From Halichondria panicea (lineage: Eukaryota; Porifera; Demospongiae; Suberitida; Halichondriidae): a DNA stretch of 64,000 bases. The stretch is from positions 3,352,201 to 3,416,200 of the forward strand of contig NC_087379.1 in the NCBI RefSeq assembly GCF_963675165.1. Direction: 5' to 3'. A program made the position numbers and the translations under genes. The notes below the pieces were generated by a model. That model was not told the DNA's origin. It did not search any database and worked only from the letters and a program-made list of their open reading frames with translations. This document shows, piece by piece, positions 1 to 64,000 of this stretch; the stretch's first letter is position 1; each line of letters starts with the position of its first letter.

Positions 1-10
1 GTCATGACCA

Positions 11-16
11 TTTATT
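11..16 (-). terminator. Poly(A) signal AATAAA of the adhesion receptor gene
   Basis: AATAAA on the minus strand lies about 100 bp after the TGA at 117-119, the usual distance for a short 3' UTR. The cleavage site would fall at or just outside the window edge, so it cannot be checked here. Confidence 0.5.
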
Positions 17-116
17 TACCAGTGCTAAAAACTAATAATTATACAGCTAATAAAAATGACAGCTAATATAAAAACTACTTTAATTTAATTTGCAGTGCAA
101 GCTTAATTAATTACAG

Positions 117-1702
117 TCAGAGCTGGTTGTCTTCGAATTCATAATCAGAGTCTTCATACCTGAAAAGCTTGCTAGGAATAGATTCCACATCATCCTGTGA
201 AGAGATCGAGATTACTGATTAAATACACAGCAACAAAACAATGAACATCCTTCTGTTATAATGAGTGCTGCAAGCTGTACTGTGCTATATAATGCCTCTC
301 GCCATGTTTTGCTTTCGCTCAAGAACTATTGAGAGTGTTATAGAAGAGGAAAATATGTATTGTAATGTTACGTTATTATTGTTGATTGCAATTTTTGACA
401 ACGAATGATTATAGGAGAGCAGCTTAATGGACTATAAGTAATCGAATGATTATAGGAGAGCAGCTTAATGGACTATAAGTAATCAGTCGCCCTTCCTGAG
501 AGAGAGAGACCGTCTGAACACTCTTTACATGAACTCACGGGCCACGGTGGAATTGAAACGTGACCAATGAGATTCTTCACAAGCATCAGGTCATTTGAAT
601 AGGAGGCAGCAACTTTACATGCGGTTGAGCAGTAAGCAGTGATGTGGCATTGTGGCTAAGCTGAGATAGCGGATGTGACACATTTTTATGGTTTTGTTAG
701 CTGGTATAATTAATTATACATAATACATTCCATTGTGCCATGATGACTTCCCGTAACGAGTTTAGACATACGTTCCTCCCTGAGAGGTGCATGTGCTAAT
801 TATAATTTTTATCCCCCCAAACACCTACACGCTCATTAATACTAACTTAAAATGATAACCAGGAGCACATGAGGAGATGGAGCATTTTACTACGCATAGT
901 ATTGCGGATTCACTATCGTCTAAATTGTAAATTAATGTGCTAAAATTAATGCTCTGTAAATGTGTGCTGATAACGAATATCATAGTACAATGAATAATGT
1001 TAGCAGCACTTAGCGGTTTGACACAATTTTGCCATACTATATGCTCCATCTCCTCATGTGTGCTCCTTGGTATGACACACTCACTAAACCGTAGTTTGAA
1101 TTGTACTACTCCATCTGGTATTATATTAGAGTCACGTATAGCCTTGAGGCAATGCTTTGTAAGGGTTGTCATACCGTACAGCTGATAATTTCCAGGGGGT
1201 AAAATATTCGTGGTTTTTGTGTTGATCGAAGCTCTGACGAATATGTTACTCATGAATGAAGCGACCATGCCTACCTTTACCTGCAGTGCAAGCAGCAGCC
1301 ACGAAAGTATTATCCACGAAGAAGTAACTATGCCCCCGAAAATTACCGGCTATACGCCGTAACGGTGATATGATATAAAACACAGAATTGTATATGAGAA
1401 ATACAGGAAGCTCGCCCTTAGGCTTGTGCCCGATCTCATGCATGCCTGTATATAAAAATATACCCCCCCTTAAGGGAAGTTTCGAATACCTAAGTGGCTT
1501 TGATTGACAGTCTGCATGTGACATCCCTGCTTAGAAAAATGAGTACTGGCTCACCTCAATATGTCCTTTGTCAACATAGAGTGGATTCGTCACAACCCCC
1601 AGTGATGAATCAAATAGAGGATTTGAAAAGAAAAGGGGGTTGTCCTTAAATCCAAGGGCGGAGTGCCTCGTTCGCTCTGCAGTCTTTCCATTATTCACAT
1701 AT
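117..1702 (-). CDS. Exons 32-33: cytoplasmic tail with NPLF, NPLF and NPLY motifs
   Basis: Exon 32 (1702-1555) follows an acceptor ending AAAATAG. It restores the split Lys codon and reads [20 protein letters not shown], then NPLF, NPLF and NPLY within 25 residues, ending VDKGHIE before GTGAGC. Exon 33 (194-117) follows CTTCACAG, is phase 0 and reads [20 protein letters not shown], then EDNQL and TGA. NPx[FY] motifs bind PTB-domain and clathrin adaptors in integrin beta and LDL-receptor-family tails (established), so endocytosis or cytoskeletal linkage is likely (inference). The C-terminus is acidic, with two Tyr in acidic context. The full tail is about 85 residues. Confidence 0.8.
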
Positions 1703-4700
1703 CTATTTTAAAAGAAAGCAACAAAATTAGTTATGTAATAATGGGCCCATCAGAGTGCACTCACTTTTTTGGAGTCTTTTTTGGTGCTTTCTTCCTATAA
1801 AGTATTACCACAATAATTGCACTGAGAACAACTAAAAGAATGCCCATCACGATACAGAGAGCAATAATGAGCGCCAGCCCAAAAGCAGGAAGTTCAGTTG
1901 TAGGTATTGTGATGGAAACGTCTGGTGTAGGTAGTGCACTGGGGATTGGAATTTCACTAGGTAGAGACGATGTGACAAGAACATTCGATGTTGTCTGTGC
2001 CGGAGGAACTTCATTTGTTTTAGATACAGTTACTACTTTGGTTAGTGTGGGTACATGTACTGTGTCACCAGGTTCTGACTGGCTAACAGAAACCTCTTGT
2101 AATAAGGAAACTGTTTCTGACATCCAGGAAGGTGCCGATGTAAGCAGGGATGTTGGCATAGAGTGTGTACCGAGCGATACAGTGCTAGTACCGTAACTAT
2201 CCTGACGTGTTGATACTGTGATCGGAATTCCAGGTGTAGATATGGGGGCACTTGTCAGTGCAGGTTGAGGAACAAAAATCACAATCTGCATGAATCGTGT
2301 AAACATATCCATTATCAAAGTACATAGTTTTCATTGATATTCATGCACACATTTAATAATTGCATACATTATCATTTTTACTGGTCATGTGACCGTGTAG
2401 TACCTCCTCTGAGTTAGCGTAATCCACTTACCACCAGTATCTGTCCACCCAATGTAACAGTTGGCTTGGTATACACCCAGTTGACTAAACATTTTTTTTG
2501 ACCTTCGCTGCTATGGTTTGATCTAATCCCAACAAGGTTAGTCCTACAATTGAGACATTAATAATTATATAGATCTAGTTACCTACAACTCAAGGAGGTC
2601 AGACATGCGCGCACGCCCTAATGATTTTAAAAGTGCCTAAAATTGCAACTTCTAATATTGGTCTAGCTGGCCGTTATCACGTGACGGCAATGACACCAAT
2701 ACACTGTGTTGCACGCATGTCGGACCTTCTCTGATAAACAACTCAATGACAGCAAACTTTGTGCTTACTTGAGATTTACGATTGATGCAGTAGAAGGATA
2801 ATCACTAATACACTCCAACACTGTTTCTTTAAAACAGTATGTGTCCCTGAGGTTGCAAGATTCTGTATCACTATGAAGGATACTCAACATAAGCTTCTCA
2901 AGTTCACTGATTTTTTTAGTAGTGTTCAGCCCTACCCACTGAGCACATGACTCATTTCCTTGCAGTTGAATACTGAAATCAAAGGGAGAGACATCTGATG
3001 AAGTATTTAGTCTCGCTGGTGAGCTGAAGACTTCTGCAGCACATGAAGCAGACTTGACCGCAAACCAATATGTTGTACAAGCATCAAGTCCACTGATGGA
3101 GTACTGATTACCCTCAATTGTTCCAGGGAAAGATACTTCATTGTCCTGCAACAGTACATATTCCAATTTAAGTACACACTGAAATAATTAGAACACAAAC
3201 AGTAAGCTGAAAATTAACATAATGACTTGCATCCGTGAGGTTCTTGCCACGAAATACGTTGACGCCAACAACTTGAACGGGTGAATCCCATGTAATAACT
3301 GCTCTATCACCACTCAGAGTATCGAAGTAGCGGATAATGGAAGTGATCAGAGGAGGTGATAAACCAGCTAAACAAAGAGTGATTGAAATGATTTGTGTTG
3401 CTATATTGATAACTTACATCCATCATCTGTATACCATAGTTCATCATAGACTAGAAAGGAAGCTTGACAGAAAGAAACTGACACTTGAAGTCTGTAAGGC
3501 ACTGTGGGATCTAAAGTAATAGATGGACAGTTAATTAATTACTTGGTGGCCAAGCTAATGCATGCAGGCAAGCCTGTATAATTAAATTCAAATGCGTACC
3601 CAGCTGGAAAATGATAGTTGAAAAATGTCCATCATAGGGAACAACTATCGGAGAAGGTGTTGTGATATTCTCAAAATACTGTTCATTTTCGCAATTAGCT
3701 GTCACACTGACAACAAAGAAATCTCCATCAGAATGCTGAGCAGCTACTTCCTCTGTTTCTGTCCATGTAACTCTAAGTCCAGTGTTATTGAGAATGGCCA
3801 CGACCAACACCTCGATAGGATCTAAAGTCAAATGTATATTATAATGTGTGCAACTAGAGATCCATCATTGAAAAATTTAAAGGTGTCGGAGGGTAGACAG
3901 TTCCGTGCGTGTAGAATGTCCCCCAGACAGCCTGCTCTATAGGGTAGATTTTTATTTTAGGCACCCTACAAGAAAACCAAGCAGATATGTATCGGGGTCT
4001 GTGTACATTCTTGAGCGCAATATGCCTCAAACCAGGGGGGTGCATTTACCCATAGCATCACGTGAGGGGTTGCCTATCGCTCTCTTTCATCTATGCATGT
4101 TTACACAGATTCATTGCTTCTTGAGTTCTATATGTGCTACGTGCAAGGTGTGCAATTACTACCTGGGTTTAGTGAAGCCCTCCTCGACAGCTGTGCAAAA
4201 AAGAGAGGGACTATAGTCTGGAAAAACGTTTGCAATAATTACGAAAGTTGCATGTCAAAAGCGTGAAAACAAGCAAGCTGGAGATACTTAGCCGCACATT
4301 AATCCGTCACAACGAACAGTGAGACATTGCCAATACTCTTATCAATTCAAACAAAACGACTAGTTAATTGCGGGGTCAAATTGTTTGATGTATTAATTTT
4401 TACTACATATCACGAGAGCAAAAAACTTGACATTTCCTTGTCAAGAACATCATTTGCATCCCTGTGCTGGTAGAAAATGTGCATGACTATGAATGACGTT
4501 GTGACAGATTGACGTATGGCTCTCTTTCAACACTCTTTTTTAATGCTTCCTTGGTCAATCCTAGCAACTTTTACATTGCTTACCACTATAAAATGTGTAT
4601 ATATAGCATGTCTAACCTGACAAGTCAAATAGGGTCTTTACAGACTGAAATACAGCAGGATTGTTAGAACCAAAGTTTCCCAATAATGATACGGACAGCT

Positions 4701-7700
4701 TGATGTTGTATTCCATGCAGCAGAGAAGATTCCTGAATGTGTACGAAGTACTGTGGACAATCACATCTTCTATGAGACAAGTAGTGTTACTCTCTGTGAT
4801 CTCCAAACGAAACAGTTGAACAGGTCCTGCAAGAAACAGAAATCTGTTGCTAGTTTTTCCTTGCTAGATATTACAAACCGTAATAGATGTCAGGTTCATC
4901 CCAAGCAACTGTCACTGTATCACAAAGAGTGGGATCAAGGTTCTGAAACTGAAAATTGGTCGGCAACTGAGAATCTAAAGATATAGGATATTAATTTCAA
5001 TAAACACGAAGCGAGACAAAGTTACCGTTATAAATATAAACTGTTATGGAAGAGGAGCCATTGAACGTGTCCAGAGGATTCAATGGCGTAAGTGTAACAA
5101 TCTGATGCCCAGGAATGATACTCACATAAACCGGAATGTCTATTGTTATATTTAGAGCTTCAGGGCCAAAGACCAACATGCGAGAATAGCTGGCAGCATG
5201 ACTTCCTTCTGCGTGTGTGCGTGCATTGCGTGTGTGTAAAATAGAGTGCTGTGGCTAAGATATGTGTACCTTCGGTCACTAGGCTTAGCGATAAATTTGT
5301 TACAACAAGTCTTTCCAGATTTCCAGGCGCTGTCTCAATTGAAACAGTTACACTCAGAGATGCATCCGTGGAATTCACATATTCAGTTGTCTCATGGAAT
5401 GGCAGTTGTATAATAGAACCTAGTAATATCAACCACAGGAAAGATAAATTCACAGCACTGCTATAGGCACATTATGAGCGAAATGCAAGTAACATGCATT
5501 GCACCGTAAAACAATTTTACCATCGTCATCTATCAAATCAATTTCATAAAAGCTGCCATTGACTGTTATTCCATTCAGTGAGATTATAGTGAACACTAAA
5601 TTCTCCACATCCTCAACAGTATCATCATTCACAACATTGACCATAACGCAATGGGTTGTTCCATTTTGTGAAGCACTCAAAAAACTGAATTCGATTTGAC
5701 CGCATGGGGTGAGATCATCACAAGACACCATGACCGCAGATCCTACAAAAGAATTGCATGGATAATTATATTTAACGGCTGAAGCTGTGACGCTAATACA
5801 AAGCAGCCCTTCAAATTTACCTGAATTAGTGTTCGTTTTTGTCACTGAGATTACATTGGTCAAATCTGTTCGTAGTAGCTGATCAGTAATCAGTACACTG
5901 CAAATATTGAATGAGCCAATGCTCTCAGGAATTTGTGCTTTCACAGCTGAAGTTATTACAATCTTTATGCCTGCAGATACACAGAAATGTTACAATCTTA
6001 AATAATTATACTAAGCTATTTACATTGTGGAGCTTCTCTGTCCCATTGTCCGTATAGACTGCCTAGAATTCCTCTACAAGTCCGCACTGTATCATCTTGT
6101 TCGATGAGTGTGTAACCATCATCACATCGGTGAGTAGCTTCTGTTGTGACATCAAACGGGGGTGTAGAAGAACCAGTACTAAAGGATATTCTCCCATTTT
6201 CAAGATGGAGCATGTCCGTACACGTTATCACTATGATTATTGAAAAATATACTTAGCAAAGATAGTAGAGCTAAAACACAACGACTGTACATATAGCCTA
6301 AACTGTGGTTTAATTTCGCCACCTACGGTAGCAATCATGCTTCCTTACTTTCACATGTTGTAGGTGATCCTGACCACATAGTACTGTCATAACATAGGCG
6401 TCTCGTCACTGGATTGGTTGGACTGTAATTGACTTGACATTGATATGTAGCTGTTGATCCTGATGGATACTTGTTTTCTTCACTACTAAATGCAGAGTAT
6501 ACTATTACTCCATTGGCAATAGCATCCAAACGGAAACAGCCAACTGTATGATGGTTAAAACGGATCATGGAACTGCATGCAAGAGTACCCTGACTTACTC
6601 TGTACGCAAGTTTCATTAAGCTTTTCATATCCAGGATTGCAGGCACAACCATAAGATCCTTCAGTGTTGGTACAGTGAGAGTGTGCTGTGTTTGAGCAGA
6701 GATCGAATCCAGCAGTAGCTGCCTCCAAGCACTCATTAACATCTGTCAACAGTAAACATGATAAAAGCCACAATGCATGTCTTTGTCATACCTGTACATG
6801 CTTCATTAAGGAAGACATATCCATCGGAACATAAACACTCAAAACTTCCAATTGTATTGTGACACACTTGATCACAAGTATTTGTAGAGTCGCATTCATT
6901 TATATCTAAGATAAATGCATGGGATCATAATCTGTTATAGATCTACTACACAGCTGACTGCAGAGAGCAGACTTCTAACCTTCACATAGATTTCCATTTG
7001 ATAGGCTCAATCCCACAGGACAATAACAACGTTCTTCACCAGCAATCACGGCACAACAGCCGAACAAACACATGCCATCACAACGTTCCCTGGCTGTTGA
7101 GCATACAGAGATATAATTAATAGGTACTTTTAATTTAGTTAAGAACGTACGAGTACAGGTGTAGTCATCATCCAATAGGGTATATCCGTCCTCACAATCA
7201 CAGGTGAATGAGCCCAACATATTCACACACACCTGGTGACAGCTGTTCACTCTGTCACATTCATTAATATCTGCATTGACAATAATGTAACTACCAGCTG
7301 CTGTGTTAGAAACTGTGATATACACAGTAACGGCGTGCAACCAACTGGTGAATACTTATGTAAGTACATTTATATAAATACATCAAGACAGACAAAACTT
7401 CCACGAAGAAAGCAGCATTGACGAGGTTATTACGGTATAGTGCTCTATAATAATACACATGCAGCTTGTCACAATCAGTTAGTGTACATTAATGAACACC
7501 TTCACAGTTGAATCCATCATCCATTAGTTGGTAACCTTCGTTGCACTCACAAGTGTAGCTACCATCAGTGTTAGTACATATTTGATGACAAAGGTTGGCA
7601 TTGAGAGAGCACTCATCGATATCTACAGAATCCCAAATGTATTACAGTATGAAACAACAGGTACTGTTTTGCACTTCAAAGATTGCACTCTATTGTTACG

Positions 7701-10700
7701 TTTACTCTTTACTATACATGTGAAAACTACCCACCCAAACATGTCAGTGAATTTCCAGTATAACCAAGAGGACATGTGCTGCATCTAGCACCCGCTTCTG
7801 GGGCTGGGATATCAGTGCAATCTGTTCCCTTAAAACATTGAATGTCTAAGCACCCATCACGGTCTTCTTCACAAAATTGTCCAGAATATGCTAACAAAAC
7901 ATTAGATGAACATAAATTTTATATGAAAACAGGAGTGACACTGACTGACAGTCTTACCATTACAACTTACCATTATTACAATAGCAGTTCATGACCAGTG
8001 TAGCATTGCCATTTCTGACCCCACTCAGAGTACAGTTACCTCCATTTACACAGGCACAAATTTCAACACGTGGAATAAAAGTTGACGAAGAACCTCCTGA
8101 ATCTGTACTTACAAATACCAGCTGTTCGCTAGTTACTTCGAATAAACTCCAGCGAAAAATGTAATCTGTTGCTGTCACATTGTTTAGTGTCCACCTCCCT
8201 GGTAAAGCAGTGCTCTGGACATGTAGTGAGAACGCGTCTCCATTTGAATCATTGACTTTGAGATCAAAAATTGCCTCAACTCCGATGGTAACTTTGAGTG
8301 TGGGATTAGCAGAAATAGTAGGAGGGAGCTTCCCTATAGTTATTGTATTAAGTAACAATGATATTAGTATGACAGAATTGTATGGGGTAGATTACGTACA
8401 TGTATACAAGAGAGCTCATCAATACAATAGAGAAAGAGTGAGTTATAGATGTAAAAACGGAATTGACTGAATGAAGACATATAGATCTACAGCATGCAGT
8501 TTCGTGATACTGTTAGCCGTGAACTCACTTAAAAATTCTCCGACATCATTGACTTCCTTAGTAAAGTTAAGGGTAGTGAGTGCAATATTTATATCATTCG
8601 TAGCAGCCAAGTCAAATAGACATTGAGAATTATTTTCACACTCTAATCTCATAGCATCAGTGAAGTTTAAATCACTAAAAAATATGGGAACGAAAGAATT
8701 CTCTGGTGACCCTTGACGTTTTTGACGTAATGGAGATTCATCATCAAGAAACAAGCTCTCTTCAGAGTTGACCCTCCCTAATAATAAAAATTTAATGTAT
8801 TGACGACATGTACACGTATATACACCATGTTAAAGTAGTTACGCTTTAGGATGGGGACATTCCATGTCAACTCAACACAAAAAATGAGCACCCCCTCCGA
8901 TTTCAACAAAACTTGGTATATACATACCTTACCATACGTTATAAATATACCAATTTTAGCCCTATGTATCGTATGGCTTCTTAGTTACGTGCCCTTGAAA
9001 ATTCACCAAAATTTAAAAATTTCTGTGACCCACCTACCCTTTTTAGAGCATAACTTCTGCCATAATCAGATAAAAAACAGTACCACCGTACTCCTTATGA
9101 TATAACCTTTCTGGTGATGTGCTTAAAGGGGGTGGGCACTCGTTAAAGGGTCAAAGGTCATTATCGTAACCTTTAATTAAGCATTACATAAAAATGACGT
9201 CTTTTCCCCCCATTATTTTAACTTTTTTTTAGTCTTTAGGTGCTATTTCCCAGATAACATTCCATAATGGCAGAAGTTATGCTCTAAGAAGCGTAGGTGG
9301 GTCACCGAAATGTGTAAATTTTCATGGGCTCGTAACTAAGAAGCCATATGACATATGGGGTTAAAATTGGGTGTGGTTATATAACTTATGGTAAGGTATG
9401 TACAGGACCGTAAGAAGATTTTTACGCAGGGGGTGGATCCGGGAGGCGAATTTTTACATTTGTATGTTCTCAGAGATAAACAGGAGAAAGATACGTACAT
9501 AAATGAAATAATCTGCATGTGAGAGCTATATATACAGTGTAGCAAAATAGTTTATTTGACGTGGAAGCGAAGTCACAAGCAACTGCTTCAAAGCCAAGAT
9601 CAGTTAGCGACTTGTGTAGAATAGACGCTGGGGATTCATCGAGCTTCGAAGAAGGTCTTAGTTCGCCAGGGGCGGATCCAGGAAAAATGAAAGGGGGGGG
9701 CTAGTAGAAAGGGGCAAAGCCTCGTACGAGGGTGGCAGAGCCACCCAGGGGGTGTGTACGGCGAGGTGAAATTTTTTAGCTTTTTACAATTTGCTCACAA
9801 TTGACCTTTGAATTTCATATTAATGAGTGATTATTGAATACGAAGAAGTTAATACAAAAAACTCATTCTAAAGGATTGTATATACAGTAGATGTTAAATG
9901 TACATTCATGCACTCTTGGTACATTGAAAGAATCACAATGCCTACCCAGTCTGGTGAGAGGAGGTAAGGTTGCTTCCTTGCAACTAGCTGAAAAAGTCTG
10001 AGATCTGCTCCATGTTGCAGCAGCATGCACAATTAATAGCCTCCTTCACAAGGCCTAGGAAGAGAGGCCTGGGCATAATTATGGGGTGCCGTTTGTCTCA
10101 AAACTAATAAACAGTCGATGTTTACCAAAGAGGTCGATGTTTACCAAGGAGGTGGATGTTTAGCAGCCAGGTCGATGTTTAGCAACCAGGTCGATGTTTA
10201 GCAAAGCTACCAGATCACACAATGTGCAGATATTAGGGCGTGGTTTCTTGTGATAGGCCTTAATTAGAATTGTGCTAGAGATGACCGTAAGAAGATTTTT
10301 TAGGTGGGGGGGGGGGGCAGAAAAAAGGAATGGACTCTCCTTGTGACGCAGGGGGTGGGTCCGGGAGGGGAAAATTCCCCCTCCCGTCCCACCGGAGGCG
10401 AACTTTTTACATTTTGTATGTTCTCAGAGATAAACAGGAGAAAGATACATAAATCCGACAGTCGAACGGCCAAGGCAGTTTTTTAATTAAAAACAGGAAG
10501 TGCTTCCTGTCACTCAATCTGGCTTGTGGTTTTGAGCTTGTAAACTTGCAATGACTTCTACCTACTATATTATATTTGCACATACTATTTATGCCAATAT
10601 CATATGCTATTCATATTCTATAGAATGTGTGCTTTCTAAAGAGTCTAAAATGATAGCTACACAGTCATCTATCAGCACACAGTTGGCATTGTTTGATGGT

Positions 10701-13700
10701 TACTAACATTTTGTGGTTTTGACCTACCTCTACACTAAGCGTTATAAAATCAGTTCCCAATGTGCTATTGACTGGAGACTTGGAATATCATTAGTTTAAT
10801 AGCTAAGCATTAAACTGATCGAAAGTTGTGCTGTTTTACCAGACAGTATTTATTATAGAGCCTACCCATAATTGCTCACTATAAGTGGGTAATTTGACAC
10901 ACAACTCAATGCTTGTTGGCCAAACAACAATATGTAAGGTGCATATGATACATTTCAACAAACACAGAAGGTAATAAGAATAAATGTTTGTCTAGAAGTA
11001 GTGTTGGAGTCTCACAGCGGTGATGTCCTGTCATTCAGAGGCTTGATATCACCTACAATGTATAGAAGCGAGAATTGAATATAACTGTGATAATACACAC
11101 TGTGTTAGGCTTGATACACCTACAATGTATAGAAGCGAGAATTGTGATAATACACACTGTGTTTTTTACCCTCCTAACCATCAACATACTGAACGGCTTG
11201 AAAGAAATTTATCTATAATTATGTGCTTGACTCCAAACCCCGAAAGTATTAATCATGCAATGTGAAGAAAGCAACACATTCATATTGTATATATATTCAT
11301 ATTGTATATACTTCAGCCGCTTTTGTGACTCGAGAATGATTCTTTTTATTAATTCTTTGACAGGTTAGCCTCTTTTTTGGACAGATTCAACAGAAGCCCC
11401 AGGCAGCATAAGTAATACAATAGACTACATGTAGTCAAGCTGCATGTTGCAGTGAGATGTATACCTATATCAAGAAACTATGGATTTATGAAATCTTTTC
11501 CCCACAAAAGTGTGTTTGGATACTTCTAGTTAATTTACACGGGGCACAGCGAACAGTAGACTCTCGTTAATCTGGCCGCCCTTGGGACAATGCAGCTTCA
11601 CCGGAATAGCGAGGTGGCTGTATTTAATTCAAAAAATAACCACAGCTAAAAAACGACCCTACCTCGAATCTAATGACAAATTTTGCGGTATCAGTATACT
11701 CTATATACTTAAGTGTAATCCAATTTTATCTTCTAAACCAAAATGCATGTCATATCCGGCCATAATAAAATACCTAGTTTGGGGAAGCCAGTACTGGCCA
11801 GTATATAAGGAATATAGCGAGTGGCCGCATTTCAGGGCGAGTTTTGTGCAGTAAAAATCTATATATAGCCAGCAATCTGTGCCAAACCAAATGACCGGTA
11901 TATCGAGGTGGCCGTACATCAGACAGCCAGAGTCTATACTGTAAATACGGGACAGAATTTGGACTCTAATACACCATGATACCTTTTTGTGACTTGTCCA
12001 GATACTGGAAGAGAGTGAGCACAATGGGTATCCTCAGTGTAAAATAGCGAACATCTTCAGTGGTGATTGACATCAACGCTGAGGACATTGAACAATTGTA
12101 TCACTGAAGCAAATAAAACCATGTATAAACTATTATACACAATTCATGGTATACATGACAGTCACTGTGCAGGTTTTATGCAGTCAGCCCAGTCAACCAC
12201 ACACTAATTAATGCTGTTTTATGACCACTCATAACTTTTAATTCATGCATGGAAACAGGCTGAATATAAGTCTAAAACAAGTAAGAAGCTTACCTTTACA
12301 GTACTCATTGATCAGATCTGCTTCATATGCTTGGGAACTGAAAATATAACGCTGGAAGCTACCGCACTAAAATGTAGTTGTCTTCTTTGACACTGTGTAG
12401 TGTGGCTTCTGTAAGAGCATTTGCCTCGAGTGATGCCTCAAACTGTAGCTCTTGTGATGATCTACATGGATATGATAGTCACAGTTGCTCTTGAATATTC
12501 TCTTCTGCACAATGCAGTACTGAAGTCAACCTTCTTTCTCGAACTAACTCAAGCAATGATGTAATGCATAATGCATACTTAAATAAGTGTACGGCATTTA
12601 CATTGAACTTCCGGGTCTTGGCCGTTCGACTGCCGACTAGAAAAACATTTTTGCAATGTGAAAAATTGCTAGGACCACTGCCAATCCTATGTAAAACCTA
12701 TGGTTTTACTAATGAAATAATCTGCATGTGAGAGCTATAGCAAAATTGTTTATTCGACGTGTGTTAGTAGAAGCAAAGCCACGAGCAACTGCTTCAAAGT
12801 CAAGCGAATCAGTTAGCAACTTGTGTATATAAAGTAAGTATAGACGCTGGGAAGTCATCGAGCTTCGCAAGAAGAAGGTCTTAGTTCGCCTATACCTTCT
12901 TCGTCATGGGCAGGCAGTGAGGTACGGAGGAAAATAAAGAATGAATATTGTGCCATAGTGAGCTCTAGCTATATAAAGTTCAGCTGCATGTGGATCAACT
13001 TACTTTAGTTACTGTACAGTGTTGTTGCAACAAACCACATGCATTTAACCAATGTGGTTAGATTAAAAGGCACATATAATATCAGGACTGTGATCTGCTG
13101 GACTCTGCAGAAGAGCCCCACCCCATTTCACTGTCTGAAAACCAGGGGGGCTCTGCCCCCCTGGTTCTTACGGCCCTGTGAATGCCGCTCCTAGGCCCTA
13201 CTGCCTAATTATAGCCAGTGCTATTTTCATCTTCAGAATCTACTAAGTAAACCGCTGTTTGTAACAGCAGTAGTAAGAGCAATGGCTATAACATCTTGCA
13301 ACTAGCTAGCACATTAAGTATCACAAGAAACCACGCCCTAATATCTGCACTTTGTGCGATCTGGTAGCTTTGCTAAACATCGATCTGGTTGCATGCTAAA
13401 CATCGACCTAGTTGCTAAACATCGACCTGGTTGCTAAACATCGACCTGGTCTCTAAACATCGATTTGGTCTCTAAACATCGATCTGGTCTGCAAAGATCT
13501 GGTTGCTAAACATCGATCTGATAAGCATAAATTTGTCTCTAAACATCGATCTGGTAGGTAAACATCCACCTCGTTGGTAAATATCGACTCTTTATTAGTT
13601 TTGAGACAAACGGCACCCCATATGGGCATGGGATCGAGGCTACAAAACATTGCTCAAGGAGCTGACTCAGCAACAGCAATAGATCTAGTTGACCTATGCA

Positions 13701-14302
13701 CTTTAAATTAGCCTAGGTACTAGTTACGTACGTAGGTCCAGCTAGCTAGCCTAGATCAGATTTATCCAACACACAGGAAAGGGAAGCACAGTAGGCCATT
13801 AGCCTCTCGAGGTGCTCCCTACACAAACATATAAATTATACCACAGGTGTTGATGCCTCCGTGGAGATGCCAAAGCTACATAACATAAAGCTACTAAGCT
13901 AGCTTTATACACACATTGATTATAATTATCATGATGAACATTTTTGCATGCAAAATCCAGGGAAACTCAAAGAGTGGGTAATGATCGACGATGATTGTTG
14001 TTAAAAACGATCGATGAAGTCAGCAGAGCCTTGCAGCTCTCTTTTCACTCTTGCAGCTACCAATAGCTAGCGTTCTAGTGCAGAGCTAACTACTAAGTAG
14101 AGTATAACAACACTCGGTAAACAAGTTTGGCTACGTGCTCTTCCGAAAGGCTGCAATGCATGGCATTCCAAGTAAAGCAAAACTAGGCATAACTCGAGAA
14201 CAAAGCATTATTTTGCAAATCCACGAATTAAAATCCAAGAAAACATGACTAGAAGCCTATAGAAACTCTTACTTGCACTTCATTGCAGCTGTAGCAGTCT
14301 AC

Positions 14303-14341
<39 letters not shown>

Positions 14342-17300
14342 CACACACACACACACACACTACCATATACCTCGCTTGCGCATGCGCACCGAGGCATAAA
14401 TATCAGGACTGTGATCTGCTGGACTCTGAAGAGGAGCCCAACCCCATTTCACTGCCTGAAAACCAGGGGGCTCTGCCCCCCTGGTTTTCAGAGTGGGAGG
14501 GGCAACAGCCCCCCTTGGTTCTTAATTACGGCCCTGATGTATATGCCAAGTTTTGGAGAGGGTGCTCATTTTTTTGTGTTGAGTTGACATGGAATGTCCC
14601 GATTGGCACCACTAATTTTGCAGGTTAGTTTGCTTTCTCCAGCTAACCCTAGTCTCATGAATCACCCGTCCTTCCTATAGCTAGGGGGGATACCGTCTGA
14701 GCACTTTAGATTGGGTCATTGGAGTTATTACGCCAGTGTTAAAACTGGAAGAATACAACGCATGCAAAAAGTCAATCGCGAATGCTTGCAAGAAGCGTTT
14801 ATGAGTGAACTAGCAGCTATGAATTTTTGTTTGGCTTGCTCCATGACTGTTGCTAAACAAACCAAGAAAAGTGTTGCACAGGCCATTCATCAGAAGGTGC
14901 CTAACACTATAGAAATAATGCTGAATAAATAAGCTACTGAATGATATAAAAATAAAGTGGTAAGAAGGAACTGAATTTACATTGAATGAAAGAAAACTAA
15001 TTTTGTCTGTGACTTTGATTTCTGGGCAAATCAGTACTCGGGGTGCTGGACAGATACAGATAGACCTAGACTATAGACAACACTGGTAACTACAAGTAGA
15101 CCAACACTAATGACCCAGGTTTAACTAAGATACAACAATTTGAAAGTAAACATTGACAAAAATGAGTAAGTTATATAGCTCTTGCCTACTTGCCACTTGA
15201 GTGTCCAGAGTTTCTTGCTAATAGAATGCTAGAAGTTAGTCTTTGCAAAGAAATAAACAGCATCCGCTTTACCAATATTTTTTTATAGAAGGTCTTGTGT
15301 ACTAACATTGGCTAAAATTTTAGTTTATTGGATATAATTATCCTGTTTGGACTGACTTTGATTTCTGGGCAAATTAGTACTCCCCAGTTCTGGATCCTAA
15401 TTTTCCTGTGGCCAGTTCATGAATAATATAGCTACATTTACTAGTACTGTGACTCTGGAACCTGGCTTGCACTTCAGGACCTGGGTAAAGTATATATGAA
15501 TGCTGGAAAAACTGTTTCTTTATCCAATTCTGATAGTAAACAATGATGTAACAGAAGCCATAATTAAATTTACGGAGAATTACTGTAGTATTTACAAGCC
15601 ACAAACAGTTGTTATGTAACCGCAAGGAAATTTACTCACTATGATGCATAACCACAATTACATCATTTGAAGCCAAATTTGGAGTCTTAGTGTAGACTGT
15701 AGGCGGACTATAAATGCGTCCCATATGCGTATAACGCATATGCTTCTTGTCATTCTTTATTTCCTTTATTTCCTCTATTTTGTCTGATTGGTCAAGTTGG
15801 TATTCCGGCCTAGCCAAAAAAATGCTCAGGCGGTCTCTAGGAAGGGCGGCTGATTCATGAGACTAGGCCAACCTTAGCAATTTTCACATTGCAAATGTTT
15901 TTAGTAAGACTCAAACGATTGTCATGATCAGCAGGGTTTCATACAGAGAGGGGGGCGCCCTGCATGGGATTTCCCACCCCCAGCCAAATTCCCCCCCCTA
16001 GAAATCTATGATGTCATAATAAAAATATATGACTTTTCTCTAAAATTTCATCAATAAAACTATATACTAGTGGTTTGAAGCACACAAAAAACCCAAATTG
16101 CACCTCAGATAACCATTCCTCAAAAAATTTACGAGGAGAGGACCCCCAGACCCCCCTCAATCAAACGTTTCCCCCTCCCAGCTAAAAATCCTGTATGAAA
16201 CCCTGTTATGTATTATAATCATCTCACTCACATGTTAGCAGAGGCTCATACAGCTGAAGATCGCTATGGGGCTGTGGGAGCGGTGTTGCATTATATCTTT
16301 CAGACAGAAAGTGTCCATCGCTGTTTCCGAAAAAACCTCTATAGTTGATTGACGATGGAACCAGCAGATAAATGTTAAGGTAGTAGTCACTTGAACCGAT
16401 GAGTCTCACATCACAATTAAAAGATACTCCACTTCGAAAGTGCTCTACTCTTAATCGGTAGTTTCCTAGTCTTGTCATTCTCATTATGGTCGAGTTATCA
16501 GGTTGCCAAGGTTGATCATCTAACAACTGATCAGTAACTTCTTTTTGCACAGGCTTAGTTTGAAACATCCTAAATCCAGGTGTCATTCCAAACTGTGTTT
16601 GTCGATTGGTAAAACAATTGTTAAACAAATCTGTAAGTATTGACTTCAGCCTTACTTTGCCATAATTATATCAACCCCTATGCCAATATTTGAAGCACAG
16701 TTCACCACCATGAACTGTGCAATAATAATGGCCATACAGAGAGCTACAGATAGTGATAATCTATGTACGTATAATTAGCTTAGTTGTGATGTACACTAGA
16801 TATATATTATGTATACCTGGAATGCCAAGTTTTGATCACCAAATGCTATTCGCTGATGAGTTGTTATCCTCCATATTTCAACATTACCCAAACCTCCTTG
16901 AATCGTAAGTGTTGGCGTCTCTCCAGTAATGTCAAGAGCTTCAAACAAAACGAAATTTCCCAATCCGTTGAAGGTATAATATGTTCCATCAAGAGTTGTA
17001 TAGTGGGGATCACCACTGCCTCTACCTAAATGAACAGTACAGTCGTAAGTTTCTACATTAATTTTATTCAATACGTGCTATCGTAGCCTTTAATTAGCTC
17101 TGACAGACAATTGTGGTGGGAAGTTTTTAGTCCGAGCACTAGTCCAAGTCGAATCCTGGTCAGATTATTCTGGGTAGTGGCATAGTAACACTAATTGCAT
17201 CTGCGCAACCGGCATAGGGATAGGCTTACTCTATGAACATCCACAAACATGTACAACCACCTCAGAATTAACGTTTTGTGTTTACTCACAGCTAAATCAC

Positions 17301-20300
17301 TTCCGACCCAATCCAACCCATCTCCCTGAGGTGTACGGGGTGGCTAATCCAGATAAGAACCTGGTTTACACGAATGCAAATACAGATTCCACTGTTAGGA
17401 AGCCCAAAGGGCTGGTTGTAGCATCCCGAATGTACAGTGAGGGTTCTACTAGCCCTGAGGGCTTCTAAATCATGTGGAAACGTCCTAAACAGCAACCATG
17501 AGTCTCTAGCCAATCAGATTTGTCTAATCTTTGCTACATGATTGCATGTCTAAGTGTTGTCTACATAAGTAAGTACATGATTTTCTAAGTTGGATAGAAC
17601 GTATTTATGGCAAACATGATCCAACTCAGACGAGGTTTTTGTAGTAACAGGTTATCAGAAGTACAGATTATTATGCCTCGAGACGTAGCCGCACAAGGGA
17701 TACAGTAAATTAAGGTGACTGTGTGTCTGTCTATTCCAGCTGTAATTGCTTAACGGTTGCAATGCATGAGACGAAAACTAACAGCTTCTATAATTATAAT
17801 AGTTAGACACTGTTTAGGAAGCCCAAAGGGCTGGTTGTAGTATCCCGAACGTAGTGAGGGTTCTACTAGCCCTTAGCTTCTAAATTATGTGGAAACTTCC
17901 TAAACAGTGTCTAATAGCAATCATGAGTATCTAGCCAATCAGATTTGAATGTTATTATTTACCTTAAGGTGACATAATTATTTTCGCATGTATTAATTTC
18001 TGCTATTTCTGCAAATGAGAGTAAAATTGCAAAAATTAGTACTCGCAAATAATTGGCTGCCCTCTTGTTTAATGTATCCAAATCGACATTTCGCAAAAAA
18101 TTATACCAGCAAAATGTACAAAACTGTAAAAACGCAAACAAATCTACCTGTGAAAATATGTCACCGGTAATCTTTGCTACATGATTTTCTAAGTGAAGTA
18201 CATGATTTTCTACATGATTTTCCAGAACACTTCCTTTAGCCAATCAGATTGCAGACTTTTAGCCACGTTTTCTTGGATTTTGACTCATGGATTTGCACAC
18301 TAAAGTTTTGTTCACGAGTTATGATTAATTTTACTTTACAATGAAGGCTTTGGTAGTCTCTTCAGAATCTTTCGTAGCATTATAATAATCTGTTCGCACA
18401 AACTTTCTATTCCACTTATGAGTTAATTAGCCTTGCACTAAAGCGCTAGCTGTTTGTAAGCAGAAAAAAGCTGCAAAGCTGCACACTGGCCTGAAGCCGA
18501 GGGGTTGGAAACAGGTGCATGTTCCTGGTGTACGAGATTTCGAAATCACAAAATTTATACCAAACAAAATAGTTGCTATGCACGGCCATTCATGGATGCC
18601 TTTTACCTGTGTGAAGGGACAGGGAAGGTGACTATCGACCGACTACTTGTCTTCACTGCCTTGAATTCAGGCTTTTTTCTCAAGCAGCCTTAATTACTCC
18701 CCTTCATGCACTCCTAATAAATTCGAGGCTATACTATGGTGACCACCAGGAGTACATTAAGAGGAGCATCCAACTGTAGCAGTTGTAGTGTAAACCATGT
18801 TACTACGGTGGCCCTGAGTTCTACTCCTAGTTGATAGTTCATACTTGATAGTTCAAATTAATGCGCAGTTGGTAGTTCGCAGTTGCTACTTCAAACGCGT
18901 AGTTGGCAGTTGGCAGTTGGGAGTTGGTGACCTTTAAACTTCGCAACAAACTAATGCTAGGAATTATTTTGCAAAACCTGTTTCTCTAAGCCTTCTCATT
19001 GATGGGGGCAAGCCCTACTTAATGTACATTGTGTATAGTGGGCACACGTTAGTGCTGTCTGGTGCCAGCAAAGACTATTATTATCTTCTACGCCAGTTAG
19101 CAAATGTTGTATGCACTGCCTCTAATCTTTTAACCATAACTTTAAACGGCCTCTAAGACATTATTAAAAGTGCCATGCAAAAAACCTGTTTCTATAATGT
19201 CCCCCTTCCCCCCCTCCCTCCATACCGGGAATATAGGTGGGGATTAGACTTGAAATTACCTCCCTACCTAGATGTGCACATTATTAAAGATTAATATTGT
19301 CGTCTTAGGCCAGCTCAATTAATTACTGGTGTCAGTATAAACATTTTAACTTAGTAACAGCTCCCAAAAAGAATAACCTGCTTGCAGACGGAGTGGTCCT
19401 GCCGAATGTCAGTAAGACATCTATCTCCGTCAACAAGAGGCCGTGGGAGAACAGCAACAACTGCTCAAAGGAACAGTGAAGGACGAATCAAGCTTAGACC
19501 AGCTTCGACAACGAAAAGGATTCCACAAACAATGGAAGGCCAAAAAGCCAAGCTCAACAAAAGTCGAGTACCAACCAAGTCTTGCCAACGCTGTGGGAGA
19601 GGCCAACACACTCGTGAGAAATGCCCTGCTAAGGAGGCTACATGTCACACATGTCAGAAGAAAGGCCACTACAGTGCACAGTCTTTTACAAGAATGTATC
19701 CGAGTTGGAAAGTGGTATAATGACATGGATGCAGCTTATCTGGACACGGTTTCGAACAGCCAAAATGCCGTCTTGCTGACATAGGTTCGAGTGAATCAGA
19801 AAACAACCTCATTTAAGATGGACAAAGGAGCGGAGGTCATAGCAATATCGATGGATACTTTCCGACACTTAAAGAAGCCGCAGCTGACGACAGCTAGCAA
19901 AGCTCTATATGGACCTTCAAGAATCAAGTTGAAAGTGAAGGGAATGTTTGTGGCATCAATTTCTCGTGGAGATGTCATGACGAAACAGCCCATATTTGTA
20001 GTGGATGACTAATTTGCTTGGACTACCTGCAGGTTAGACGCCACTGTTGAAGGACCAAACGACACCCAAGCTATGGTGATACAGAAATACCCATCTGTTT
20101 TTCAAGGTATCGGCAATCTAGGAGAGGAGTATGAGATAAAACTGAAAGATGGTGCTAAGCCTTACTCATGGCTTCCAGACACATAGCATTACCTCTAAGG
20201 CCAAAGGTGAAGAAGGAGCTCTCTAGAATGGAATCTCTGGGCGTCATATCAACAAACCGACACAATGGTGTGCAGGGATAGTCGTGGTGCCAAAGAAGGC

Positions 20301-23300
20301 AGGAGTAATCCGAATTTGTGTCGACCTCAAGCCACTAAACGAGCATGTACTCAGGGAAGTACATCCACTGCCGAAAGTGGATGACACACTGGCTCAAATG
20401 ACAGGAGCTAAAGTATTCAGCAAACTGGATGCAAACAGCGGGTTCTGGCAAATTCCGCTAGCCAAGACCTCAAGACATTTAACAACTTTCATTACTCCTT
20501 TTGGTCGGTACTACTTCAACAAATTGCCATTTGGTATAATAGCAAGTGCCCCGGAACACTTAATTGTAGTCCCAAAAGCACTGCAAAGGCAGACCCTACA
20601 AAGATTCACACGGGACATCAAGGAATTCAACGATGTCGTCTCCGTGCCAAACTCTCTATTTGGTGGCCGGGAATATCAAAAACCATCAACGACATGGTTA
20701 AGCAATGTTCGACATGTTCGAAACACTTCAAACCAAGGAGTGAACCAATGATACCAACACCACTTCCTGACTACCCGTGGCTCGATGGTGCACAATATAT
20801 TGTAGTTGTCGACGTCTATTACTCAAGGTACCAAGAAGTTGTCAAGTTCTGAAGAGAATATTTTCTCGTCATGGAATTCCAGAAACCCTAGTGAGCGACG
20901 ATGGACCTCAGTACTCATCTAGAGAGTTTCAAGACTTTGCAAGTTCCTACCAATTCTGCCACTTGACAAGCAGTCCTCACTATGCACAGAGCAACAGACA
21001 TGCAGAGAGAGCAGTGAAGACGATGAAGAAACTGTTGCGAGAAGCGGAAGACCCTAACATGGCCCTTACTAAGTTATAGGTCAACTCCTTTCCCTTGGTG
21101 CGGGCTCTCACCTACTGATGGGGAGACGAATACGAGCTAACATGCCTCTTCAGAAAGACTTGCTTATCCCAGACTGAAAATACCTGAACCAGTTTCATAA
21201 AATTCACTCCCAGCACTCCCTGACGAAACAGAAGTGTGGGTTACTACGGGAAATCAACCGATATCTGGACAAATTGTGACTTCTACAACTATACCCCTCG
21301 ATTTTATGTTGTGAGTACACCCGGTGGAGAAACAGGAGTCATCTCAACCCAATACCTCACTCTGACAACAGGACCGAAGAACCTGACCCGATTACAACTA
21401 CCAGGGTGATTCAAACCAGATCCCGAACTGGGACAGCTATTCACCCACCAGAGAGACTGTAATTCCATCCCAGAGAAAGGGGGATGTGGAATGAACTAAT
21501 TGTATTATGTATTTAGTAGAATGTTCTGGTAGATTATCTTGTACTAGATGTTATTAGATAGATCTAGAACCTTCTAGTAACAGTTTTGGTTTTTGTAAAT
21601 ACTCTCGTGTTGTTACAATTAATGATGAGTCTTTAAGTCTAAAAGTCAAATGACACCGATTCTACACTAATTAAACAGCTAGCGCTTTAGTGCATGCATG
21701 GCTAACTCATAAGTTGAAAGTTTGTGCGAACAGATGATGCTATAAAAGATTCTTAAGAGACTGCAAACTAGCCATAGCTCGAGAAAAAAGCTGCAAATCC
21801 ATGAATGAAAATTCAAGAGAACGTGGCTAGGAACCTATAGAAGCTGTTAGTTTTCGTCGTATTGCAACTCATTGTTGAGCAGTTACAACTGGAACAGATA
21901 AACACACAGACAGTCAGCTTTACCGTATCCCTTGTGAGGCTATACGTCTTGAGGCATAAATACAGTACATGCAAATGTACTGTATGTACATGTTGTTTAG
22001 GTAATGCTCTATCACCAAAGGAAGCGGAAAGGAGCATAATTATTCCCTGATGCAAGACTAACAAACAAGTGTACGAGCACAAGTACGTAGCGATAAGACG
22101 AAGAAGAATCCTCCTTCAACTTTAAATCAGTTTTAGTTGTCTATTTAGTTGTCTATTACTAAGTCTATCTCCATGCATGGATGCCTGCCTATATACTATT
22201 CTGTGTGCATACATGCTGTGCTATATACAATGTCATCACAAAAATTAAGTCAGCCGTGTACATGTAGCTAGATCTAGATTTGTCAGGTTCCAATATGATT
22301 TCTGCATCTCCACTTTCATTCATGAACATCTCTCTTGGCTCTCCCTGCGCAGAGAATCAGTTAGCACTGGAAGAACTTGGACTGGGAGCTCAGTTCAGTT
22401 ATCTGATCACTCACACGTAGTTACTGCAGTTTATTATTGTATCCATGCAGTAGATTCCGTATACTATACGGAATTCCGGATACTCCCTCCGTGTCATCCG
22501 GAGTGTTTCAGGACTTTTGGTAGTGGGCGGAAGTGTTTCACATCCACGGAGTGTACAGTATCTATGGTTCTACTAACAAAACACAGGATGTTCTACTGCA
22601 ACCTGAAAAGGAAGGGGATTGGAAACGACCAGGCCTCTCTGTGTAAACGGTTGAAACACTCCGCGTTATGATTTAGCGATCGCGAATATTTTCGTGGTTG
22701 ACCGTTCTGAGGTTGTATTTAACTGTTTCTAGCTCTCCTATCCACTAGCGATCACTCAGGAGCTGGGAGGTACTCTAGAGAAGTAAGTTTACACCACTGA
22801 CAAGCTCTAAGTCCGTTGTCTTCACTCTGTTTTTAAGGAATTACTGCCGAGTCCATGTCAACTTTTCTCTTTCCCTGCTGTGAAGCCGAAACAGCAAAGG
22901 ATATTGCTTGATATAATTGGATATTATGTATCTAAGTGCTATATTGAATGGTTTCATGATATGGATAAACTGTACTGTTCATAAACGTTTGCAGTATAGT
23001 TCTTCAAACTGCTTTAGTATATTTTTAGACACACCACGGGCCTTGACCTCCCACGACTTCATAGTAAGGGCTATTCCTTCTTGTATGGCATTTATTTGTC
23101 TAGTAATAGTGGCTGCAGTCAAGACAGGTAATGAGCATGCTGACTATATAAATATAAAGTTTAGCCACGTCCTATAACATGGAGTGTTTCACGCAAACTA
23201 TTCGTTTCTAATCCCTCTCCTTTTCCTATCTATGCTATAATAGTCTAGAAAATGATGTTTACTATATCAGTACTACTGTTGTGGTTTACCACCTGATTAT

Positions 23301-26300
23301 CAAGTGTTAGCCACAGTCCAGGGGCGGATCCAGGGGGTGGTTTTGAGGGGCTAAAGCCTCCCTTTTTGAAAAAAATACCTATGTATTGCATGCTAGTCTA
23401 GTCTGAGGTTACAACAATTTTGCCACCAACCTTCATCTGCAGACTCATTGACTTAAGAGATGCATGCTTGACAACAGCCAGGTCTTAGCCTTGAGACTAG
23501 CCGTTCGTTATCTGAAAGAACGCCTGGTCAAGTTCCAATGCACAACTTGTCTAGCTGAGTCAGCGTTTTACAGCATCATAATGATATTCATGGGTAATAC
23601 ACCTTGTGCGGGCAATTATCGGTCCAAGAAATTCCTAGACCAATTGTACATTGGAACTTGACTAGGCGTTCTTTCAGATAACAAACGGTTGGTCTCGAGG
23701 CTAGCCAGGTCTAGCGATCTAGGCTAGCTGGACCTATAGCTATAGACCTATACTTTCATAGTCTCGTGGACCAGCCGATATATAATATATCTTCCTCTTT
23801 CAGGGTCTGGGTCCGTGAGACTTTCACTGAACAAAGCACACTAATTTAAAGTGCATAACTATTGCTGGTGCTGAGTCAGCTTTGCATGTCCTTGCGCAAT
23901 GTTTGCAACTGCAACGGGCATTCACCCGAGAATCTGGCACCTACTGGTCAACTGGTACTCTCGCTCCTCTTTTTGCTTTCTTTTGAAGGGTAAACGGTCT
24001 CGTGTCTTTAGCATCAAACAGGGTGTCTGCCAGGGTGCAATCCTGTCCCCACTGCTCTTACGTGGACGCACTTCTGGTTCAACTAGATGAATGCTGCCTA
24101 GGTGCTATGGTCGGCTCTGTTCACTGCCCATCTCTCATGTCGCAGATGATCTATCTCTCATCGCGGAGACCCCTGTCAAGCTGCAATCTCTACTGGACAT
24201 TGTTTCAGACTATGCTAGTGCCTGGCGTTATGAAATCAATTCTTCGAAGTCTGCGGTTTTAATCTTTGGGGAGTCGTCAAAATCCCGCTCGTCTGGCTGT
24301 CTCTCTCGCTCTTTTTTGGTATGCTCTGAAACTATATAAGAGGCAGACAGCTACACTCACCTGGGAATCTTGCGCCTGGTAACAACATCTGGCTCAATCA
24401 AAATATCCTCTGCTGGGAGGAGTGCCTTCTTTGCCTTGAACTCGATTGGAGCAAGGTTTGCTTTTTGGCTGCCTCCACCCCATCACATCTCACAGATTAT
24501 ACCTATCTCTCTGCCTCCCAGTTACGGGTCAGAGCTTTGGTCACTCACTAAAACTGAACTAACAGTGCTGGAAAGAACCCACAGGAAAATTCTGCGCACG
24601 ATTCAGGGTCTCCCTACCATGCAGATGTCCCTCACTTGCTCTGACGAGGCTTATTGGCTCAATGGGATTTCCTCCCTAGTAGACTGTAGGCAGCTCTGCT
24701 TTATCAACTCTATCGCCGGTATGTTAACAGAAGACCTCCCCCAAAAAATCCTGATGGAAAGACTGCCCCTGAACACTGTCACTGGGGTACTCAAGACATG
24801 GTCGTCTCTAGCTTCAACCCACTCATTCCCATATCTAATAGCTATTGCATGGGAAAAACAAAGATTCTTTTAAAGCAGCAGCGAAAAAAGTCCATGCTCA
24901 TCAAGCATGCGTAAACCTGGTAGACTCCTGCTCGCACCTCCAGATATCATCCTTGTCTGCTCATCTTGGGAAGCCCTCCCAGTTGTGGTCATGCATGCTC
25001 CCTGAATGACAGACCACTTCACGGCCCCTCTAACTTCAGGATCAGGCATGTGACGGCCTAGAACTTGACGCCTCGGAATTAAAAAAAGATCAACCAACGC
25101 TGCACCGGGCGATGCAATCTGTGACCTAGGAGTAGAATCACCCTTCACTTCTTGTCAACCTGCCCAACTCTCCTCACTCAGGGAGGCTCTCATAGCCGCT
25201 GCCCCAGTCAGCATAAAAGATCACGTTTCTGGGGACCTCTGTGACCTGCTGCTTCGTCTAGTCTGGCCATCTAATGCCCATGCACAAGAATGGATCTTAC
25301 ACTTTCTCCACAATCTGCGGCAAACCCGCAGTGACATTCTAACTTTAAACTCCACCTGAGGGTGGAGCTTATGGGGTGCCATTTGTGTCAAAATTAATAC
25401 AAATTGCACGTACATTATAAATGAATACATATATATAAATGCAGATGGTGCATATGTGATATGCAGGTGCCCCATAATTATGTAAATGCAGCATGTGCAT
25501 ATAGCAAATGAAGTGGTTGCATATACAAATGCAGCACGTACATTTGTATATGTACCTGATATATATAAATGCAGTATATGGGACTGCTGCATTTATTATA
25601 TGACGCTGCTGCATTTATTATATGCAACTGCTGCATATATTATATGCGACTGCTGCATTTATATATATCAGGTACATATACAAATGTACGTGCTGCATTT
25701 GTATATGCAACCACTTCATTTGCTATATGCACATGCTGCATTATATGTAGCAGTCACATATAATAAATGCAGCAGTCCCATATAATATATGTAGCAGTCG
25801 CATATATAAATGCAGCAGTCGCATATATAAATGCAGCAGTCCCATAATATAATATATGTAGCAGTCACATATAATAAATGCAGCAGCGTCATATAATGTA
25901 TGCAGCATGCAGTCGCATATAATAAATGCAGCAGTCGCATATAATATATGTAGCAGTCGCATATAATATATGTAGCAGTCACATATAATAAATGCAGCAG
26001 CGTCATATAATATATGTAGCAGTCGCATATATAAATGCAGCAGCGTCATATAATATATGTAGCAGTCGCATATATAAATGCAGCAGTCCCATATAATATA
26101 TGTAGCAGTCACATATAATAAATGCAGCAGTGTCATATAATATATGTAGCAGTCGCATATATAAATGCAGCAGCGTCATATAATAAATGCAGCAGCCTCA
26201 TATAATATATGCAGCAGCGTCATATAATAAATTCAGCAGTCGCATATAATAAATGCAATCGCATATAATAATTATGTCTTGGTGCGCATGCAGCGCATTC

Positions 26301-29300
26301 AAGCGAGGTAACCTCGATTATCCGGCCCTCCATTATCCGGAACCTCGATTATCCAGCTTGGCAGTTTAAAAAAAATCAGATCAGAAAATGGGCGTGTCCC
26401 TCAAATGCGCATGCGCGTTACAGCTGTTACCATCTGCGCATGCGCATACAACCATGCGGCACTGCTGTTTATCAATAAAGTGGGTGGATCAAGGCGTGGT
26501 TTATCTATTCAATTATCCGGCATATTCACTTATCCGGCCTGCTTCTGGAACCAAGGTGTCCGGATAATCGAGGTTCTACTGTATTACGGGTATACGGTAG
26601 TGTGTTTATGTGTCTTGTGTGTAGAATATAGCTGCTACAGCTGCTCAAGGATCAATGAAGTGCAAGTAAGGGTTTCTATAGGCCTTCTAGTCATGTTTTC
26701 TTGGATTTAATTAGTGTATTTGCAATTCGTTCTCGAGTTATGCTTATTACTTGCAATGACATTGCAGCCTTTTGAGAAGAGTGCGTAGAAAAACTTGTCC
26801 ATGGTGACTGAGTGTTGACTGAGTGTTGCTACTCTATACTTAGCTCTGCACTATATATATAGAACGCTATATATAGCTATTGAGAGTGAGAAGAGAGCTC
26901 TGCTGCAATTAGGCTCTATTAATTTTAGACTTGGACTTTGGCATCGATCCTAGTTGTTTGCCTAACCATTATAAAAGCGAAAACTCGGCCTGGGATCGAG
27001 GCTACATCGATCCTAACAATTATGGACGATCATTACCCACTCGTTGCATTTATTATTGGGACTGCATTTATATATGCGACTGCTGCATATATTATATGAC
27101 GCTGCTGCATTTATTATATGTGACTGCTACATGCAACTGCTACATATATTATATGCGACTGCTGCATTTATTATATGCGACTGCTGCATATATTATATGA
27201 CGCTGCTGCATTTATTATATGTGACTGCTACATATATTATATGGGACTGCTGCATTTATATATGCGACTGCTGCATTTATTATATGCGACTGCTACATAT
27301 ATTATATGGGACTGCTGCATTTATTATATGACGCTGCTGCATTTATTATATGCAACTGCTGCATATATTATATGCGACTGCTGCATTTATATATATCAGG
27401 TACATATACAAATGTACGTGCTGTATTTGTATATGCAACCACTTCATTTGCTATATGCACATGCTGCATTTACATATGGGGCACCTGCATATCATATGCA
27501 CCACCTGTATTTATATATGTATTCATTTATGATGTACGTGCAATTTGTATTAATTTTGACACAAATGGCACCCCATAGGAGCTTGTCTCTTCTCATGTAC
27601 AGAATCTGATCTGCCCTTGTGGGCTACGTACACTCCAAAACTGGAGGCGAGAAAGATAAAGAAGAAGCATGCTGCTGCAACATGGAATTCTGGAGCACAC
27701 TGATGTGACAGATCTCAGACTTTTTCAGCCAGTTGCAAGGAAGCAGCCTAGACAGCTGACACCCATGCACTCTCACAGTCCGGGTAGGCATTATGATTCT
27801 TTCATTTGTACATGACATCTACAGTATACTAGTATTCAATCCTTTTGTTGATTAGAACGAGTTTTTTGTATTAATTTTCGGATTCACTCATTAATATTAA
27901 AGTTCAAAGGTCAAATTGCGAGCAAAGTGTAAAAAGCTAAAAGATTTCGCCTCCTCGGAGGGGGATCGATGCTCCACCTCATGTACCCGCCACCTTCATA
28001 CGGGGCTTCGCCCCTTTCTACTAGCCCTCCCTTTCATTTTTCCTGGATCCGCCCCTGCAGTCATAGCATATAGATTGAAGAGAGAGGGATTGGCAATGGA
28101 AGCAGTTCACGTGATGCTTTTACATTGAGTGTACACACAGATTAGCCTGAAACCATCTGTGTTTCGCCTCTAAAACCCGAGAAACTTATTGTGTCTATTG
28201 CATGCTTCTCAATTAATTAAATATCCCTCCAACACTATATGCCCCCTGATGGTGAGTATCATTTGGAAATGAAAGCACCGCAGGAAGAAGACTGCAACAG
28301 CCTTCAATGTGAGTCAAACTAGCCATAACTCAAGAAAGAAGCTTTAGTTTGCTAATCCACGAATCAAAATCCAAAAGAACGTGGCTAGAAGCCTATAGAA
28401 GCTGTTAGCTTTCGTCGCAATGCAACCGTTGAGCAGTTACAGCTGGAACAGACACACAGACACAGTCAGCTTAACCGTATCCCTCGTGCGGCTACGCCTC
28501 GAGGCATAATGAGCCAAATCAGCAGACAATTTGACCCTTTTGCGATCCAACTATTGCGTTCTGGCAAGGATTGTGTGTATTCACAATAATTTAGGTTTTG
28601 CGGATTATATTGTTGCGAATTGATCAACCATCGCAAAGTTCGCAAATGTTTGATGCTCGCAAAACATTATGCCTCGGTGTGCATGCGCAAGCGAGGTATA
28701 CGGTATAGTGTGTTTGTGTAAGTGTGTGTGTCTGTGTAGACTGCTACAGCTGCTCAAGGATGAATCAAGTGCAAGTAAGAGTTTCTATAGGCTTCTAGTC
28801 ATGTTTACTTGGATTTTAATTCGTGGATTTGCAAAATAATGCTTCGTCTCGAGTTATGCCTAGTTTTGCTTACTTGGAATGCCATTGCAGCCTTTTCAAA
28901 AGAGCACGTAGCCAAACTTGCTTACCGAGTACTGTTGCTACTCTACTTAGTACTTAGCTCTGCACTAGAACGCTAGCTATTGGTAGCTGCAAGGCTCTGC
29001 TGATGCAGCCATTAAGTTTAGACTTAAACTTCAATCGTTTTTAACAATAATCATGGTCGATTATTACCCACTCTTTGAGTTGCAAAATTAATTATTGCAA
29101 AAATGTTCATCATGTGTATAAAAGCTATTAGGCTTTAGCAGACCTGCCAACCTCTAATAATTATTGGTAAAACCAAAGATCGTGCTTGAAATTAGATGTT
29201 CAATTAAAAAACTCTTCCGATATAAAAATACTTACAAAAAAGTCTGGTAGAGCTGACATCATTATTGTTAGTTTCCTGTTTATTTTGTGGGTTTTGTGCG

Positions 29301-32300
29301 CATCCTGCCACTGCCACATGGCATTGGATTTCCAATATTACTTCAGGTTTGCACCTATAATGATTCCAATTATAGGTGCAAACCTGAAGTAATATTGGAA
29401 ATTCCATTCCAGGAATGTTTACATGTGCAGTATTTAGAAATCAAACAAAAGTGTTTTGTGCTTGAAATTAGACCCCTTAGCTGGATACGGGGAAGAGAGA
29501 CAATTTTGAGGGATATTCCCGGTAAGACCGGGATACTTGGCAGGTATGTATTAGTAGCTTTATGCTTTGGCATCTCCACCGAGGCAGTAATCTTGATTTT
29601 CGTGAAGTAGCTAGCGAGGTATACAGAGCGCTTTTTCATGCTTGTGTTCCTATAGCACCTATGATACAGCTAAGGTTGTGTTACTAAGTATAGTGTGCTG
29701 TGTCCCAAATGGCCACAAAAATGAGGTGAAGTTGATAGCAGCAGAACTGCTCGTAGACTTTTTAGAGACAGCAAAAACAATTTTAATAAATTATTCATGT
29801 TTAGATTCTCACGTTAGAACTATATAAGCCTCGATTAAAACCGCGGGGAAACACGGATGGCACCGGAAGTGTACCCCGTTGTCAATCCCTCTCTCTTCAA
29901 TCTGTGGTCACACTGCACTGGATAATATCAATAACAATATTACCTAGGATGTGGTCAATATACCTGGATGATTGATCGATTCAACCTAAAGCACCCACCC
30001 TATTACAGAGGTTTTCAGGCAGGTTGAGGGAATGCTTCAGAGTGTTCATGCATAAGTTATAATTAAATTACTGCTGTACTGTACTGTATGTATAACTTAT
30101 GCATGAGTAACTTTACACTCTGAAGCATTTCCCAACCTACCTGAAAACCTCTGTATATAGCAACTGGTAGAAACCTGCATAATGTTGTCATAATACTTGT
30201 TAACCACATAAAGCTAAATGAAGCCATAATTGACCACATAACTTTCGAGGCCAAACTCAACGCTAATTAACTTCAGCAATGAAATTGCGTTATAAACTCA
30301 TTCCAATTCCAACTAGAGCACTGAAGTGCAAACCCTCGGCGTTCATTTGGTTTAGTGTTAGTCTACAGCTAGTTGGGCGGAGTCCAACCACTTGCAGTGG
30401 TTGGGTCTCACAACAATATACGTTTTTGTTCCAACTGCAGAAAAATTGCAGCCCAATCAGATTGCAGTGTTGCAAGAGAGAAACCTTACAGCTCAATTTA
30501 GCTGAGAAGGCAAGATGGCTCACTGTATTTCTCCAGAGATGCAGCAACAGCATGAACAGCTCCTGCCAGATATCTAGGCTACTAGAAAAGAACCATGGTC
30601 TATCTTACTATCTATAAATGAAGCTTGAACAGTTTGAAGTTGTAGATTTTTTGTATTAAAAGGACTTGTCTTTGTTTTGAGTTTTAGTGTACTACCAATA
30701 AGATTAATTTGGCAAAACCTGTGTTATGTACATGTGTGCCTTCTCTGGTAATCGAACATCTTTTCCAGAAGCCTATAGGGTCGTCTTATAGCTCTCTTTG
30801 TGCTAGATCTAGCTATTATGAAAAAGGTTATTTCTGCCTCTACTAAATCTTGTTTTACAGGATGAAGTATCCTTCCACTTTCTCTAAGAACTCTGGGGTT
30901 TTTCTTGCACCCTAAAACAGTTATAGCTAGTCCAGCATACAAATAATTATTATATCGCACCCCTGAGCCATGCGGTTGTCCGCCACTTGAGATTAAACAA
31001 TATTCATACTCTGCCTCAAGTACCAGTGGAACAAAAACGTTTATTGTCGTGAGACGCTTCGCCAGTGGTTGGACTCCGCCCAACTAGTCTACAGCACCAC
31101 GAGTTAAAGCTGCGTGTACATCTAGGCCAACATGCCGGTTCAAGCTTCTTAGTTTTTCTCGCTTTTATTTAACAACAAAGCAAGTTTAAATTACTTACCT
31201 TTTTATGTTGAGGCTATCCATGGTACAAACACAGCGCTTATCGCATATCCAGGTGAGCAAACTCAGACTACATAAAACGACAGACAGACTGACCGAATAC
31301 TATAATTAATCTTAGTGCCGTGACGCGCCTCGGGTTAATAATGAACCTAATTACAACTGCGGCAACCAGAGATACTTACTAGGCAACCAGTATGACGGAG
31401 GACTATTACGCATTCAGCAACATACATATACGTAGTAGGTTATAACATCATGCCCACGTGCTGTACTGCTATTACAACTATTGCCCTAGGGCTAGGTACA
31501 CCCCTCGAGCTTAGAGTTGTATTAGCTGTGCATCCCTCTTGCATGAGTAATAAATAACCTATACATCATAGGCATAAACGTTTCAGTTCAATGGTTTGCA
31601 TTCAAATTATGTTGACTCACATGTGTTGGGAGGCGTGTATCCTACTCCATTATTGATAATGGTAACATCGAAATAATCATCACAGTAATCGTTATCCAGG
31701 ATGTCATTACAACAGGCCTCTCTGCCAACACGGTCTCTATTGGTGGTTGCATAGTAGAGCATTGTTCCAGCATATGAATCATCACTGTTAATTCTCCTCA
31801 GACTCAGTCTATATAAATTATTATAAGACACGAAGTGGGTGAAATGTCCAGAAGTTAGTGAGTTGGTTTAACCATGCATATACAGTAGTCTGAGTGATAA
31901 ATTAAAGTGACTGCGTGCGTGATGCACCATAGCCTTGTTTAAATAGGCCAAGTTATCGGGGTTTGTGTAAACAGACCCTCTCATGATCATTATAGTCTAT
32001 ACATAATTATGTGTCTACAAAAAGTAAGCTGGGTTAAAGGTATACTCTAACTATAATTATACTGGCCGTAATAATTTATTAGCGAAAACAAATTTTGCAG
32101 GTGTTGATTATACGAATATACGGCCTTAAAACGCTAGCAACTTGGGGTGTTAGGAGAGCCCTATTTTCAGAAGAGTGCATAGCAAACTTGTCCATAGAGT
32201 GTTGCTACTCTACTTAGTAATTAGCTCTGTACTAGAACGCTAGCTATTGGTAGCTGCAAGGGTGAGAAGAGAGCCGGAAGAGAGCTGCAAGGCTCTGCTG

Positions 32301-35300
32301 ACACCATTTTGTTTGTTTTGTTTGTCATTGTTCAGCACTTTAGACTTGGATTTTTGTCGTCGACCGTTTTTAAGAACAATTAACATTTTGTGTCCCCGAA
32401 CCAAACTAGACCCCAAGGGCATAGGTTTGGTGGTCAGGAGCTCGCTTGACCGCACCCCCTGACCGCACCCCCTGACTCGGGCTGGCGATCTCCATGGGGA
32501 AAGATTAGTTAAACTCCTGTCCTCTCACGAAGGGCGAGTCTAACCGATAACCTAATGGCCAAGCTGCTCCTGTCACAGTGCCCCTCCGCTGGGAAGGGGA
32601 CTGGAGAATAACAAAACAAAACAAATAAACAAAAAAAAACACAAAACCAAAACCGCACAAAAACAAAACGAGGAAGAAAAAAAAACACAACCCAGCCCCA
32701 AACCAATCACCACCCCACGGCCTGTCAGGGGCGGGTCGAGGAGGGGGACGACGGAACGGCTCTAGGTAGGTTACCTAAACAATTGATACTGCCACGAGTA
32801 GTCGGCACTACCTAGAGTACCTCACACGCATGCGCTAGGCAGAGCCATGTGTCACGCATCCAGCAATGCCGCACCCGGGTCCTTGATGCTAACCACATTT
32901 AATGTACCATTAACTTCCCATTAACATTCTGCGTCCCCGAACCAAACTAGACCCCAAGGGCATAGGTTTGGCGGTCAGGAGCTCGCTTGACCGCACCCCA
33001 ACACTCGGGCTGGCGATCTCCGTGGGGAAAGATTAGTTAAACTCCTGTCCTCTCACGAAGGGCGAGTCTAACCGATAACCTGATGGCCCAAAACGAGCCC
33101 AAACCAACGGTCACCCTACGATTACAGATAATTCAAACAGAACTACAACGATTACAGATAATTCCAACAGTAAAAGTAAACACAATACTACAAACGCGTA
33201 CATGAAACACAGGAATCATTACAAGAACAACAGAACCACAAATATCCAGTCACTACGGAGGGAGCGAGCCCAACACCGCCGAGTACTTTGCTAATTGGTT
33301 TCTCGCTGTCCTGATGTACCGCTGGTACGCAGAGTTGGACCACCGGCCGAGCATCTGGATGGTGGAGCCACAGGCTCCTGCTGTCGTAGCCGCCCCTATC
33401 CGAAAGGAATGGCCTGCAAAGTCTTTTGGGTTATGACCCGTAGCCGACAAAACCTGCCGCAATTCCCCCACAAATCTGGCCTTGGTGAGCAACCGTCCGT
33501 CCGTGAACCGGAATAAAAACCCTGGCTGGGCCGAACGAACCGCCAGGTACGCCAGCATCGCCGTGACAGGGCACAATCGGTTGTCCGTTTTTACGACGAA
33601 TACGTCCACCCCCTTGCGGAAGGGGTCCGTTTTTGAGCACTTTAGGTGGACCCTCAGTAGTTTGGGAGCCACTAGATCGTCCACACTCACATCTCCAAAC
33701 GTAAGATGACACTTTGGATCGAATGACGAGTCCGACTGCACCGTAATTTCCCCCGAGCGCAGGAAGCCGAAGAAACACACCGCATCACCTGGTCCTGCGT
33801 CGGACCCTGCTGGTCCCAGTGGCTACGAATGGCATCGAGAATTGACGGCAGCCGGTTCTTCCTGGAGAGTCCCGCCCGAGCTTGAGACGCCTTGATCACT
33901 CTAACCACACCCTCCAGTCTAGGCATGCCGGAAATGGACGGATCCGGGAAACCCCTGGCGATTTGAAGGTGCCTGATTGCCGAGAAATAGCCCTTGATCA
34001 AGGAATGAGACAGACGCTCCTGCGCCAACTGGGCTGCGAACCGGCACAGCCCGGGCTCCGTCACTGGAAACGGAGATATGAGGACAAGATGGCAGAAATT
34101 AATATAGCGAGATTGAGCTGATGCATTGTGTGCTAGGGGCTAGCGCGTCGTGAAAGTAGCGTTCCACAAGGCGGTCCAAGGCCGTGACGTCCAGTCCGGC
34201 TTGAGAGAGATCAACAGGTCCACCAGTGTCGGGGGATGACTGTGGGCGTCGGCTGAGCCTGCGGGTAAAGGGAGAGAAAGGTAAACCGATTGTTCCTAGA
34301 AAGCGCATCGGCCAGTGAATTGTGGACGCCCCGGATGTGGGACGCCGACACCATAAAGTTAAATTTTGCCATGAGGAAGCAAAGGCTCCTCATCAGATGC
34401 ATGAGGGAATCGTCTCTGCTAGTGCCTGCATTGACCAGTGCCACAACCGCAGCATTGTCTGACCGGAAGTGGACTGACTGGCCGCACCATTCCTGACCCC
34501 AAAGAGCCGCCGCGACGACAATGGGAATCATCTCTTTGACTGCAATGTGGCCAGGGCCCATGGAGGCGGGCAGAGTTGATTATAGAACGCCCCACAGCCC
34601 GACGCGTTTGAGGTGACAAGCCTGGTGGGGTGAGCCTTATCGAATTGAGACATCATCGCTACGCCGTTCCACTGAGCTGCGTACACCGACCACCATCGAA
34701 TGTCGGAACGAGCCGAAACATTGAGGCGAATGTAGGCCATGGACAGATTAATGAGCCGACGCAAAAAAGTTCGCCCCTGACACACCGCCTTCGAAGCGTG
34801 GTGCAGGAAGCCGATGAGAGACAGGAGGTCCCGCTTTCTTCCCGCCCGTTTGCCCTCCCATTCCCAAAGGAGCGAACGGAGACGGGTGAGCTTGAGCCTC
34901 GGCAACCGAATTTCCAACCGAACCGTGTCGAGCTCCAGACCCAGGAAGGTAATCTTCGACGACGGGCCCTCGCACTTAGACACCTCCAGTGGCGTGCCAG
35001 TGAGCGAACAAGTTGCCATGATACTGGCCAGGTTTTGCTGGCAAACTGAGGACTTCGGAGGGCCCATGGTGATAAAGTCGTCCAGGTAGTGGGCGACGTA
35101 GCTGACTCCCCGCTGGACCACTATCCATTGTAGAGCATCCGCAATGGCTGTGAAGATCACTGGGGCCGACCGGAGCCTGAACGGTAGAACCTTGTCCACC
35201 AACACTTCACCTTCCCATTGCACGCCTAGCAGGCGCCTGTCGTCTGGGTGCACCGGAACAATCCGATACGCCTGCTGGATGTCGACCTTTGCTAGCAGGG

Positions 35301-38300
35301 CTCCTCTCCCCATTTGTAAAATACGATCTACTACACTGTCTGTTGTGATATACGACGTACTGCACATGTCCTTATCAATACCGTCGTTGACGCTAGCGTT
35401 CTCGGGTGAAGACAGATCCACAATCAGGCGCCAATGGCCTGGTTTCGCTTTTTTAGGGATGACTCCAAAGGGGCAGTGGATGCGAGGCACTACATCTGGG
35501 TGGACCACTGCCATCCTGTTCAGCAGCTTTTCCTGGGCCAAGTACGCTGACACCACCTCCGGGTGCTCCAAGGCTGACTTCATGTTGCTTGGTCCACTGC
35601 GAAGTGGTTTCGAGTGGTCAAAGTCCACTCTGAAGCCATGGCGGATGCCTTGGGTGACATACACTGCCAGTTGGCGGTCGGAACCCTTGGCAGCCCGACA
35701 GGTGCCGAACCCTGAGCCGCCAACTGACGATGTAATCGAAGCACCTTTGGCGGCCCCGAAGGCCCACAAATACACACCCCCCCAACACACACAGTTAGCA
35801 ACACAACACAAAGCATGCCACCAACTACCCTAAACTACACTATACTACAACACTAGCTAGTACAATGTTCAGAATTATTCAGAATTGTTCAGAATTGATC
35901 GAAACCTTAAACAGGACGTCTCCGGGTGATCCCCTTTGCACGTTGCACACACATGCAAGTAGATGCAATCCCCAAACGGGCAGTCCGGCTCTCCCGGTCG
36001 ATTCCACCGTCAACAGGGCTCCAAGAATGACGCCGGAGGGGGCCTCCTCTTGAGAGACCGCTTGCTGGAGGTCGAGAAGGAGGACGAGAAGGGACACTTC
36101 GAACCTACTGAGGGGGGTGGAGAGTCCTGAGCCCGCTCGGGGCACGAGGCCGCGGAGTGATCAAGGGACCGACAAGGACCACACCACGGGGGACCGTCCA
36201 CTCCCTGCCCAATAAAACAATACGAGTGGAAGCCCCCATCCACCTTCGACCAGTTAGTCCTGACGGATTCGGCTGCCTCGCCCCGGAACTTTCGGTCGTA
36301 TAAAAGCCACAAAGGGAACCTGTACCGCTTACTGAATTGACCATAGTAGCCATGTAACTGAGAAGAGAAGGGGCTCGCTCAGGAGCCTTGGCAATAAGGA
36401 CTGCTGCATACATAGCAAAGCATTGCACCCAGGTAGTGAAGTCTGGGACGAGGCGTGTCGAGTCTGCCAAGCCTGAAGTGCCCGAGGTCGCTCCTGCACC
36501 TTGCCGCAGAGATGATGCCGGCTTCGACAACCCCTTTGCTGGAGGCAGCTCCGAGAAGTCCAGAAAAGCCCCAGATAGAATGGTCTCCACCACCGACCGC
36601 CTGAGAGGTGGGATCCCCGGCAGCACCACAATGGTGTCCGGGGCCTTGCTGGGCACCGCCACGAGCGACATAAGAGGGCTGGCCATTGCCGATGCCGAGC
36701 AGCTGGTGTCTGCAAGGCTGGCCATAGTACTGACACCCATAGCATAGCTCCCAGCACCCGGGAAGCTGGCATGGACCCTAGGTGCAAAGCTGTGAGGGTT
36801 AAATAAAACAAGAACAACACGCTACAAAACCACCACAAGAGCCACTACCCCTTAAACTACGATAAAGAACACCCCTAAAGTAACCCCTAAAGTAACCACC
36901 TGCTTGAGAGTAGGTCTTGCCGACCCTACCCCATTAACCTATGCCGCTGCAGCTTGAGAGTAGGTCCTGCCGACCCCGAGCTCTTGCTCTCTACCCCTAG
37001 CAGCTGCAGCTTGAGAGTAGGCCGTCCGACCCCCGAGCTCTCTAACCTAAGCAACTGCAGCTTGAGAGTAGGCCCCCAGCTCCCAACTACACAAACGAGA
37101 CACTACCAGGCCAGCAACCCCCATCTCAGCCACGCAGATTTCACATTCTCAGAATGGAGAGTGGAGAGAGGCCAGTCGCCCACCGGAGTGGGTGTGTGGG
37201 TATAAAAGACATACCTGAGAGATGGGGACCGAGATGGGAAGGCAGGGAGGAGGATGGCAGAGAAACAGTTGGGACCGGAGACCTCGCGTCCATCGCTACC
37301 TGAAAATGGCCACATTCACCATTTGAACTAACATGGCCTGCAGGGTCGCCAGTGCCGACGGCGCACTCTCCGTACCTGCCGTCGTACTTGACGGGGCCAA
37401 CGAGACTGGAGCGATGGGCAGGTCCTCCGTAGTAGCCATGAGCAGTACAGCAGAAGATACACGAACAGATACATGAACAGTTGCAGCACAGAAAGACGGA
37501 ACGGCTCTAGGTAGGTTACCTGAACAATTGATACTGCCACGAGTAGTCGGCACTACCTAGAGTACCTCACACGCATGCGCTAGGCAGAGCCATGCGTTAC
37601 GCATCCGGCAATGCCGCACCCGGGTCCTTGATGCTAACCACATTTAATGTACCATTAACTTCCCATCATGGTCGATCATTACCCACTTGTTGAGTTTCTC
37701 TGTGATTCTGCATACAGCAAAATTTATAAAGATGTTCATCGTGATGTCACTGTGTGTACAAAAGCTATTGCTACGTATAATAGCTAGTAGCTTTAAGTAA
37801 CTGTTCAGTGGTGCTGAACAAAAATCGGAATATTTGGTAAACTGAGTAAATTTAGTGAGAATAGGTAGCCGTGGCCCACTACCAGTCTTGGACTTCGTAA
37901 AAGTCTAGCTGGTAAAAACTACTTATTGGGATAGGACAGTTAGAGCAAGGATATTCGACATGGTAAGTAAACACAGTCAAAGTTTTTGAGATGAAGTTTT
38001 CCCAAAAGAACTTGAACAAGAGACTCTCATCAGTGGCAGATCCAGGAAAAATGAAAGGGGTTTCCAAACTACGAGCTCGCAGCGCAAACCCACTTCCGGT
38101 CACACGTGACTAGGGAAAATCACATACTCAGCCAGGGGAAGTCCCATAATAGACTTGCGTAGAGCTAGCTAGCTGCCACGAACAGTCAACTAACTAGCTT
38201 AGGCTAACCTGAACACTCCTTTGGCAGTTGATGCATCAAAACAATTAACAGGTACAATCAAATTACAATGGCTACAAAAACTGATAAATAGCTAGCTGGT

Positions 38301-41300
38301 AGTTGTAGTAAAGCTAGACTGCAAAGGGGGGATCCGTGGCACCCTAGGATCTCCCCCTGGATCCGCTACTGCTCATTCACAGTACAAGGAATTCAATTAG
38401 TTTTCACAAGCCATTATTGGAGTCCCATTTTGGTGGCTGTGTGGGCGTTTTTACCATGTAAAATTGATGATCTTTACAAGGTCAATTATATATGTATATC
38501 AGGAGTGCATGCATGCACTCCTGTATAATTATATAAGGCCACAACAAGAGGTAGTTCTGTTTCTGGTCCATCCGCTGCTCAATATTTCACTGGGCTGTTT
38601 TTTCAGCAACACACCTAATGCACATGCGCAAATCACACCCACTCACTTTGGGTTGAGTGGGTGTTGCACCTACAACACTTCAATATTCAGTAAGTTAGTG
38701 TTTGTATCTTGTATTATTATCTTGTATTTTGCAACGAAAGATGTTATTATGCTAACACAATAATTATGTGGTATCATTTTGCTTTTTTACTTTGATACAG
38801 AGCACGTACAATGGCTCAAGCTAGTGCATGCAATGACAGCTAGTATAATTGTAGGTGTTTGATATAGAGACAATTCTCGGTTCAATGTCTAAAATACCTC
38901 TACCTGTATGTTATTTAGATGTTATTTTTGTGTTGTAAACCTTTTTTAAAGACAAACTGTGAAAAATAAAAGTGATGACACTGCAAATATGTGTGGCTCA
39001 GTTGCTGTTGTCCCTCCTGGCCTCACGTAATCAGGGAAGCAACCTGACCGGAAACAGAACTACCTCTTGTTGTGGCCTAGGCTACCAAAAGAAATTTGAA
39101 GCTTAATTGCTCTATTGAACGCATTAAGTCTGAAGTCCTAGAAAGAAACTACACCACCCCAGATATATCCCACTATACAGCACTCAACATAAAGTCAACA
39201 GAGTTCCTAAATATAAACAATGTACTTCAGTGAGCAAAACCTTTTCTTCTCTTGGTTGGTCATAAATATATTAAAGATCGAGTCAAGCTACTTTAGTAGA
39301 CAAACATACAAGCTACCACAACTCAGGTGTAGTTTTGATTCAGAACATCAAACTTAGTGCATTCATAAATAGAAGAGGAAGAGGGATTGGTAACGGAAAA
39401 CCCTCGTGTAACATCCGTTTTACCCGCGGTTCAATCGAGGCTGTGTCAACCAATGCACTTCATCGATCCTTGAGCAGCTGTAGCAGTCTACACAGACACA
39501 CACACACAAACACACTACCGTCATGCGCAAGCGAGGTATACGGTAGTGTGTTTGTGTGTGTGTGTGTCTGTCTGTGTATATAGACTGCGTGGTCTATCTG
39601 TGCATATAGACTGCGTGGTCCGGCTAGGCCATGCTGATGGCCTATTTCTACACACAGTGCATAATATACACAAGCATATAATTATGCTCAGTCTGTGCAA
39701 CTCACTCATATTTAAAGGTTTATACCTATTTTAGCAGTTACAGCCAGCACGCTTACACGTTTTAGCAATACAAGACTATAATTATACCACAACAAGAGTA
39801 GATAAGAGCAAGAGTGTTGAACTGCAATTTCCTGCTCCTGCGTCATCACTTGATAGTTATCAGTACTAATTTGTTATGTTAGCAACACTTCCCAGAAACC
39901 ACACACGCTGTGATTGCGTCATTAATTGAATAGTGACAACAATGCATGATGATGCATGTCAAGGCAAATGCGGTTCCACAATTACTACAGCAGTTCAACA
40001 CTCTTACTCTTATCTACTCTTGACCACAAGCATATAATTATGCTCAGTCTGTGCAACTCACTCATATTTAAAGTATTTTAGCAGTTATAGCCAGCACGCT
40101 TACACGTTTTAGCAATACAAGACTATAAATAGCAGCTGTTCGCCTAAAACTTTACTGGAATGTCCCTTTTTACTGGGTGTGGTCAATCATTAGCAAGTAC
40201 TACACTAGCCTTGATTCCAGGCTGCGAAGAGAAAGGCGGCCTGGTATACCTTGTATGCGCATGCGCGAAATAATTGACAACAATTTCATCATAAAAATTG
40301 TAAAAAAACGGACAAAGTTACAAAAGGGAAGAATACGTATGACAATGTGACCACAATGGAAGCTTTCAGAGACACTAATCAAAGTAGAATAATTATGCTG
40401 CAGCAGTGTTGCTTCTTCTAGCTCTGTTTATCAAAGAGACAGTTCAAGAAAGCCTCCCAGACAGCTACAGCTGCCAGCTAGAAGAGTGGTGGACTCTTTA
40501 ATACATCAGTAGATCTTGAGTGAATAACTTCCTGAGTGTCGAGTTTAAGCTTATTAAAAGCTTTCAGGAGTAATCATTATCTTCAGCAATGACTTCTTGT
40601 CGAACATAAAGGCAAGATTTAGTAGCAGAAGACTTGCCTGGTCCCATATTACCACAGCCTCATCATATTACCCCCCTTTTTCGGGGGTAATGTACACGCA
40701 TGCGCATACAAGGTATACCAGGCCGCCTTTCTCTTCGCGGCCTGGAATCGAGGCTAGTACTACACGTGGCTCACAGCATGGGCGTGTCATAAATTGCTGA
40801 AAAAGATTATGTCTCGAGAAAACACAACTTTCTTATTTTGAGCGAGCTACCCGGCAAAATAGTCTTGTTTATAGGGCGTAACGCGGATAGTTTTCGAGGT
40901 TTTCCAGCAGATTCAATGTAAAATGATCACGTGAACTGCTTCCGTTACCAATCCCTCTTACTCTTCTATCGATGGTGCATTTAATAGAGCATGCTTCAAA
41001 TTTTTTTGACATCCTTATATTAGAACAAATTGCTGATATGAACTTGGTGACCTTGTAAAGATAATCAATTTTACATGGCAGGGATACTATATAGCGGGTA
41101 ATTTTCGTGGGCAAGCTGACTTCCATGAAATTTTAACGTAGGCGTGGCTTACCAGAACGTAGGAATGCAGGCAGGCAATGAGACTAAACGAAACGTTTAC
41201 TTACGAAAACCACTGTTTCTCGAGTTGAACGAAATGTTTACCCCATGAAAATTACCTGCTATACGGTAGTAAAAACGCCCACGCAGTCACCAGATAAGCA

Positions 41301-44300
41301 AAACTAATTACTGTGTCAGCACATTCCATAGCTTATTGTGAAAAGGACTAATATCTATGCGTGGCATTGCGTTCCACAGACGCACTCCTCAATGGTAAAA
41401 GTGTCGTGCCTTGTTACATCTGGTATAATTGGTCTGTGGTTACTGCCTAGTCTAGAGGATCTAGTGACGAAACAAACGTGGTCGAGGATATTAAAGTTAT
41501 GTTAATTGTGGTTGCTTGAGGTTTTTAACTAGGAACAGTAAATCGGCATTAGGGGTAGCATATACCAAGGGTAGTACGTTAGCCTCGGTTCATAACAGTC
41601 AGAGTAATCCCGTATTTGGTATGCAGCTTATGTAGCTTTGACACCTCAGCACCTGCGGTGCTTCATTTTGGGTATAAGCACTGTGGGAAATCTAGTCAGC
41701 AAGGGACGTCTAACACTCAGAGCTGAGGCTGCAAGTTATAAGTGGGACCCCATATATATTGCTGGAAGGGCCTTAAAGCGCTTTAGAAAATGCTTGTCAC
41801 AAATGGTGCAATCTGATTGGTTACTGAGAGGTCCTTTATTTCACTTAGAGACCTCAGCAGAGGTCTTCTACAGAGGTCCATTATATAAGTCATAGTATAA
41901 CGATGATGCAGTGCATCATTAAAAATAATTTTTTTTTAAGTATTTGTGTTTTGCGGTGCAGCTTTGCAGCTTTTATCTCACTCTTGCAGCTACCAATAGC
42001 TATAGTGCTAGTGCAGAGCTAACTACTAACGGTAGAAAAGCAACTTTCTATTAGCAGTTTTTGCTATGCATGATTCTCAAGAGACGGAAATGGCCTTCAA
42101 TGTGAGTTTTTTTATGTAGACTTAGCCAGAGCGAAGCTTTAACGTTGCTTGAGACTTGTAGAAACTATTGGTTGCAAAGTCTCTCTGTGTTAATATAGCT
42201 TAGCTTGCTTAGTACTATTCTAAATCAGTTATAGGCCTCATCCAACGGTCACTATAATTATGGGATTATGATACCCTCACAGGCCCTTAGTAGCGCCCTC
42301 ACTGCGCTCGGGGGCGCTACAGCCTTGGGGTCTCATAATCCCATAGAGACCTTGGATTCAGTCTATAACTATTATATAGTGAAATAGGGGCGCGGGAGGG
42401 CCCATATCGCTAGCATTTTAGGCCCAGAAATCGGTCCATAATTTCGCTTCTACGGTACTAGTATGACATCTGGACATTTTCCAGAACGCAAAATTAATGT
42501 TGACTCGTTATTAAACGAAAAAATCCTAATACGTAGTCAGTGTTCTTTAATTTAAGTTTCGTTCGTTAGTACAGTGTAATTCTGTAGCCTACTTAAGGGT
42601 CTTTAAAGCTCAGGTCTTTCTCAATCAATTTTTACGTGTGTCCTTTATAAATATACTTCAAAACCGATAAGGTACGCATGGTAGTTGGGCGAAGTTCAAC
42701 TAAAGCAATATGCACTTGTGCATGAACTCCGCCCTACTATTAAGTAGTGACTAACCTATCATCATAGCAGCACTGCTGAGCCAAGTTCAAACTTATTGCT
42801 CCTGAGGATGTATACTGAATTGTAGAAGAAACATAGCAGTTGTGATTATTGTTCGTTTGACCCTGAAACCGTGCATCCATTTTTACTTTCATTACACTTG
42901 GTGGACATATGTAGCCTTCTTGAACAAGTAAATTGAAATAAAAAACTTTGTCTTTTCCACCCAAATGCTCAATAAAATTGTTTCGAACACCTTGAACAAA
43001 ATTACGGCAACCCTCACGTGCAAGATTGTACATTTCTTCATTATTTGGCGATGTTATATTTGTAGGGTCCATTTGTCCATCACTCTGTCTCTTTCTAGTC
43101 TCGAGAGGACAAGATACAGCGTTGCCAACAGTTTCCAAACCAGAGTCTGGATGAGTGTAAAAGTTTCCTCTATTATAGTACCCAACAACTGCTGGTCTAT
43201 TGCTTCCAGGTGGTGTAGTCCATTGAATGCCACCACAAATGTATGAAAATATGATGTACGTGCTGTATCCATCACTGATCACAATAGTTTGATAATTATT
43301 AACCTGCACAGAAGGTACAGTACAAGCATGTAGGTACATTTCATAACAACACACTTAATAAAACTGCAATAGGAATTGGCACCCTAAAAAAGAGCTGTCA
43401 TTCACGTACACATTGTCTACTATGCAAAGTGGATATGATCCAACTGAGTGCATTTTACGTAGCTCTTGCATTCTTGGGCGTTTATCTCTCTTGTATTATA
43501 ATTATAAATATTATCTCCTGTTAATAATTATGAGTCGTGTTAGTTTAACAAACACTATGATTGCTACATCCAGACAGAAGTAAAAAACAAATGGAAGTGC
43601 ATGCAGTAAAGTTTGTAAGATTCTGGCTCATTGCTTTTTGTAAGACTATGCTACTCATGCACTTCACAGTTTCACGGGGTATTTTTACTCCTAGGAGTGC
43701 TATAATCGTTTGGGAAAGCTAGTGTTCTCTGTAAGTTTTCGTATATCTCTTCACGCACACACACTTTTCCTGCAAACATAATGATGCGTGTACAACCTCC
43801 TGCCGGGCAACTAAAAAACAATATGAAGTCTAGGTGAGGCTCTAGATCTATAAGACGATTATTCCCTCTTTCTTTATAATCTCCAGTATAGCCTAGATGG
43901 GTGTGGCCTCTTCTAGAGGAGGGGCCACGCCTATTGATGTGTGACAACAACTGGAGAAAAGGTGAACTATCGTCTTAAGGTTATGGGCAACAGTTGCACC
44001 TACGCATACACATTTTGCTATGAATATCATTATAAAACCTGCAAAACCCACAAAGACACTCACACGATGGTGCACGTGGTCCAATAGTTCTGTGTCAGTT
44101 TAAGCAGCACTGACAGCTAGCCTCGATCCCAGGCCGCACTGAATATGGGCCTGGTATTGATTGAATGTTTGTGCATGCACCACATAATCCCCAGAAACTG
44201 GGACTTTGGATAACATCGTATAATTATGCTCAGTAAAACAATAACGTTACAACGAACGAAAGTGGATTGAAGGAAGTAGGGAGTGCATGAGGAACAGAGT

Positions 44301-47300
44301 TAACATGTGCTTAGAGGAACTGACAGAACTATATAAGATCAAGAGGCAAGGCTAGGCTACTGGTCGTCTCTCTAGATCTAGTGTTGCCTCGAGTGTTGCC
44401 ACGGCCACTATTGTAGTAGTTGGGAGGATCTAGCTGAGCGTGGGTAGTAAAAAGGATTTAATTAAAAAAAGGTCATAATTAACAGAAAGGTTAAGTGGTA
44501 GTGTGACTGGTGTCCGACCTCCTGCATATACCTTGCTCTGACATATTGAGTTTCTAGGCTATTCCTGAGCTGAGGCCAGACTCCTCCTTAGGGGAGATAG
44601 AGATGTTCTATAAGTTGATGTACGCCGGAATTTAAGTTAGTCATTATTAATTTTACTGATTCACTCCGTATCCTAGGTGATTTCCAATGAATATGAGCCA
44701 TATTTTACTTCCCCCAGGGAAAGTATGGAATATGGCTCATATTTTTACTTCCTACAAGCACTATTCAACTTTTGAATCATCTTGACAATTTGTACACAGT
44801 AAAATAGCAATACAGCATGCACAAAGTTTTTGTGGACTGTGTTTTGTGCTATTGTCATATTGACCTGAGCTAGATCTAGCTAGATCTAGCAGTCTAAGCT
44901 ACTTATTATGCACCTATCAATGTCAGTCCCCACTACCCCCCCGGCGGGACATAGTGGGACATATAGTGGAGTTTTGTTGGGGTTTTGATTCAGCAAGTAA
45001 CCCCGAGGTGCGGGATTGGGTGGGGAATTTGACTTCCTCAATATACAAACTTATAGCAGTAATATCCGGAAAAGTATAGCACATGCACGCGTGTAGTCAA
45101 ATCCCGGGGTTGTTAAGTGGGGGTATGGGAGGAGAAGTGGGGATTTGATTTCAACAAGGCCCCCTGGGGTGGGGCAATTGATATTGATGTAAATCAAATC
45201 CCCACTAAACCCCGACATAGCCCGCATGGGGGGTAGTGGGGACTGAAATTGATGGGTGCATTACATGTTCATGAGGCTTGAAACACTGCAGTTCAATCCT
45301 TGCTCTGTATTTCTAGTCAAGGCTGTGGCTCAGAGGTAGAGGAGTACAGTGCATGCAGTGTTGGTAGACTTGTGCAATGCAAATTGAAAACGGCAGCTGC
45401 TGATATTGGTGGGCATGCAGGTATGGTCAAAGTTTATGGCTTCCAGTAGAACCTAGCTGCTTGGAGAAGTACATGAGTAGCTAGCCTCCTTCACAAGGCC
45501 TCAAAAAGGAGGCCTGCTACTGACTGCTTGCACATGCGCCAAAATTTTCCCGTAATGTTTCTCATTAAACTGAATTTTTACCCGAATTATATCCTAAATA
45601 ACATATATACAGACAAAGAATACTCTTCATAAAGTCAGACACAGAGCTATATAGCTAGCTAGCTAGAGACAGAGCTGTATTGGTTACAGCAGCAATTTCT
45701 TTCTGATAGAGTCGACTTTCACCAAGGCTAGTGTCAGATGGGCGTGGCCTATCCATATAGGCTATTGTCAGCCTTCCATCCGTTCAGAAGATTGTTATCC
45801 ACACTGTTGCAGGCTGTGAGTCCTTTGTTAACATAGTAGGCTAAGGGTAGCTATTAGAATGCTATCACACGGGCTAGAAACCTTCACAATCACACTTATA
45901 TCTACTTTCTTCAATCCACTTCCGTTCGTTGTGACGTCATTGTTTTACTGAGCAAATACAATGGTATCCGAATTACCCACTTTCTGGGTAATAGGTGGCG
46001 CATGCGCAAACAGTCGATACCAGGCCCTCTCTTCGAGGAAGAGCGGCCTGGGATCGAGGCTAATGAGTAGCTAGCTCTCATACTTGACAGCTGTAACTGT
46101 TCTAACTGCATATTCTGAGGCACAAAAGTGGCTGTGAGAGCAAGCTTGACTGTCTCCATTGATGTTCGAATCACTGTTTTGCTGTTTTTGCAGTAGTTGT
46201 TGACTGGTTGCCTAGTAATTATGGTTTATAACCAACCTCAGCCTCGGGCTACGCCCTTGGCATTGGTTGGTTATAAGCCATAATTACTAGTCAACCAGTC
46301 AATAACTATAACTTGCCTACTGGCAAAGTTTTAAAACGACAAAGGTCAAGTACGTACTACCAACCTCCTCCGTGAGGTGGAATCATGTGACAGTTTATTG
46401 TGAATCTGATTGGAGATGTCAATTTTTGACATCTGAGCCAACTCTAAATTGCCATACCCTCTCCCTGGCACATGTCAGATCACGTGCAAGGGTATATTAG
46501 TGGGTCAATATTTCAATGAGGGTGCTTTCTAATGAGGGTGTCTCTTTTCTACCAGGAGACTAGGGTGCTTGCTAATATAACGAGTGTTGCAAGCGTGCGC
46601 TTGCTAATGCCTCTCGCCATGTTTTTGCTTTCGCTCAAAAGTATTAGGTGTTATAGAAGAGGTAAATAATTTGCAATGTGCTTATTGTTTCACAAGAAAG
46701 AGGTGTACGTCCACAATTAATAGTGTATACTGTGAGTTTGTCAAAGGCACGGGGTAAGAGAGAAGAAAAGAAAAGAAAGAAGAGAGAACAGACAGTAGTA
46801 TAGCACAAACAATATAGTATATAAACGAGCAGAAAGTGTGTATCTATCTATATTAATACTGAAAAGAAAAGACTTGTGTACATGTATCTATTGTTACCAG
46901 ACTTGTGTACATGAATCTATTGTTATCTAGTCCATATGGTGTCATTTGTTTTGTGGCTTACCGCTATACCAGGACCTCAAGATCAGAAAAAGAAGTAAGT
47001 TGATTCTGCCACTGGATTCTCTAACATGTGGGGAGGAGCGCGCATGCGCATTGCATCCACAGGAATAATTAAAGGGTGTGTCCAAAGATATCAAGTTCAC
47101 AATGGTTACTATAGCTAGCTGCTTTAACCATAGATAAAAGGATAGGAAACGGATCACGTGATCCCATAAGCTGCATATAAAATACATACACTGAGCTAAG
47201 ATACAGCTGTGTTTCGCTCCCAAACCCCCAGGAAAACTACTTCTATGGCTGTTTTGAAAAATTCAGACCTTTCCAAGTCTCCCTACCACTTCAATTTAAT

Positions 47301-50300
47301 GTCCCTTTATACTAGGTATAATTTGGAAATAACAAACTTTTTTGGGATTGCTAAGAAGTAGCTAGAGGTACAGAAACATTGCTTTCACTACTTAGGATGT
47401 TTCTTGTACCAATAACACCTATAATACAGCTAGAAAAACCTATATAAGTAGTGTACTGTGTGTCATATAGCCTCAAGTATTAAACAGAAGTAAAAGTTTA
47501 GCAGCAGGGTTCTCACACTGACAGTAAGACAATCATTTGTCTCTTTTTTGTGTTTTTGGCCATTTTTTTCCACGTACAGTAGGCGGCCTCGAATGAATCC
47601 CGGGGGAAACGCGGATAGTTTTCGAGGCGCTAAGTGTTTCCTATCCATTTGTCTCTTTTATCTATGCTTTAACAGATCTTTTCTGACTCTTGTAGCTAAC
47701 AAAAAGCTAGCGCTTTAGTGCAAGGCTAACTCGTATGTTGAATAGAAAGTTTGTGGGAACAGATGATGCTATGAAAGATTCTGAAGAGACTGCAACAGCC
47801 TTCAATGTGAGTCAAACTAGCCATAACTCGAGAAAGAAGCTTTAGTTTGCTAATCCACGAATCAAAATCCAAGAGAACGTGGCTAGAAGCCTATAGAAGC
47901 CAGTGGCGTAGGAAGCACGGGTGCTCAGGGTGCTGGAGCACCCCCTTATCTCAAGCTACCTTACCTACTTGTTCCATGAAGTTCAGAACAGCTAGCTAGC
48001 TTGATATAGCAGCTAGCTAGCTAGAAGTTAATTAAGTCGAGCTAGTAGCTAGCTATACTACATTTAGCATAGTTACGTACACAGTACAAAGGTCAGCTAG
48101 ATGAACCACATCGTAGATATCTCTTATAAAGAGCAAGCACATTGCGAATCTGCAACAAGCAAGTCTCCTCTCATTTTTGACATCAATGGTAAGTTTACAT
48201 GAACAGCTACTAAAGAGGGTAGCTAGACTATAGATCAAGTGTAATTGGATCCTAAAATAGACATGCTGTCTAACTGCCAAACGTTCGTTTTCCTCACTGC
48301 GAAGATTGAAACATTCCTCCAAAGTACAATGACACAATGCAATCTTTTTTTAGTGGTATATTCATACCCACTTAACAGATTTTAGTATATAGCTATAGCA
48401 GAACAATTAATCCAGGTAAACTCACGTAGAATAAATTTTGATACTGATAATTTTATACCAAATTTGCTCAGAATTAATCTCCGGGAATGTAGAATACCAA
48501 AATTTCCCGGACCCCCAGATTTGTAAAGCACCCCTTTACAAAAACATCTTCCTACTCCTCTGGAAGCTGTTAGTTTTCAGCGCATTGCAACCGTTGAGCA
48601 GTTACAGTTGGAACAGACACACACACACACACACAGTAAGCTTTACCGTATCCCTCGTGCGGCTACGCCTCGAGGCATAATGAGGATGCATATTCTGCCA
48701 ATGAGGGTGATCATTGTTGATCTTCTTATGAAGGTGTGTTTTAATATACTTTGAGGCTGGGCTGATCTATGATGAGGGTGCTTGCTAATCATACGAGCTC
48801 TTTTCTTTGAGCCAGTGACTCTGAGTGTGTACCATAATCTAAAAAAAGCTGAGAAAGTCCCTTGCTGCGAGAGTATACTATGATGTAAATAAACACATAG
48901 GGGGGAGTCCCTTGCTTGCAATAATACTACACCACGCATGTAATGTGCGTACAGGAGTCCCTGCTTGCATGTTCCCTATAGACCTCAAACAATGTGCGAT
49001 TGGCCGGGGAAAACACCAAAAAGCTAGCTTAGCTACACCATAGATAGATAGAGAGGGGTTGGAAACGAAAGTACCCTTGAAGTACCATCCGTGTATCTCT
49101 GCGGTTTAATTGAGGCTTACTTTTTAACACGAGGGCTAAACATGAATAATTCCTGAGAATTGTTTTGCTCTCTGTAAGAAGTTCACGAGCAGCTCTGCTG
49201 CTAAACACCAACTTTCATCTCATACATTTGGGACAGAGGACACTATTATTTTAGTCTAACTCAGGATATCCTTGTGTTTTCATCAAGAAAGAAAATGATA
49301 GAACGACCATTGTGGCAGTATATGTCGACGACCTAGTTATTCTAACGAAGACTCCAGAAGAAATGCAGCATACAAAGGATATGTTTGCCAACCAGTTTAA
49401 GATGAAAGATCTTGGAAAACTACACTTTGTCTCGGGATTAGTGTCGAACAGGATGAGAAAAATAGTCGAATGTGCATCTATCAAAAGCAATACATAACTT
49501 CAATGCTATTGCGGACTATCCGAAGCTAATCCAGTGGCAACACCAATGGACTCCAATGTTGTACTTGTTAAAGACGAGGCAAAAGCAATCAGGTCGATCA
49601 AGTCCAGCATGGTTAGAAGTTTGTTGTATGCAACCACAGCAACAAGACCTGACATCGCCTTTGCCGTTGGAAGGGTATCAAAATTCAGTTCAGCACCAAC
49701 CACAGCACACCTCACTGCAGTCAAGAGGATCTTCCGTTATTTGAAAGGCACCATGCATCTCGGATTGTGCTATGAGAAGACAGCGAATGTAGACTTGATT
49801 GGCTACTCAGATGCTGACTGGGCAGGAGATCATGATGATAGACACTCCACAAGTGGTCATGTATTCTTGATGGCAAATGGAGCAGTCTGTTGGAGTAGCA
49901 GAAAGCAATCACTCGTGCATGGCTTTATCGACTTCAGAAGCGAAGTATGTGGCATGCACTCAGCCTTGCAACTCAAGAAGCGATATGGCTGAGAAGATTG
50001 ATGACTAACATCTCTGCGAATCTGCAGAAGAACTTACCAATCTGTTTGAAGACAACCAAGGAACAATTGCTATGGCAAAGAACCCGGTGTCTCATCCTTG
50101 CACCAAACATATTGATATCAAGTACCACTATGTACGTGAACAGGAGTGCATGCACTCCTGACGTGAAGCACTACAGGACAAAGAAATCCAAGTGACTTAT
50201 TGCCCAACTGAAAATATGCTAGCTGATTTGTTAACCAAGTCACTTTCTCGAGTACGTCATGAAATACTTCGAAAACAAATTTTAATTGTGGAACTTCCTT

Positions 50301-53300
50301 AACCTTTCATTAAGTGGGAGTGTTGAACATAAAATAATTATAATTTCAAGGTTGAACTATGTCTGATTATGACTTGTTAGTTGTTATGTTATTATGTCAT
50401 TTAGTCTATACCTTAAGGTGACATATTTTCGCGTGTATTACATTTCTGCTATTTCTGCGAATGAGAGTAAAATCGCAAAAATTAGTACTCGCAAATTAAT
50501 AATTGGCCGCCCTCTTGTTTAATGTATCCAGATCGACATTTCGCAAAAATTATACCAGCAAAATGTATAAAACTGTAAAAACGCAAACAAATCTACCTGT
50601 GAAAATATGTCACCTTTAGGTATTATTCTAGAACATTCTAACAGGCGTTTATTTAACCATGTGTATATATGATCGATTTTTGTCAGTCTTGTCAGTTTCA
50701 TTGAACATAAACATTGAACAAGCCCCCCCCCCTGTATCTGCCCCTGATGTGCACGTGTGTATTATGTTATGTACGCTTGGCACATCCACTGAGGCATTAG
50801 CACCGGTGGTGCTTTCATTTCCTATTTATTGTTACTAATCAGCAGGGGCGTAGCCAGGATTTGAAGGGGGTAGAAGAAAGAGGGCGCGAAGCACTGAAAT
50901 TGTGTCAAACGGAATACACACCTCTTATAAATGACATTATTTGCCTATTTGGGCGTGGCCCAATATCCAGTAGAGAGAAGCTAGCCTATTAATTTTAGCT
51001 ATGTACAAAGTCTTATAGATTTAAGCCAGTAAGCTATAGCTCAGTTTAGAGACTGATTCGTTTTGCTTGCGCACTACAGCTATCGCTAACTGCAGCAAGA
51101 TATGGAAGAGAAGGGGGTGATCAGCAAGATAATCAGATACATTTCTTTGTGTTTTGTACTAGATTTATGCAGGCTATATGGGGGTGCTCGAGCACCTCCC
51201 CTGGCTACGCCCCTGTACTCTACTCAATAACTGATAAAAGTGCATACCTATCAATGTCTTTACCTTATTGAGATCAACATCTCCAGCTAGGTCAGGGTCA
51301 CCATGAGGATATGAATGAACCTGATCCCAATGAGAAGCCACGTTCCTGAAAACTCTCTCTCTCCATCACCCTGAAAGCTTCTTACATGCTCATTTACTCT
51401 AGTAAGTAGCTCTGCAGCTATTTCGTTGCCTTCTTCTTGATAGTAGTATGTAGCATATCTCACTGCTCCTTCTATTCGAATATCATTGTCACTCCAAAAT
51501 GGTGCAACCACAATTTTATTTATTGCTGTATCAGGCACATTTGGAAATGGACTGGGATAGGAATAGCTCCAAGCCTCACCAAACGACACAACTCCGTTTT
51601 CATTTACCTGCATGCACGATAAAAGCAATTGTGTATTGAGAGTGTGAATAGAGCACAACGTACACATAATTATTATAGTGGAATCCTCCGTAAAAATACT
51701 CTCTGGGGACACTGTGATATATAATATAATGCACAAACCACTGAATATAAGTACCATTCTATGAATTCATCAAAATCATACTTGATTCTATACCCTCAAA
51801 ATGTATTTCCAATATTCAGGCACAGTGACAGAGAGAATTGCATGTACATCATAATTTCTATACACATTACAGAATATCTGGATGCGGCAGCTACTTAATA
51901 AGTCTTACGTATGCTGTAGAAATAACTTCATTTCCAAACAGTATTCCATGAGATATAGTAATTGGAGGAGATGAACTGTCTTGCACAGCATTACTAAGTT
52001 CCATCGCCCCTGGGAAATCCCGAAGATTGTAGACGAACAAGGATGAAGCAGAAATCTCTTGCACGTGGCCTATACATAATTCAGTATGGAAACCATAGAA
52101 ATCAAAGGAAAAATATGTCCATAATTATACTTGTTGCATTTTGAGTGGGCAGATCAAAGGAAACACTGTGCCAATATCTGCCATATGGCACAGGTCAAGC
52201 CTTGAACTGTGCCACTATCTAGATACTGGCATAGTATGGCTGAAGTTACCTAAAGCCCACCCTCCACCTAGTAACCTGAAACGGTCCCTTTTATCGGTTT
52301 AACAGATTCAGTGGTAGGCAGAAAACGTTTTTCATGCGTCTGGTGCATTCCACAGCCACCACAAGTAGTTGAAACTAGTTGTCCTATAAAAGGAGTGATG
52401 TGTACACAGAAAGGAATGCCAAGGAATGCAACAAATCAGTTGTTACACAGCTCACTCGTGCGCACATTGGATATATTGGCTCAGTAGTGCCTTTTCCCTC
52501 GAGGCCTGCGGCCCTGGGCCTAAGTCACTACTGAGCCAATATATCCCATGTGGCACTTGTGCATGTGTCACAACTATAACATATACCACATGCAGTACAG
52601 CTATGGCAATCACAGTGGCGACAGTAAGCCAACCACAGAGCTATAATTTATGACGCCCACAAATTAACAGGGTATTATAAAGCACAGTGGTTGAAATACG
52701 GCTCTGCATGTATGTGGTTCGGTCTAAAGTCTGCATGCGGTTGAATCCTCAAGAAAAGTATATAAATGTGGCATTTTTGAATCTATATACATGTATTTGA
52801 TTCCAGACAGGCTAATTGGCAGCTTTTCTATTTTGATCTGCAGCGATAGAGCTATATAATTATAGAGTTTCAGTCTCACGTACATTCAAAACCAGCATAT
52901 TGGCCAGAATCTAGGGGTGACAAAATAATTCACAGGACTGCTGCTTTCAACTCAACACTAAGAGTGCTATAATTATAGCTAGTGAAATAGACACAAAAGC
53001 TGCTATGCCAAGATAGTAGCCAACTACAAACCGCTTTATGTACCATTGATGCTCGTACTCTACAGAAATTATTGTTCCTGCATTACCAGCATTACCTACA
53101 TCACCAGTGTTACCTATACACGTACACCATATAGCTCGTTACTATGATGACAGATTATAGTAGTATGATGTAGAGTAGACTACCGAATTTTATCAGACGT
53201 TAATAATCGTTAGCTAAAAGTGCGTATAATGCATGAACAAAACGAAAAATTGAACTGCACAAGGTGGTTGGTTATGAGACTACTAACTGGCGAAAATTTG

Positions 53301-56300
53301 GATTAGGCCAAGTCGTTTCCAGTCGGAGCTGTATTGAATCAATAGGAAAAAACTGTTCAATCAATCGATTTTCGGCGAGTGTAATCTATATAGCTATTTC
53401 CGTTTTTGCCATAACTACACAGCTATAGAGTTAACTGACACATAATGGGCTCAATCAAGTAGAGTACAGTACATGGTGGAGCAATTGCAGAGTCAGTAAA
53501 CCTTGCGCTAGAGTACAGTGCATCCAGCTTAGAGAGGGAGTACAGGGTGGGTAGCCATGCACCTATTGGTATACAGTCTACTGTAGTTTACCATAACCTT
53601 AAATATACAAGGATGTATACTCACAGATGGCGACTGCAAAACAATTATTATGCATGCGCAAGCGAGGTATACGGTAGTGTGTTTGTGTGTCTGTGTAGAC
53701 TGCTACGGCTGCTCAAGGATGAATCAAGTGCAAGTAGAGTTTCTATAGGCTTCTAGTCATGTTTACTTGGATTTTAGTTCGTGGGTTTACAAAATAATGC
53801 TAGTTATGCCTAGTTTTCATTGGTTTTGCTTACTTGGAATGCCATTGCAGCCTGAAGAGCACGTAGCCAAAATTGTTTACCAAGTGTTGCTGTTTATGTG
53901 ATTTCTCTCTTGGATGCTAGTAGCTACTACTGTACAGCCATTTTTACCATGAGATAGTTCTTATCATACAAAAAACAAATCGAAAAACTATGAATAATCG
54001 AAATACTGTATAAGTAACATTGAATGCCATTACCTATAAGGCTTATAAACACATACAGTTGCTACTCTACTTAGTAGTTAGCTCTGCACTAGAACGCTAG
54101 CTATATTGGTAGCTGCAAGGCTCTGCTGATGCAGCCATTAATTTTAGACTTGAACTTTTGGCATCGATCGTTTTTAACAACAATCATAGTCGATCATTAC
54201 CCACTCCTTGAGTTTGCATGCAGTAAAATTAATTAATGCAAAAATGTTCATCATGACTTGTGTATAAAAGCCATTAGTAGCTTTATGTTTAGTTATGTAG
54301 TTTTGGCATCTCCGCCGAGGCATCAGCACCGGACCTGCGGTGCTTTCATTATACACAGCACAACATAATACTTGAAAATAGATAATTATACATGTTCAAC
54401 GTTCACCTACAATCCCTTTTCTCACTTTAGCCACCTATAGGCGGCATGGCTACTGCTAATGTTCAAAAAATCTTTGTGCACGCTGTGTTGGAGCTATGCA
54501 CACGTGTAGGTATACCAGCACATGCGCATTGCCTTCACGTGGTATTTTTATTGACTGACTAAGCCTCTATAGCTACAATAATGTCATTACAAATTAAGTC
54601 ATGTGTATCTATACTTGCAATATAACGTTCTATAGTTTATAGCTCAGAGCAATCTATAGTACCGGTACTATAGCTCATAGTTCCCTGCTAAATACACTCA
54701 AATGGGACCATAGTGCACTCTTTTTTCACCATTCTCTGCATGCATGCATATAGACTGATAGTAGAAGACAGACTCTGACAGGTGTAGTGCATGCAGCTCA
54801 AGCAATTAGCTTTGGATTACACTCGGCAATAATACACGGCAAGGGCAGATAATTAGTGTTCAATCAGCTGCACCGCGCCTGTATGTTGTACCTCCTCTGC
54901 GATAGAAGAGGAAGAGGGATTGGAAACATTCAGAAGTACCCTCGAAGTATCATACATGTCTTCGCGGTTTTAATCGAGGCTTACTTTTAGCACGGAAGGC
55001 TAACACGAATAATTCATGAGAATTGTTTTGCTGTCTGTAAAAAGTCCACGAGCAGTTCTGCTGCTAAACATCAACTTTCATCTCTTATACTTGCATGAGG
55101 CCATTTAAGACACAGCACACTATTTGTTATATCATATAGGTACTATAGGAACACAAGCATGAAGAGTGCGCTCTGTGTACTTCACATACTACTTCACGAC
55201 GATCGAGATTATGTTTTCTTTGTTTCCAAATTATACCTATACCGTACCCTCGCGAAAATAAGCCCATCTTCACACTATTTGTTATATCATATAGGTACTA
55301 TAGGAACACAAGCATGAAGAGGCGCTCTGTGTACTTCACATACTACTTCACGACGATCGAGATTATGTTTTCTTTGTTTCCAAATTATACCTATACCGTA
55401 CCCTCGCGAAAATAAGCCCATCTTGAATAAACGCCCATCCCCTCTTTTGCTTCGAAGCTCTTGCACGAGGGTATATTCACTCGATTATAAGCCCACCCAG
55501 AATGAAGAGTTTGAGCATACGCAGTAGCTAAATGCCACATGTTGACTATTAATTTTAGTGAAGAAAGTAAGTTTTAGATAGTAGCTAGTAAGACTATACT
55601 CCTTGCTGGACCAAGATCAGACATATAACTTTCTCCGTATAGATCTATTTGCCCTTGAAGATGTATATGCAGGGAACAAGTAGTTCTATAATTATGCAGA
55701 GAAAAGAAAACGCAGAGTCCAAGAAAGTTATCACACAGGCCAATTTTGCAGGTTACCTTGCCTTGGTTTTCTGAAACAAAGTACCTGATAGCTGCTCTGT
55801 AAGAGTATGACCTACCATCCTTTGGGAAGTTTCTGCTACATCTGACATCGACACAAGTGACAAGCAACGAATAGAGTCGGAGTCCACTTCTTCATGTTCA
55901 TTCTCTTATCATGCTTTAATCATACTCATGCATTAGTTTATAACATTGTTGTTGTCAATGAAATGTTCATACTATAAATAAATAAGGAATTGTCATGGAG
56001 CAAAGTGTACCGTACCACCCTCGCGAAAATACGCCCACCCTTTTCTGCAAGAAGTCTAGGCTTTTTAGGGGACTGGGCGTTTAATCGCGAATGGCGAGTT
56101 TTCATTCGAATATATGCCCATCCGCGGCCTCAAATCGAGGTTTACACTTTGCTCTATTATTAATTTCCTTTTAATACATAGTGATGAACATTAAATTTTC
56201 ACTGACAACAACAATGTTACAAACTAATGCATGAGTATGATTAAAGCACGACAAGAGAATGAAGCATGAAGAAGACTCTGACTCTATTCGTTGCGTGTCG

Positions 56301-59300
56301 ATTCAGATGTTAACAGAAACTTCCCGAAGGATGGTAGGTCATACTCCTACAGAGCAGCTATCAGGTAATTTGTTTCAGAAATTAGCCCATGTGATAATTT
56401 TCTTGGACTTTGTGTTTTCGACTACTTGTTCCCTGCATAATTTTTTCTTCAAGGGCAAACTCCATGCATACAGAGAAAGTTATATGTCTGATCTTGGTCC
56501 AGCAAGGACTATAGTCTTACTAGCTGCTACGTACCTACTTTCTTCACTAAAATGAGTAGTTAACATGTGGCATTCAGCTACTGCGCATGCTCAACTCTTT
56601 ATTCTGGGTGGGCTTATAATCGAGTGAAAACACCCTTGTGCAAGAACTTTGAAGCAAAAGAGGGGATGGGCGTTTATTTAAGATGGGCTTATTTTTGCGA
56701 GGGTACGGTACTATCAGGGGGCATGTGATTCAGTAATAGGGGTAGCTCAGAGATGTACGCATTGGACAAAATAATTTTCTCAGGCTTTCGCGGGAGTTGT
56801 GAAGAAATACATGATGGTCCCCAGAGCCACTACGTAGATCATTGTAAACATCACACAGTGGCAGATCCGGGGGAGATCCCAGGGTGCAATGGATCCCCCC
56901 TTTTAGTCTAGCTATTATGGCTTTATAGTACAAGGAGCGTATAGCCAGGAATTTTTGGAAGAGGGGCAAAACTTATCAGCCGCGCAGCGCCGAAATTTTG
57001 ACCGGAATCCACGCCTCTTAATTATGACATCATACTTGACTTCTCTACATAGTTGGGTGTGGCCTGATGTTTTATTTGCCGCATAGCCATAGAAGAAGCT
57101 AGTTTAGCAAAGAACAAGAATTGTCTATAGATTTAGACCAGAATAGCTCACAGTTTAGAGACTAAATCGTTTTGCTTGCCTACTAGCTAGCTAACTGCAG
57201 CAAGATTTGGAAGAAAGGGAGTGCTCAGCAAGATAATCAGCTAAACTAACCTGAGCTGAGTAGTAGAGATCCAGAAAAAGGGGGGCATTTGCCCCCTTTG
57301 CCACCCCTGGCTACGCCACTGACAGCTACCAGCTAGCTCAGTATCGTTTATCAGTTTTTGAAGCTATTGAGCACCACCCACCTACCCAACTAGAGCACTG
57401 AAGTGCTAACCTGACAGAATAAATAGATTTACTGGGTATAAAACCCGATAGTAAATAAGCAACAATTCTACTCCGGTAAAGGATCAATAGTGCCTGGGGG
57501 AAGTAATTATATAATAATTATAATCACTGGACATCACCTAGGATATGGAGTGAATCAGTAAATAAAAGATTAATAGCACCCATAACAAGCACTGGCAAGG
57601 TTAATAGCACTCGGCCTCGTGCAATTAGTAGCCTTAATTGCTATTGCTTGTTACGTGTGCTATTAATCCCATATTGCATGCACTCTTACTACCTTTTATA
57701 TTTAATCAGAATTTATTGCCTGTACATGTCACTGCATGTACGTGTCACAAAAACTAATTTGTGACATTTTATTCACACAGGTAAAGTGGTACCCATGTGT
57801 TATGATCTTTCTTCCTGCCAATCACGTGAGGAGATTGGCTCCAGACTACATACAGACTAAGGGCTAGCTAGAACAGAATTTCCTTGTCGCTCAATTGGAG
57901 CACTTATTAGGCGCTTCTAGATCTATTAGGGCGGTACTGTAGTAAGAAAAAAGACGATGACGATATCATCGGCACATTATCTATGGACAAACACATACAC
58001 ACGGTGAGCTTAATTACTAATTATATTATACCTCTGTGGCTATAACACCATGGAGGCATAATGAAATTGTGTACCCCAAGCTCACCATTAACCGTCAGAG
58101 TGATATTCATCTTTACTGATCCTGCAATGTTGGTTGCCACACAGCTGTAAACACCAGAATCAGAAGCCTCAGAGTATATTAACGTAAGATTGCTCTTAAC
58201 ACTGGTTTCGTTAGTAGAAGTGTCACCGATCAAGAGTTTACTAGCATTGTTTGTGATCACCATGTCGAAATATTCCCACGAAATCTCTGGTTTTGGGATG
58301 CCACTTGTTTCACATGAAAGTGAAACCTGCTCGTCCACAGCAACAGTAACACTAGTGTTGTCACTTATCAGTGAGGGTGGAGCTGCAAAACATAAGCTAA
58401 TATCATGCATGTAGCGTAGTGTGGAAGGGTGATGAAATTTAATCGTAAGTGGGCGGTAACCGCAATTCTCAGTTAGAATGCTCTACAGCAGTCACTTTTG
58501 TATGCCACTAGCTCGATCTAACTGACCTGGCGTACGTGCCTGTATCAAGCTGGCTTAGCTTGTTTACCATTGATTTGACTAAAGAGAATTACCGTATAAG
58601 CTCTTTTTAAGCTAGGCGCCCCTCTAAAGATGCCTAAAGATGCGCCATGAAGCCTCCGAAAGTAATTTTCCAAATGGAGCTCCACCACGTGTGAGTAATT
58701 ATTTTTAGACGGTGCATGGTAAATAGAGGTAAAATGAGCAAACAGATCACAGAATTCATATATGGGCAGCCCCTAAGCCAAAACGAACCACAGTATATAT
58801 ATACCTCTTCAACATGTGCAACCTACGTAAAGGCCTATTGAAAGACCAAAAAACTGCTGCAAGTGCCATATGCACAGTCTATTTGCAAAGCTGTTTTTTT
58901 ACCTCCAATTAGAAGGCGCCCCTTAAAGACGCACCATCCAGCCTTGAAACTAAAATAAGAGAGGGCATGCAACAGCAAATGAGCAGAGTTTAAACGTGGG
59001 CAGATGAATGTGCATGATTGTATGAAATGCTAAAAATAGACATTTCTATTTTTAGCACGTTTTACATATTCACACATTCCTCCGCCCACGTTTGAACTCT
59101 AGCTAGCGCTACATGTAATGAGTTGCATGCCCTTGAAATTATTGTGTTACAAGATCAACAGGCCTTTTTCTGTGCTGAAATACAGCTACAGCTCCCCCTC
59201 CCGCTTATTTGTTTCCGTGCTTTCCCCAGCCAATCCTAACATTGATTGCAAAAGCTTTCATCGTTTAGACTAGTATAACAGTATAGCCATATACCATAAT

Positions 59301-61093
59301 CATACATACCAATTACATACCAGCAAGAATTTGACCAGAGAGGTAAGCGTAACCAAGTGCCGGACCACCACTGAAACCATACACAAGAGCAGAAAATAGA
59401 CCTGTGTTTGTCGCATGTAAGCTGTGTTGTATAGGTGACCTTTGGTCTGATCCAGTGAAGCCAGATTTGCTGCAGCCATAACCAACAGTCACCATATCTG
59501 AGTTATTAATTTTAGTCCAATCACAGTCTATTACTTCGTTATCCAGGAGAATGTCTATTTCAGTGTACAGCTCCGCCGTTACTGTAACACTGATAAAGGT
59601 TGAAGGAAATGTAGTTGTGGGTAAAGCATAAAATGATACTCTGTTTACATAGCTGCCAATTGGAGAAATCAAAGCTACAGCTGTGTCACCACTAGAGTCT
59701 ATAACATTATCTATGGATGCTTGAAAAACCAGTACTGGATCAAGAGATTCAAGATAGCAGTACTCGGAAGAATTAAACAGATGTTGAATGATGTCGTGAA
59801 AATGGTACGACACTTTCCCACAAGTGTAGTTTATCGATGTCTGACTTGCTGCAATAATTTTAAAATATTGATCACTTGCTCTTCCAGCGAATGGTGCTAA
59901 GAGGAATTTGGAACCCCAGGTGTCAAGAGGAGGAATATGTATAGCTAGCGGTTCACATACACCGGCAGAGTCAGCAATATTGCCACACTCATGACCACTG
60001 ATTACAGTGATTGGCCTGTTTGAGACGATTTTTGTGCCAGTGAGATTTTCATGACTGTTCACGAGCAAAGTTTGCATCTGATTCAGACGCAGTTGCCAAC
60101 TAAATGAGCCAGTAGATACCAATACAGTTGGAGCGTTCTCTATTTGAAGGTCAGTTGGAATATTTACATCTTGAGTTGGATATATAACAAAAAGAGTTTC
60201 ATTTTCACATCCAACAAGAAGAAATTGACTATGAGCAAAGCCTGATGAGTCTTCAGCCGAGAATACATAGTAAGTGTACTCTCTAGCAAGTTCCAGTTGC
60301 AGGCAAGGGTATGCAAGAAATACTCCATGGTTAACCCCATTTATATAATTTTCTCCAATAACAAACAAAGGTTCATCACCAGTTGTATACACATGAATTC
60401 CCTTGTTCCGATCGCTAGAGCCCAACACTTCTAGTTCAATATCGGAAGCAACTGTGTAAGAGGAACTTGCAGATATGGTACCTCCATCAATCTGCATTGG
60501 AATGCTAGTATCGGCACTTAGTGTTTCTACAACAAAGTCAACCGACGAGGTAGCAGCTGTACCGATCAACAGCCTGACTGATGAAAAGGCACCACCACCA
60601 ATATTAGGCATGAAGCCAAGATAGAAGTCTGTTCCATAAGCAGATGCTACATAAATGGATACTATGAGACATGCAAAAGAAACAGGAAATAGTTGCAACT
60701 GTTAAAGTATTTAGGCTTCATCAAGCACATTCAACTGAGAATTTCAAAACTTACACGGTGTACTCGTTGCAAAAGCGCCAGAGTAGTGAGAAACTGCAAA
60801 ACCTATAGATATGAAAAATACATGCTGTAACAACTTGCAATCGACAACCAACATGTGGTCAATTATGGCTTCACATAAATAATTACAACTAACTTTTGGG
60901 TTAATTGGTATTCCCACATGATGCTTTTTTACTGTCTGATGTCATACGTAACGTTATAATTATGGTCTATAGTATAATTATAGGGAAGTTTTAGCTTGTC
61001 ATTGCAAAAAACGTGAGTCCAGGTGCACCAGCCTGATCTTTACTTCAACCTGAGATTGAACTCACTCAGAACTAAGAGATACAGAGCAGCCAT
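117..61093 (-). CDS. 33-exon single-pass adhesion receptor: IgGFcBP-N, Ig, NIDO, AMOP, VWD, EGF, CCP, Calx-beta, FN3, TM, NPxY tail
   Basis: I assembled this gene by eye from GT-AG boundaries and matching splice phases. Exons, 5' to 3': 61093-61066, 60802-60755, 60661-59321, 58382-58086, 52069-51909, 51607-51264 (frame problem), 43303-42756, 31808-31621, 17025-16817, 16592-16232, 8777-8529, 8333-7971, 7890-7735, 7622-7500, 7270-7151, 7093-6980, 6905-6792, 6742-6599, 6543-6349, 6230-6024, 5970-5821, 5742-5521, 5419-5270, 5157-5026, 4974-4879, 4826-4617, 3821-3600, 3367-3219, 3178-2769, 2543-2432, 2285-1765, 1702-1555, 194-117. All junctions keep frame except inside exon 6. The product is about 2,614 residues if exon 6 loses a 65-bp intron. 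NIDO-AMOP-VWD is the core of MUC4/SUSD2-type proteins (family knowledge). A surface adhesion or recognition role is inferred. The least certain boundaries are the 5' end of exon 10 and the exon 28/29 junction. Two adjacent genes remain possible but would make the matching phases a coincidence. Confidence 0.8.
195..1554. other. Intron 32: tandem duplication and dispersed repeat fragments
   Basis: This 1.36-kb intron of the receptor contains a 41-bp unit present twice back to back (402-442 and 443-483). It also has a stretch at about 261-370 that recurs near 46580-46690 (TGCCTCTCGCCATG core) and a fragment at about 486-520 resembling the end of the 14649-15866 element. Around 857-885 and 1037-1068 a 30-bp segment recurs inverted (CATGAGGAGATGGAGCAT). 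A 147-codon minus frame at 825-1268 has no recognisable domain and overlaps the inverted repeat, so I do not call it a gene. Confidence 0.5.
402..483. repeat. 41-bp perfect tandem duplication
   Basis: Two identical copies start CGAATGATTATAGGAGAG and end GGACTATAAGTAAT, directly adjacent. This is a recent local duplication inside intron 32. Confidence 0.9.
1765..2543 (-). CDS. Exons 30-31: juxtamembrane Cys segment, Ser/Thr-rich stalk, membrane helix
   Basis: Exon 30 (2543-2432) joins in phase 2 to exon 29 and reads [20 protein letters not shown], then [16 protein letters not shown]. Exon 31 (2285-1765) begins [14 protein letters not shown] and continues as about 130 residues rich in Ser, Thr and Pro, a likely O-glycosylated stalk. 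A hydrophobic stretch follows at about residues 2501-2530 ([20 protein letters not shown], then [10 protein letters not shown]), ending in basic [11 protein letters not shown]. This gives a type I topology with the modules outside. The TGA after PKK is not the true end: it overlaps a strong GTGAGT donor (1764-1759) and is spliced out. Confidence 0.82.
2769..4974 (-). CDS. Exons 25-29: three fibronectin type III modules and start of a Cys-containing module
   Basis: Exons 25 (4974-4879) and 26 (4826-4617) form one FN3 ([40 protein letters not shown]). Exon 27 (3821-3600) holds a second ([34 protein letters not shown]). Exons 28 (3367-3219) and 29 (3178-2769) hold a third ([43 protein letters not shown]). 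The W of the B strand and the Tyr-rich F/G region are the FN3 signs. The rest of exon 29 ([18 protein letters not shown], then [10 protein letters not shown], further Cys) is a separate module that continues in exon 30. The intron between exons 28 and 29 is only 40 bp. Its donor GTTAAT is non-ideal but is the one that keeps frame. Confidence 0.78.
3822..4616. other. Intron 26: no gene content recognised
   Basis: This 795-bp intron separates the first and second FN3 modules. Short open frames on both strands have no domain features. I see no clear transposon ends. Confidence 0.5.
5026..5970 (-). CDS. Exons 21-24: Calx-beta module plus a probable second Calx-beta-like module
   Basis: Exons 21 (5970-5821) and 22 (5742-5521) together encode a Calx-beta module: [17 protein letters not shown] at the start, then [17 protein letters not shown] and a D-D-D-G ending, the D/E-rich edge that binds calcium in this family. 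The donor at 5820 removes a 78-bp stretch that is open in frame, so an unspliced reading looks deceptively continuous. Exons 23 (5419-5270) and 24 (5157-5026) are weaker: [20 protein letters not shown] and [20 protein letters not shown] fit a beta-sandwich of similar type but lack a clean signature. All four exons are 1-1. Calx-beta modules are also prominent in sponge aggregation factors (established knowledge). Confidence 0.75.
6024..6543 (-). CDS. Exons 19-20: two sushi (CCP) domains
   Basis: Exon 19 (6543-6349, 195 bp) and exon 20 (6230-6024, 207 bp) are symmetric 1-1, one CCP module each. Exon 19 has [42 protein letters not shown] and TTCE. Exon 20 has [49 protein letters not shown]. Both show the four-Cys plus conserved-Trp CCP pattern (C...G-x-[VI]...C...C-x-x-x-x-x-W...C). 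CCP modules generally mediate protein binding; no specific partner can be deduced. Donors are GTAAGG (6348) and GTAAAT (6023). Confidence 0.9.
6599..7890 (-). CDS. Exons 13-18: six EGF-like modules, four with calcium-binding consensus
   Basis: There are six exons, all phase 1-1, and each is about one module. Exon 13 (7890-7735) reads [36 protein letters not shown]; this atypical EGF directly follows the NIDO-AMOP-VWD block in cnidarian and sponge relatives (recalled family pattern). Exon 14 (7622-7500) begins [16 protein letters not shown]. Exon 15 (7270-7151) begins [11 protein letters not shown]. Exon 16 (7093-6980) has [12 protein letters not shown] and [10 protein letters not shown] and lacks the calcium motif. 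Exon 17 (6905-6792) begins [11 protein letters not shown]. Exon 18 (6742-6599) begins [13 protein letters not shown]-[IV]-[DN]-E-C is the calcium-binding EGF start and implies a rigid rod. The separating introns are only 49-229 bp. Confidence 0.9.
7971..8777 (-). CDS. Exons 11-12: post-VWD linker and cadherin-like/EGF region of MUC4-type proteins
   Basis: Exon 11 (8777-8529) reads [10 protein letters not shown], then [20 protein letters not shown] and [20 protein letters not shown]. The last matches the conserved C-x-x-[DN]-x-x-C-L-F-D segment that follows the VWD in MUC4/SUSD2-like proteins. Exon 12 (8333-7971) starts [20 protein letters not shown], a cadherin-like or Ig-like fold, then [14 protein letters not shown] and [14 protein letters not shown], leading into an EGF fold completed by exon 13. 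Both exons are symmetric 1-1. Exon 12 ends at GTAAGT with a second GTAAGA donor 12 bp downstream; using the second would include an in-frame stop. Confidence 0.82.
8855..9402. mobile_element. Inverted-repeat (fold-back type) element, right end displaced to 14530-14600
   Basis: The left arm (about 8855-9075) starts GGGACATTCCATGTCAACTC. The right arm (about 9255-9402) is its imperfect reverse complement and stops at GGTAAGGTATGTA. The missing outer part, starting ATGTATATGCCAAGTTTTGG and ending GACATGGAATGTCCC, occurs at 14530-14600 in the correct orientation. The element is non-coding and was probably split by a later 5.1-kb insertion. Confidence 0.6.
10080..13622. mobile_element. TIR element A with tandem-repeat-filled inverted ends
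   Basis: The ends are TATGGGGTGCCGTTTG (left) and its reverse complement (right, ending CGGCACCCCATA), followed inside by TCTCAAAACTAATAAA. Next to each end lies a tandem array of a unit of about 20 bp with core TCGATGTTTAGCAACC: roughly 5 units on the left (10112-10205) and about 11 in inverse orientation on the right (13370-13590). Further inward, 10203-10259 and 13319-13378 are again inverted copies. The interior has no coding sequence and carries other small elements. TGGGCAT lies on both flanks and may be a target duplication. The structure resembles fold-back/Galileo-type elements with subrepeat-built TIRs. Confidence 0.65.
11552..11945. mobile_element. Pogo-like MITE
   Basis: The left end, ACAGTAGACTCTCGTTAATC, and the right end, which reads AGAGTCTATACTGTA, are imperfect inverted repeats. 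ACAGTAGA-[AC]-CTCG is a start common in pogo/Tigger-related non-autonomous elements (family knowledge). It contains no coding sequence. Confidence 0.45.
14305..14361. repeat. (CAGA)n-(CA)n microsatellite
   Basis: CAGA tetranucleotide repeats pass directly into CA dinucleotide repeats. The same composite recurs at other copies of the neighbouring MITE family (for example 39493-39590 and 48615-48635). Confidence 0.9.
14649..15866. mobile_element. 1.2-kb TIR transposon, possibly with degraded ORF
   Basis: The ends are inverted repeats of about 55 bp: CTAGTCTCATGAATCACCCG on the left and CATGAGACTAG on the right, with CCTTCCTA and CGTCTGAGCA/GCCTGAGCA following inward. The interior holds a 73-codon plus frame (14711-14932) and two short minus frames (15374-15625, 15632-15817). 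None has a transposase motif I recognise. A related end fragment lies in intron 32 (about 486-520). Confidence 0.55.
15932..16205. mobile_element. hAT-like MITE next to exon 10
   Basis: The perfect terminal inverted repeat is CAGGGTTTCATACAG, 274 bp end to end, with a G/C-run-rich interior. CAGGG-type ends suggest hAT, but no 8-bp target duplication is visible. The right end lies 26 bp from the exon 10 donor side. Confidence 0.6.
16232..17025 (-). CDS. Exons 9-10: von Willebrand type D domain
   Basis: Exon 9 (17025-16817) begins [20 protein letters not shown], the hallmark VWD start (GDPH-x-x-T-x-D-G-x-x-[YF]-x-F-x-G), and continues LGNFVLFEA. Exon 10 (16592-16232) supplies the C-terminal half, with [27 protein letters not shown], then [11 protein letters not shown], matching the family G-L-x-G-N-x-[ND]-G motif. 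The 5' boundary of exon 10 is the least sure: CACAG at 16593-16597 is the nearest acceptor that keeps phase 0, but its polypyrimidine tract is weak. Exon 10 ends at a GTGAGT donor just 26 bp from a MITE end. In MUC4/SUSD2 this VWD sits next to NIDO and AMOP, as here. Confidence 0.82.
17803..17914. mobile_element. 112-bp MITE with 19-bp perfect TIR
   Basis: TTAGACACTGTTTAGGAAG on the left and its exact reverse complement on the right flank a short GC-richer centre. A degraded direct copy lies at about 17388-17500. Confidence 0.7.
17961..18168. mobile_element. About 208-bp MITE; second copy at 50411-50620
   Basis: The ends read CCTTAAGGTGACAT and ATGTCACC. The interior (GCAAAAATTAGTACTCGCAA, ATCGACATTTCGCAAAAA) is almost identical to the copy inside the copia 3' LTR, where the element is flanked by TA on both sides. 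TA flanks suggest the Tc1/mariner or pogo group (inference). Confidence 0.65.
19382..21640 (+). pseudogene. Decayed Ty3/gypsy LTR retrotransposon (gag knuckle, protease, RT, integrase remnants)
   Basis: Fragments follow each other in the normal pol order but in several frames. They are a gag nucleocapsid region with one intact CCHC knuckle ([15 protein letters not shown]) and a second that has lost its last Cys (19580-19690), a protease-like stretch whose active-site motif is altered (DKGAEV, about 19791-20012), the RT N-half ([50 protein letters not shown], 20284-20560), then directly an integrase zinc-binding region (QCSTCSKHF) and a core fragment ([16 protein letters not shown], about 20860-21079). 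The RT catalytic part and RNase H are deleted. AGAGAAAGGGGG at 21472-21483 looks like a polypurine tract, followed by a possible 3' LTR start. It is antisense to the host gene and inactive. Confidence 0.8.
23898..25369 (+). pseudogene. 5'-truncated LINE (non-LTR) reverse transcriptase fragment
   Basis: The sequence begins inside the RT ([20 protein letters not shown]) and carries the non-LTR RT signature [14 protein letters not shown]. After a frameshift comes [20 protein letters not shown], the A-D-D catalytic box, then the thumb/C-terminal region [20 protein letters not shown] and [12 protein letters not shown] (24370-24870). Further broken frames run to 25369. TIR element B interrupts it there, and matching LINE-like sequence resumes at 27584 ([12 protein letters not shown]). 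Several frameshifts and 5' truncation make it dead. The clade cannot be decided by eye. Confidence 0.75.
25566..26280. repeat. 24-bp minisatellite, left array of element B
   Basis: There are about 28 degenerate units with core GCAGCAGTCGCATATAATA. Orientation flips at about 25735, so the first few units face the rest. The unit length is a multiple of 3 and has few stops, which creates ORF artefacts in several frames on both strands. Confidence 0.85.
26310..26582. mobile_element. Pogo-like MITE within element B
   Basis: CCTCGATTATCCGG on the left and CCGGATAATCGAGGTTCTAC on the right are inverted. Internal ATTATCCGG copies support a Tc1/pogo-type non-autonomous element. No ORF was seen. Confidence 0.5.
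27050..27380. repeat. 24-bp minisatellite, right array of element B
   Basis: This has the same unit as the left array in inverse orientation (core TATGCGACTGCTGCATTTAT), about 14 units. Confidence 0.85.
27666..28057. repeat. Inverted copy of the repeat at 9667-10029, CAGGGGCGG end
   Basis: Read on the minus strand from 28057 it starts CAGGGGCGGATCCAGGAAAA and follows the 9667-10029 sequence over some 360-390 bp, including CTTGCAACT, TGAAAAAGTCTGAGATCT and TTGCAGCAGCATGC. CAGGGGCGGA is a common hAT-type terminus. The two copies face each other across 17.6 kb that includes exons 9 and 10. Confidence 0.65.
29328..29401. repeat. Perfect hairpin, about 33-bp arms
   Basis: The arms TTTCCAATATTACTTCAGG... 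and its exact complement meet around a 9-base loop (TGATTCCAA). The perfection suggests recent origin or gene conversion. Confidence 0.85.
30002..30161. repeat. Imperfect hairpin, about 65-bp arms
   Basis: CAGAGGTTTTCAGGCAGGTTG at the left pairs with CAACCTACCTGAAAACCTCTG at the right. The arms continue inward through GCTTCAGAGTG and GCATAAGTTATA. Confidence 0.75.
30369..31086. mobile_element. 718-bp hAT-like MITE with 8-bp target duplication
   Basis: The left end CTAGTTGGGCGGAGTCCAAC and the right end GTTGGACTCCGCCCAACTA form a TIR of about 23 bp. GTCTACAG is repeated directly outside (30361-30368 and 31087-31094). An 8-bp duplication is typical of hAT insertion. Open frames inside (for example 30724-31083 minus) have no transposase signature. 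Confidence 0.75.
31621..31808 (-). CDS. Exon 8: C-terminal half of AMOP
   Basis: This 188-bp exon runs from phase 2 to phase 1 and lies alone between introns of 10.9 and 14.6 kb. Joined to exon 7 it reads [19 protein letters not shown], then [19 protein letters not shown] and GYTPPNTC. The CC...C-x-x-[YF]-x-x-x-R/P-rich ending is the second half of the AMOP domain of MUC4-like proteins. There it always leads to a VWD that starts with a Gly-Asp-Pro-His sequence, and exon 9 supplies exactly that. The acceptor is TTTATATAG and the donor GTGAGT. The exon is too short to stand out without its neighbours; phase and domain order identify it. Confidence 0.8.
32381..33088 (-). repeat. Right terminal block of the Ngaro-like element: B, spacer, A, B
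   Basis: Copies of B at 32381-32560 and 32922-33088 start TAACATT and CCCCGAACCAAACTAGACCC. The first has an extra 13-bp internal duplication (CCTGACCGCACCC). Copy A occupies 32750-32921. The spacer 32561-32749 includes an A-rich tract at 32605-32695. Confidence 0.88.
33253..34308 (-). pseudogene. Tyrosine recombinase of the Ngaro-like element (frameshifted)
   Basis: The C-terminal catalytic part (33780-33253) is intact and has the R ([13 protein letters not shown]), H-x-x-R ([12 protein letters not shown]), [10 protein letters not shown] and the nucleophile Tyr in [10 protein letters not shown]. The N-terminal part lies in other frames at 34308-33790 ([32 protein letters not shown]). The frame changes near 33785, between TQDQVMR and the FFGF strand. 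In this family the enzyme inserts a circular DNA copy by site-specific recombination, so no target duplication forms. The break suggests that the copy is inactive unless it is a sequencing error. Confidence 0.82.
34211..35811 (-). pseudogene. Reverse transcriptase and RNase H of the Ngaro-like element (frameshifted)
   Basis: A 427-codon frame (35811-34528) holds the [42 protein letters not shown], the catalytic box [10 protein letters not shown] and the thumb region [11 protein letters not shown]. RNase H begins with [10 protein letters not shown] and continues in a second frame (34561-34211) with [14 protein letters not shown] and the C-terminal [15 protein letters not shown] frameshift near 34560-34580 separates them. 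Sequence upstream of the RT core has no clear function. Confidence 0.85.
36010..36740 (-). pseudogene. Gag-like protein of the Ngaro-like element (frameshifted)
   Basis: Frame one (36740-36105) has a capsid-like helical region, [20 protein letters not shown] then [13 protein letters not shown] second frame (36312-36010) carries [16 protein letters not shown], resembling a zinc-knuckle nucleic-acid-binding motif. The switch near 36310 suggests a frameshift. The assignment rests on position before the RT and on general character. Confidence 0.6.
36902..37075. repeat. Four tandem units in the leader of the Ngaro-like element
   Basis: CAGCTTGAGAGTAGG recurs every 49-57 bp with CCGACCCC and GAGCTCT following. 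Four copies lie between the 5' repeat A and gag. Confidence 0.75.
40206..40756. mobile_element. 551-bp MULE-like MITE with 9-bp target duplication
   Basis: TIRs of about 60 bp start TAGCCTTGATTCCAGGCTGC (left) and end GCCTGGAATCGAGGCTA (right), with GCGGCCTGGTATACCTTG inside each. GTACTACAC is duplicated exactly outside (40197-40205, 40757-40765). A 9-bp duplication with long TIRs fits Mutator-like elements. Related ends occur near 44119 and 46063. Confidence 0.78.
42257..42345. repeat. Hairpin with GC-rich tip
   Basis: ATGGGATTATGATACCC and its partner GGTCTCATAATCCCAT enclose TAGCGCCCTC and GGGGCGCTA around a short CTGCGCTC loop. Confidence 0.8.
42756..43303 (-). CDS. Exon 7: C-terminal NIDO and N-terminal AMOP
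   Basis: This 548-bp exon runs from phase 0 to phase 2. It starts [21 protein letters not shown], the usual NIDO strand before the conserved C-G-G-x-x-W-T, and continues through [10 protein letters not shown] and a Cys. A linker with RKRQ (a possible basic cleavage site) leads into an AMOP-like segment containing [15 protein letters not shown] and the final QQCCYDD, which corresponds to the Cys-Cys-Tyr element of AMOP domains. The acceptor CTGTGCAG lies at 43304-43310 and the donor GTTAGT at 42755. A small palindromic MITE remnant (about 42683-42739) lies only 16 bp beyond the donor. Confidence 0.82.
44909..45260. mobile_element. PIF/Harbinger-like MITE with TTA target duplication
   Basis: The left end TGCACCTATCAATGTCAGTC and the right end AATTGATGGGTGCA carry long, partly C/G-homopolymeric TIRs of about 40 bp (CCCCACTACCCCC). 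TTA flanks both ends (44906-44908, 45261-45263), the 3-bp duplication of PIF/Harbinger. Confidence 0.7.
46199..46302. repeat. Hairpin of about 40-bp arms
   Basis: TGACTGGTTGCCTAGTAATT and AATTACTAGTCAACCAGTC pair, continuing inward with ATGGTTTATAACCAAC and GTTGGTTATAAGCCAT. It may be a very short palindromic element. Confidence 0.8.
47901..48562. mobile_element. 662-bp hAT-like element inserted in an older repeat
   Basis: The ends CAGTGGCGTAGGAAG and CTTCCTACTCCTCTG are inverted. The flanks (CCTATAGAAGC and GAAGCTGTTAG) join into the repeat family that is uninterrupted at 21655-21960 and 28315-28510. A 95-codon minus frame (48053-48337) lacks a recognisable domain. Confidence 0.65.
49257..50320 (+). 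pseudogene. 5'-truncated Ty1/copia retrotransposon: RT end and RNase H
   Basis: The sequence starts inside the RT at [20 protein letters not shown], giving the catalytic YVDD box, then [14 protein letters not shown]. After a frame change comes the connection and RNase [66 protein letters not shown]. The final region ([31 protein letters not shown]) is in another frame and carries a short palindromic insertion. The 5' LTR, gag, protease, integrase and RT N-half are absent. It is antisense to the host gene and inactive. Confidence 0.85.
50141..50162. repeat. 20-bp palindrome inserted in the copia RNase H region
   Basis: CAGGAGTGCATGCACTCCTG is a perfect palindrome placed where the copia protein should continue from HYVREQ, and it shifts the frame. 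A longer version (with GCATGCATGC) lies near 38503-38522. Confidence 0.8.
50321..50720 (+). mobile_element. 3' LTR of the copia element, with nested MITE
   Basis: AAGTGGGAG just before 50321 is the polypurine tract. The LTR begins TGTTGAACAT and ends ATTGAACA. A MITE of about 210 bp (50411-50620, TA flanks) is inserted in it. No 5' LTR was seen in the window. Confidence 0.65.
50843..51215. mobile_element. hAT-like MITE
   Basis: CAGGGGCGTAGCCAGG and its exact reverse complement CCTGGCTACGCCCCTG end a 373-bp non-coding element. A related copy occupies about 56930-57332. Its right end lies 48 bp beyond the exon 6 donor. Confidence 0.75.
51264..52069 (-). CDS. Exons 5-6: first part of the NIDO domain, with a frame break in exon 6
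   Basis: Exon 5 (52069-51909) ends [11 protein letters not shown] and joins in phase to exon 6 (51607-51264), which starts [16 protein letters not shown]. This is the usual beginning of a NIDO domain (nidogen-like extracellular domain), followed by [11 protein letters not shown] and the ATYYYQEE strand. FSGTWLLIG follows in that frame. The next conserved element, [17 protein letters not shown], is in a different frame. Exon 6 as drawn is 344 bp, which is not a multiple of 3, although phase 0 is needed at both ends. Either one base is missing near 51345, or a 65-bp intron (51385-51321, GTAAGA to ATCAG) is removed; the latter restores frame but deletes the Trp-rich motif. Exon 5 lies 301 bp upstream of exon 6. 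Confidence 0.75.
52471..52548. repeat. Hairpin, 20-bp arms
   Basis: GATATATTGGCTCAGTAGTG pairs with CACTACTGAGCCAATATATC around a GC-rich loop. Confidence 0.85.
55116..55424. repeat. 155-bp tandem duplication
   Basis: Both copies run from CACACTATTTGTTATATC to AATAAGCCCATCTT and differ by one T (GAGTGCGC versus GAGGCGC). The second copy includes the left end of the adjacent inverted-repeat element, so that end is duplicated. Confidence 0.88.
55395..56712. mobile_element. 1.3-kb long inverted repeat (two arms of about 570-590 bp)
   Basis: The left arm starts TACCGTACCCTCGCGAAAAT and passes AAGCCCATCTTGAATAAACG and GGACCAAGATCAGACATATA. The right arm carries the complements in reverse order (TATATGTCTGATCTTGGTCC, AGATGGGCTTATTTTTGCGA) and ends GGTACGGTA. 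The arms run about 55395-55990 and 56145-56712 with a 150-bp centre, which itself contains another copy of the terminal motif (TACCGTACCACCCTCGCGAA). Divergence is moderate. Open frames 55574-55867 (minus) and 56259-56555 (plus) are the same arm sequence read in mirror image, not genes. Confidence 0.8.
58086..58382 (-). CDS. Exon 4: immunoglobulin domain (I-set like)
   Basis: This 297-bp symmetric 1-1 exon encodes one complete Ig domain. It begins [24 protein letters not shown], and this first Cys pairs with the Cys of [11 protein letters not shown]. The Trp of ISWEYF is in the expected place, and the A'-G strand pattern ends in [10 protein letters not shown]-x-G-x-Y-x-C is the canonical F-strand motif. 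The intron before it (58383-59320, 938 bp) contains a near-perfect hairpin centred near 59041. The exon ends at a GTGAGC donor whose phase fits exon 5, 6 kb away. Confidence 0.88.
58963..59137. repeat. Hairpin of about 80-bp arms in intron 3
   Basis: GGGCATGCAAC...AACGTGGGC...TGCTAAAAATAGA is followed directly by TCTATTTTTAGCA...GCCCACGTT...GTTGCATGCCC with almost no loop. Confidence 0.8.
59321..60661 (-). CDS. Exon 3: IgGFc-binding protein N-terminal domain
   Basis: This 1,341-bp exon encodes residues about 26-473 and is phase 1 at both ends. It matches the IgGFc-binding protein N-terminal family: [11 protein letters not shown] at the start, [15 protein letters not shown] and [10 protein letters not shown] in the middle, then [15 protein letters not shown], which resembles the family WG-x-x-F-x-x-P-F signature. 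Cysteines sit at the expected places. In vertebrate FCGBP the domain precedes repeated VWD-type assemblies, and many invertebrate and bacterial proteins carry it alone (family knowledge). Here it is the outermost domain of a membrane protein. The acceptor ends CTCATAG at 60662, after a pyrimidine-rich tract. The donor is GTATGT at 59320. Confidence 0.88.
60755..61093 (-). CDS. Exons 1-2: start codon and signal peptide of the adhesion receptor
   Basis: Exon 1 (61093-61066) starts at ATG and reads [10 protein letters not shown], split by a GTGAGT donor. Exon 2 (60802-60755) follows an acceptor ending CTATAG and reads [15 protein letters not shown] up to a GTAAGT donor. Splicing in phase gives a typical secretory signal: short N-region, Leu/Val core, small residues before cleavage. 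It runs straight into exon 3. This replaces a longer open frame that enters exon 3 from 60698, which has no ATG and whose first residues are the exon 3 polypyrimidine tract. In-frame Met codons lie further upstream of 61093, but they precede hydrophilic sequence with no signal character. A TATA-like stretch at about 61146-61158 lies some 55-65 bp upstream of the ATG. Confidence 0.75.
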
Positions 61094-61145
61094 TCTTGCT
61101 GCACTTGTGGGTACAATCCTATAGCGTACGAAAGGAGAAAAAATA

Positions 61146-61158
61146 TTTTTATTATACT
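61146..61158 (-). promoter_or_regulatory. Possible TATA-like element upstream of the receptor ATG
   Basis: GTATAATAAAAATA on the minus strand lies 55-65 bp before the start codon. Only position and composition support it; AT-rich DNA gives such matches by chance. Confidence 0.25.
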
Positions 61159-61315
61159 TCACTGGGCAAAATTCCAAATTGTGTGCATGGTTTACAAACA
61201 TCTGCATGTGGTGCATAATGCCTCTGTCCATGTTTTCATGGCGCTGTGGTATTAGTTTCCGCAAGTATGATTAACAGTTGTATTGTGAATCTTGTCATAC
61301 TTGTACAAAATGACT

Positions 61316-61480
61316 TTTTCCGCCTATTGTGGGATATAAGAGCCTCAAAATTATTATATTCATGGACATAACTATAATGTTTCCGCCTATTGTGGGCCTC
61401 AAAATTATTATATTCATGGACATAACTATAATGTTTCCGTCTGTAGCCTCAAAATCATATTATTCATGGACATAACTAGT
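61316..61480. repeat. Three tandem units of about 55-65 bp upstream of the gene
   Basis: The core TTTCCGCCTATTGTGGG (third copy TTTCCGTCTGTAG) with CCTCAAAATTATTATATTCA and GGACATAACTA recurs three times, 225-390 bp upstream of the ATG. Confidence 0.8.
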
Positions 61481-61682
61481 TTTTCCGTCTATGATAGCGG
61501 GATGTGATCTCAAGGACATTATTTCCACAGCATGTGGCACAGCTGAATGAGACGGAATTAACAATTCGATCTGTAGATGCTAGTGCCTCGGTGCAAGCTT
61601 TGTTATAAACTGCAGCTCTTAGTATCGCACCAGCCCCGATTAAAACTAGGTCTGGAGAACTTCCTATATCACAGTTGTGCAC
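61476..61682 (-). CDS. Possible exon of an upstream gene (unassigned)
   Basis: A 68-codon frame reads SSPDLVLIGAGAILRAAVYN, then CTEALASTDRIVNS and CATCCGN. Amino-acid use looks more protein-like than in its surroundings, and an acceptor-like GTGATATAG precedes GAAGTTCTCC near 61665. I do not recognise a family. Its 3' end overlaps the tandem repeat upstream of the receptor gene, which argues against it. Confidence 0.2.
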   Translation of the reverse strand: MHNCDIGSSPDLVLIGAGAILRAAVYNKACTEALASTDRIVNSVSFSCATCCGNNVLEITSRYHRRKN

Positions 61683-63000
61683 CGCCCAAGTAGCTAATTA
61701 CTAATAGTGGTCACAAATAATAGTATGACCACAGTGTGTTACAATAATGTGAAAACCACAGTTGTGCAAATAAATGATGTAGTTGAGAAACTCGATCTAG
61801 AGTCCTCCATGCTCAGTGCTCAAATCAGAATGGATCTACTATGCAGAAATAGAAGAGAAGCTATAATTATAGCAACTATATATACTGGAATGATCTAAAC
61901 TGAGCTGAAACCAGCTAGGCAGTTATATGCTTTAAGATTCTCAATGGTATCATGGATTCAGTTCTCAGAGCAAAAGATGCAAATCAAATCTTATTTGCAG
62001 TACTGCCACTTAAATATGGATTGCTGGTTTCAGGTATATTAGTATAGGAGACATCCTTGAAGCTAAATATCTACAACTCAGCTCTTGCTTCTGTGCAACT
62101 ACCTGGAACTTCTCTCTCTTTCTGTGATCTTCTGCATGGGGATAGTCTTACAGAATTTATGTTGTGAGTTGCATCTTGCTGGAAACTGTAGCAACAAGTT
62201 AACTTCTTTTTGCCTCCAATTGGCCGCAACGGTTAACACGCCAAGAAATCTTCTCAAGAAAACACTCGGGGCTGGTCGCGAGACTAGGCAGCTCTCTTCT
62301 CACTCCTGCAGCTATATATACCAATAGCTAGAGTTATAGTGCAGAGATAACTACAAGTATAGTAGTAACACTCGATCCATGGACAAGTTAATCTAGTACT
62401 CTTCTGAAAAGACTGCAATGGCATTCCAAGTAAGCTAAACTAGGCATAACTCGAAAACGAAGCATTATTTTGCAAATCCACGAATGAAAATATGACTAGA
62501 AACTCTTTAAAAAACTGCAGTAAGCACTTGCAGAGCTAGTATGTATGTACATTATCCATAGTAAATAAATGTATGGTTTACATCATTTACCTAATTTCAT
62601 CAGAGGTCCATGTAGCACTATTTTACATGTATTTAGCTGTGAATTTGAAGGTATGAAACTTTGTGGGGGGATATCTTGAGCTAGGAAGTAGCCATGGTTG
62701 CTTGAGAGTGATTACAGTGTAGAGGAAGCATTGAAATATGCCTTAGGCATAGCTAAGTTGAGAATCACACACCTCAGAATCACCCCTTTGTGTTAACTCA
62801 CAGCTAGCTAAACCTAACGCATTTCTGAACCAGATTAGAACCTGGGATAAGGCCCGTTTACACAAATGCAGTACGTTACATTTCAACCCATTGATGTAGC
62901 TGCTTGCACCATGTGTACTAAAGCTTTTAAGTCTGCATCCAGTTCGATCTATATATTCTTGCTGTGATAAAGTTGTACAACTCACCTCGGGAAATGTGTA
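61683..63000. other. Upstream flank: dispersed repeat copy, no gene recognised
   Basis: About 62295-62520 is an inverse copy of the repeat family seen at 28780-29000 and 53730-54130 (CCAATAGCTA, GGCATTCCAAGTAAGC, AATCCACGAAT). The 62760-62900 region resembles 17270-17400. Other stretches show no coding pattern. Confidence 0.5.
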
Positions 63001-63002
63001 GC

Positions 63003-63765
63003 CTCCTAGATCCTTCGCAGCCTCTCCTTTTTCTGTTCTTTAGCTTTGTCACAGAAGAGAAATATTGGAGGAACAAAGAAAGAAAGAAGGAAGCAACTAA
63101 GAAAAAGGAGAGCCTGCCTTGCTAAGTCGCGTGATCCCCTACTGACGTAGACAAATTTTAACAAGCATATATGGGCGAGAGAAAACCTCAACAACTGTCC
63201 TCCCACACAGTACTTGGAGCGCGCATTTACCAGGAACATAATCTGTTATGAACATGAACAGTACAGTACAGTGCAGTAGAGTCAGCCTTCGTGAGACCTT
63301 TAGAGTCAGTAGAGAAAGTATGAAAGACTAGAGTAGACTATACTGCTGTAATAATTATATATATCTACTAATCAAGTGGGTCTGTTCTGAACTCAGGAAA
63401 AAAAACTGAGCTAAATTTAGATATTTAGTCTCTTTAGTCTTTACTAGGTAAGCCGGCCCTCGTCTACGATGTTGATTCTGGCTTACTATCTACGATGCTA
63501 ACAGCTTTTATTTAGAGTTTGCAATGCGTAGGCATGCTGTAGCTTTTTGCTCTGTCAGGCTCCGCCCAGCTAGTGATTGCCCACGTTCATTTTCACTCGT
63601 CTACACTCGTGTACAGTCACGCGGCTTAGCAAGGCAGGCTCTCCTTTTTCTTAGTCTCTTCCTTCTTTCTTTCTTTGTTCCTCCAATTAAATTAGTCCCG
63701 TATCTTATCTTATTGAACTATGACAAAGAACAGAAAAAGGAGAGGCTGCGAAGGAGGCTAGGAAA
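63003..63765. mobile_element. Fold-back element with arms of about 140 bp
   Basis: The left arm begins near CCTAGATCCTTCGCAGCCTC and includes CTTTTTCTGTTCTTTA and GGAGAGCCTGCCTTGCTAAG. The right arm holds the complements in reverse (CTTAGCAAGGCAGGCTCTCC, GAACAGAAAAAGGAGAGGCT) and ends CTTCGCAGCC-complement near 63765. The two short open frames with LARQALLFLS at 63006-63239 (minus) and 63524-63772 (plus) are the two arms. Confidence 0.75.
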
Positions 63766-63959
63766 TGTGTGATGCTGAACTATATCCTGGTCCTTGTATC
63801 AAAGTAATGACTGTGAGTCTACCTCGCCGACTCTATTCAGAACTGTATTTATATCATAGAGATTCATATTATAATTTAATATAGCCTCTACTATAATTAT
63901 ATCTATGATTATAGCACTCTTGGCGCATGCACAAAATTATTATTCTGTCTCTCCTGTTG

Positions 63960-63993
63960 GACAGATTGAAGAGTCTAACTCTTCAATCTATGG
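63960..63993. repeat. Short palindrome
   Basis: AGATTGAAGAGTCTAACTCT followed by TCAATCT is a near-perfect self-complementary stretch at the window end. Confidence 0.8.
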
Positions 63994-64000
63994 TTGGACT

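Follow-up and report, generated by a model that had tools for sequence, protein, structure and literature searches.

Do the short open reading frames scattered over 61 kb of a Halichondria panicea contig belong to one gene and, if so, what does it encode? The window, by which we mean the whole stretch of 64,000 nucleotides that was analysed (C3:3352201-3416200 of a 131-Mb genome in 39 contigs), had been reported in a preliminary description to hold a single 33-exon gene running from an ATG at 61093 to a stop at 117. We rebuilt the model on the minus strand, to which all exon coordinates below refer, by combining open frames with splice sites and with paralogs. The queries for the genome searches were the exons of IgGFc, NIDO-AMOP and the post-VWD part, together with the NIDO family. 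The rebuilt gene has 33 exons from the ATG at 61093 to a stop ending at 117 and spans 60,977 bp. With a 65-bp candidate intron assumed to be spliced, every intron is GT-AG, phases match throughout and the only stop is the terminal one, in agreement with the earlier claim, and the boundaries that the description quoted in place of an exon list (51264, 43303, 42756, 31621, 17025, 61093 and 117) all recur in the model.

The model comprises 2,632 codons including the stop, or 2,634 (7,902 bp of coding sequence) after a shift of the exon 28/29 boundary that was chosen by comparison with a related gene, locus H. Most of its introns measure 49-300 bp; single introns of 419, 795, 938 and 1,360 bp and five long ones of 6,016, 7,960, 10,947, 14,595 and 7,454 bp make up the rest. 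The exons flanking the long introns measure 57, 548, 188, 209, 361 and 249 bp, so that the picture of isolated 48-200-bp exons between them fits some of these exons, not all. An Rfam scan of the window at the gathering threshold returned zero matches.

Four places in the genome carry all blocks in the same order (IgGFc followed by NIDO-AMOP-VWD-EGF) inside ~4 to 8 kb: paralogs A (C12, 4.21 Mb, minus strand), B (C12, 4.18 Mb, plus strand), C (C3, 4.01 Mb, plus strand) and D (C1, 10.80 Mb, plus strand). A fifth paralog, F (C5, 3.54 Mb, plus strand), has the block without IgGFc. Paralog G on C4 is partial and outside this count of five, and loci E and H were handled separately.

Exons and predicted domains

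The exon proposed to carry the signal peptide, at 61066-61093 (MAALYLLVL, phase 0 to 1), fits the chain, but its donor is weak (score 0.7). It lacks paralog support and would yield a signal peptide of ~12 residues; we regard it as doubtful and as the least certain exon of the model. An alternative first exon of 33 residues at 60755-60854, which ends in phase 1, has a donor score of 2.3, lies 108 bp of intron away from exon 2 and leaves the chain open. Its more usual predicted signal peptide makes it the better candidate.

Two domains that the preliminary description overlooked follow. Exon 2 (59321-60646) encodes an IgGFc_binding domain (PF17517, E 1.2e-40; 140.1 bits against a cut-off of 25.6) with 41-49% identity to paralogs A-E, and it begins in phase 1 in the window gene and in all of A-E, the phase in D being judged by an acceptor at position 1231 of that paralog. 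Exon 3 (58086-58382, phase 1-1) encodes an immunoglobulin domain (I-set, E 4.5e-16) and has no counterpart between IgGFc and NIDO in the model of paralog A. A genome search for IgGFc-type exons gave at least 132 matches (92 of 133 candidates scored), and such exons stand in long arrays at C1:14.6-15.1, 16.5-16.6 and 17.5-17.7 Mb, C5:6.0-7.6 Mb and C11:2.15-2.31 Mb. The closest to the window's, among the matches listed, is at 51% identity in the left neighbour at C3:3340910-3351992, a predicted adhesion GPCR (GAIN 9.8e-16, 7tm_2 1.8e-12, GPS 6e-8) that also has FN3 repeats. This neighbour lies tail to tail with the window gene, the predicted stops being 325 bp apart.

Exon 4 (51909-52069) precedes NIDO and matches paralogs A and C. 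The second part of NIDO lies in exon 7 (42756-43303; PF06119, E 8e-8; 31-37% identity to A-D) together with the first part of an AMOP-like region, which ends in exon 8 (31621-31808; its phases, 2 to 1, recur in A, C and F, and D has a match). AMOP scores 16.1 bits (E 0.013) against a cut-off of 25, and a longer piece gives no AMOP row at E 0.01; the paralogs score 21.8 (A), 16.9 (C), 21.2 (D) and 25.1 (F) bits. VWD starts in exon 9 (16817-17025) and continues in exon 10 (16232-16592), both with counterparts in A-D; the PF00094 match of 27.3 bits (cut-off 22.9, E 5.1e-6) is confined to the first 29 of its 156 positions. A GDPH motif in exon 9 is shared by all seven VWD-bearing models examined (the window gene, A, B, C, D, F and G) and is absent from E and H.

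Paralog matches below window position 17000 are those in the same orientation with E <0.03. Exon 11 (8529-8777), matched in A-D, holds an RQKR site and a MUC4-type C8-3 domain (PF23263, E 5e-8; 32.6 bits against a cut-off of 25). RXKR after VWD is present in the window gene, A, B, D and G and absent in C and F, and an earlier RXKR pattern of B and D has no match in the window gene. Exon 12 (7971-8333; 30-45% identity to A-D) leads to six EGF exons: the EGF-like exons 13 (7735-7890; 58-64% identity to A-D) and 16 (6980-7093; paralogs), and the EGF_CA exons 14 (7500-7622), 15 (7151-7270), 17 (6792-6905) and 18 (6599-6742), which paralogs and Pfam both support (E 1.9e-22 for EGF_CA in the spliced model). 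Two sushi domains occupy exons 19 (6349-6543) and 20 (6024-6230; PF00084, two stretches, E 1.7e-13).

The C-terminal part begins with exon 21 (5521-5970), which resembles Calx-beta weakly (16.8 bits, E 0.0069; cut-off 27). The assignment is unproven because a single-sequence AlphaFold model of the exon is uninformative (mean pLDDT 38.2). The idea that domain halves complete each other on splicing is borne out by NIDO; AMOP and Calx-beta fall below their Pfam cut-offs in the window gene. Exons 22 (5270-5419) and 23 (5026-5139) are placed by chain and phase, and exons 21-23 have no paralog match. An FN3 domain (fn3, E 3.9e-13) is divided between exons 24 (4879-4974) and 25 (4617-4826), both supported by locus H, as are exons 27 (3418-3510) and 30 (2432-2543); the FN3-like exon 26 (3600-3821) is matched by locus H and its relatives. 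For the FN3-like exon 28 (3219-3367) the end at 3219 comes from the locus H comparison, the script's choice being 3258, and exon 29 (2769-3145) starts at 3145, where the script chose 3178.

Exon 31 (1765-2285) encodes a Ser/Thr/Pro-rich stalk and a hydrophobic stretch from residue 2518 that, judged by eye, forms a single transmembrane segment, followed by a predicted cytoplasmic tail. The tail carries NPLF, NPLF and NPLY in exon 32 (1555-1702), which is defined by comparison with locus H; read-through would stop near 1531. The last 25 codons and the stop are placed by chaining in exon 33 (117-194), and an AATAAA lies at window position 16 on the minus strand, ~100 bp beyond the stop.

Residues 1969-2401 align with locus H (C3:6.49 Mb) at 30% identity over 446 residues. 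Locus H is a predicted receptor with SRCR (1.6e-64) and FN3 (1.1e-21) domains and a tail with one NPLF; the window gene has no SRCR row. The relatives of the C-terminal part are four SRCR-FN3 loci on C3 at 6.40-6.54 Mb and a fifth, weaker one. Across the interval C3:6398910-6541279, five or more loci are related to the C-terminal part, one of them an SRCR-FN3-transmembrane receptor.

The first NIDO exon

In the paralogs the first NIDO exon measures 378, 372, 351, 378 and 354 bp, in all five a multiple of three. In the window gene it measures 344 bp, which is not, and the alignment with each of the five shows a 7-nt gap at which the paralog match changes frame; the junction at 51264 in the preliminary description needs the second frame. 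The gap lies in a 65-bp candidate intron (51321-51385) that is coding in all five paralogs. This candidate divides the exon into exon 5 (51386-51607; PF06119 and four paralogs), with the first part of NIDO, and exon 6 (51264-51320), the end of that part, with second-frame matches to A-D. The frame is kept and the count of 33 exons is reached because the 65-bp intron is assumed to be spliced. On that assumption NIDO gives one match of 63.2 bits (cut-off 25, E 4.3e-17) over positions 2-166 of 186. The two halves alone, from two exons, score 37.8 and 32.9 bits, and the spliced score is below their sum because the model omits the 65-bp piece. The shortfall counts against an intact gene, and a full-length protein from the reference haplotype is in doubt on these sequence grounds. 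The haplotype would produce either a form lacking 22 codons, by way of the 65-bp intron, or a truncated protein.

Three explanations can be considered. A null allele or young pseudogene, in which the shortfall throws the sequence out of frame and truncates the product at residue 711, is a serious possibility that we place somewhat short of even. The contrast of 344 bp with five paralog exons that keep the frame speaks for it, as does the first stop, which falls at residue 711 when the 65-bp piece is retained; yet the remaining 32 exons contain no other stop or frame break, and the shortfall is seen in the reference haplotype only, where a consensus error is possible.

A second explanation, which we regard as possible but distinctly doubtful, is that 65 bp of former NIDO coding sequence are now spliced out as a newly used intron and, together with the 7 nt, remove 24 codons with the frame kept. 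The piece has the features of an intron (GT-AG, phase 0-0, donor 2.8, acceptor 1.3), with scores within the range of the model's other introns. On the other hand, an occasional fitting intron is expected by chance, none of the five paralogs uses this one, and the removed piece encodes a NIDO strand, W-[ML]-[LF]-[IV]-A-[HQ]-W, that is conserved in all five. Exon-to-intron conversion is itself a known process, for which PMC2740785 and PMC3565874 are listed as examples.

An assembly or base-calling error is unlikely, as a 7-nt loss outside a homopolymer would be an unusual one, although the sequence comes from a single assembly and the NIDO exon, searched against the genome as DNA, has no other near-identical copy there, its matches being two partial ones of 82% and 71%. 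NIDO exons as a family are abundant and clustered, with 110 matches at E <=0.001 and concentrations at C1:3.2-4.6, C5:3.27-3.55 and C8:6.57-6.61 Mb.

Paralogs, chaining and the long introns

To compare the chain with chance we used an exon-chaining script, its codon table taken from the paralogs only, with the plus strand and 40 dinucleotide shuffles as controls. The last 9.2 kb gave a chain score of 216.2, compared with 37.3 for the plus strand and 15.0 +/- 6.3 for the shuffles (maximum 31.4). For the last 6.0 kb, from which no paralog segment entered the training, the values were 118.6, 26.5 and 8.9 +/- 4.9 (maximum 24.0). A script trained partly on the window gene itself gave 227.0, compared with 38.8 for the plus strand and 13.3 +/- 5.2 for the shuffles. 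The 9.2-kb chains terminate exactly at 194-117. Chaining of the whole window as a gene model was rejected: it returned 53 pieces on the plus strand and 89 or 67 exons on the minus strand, and on either strand it packed the long introns with spurious pieces. Since it links such pieces across long introns, chaining is by itself weak evidence there, and the link across them rests on the paralogs.

The collinear spliced alignments with the paralogs extend over 1,114 residues for A (41% identity), 1,267 for C (36%), 1,091 for B (39%) and 1,339 for F (35%), and D aligns in two pieces of 740 and 473 residues. Exon end phases are identical in all exons compared for A (15/15), C (11/11) and F (7/7); in B and D the script added one and two extra small exons, respectively, and the other phases agree. 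At the four positions where the window gene has introns of 7,960, 10,947, 14,595 and 7,454 bp, those of paralog A measure 52, 94, 74 and 86 bp. The corresponding introns are 166, 568, 338 and 68 bp in B, the second of which contains one additional predicted piece; 72, 105, 102 and 188 bp in C; 56, 301, 2,873 and 51 bp in D, the third of which contains two additional predicted pieces; and 630, 73, 246 and 148 bp in F. Pieces that lie 7-15 kb apart in the window are thus adjacent in five paralogs, with end phases in agreement, as the earlier reading of one gene rather than several would have it. IgGFc is linked to NIDO in four paralogs (A-D) and not in the fifth, F. For the step from sushi to Calx-beta and FN3 there is no paralog; its basis is short introns (53, 101, 130 bp etc.) and an open chain, exons 20 and 21 being joined by chaining. 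From the sequence comparisons it is very likely that the scattered exons form one gene.

Two or more genes, with for example IgGFc-Ig, NIDO-AMOP and VWD-to-transmembrane as separate transcription units, are very improbable: the 6.0-14.6-kb introns do contain other open frames, including reverse transcriptase frames, the IgGFc exon also occurs on the unrelated receptor next door, and paralog F presents a NIDO block with sushi repeats ahead and no IgGFc match nearby, but each long intron occupies a position at which the paralogs have a same-phase intron of ordinary size, and separate units would split NIDO, AMOP and VWD each in mid-domain. The predicted chain of paralog F (C5:3.53-3.55 Mb) itself continues, after a long sushi array, into a second NIDO-AMOP-VWD block with a second GDPH, and may represent either a single tandem protein or two adjacent genes.

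Much of the long introns is dispersed repeat. The repeats cover at least 5,080 of 10,801 bases (at least 47%) at 31900-42700, which is most of the 10.9-kb intron, and at least 8,950 of 14,401 bases (at least 62%) at 17100-31500, most of the 14.6-kb intron; both values are lower bounds from the best 39 of 5,476 and 39 of 10,324 candidates scored. Each stretch holds a reverse transcriptase (RVT_1) frame, at 34531-35829 (E 1.2e-11) and, on the plus strand, at 20227-20748 (E 5.8e-11). An RVT_3 row at 49498-49989 is below the cut-off, and a Pfam scan of nine intron open frames gave no row above cut-off and one BTG row at E 0.063. A bacterial or viral origin of the GC-rich 32-40-kb stretch was rejected on account of the reverse transcriptase frame and dispersed repeats found there.

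An element at 40204-40758 has 62-nt inverted ends that are 97% complementary, and its first 460 bases recur at 91-96% identity in at least 36 places in the genome; other copies seem to be ~200 bp longer in the middle, where the two matched portions meet. At 25575-26271 and 27062-27519 lie two 22-bp repeat arrays, similar in sequence and opposite in orientation, ~0.8 kb apart. In the 6-kb intron, a 154-bp unit occurs twice at 55116-55424 with a 99% match, a recent tandem duplication.

Proposed product and comparison with known systems

As a whole, the observations are best explained, with a high degree of confidence, by a single-pass transmembrane receptor or adhesin of ~2,630 residues from one minus-strand transcription unit. 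Its predicted domain order is IgGFc_binding, Ig, NIDO, AMOP-like, VWD, MUC4-type C8-3, EGFs, two sushi, Calx-beta-like, FN3, transmembrane segment and tail. The protein would be translated as one chain and then cut at GDPH in VWD, as proposed for MUC4. A second cut could occur at the basic RQKR after VWD, and a membrane-tethered part would remain. The ectodomain may bind matrix, cells or microbes. NPxY/F motifs recruit PTB-domain or endocytic adaptors, and those in the tail would do so here.

As for its origin, the long introns probably grew by transposon insertion into old intron positions that are short in the paralogs. The N-terminal block and the C-terminal FN3-transmembrane-tail block would represent two receptor families joined via phase-1 exons. 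We infer that the IgGFc, NIDO-VWD and FN3-transmembrane-tail blocks were recombined here, as expected of phase-1 exon shuffling. A fuller reading would be a receptor gene in the middle of remodelling: a mosaic of an IgGFc-NIDO-AMOP-VWD ectodomain with the FN3-transmembrane-NPLF end of an SRCR receptor, inflated at least eightfold by transposons, in which the loss of 7 nt from NIDO is offset by a new 65-bp intron made from coding DNA (72 nt, 24 codons). We put this forward as tentative and, taken whole, improbable.

For gene prediction in compact genomes the locus offers a clean test: paralogs of ~40% identity that share the intron positions show exons 8-15 kb apart to be members of one gene, which was beyond the reach of exon chaining by itself. 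It enlarges what is known of the large and rapidly changing receptor families of this genome, in which the IgGFc, NIDO-VWD and FN3-transmembrane-tail blocks appear to be swapped among MUC4-like proteins, SRCR receptors and an adhesion GPCR. Should the 65-bp intron be used, it would provide a dated case of coding DNA turning into an intron following a frame break.

In the parts of the open-access literature covered, titles and abstract openings, no description of this domain combination was found. Sponge receptor domains including NIDO, IgGFc-binding, Calx-beta and Sushi, and pattern-recognition receptors of Halichondria panicea, are the subject of PMC8242945, whose receptors, from the accessible text, are likened to the window gene by the domains named and not by their arrangement. 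Among the symbiont-responsive genes of the sponge D. avara, PMC11229196 lists, in its accessible text, one with NIDO and one with Calx-beta.

Locus H shares with the window gene two FN3-like units, the pre-membrane region and the NPLF tail motif, and has SRCR domains where the window gene has its IgGFc-NIDO-VWD-EGF block. With FCGBP the gene has the IgGFc_binding domain in common, and when its AMOP-VWD region is compared with solved structures the top match is to the beginning of VWD in FCGBP (8rde, E 8.8e-17, 33 residues). In contrast to FCGBP, it is predicted to be membrane-bound and is without the VWD-C8-TIL series, the spliced model having one VWD and no TIL row.

Human MUC4 and the cnidarian mucin4-like proteins share with it the order NIDO, AMOP (AMOP-like in the window gene) and VWD, GDPH, a MUC4-type C8-3, EGFs, a transmembrane segment and a tail, to which the window gene adds IgGFc and Ig at the N-terminus and sushi and FN3 repeats before the membrane. 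For human MUC4, the accessible text of PMC8660890 gives a putative self-cleavage at GDPH into an outer NIDO-AMOP part and a membrane-tethered EGF part, and the cnidarian mucin4-like NIDO-AMOP-VWD proteins carry extra FN3, CUB and ZP domains (PMC9080433, likewise). The large Ser/Thr mucin repeat of MUC4 is absent from the 33-exon model, whose Ser/Thr/Pro-rich sequence lies only beside the membrane, and has no counterpart as a coding array among the tandem repeats listed for the window. Apart from this repeat and AMOP (16.1 bits), the features looked for are present in the predicted product, which we class as a mosaic transmembrane receptor within the MUC4-like NIDO-AMOP-VWD group. The family is a known one, and it is the gene structure that is unusual.
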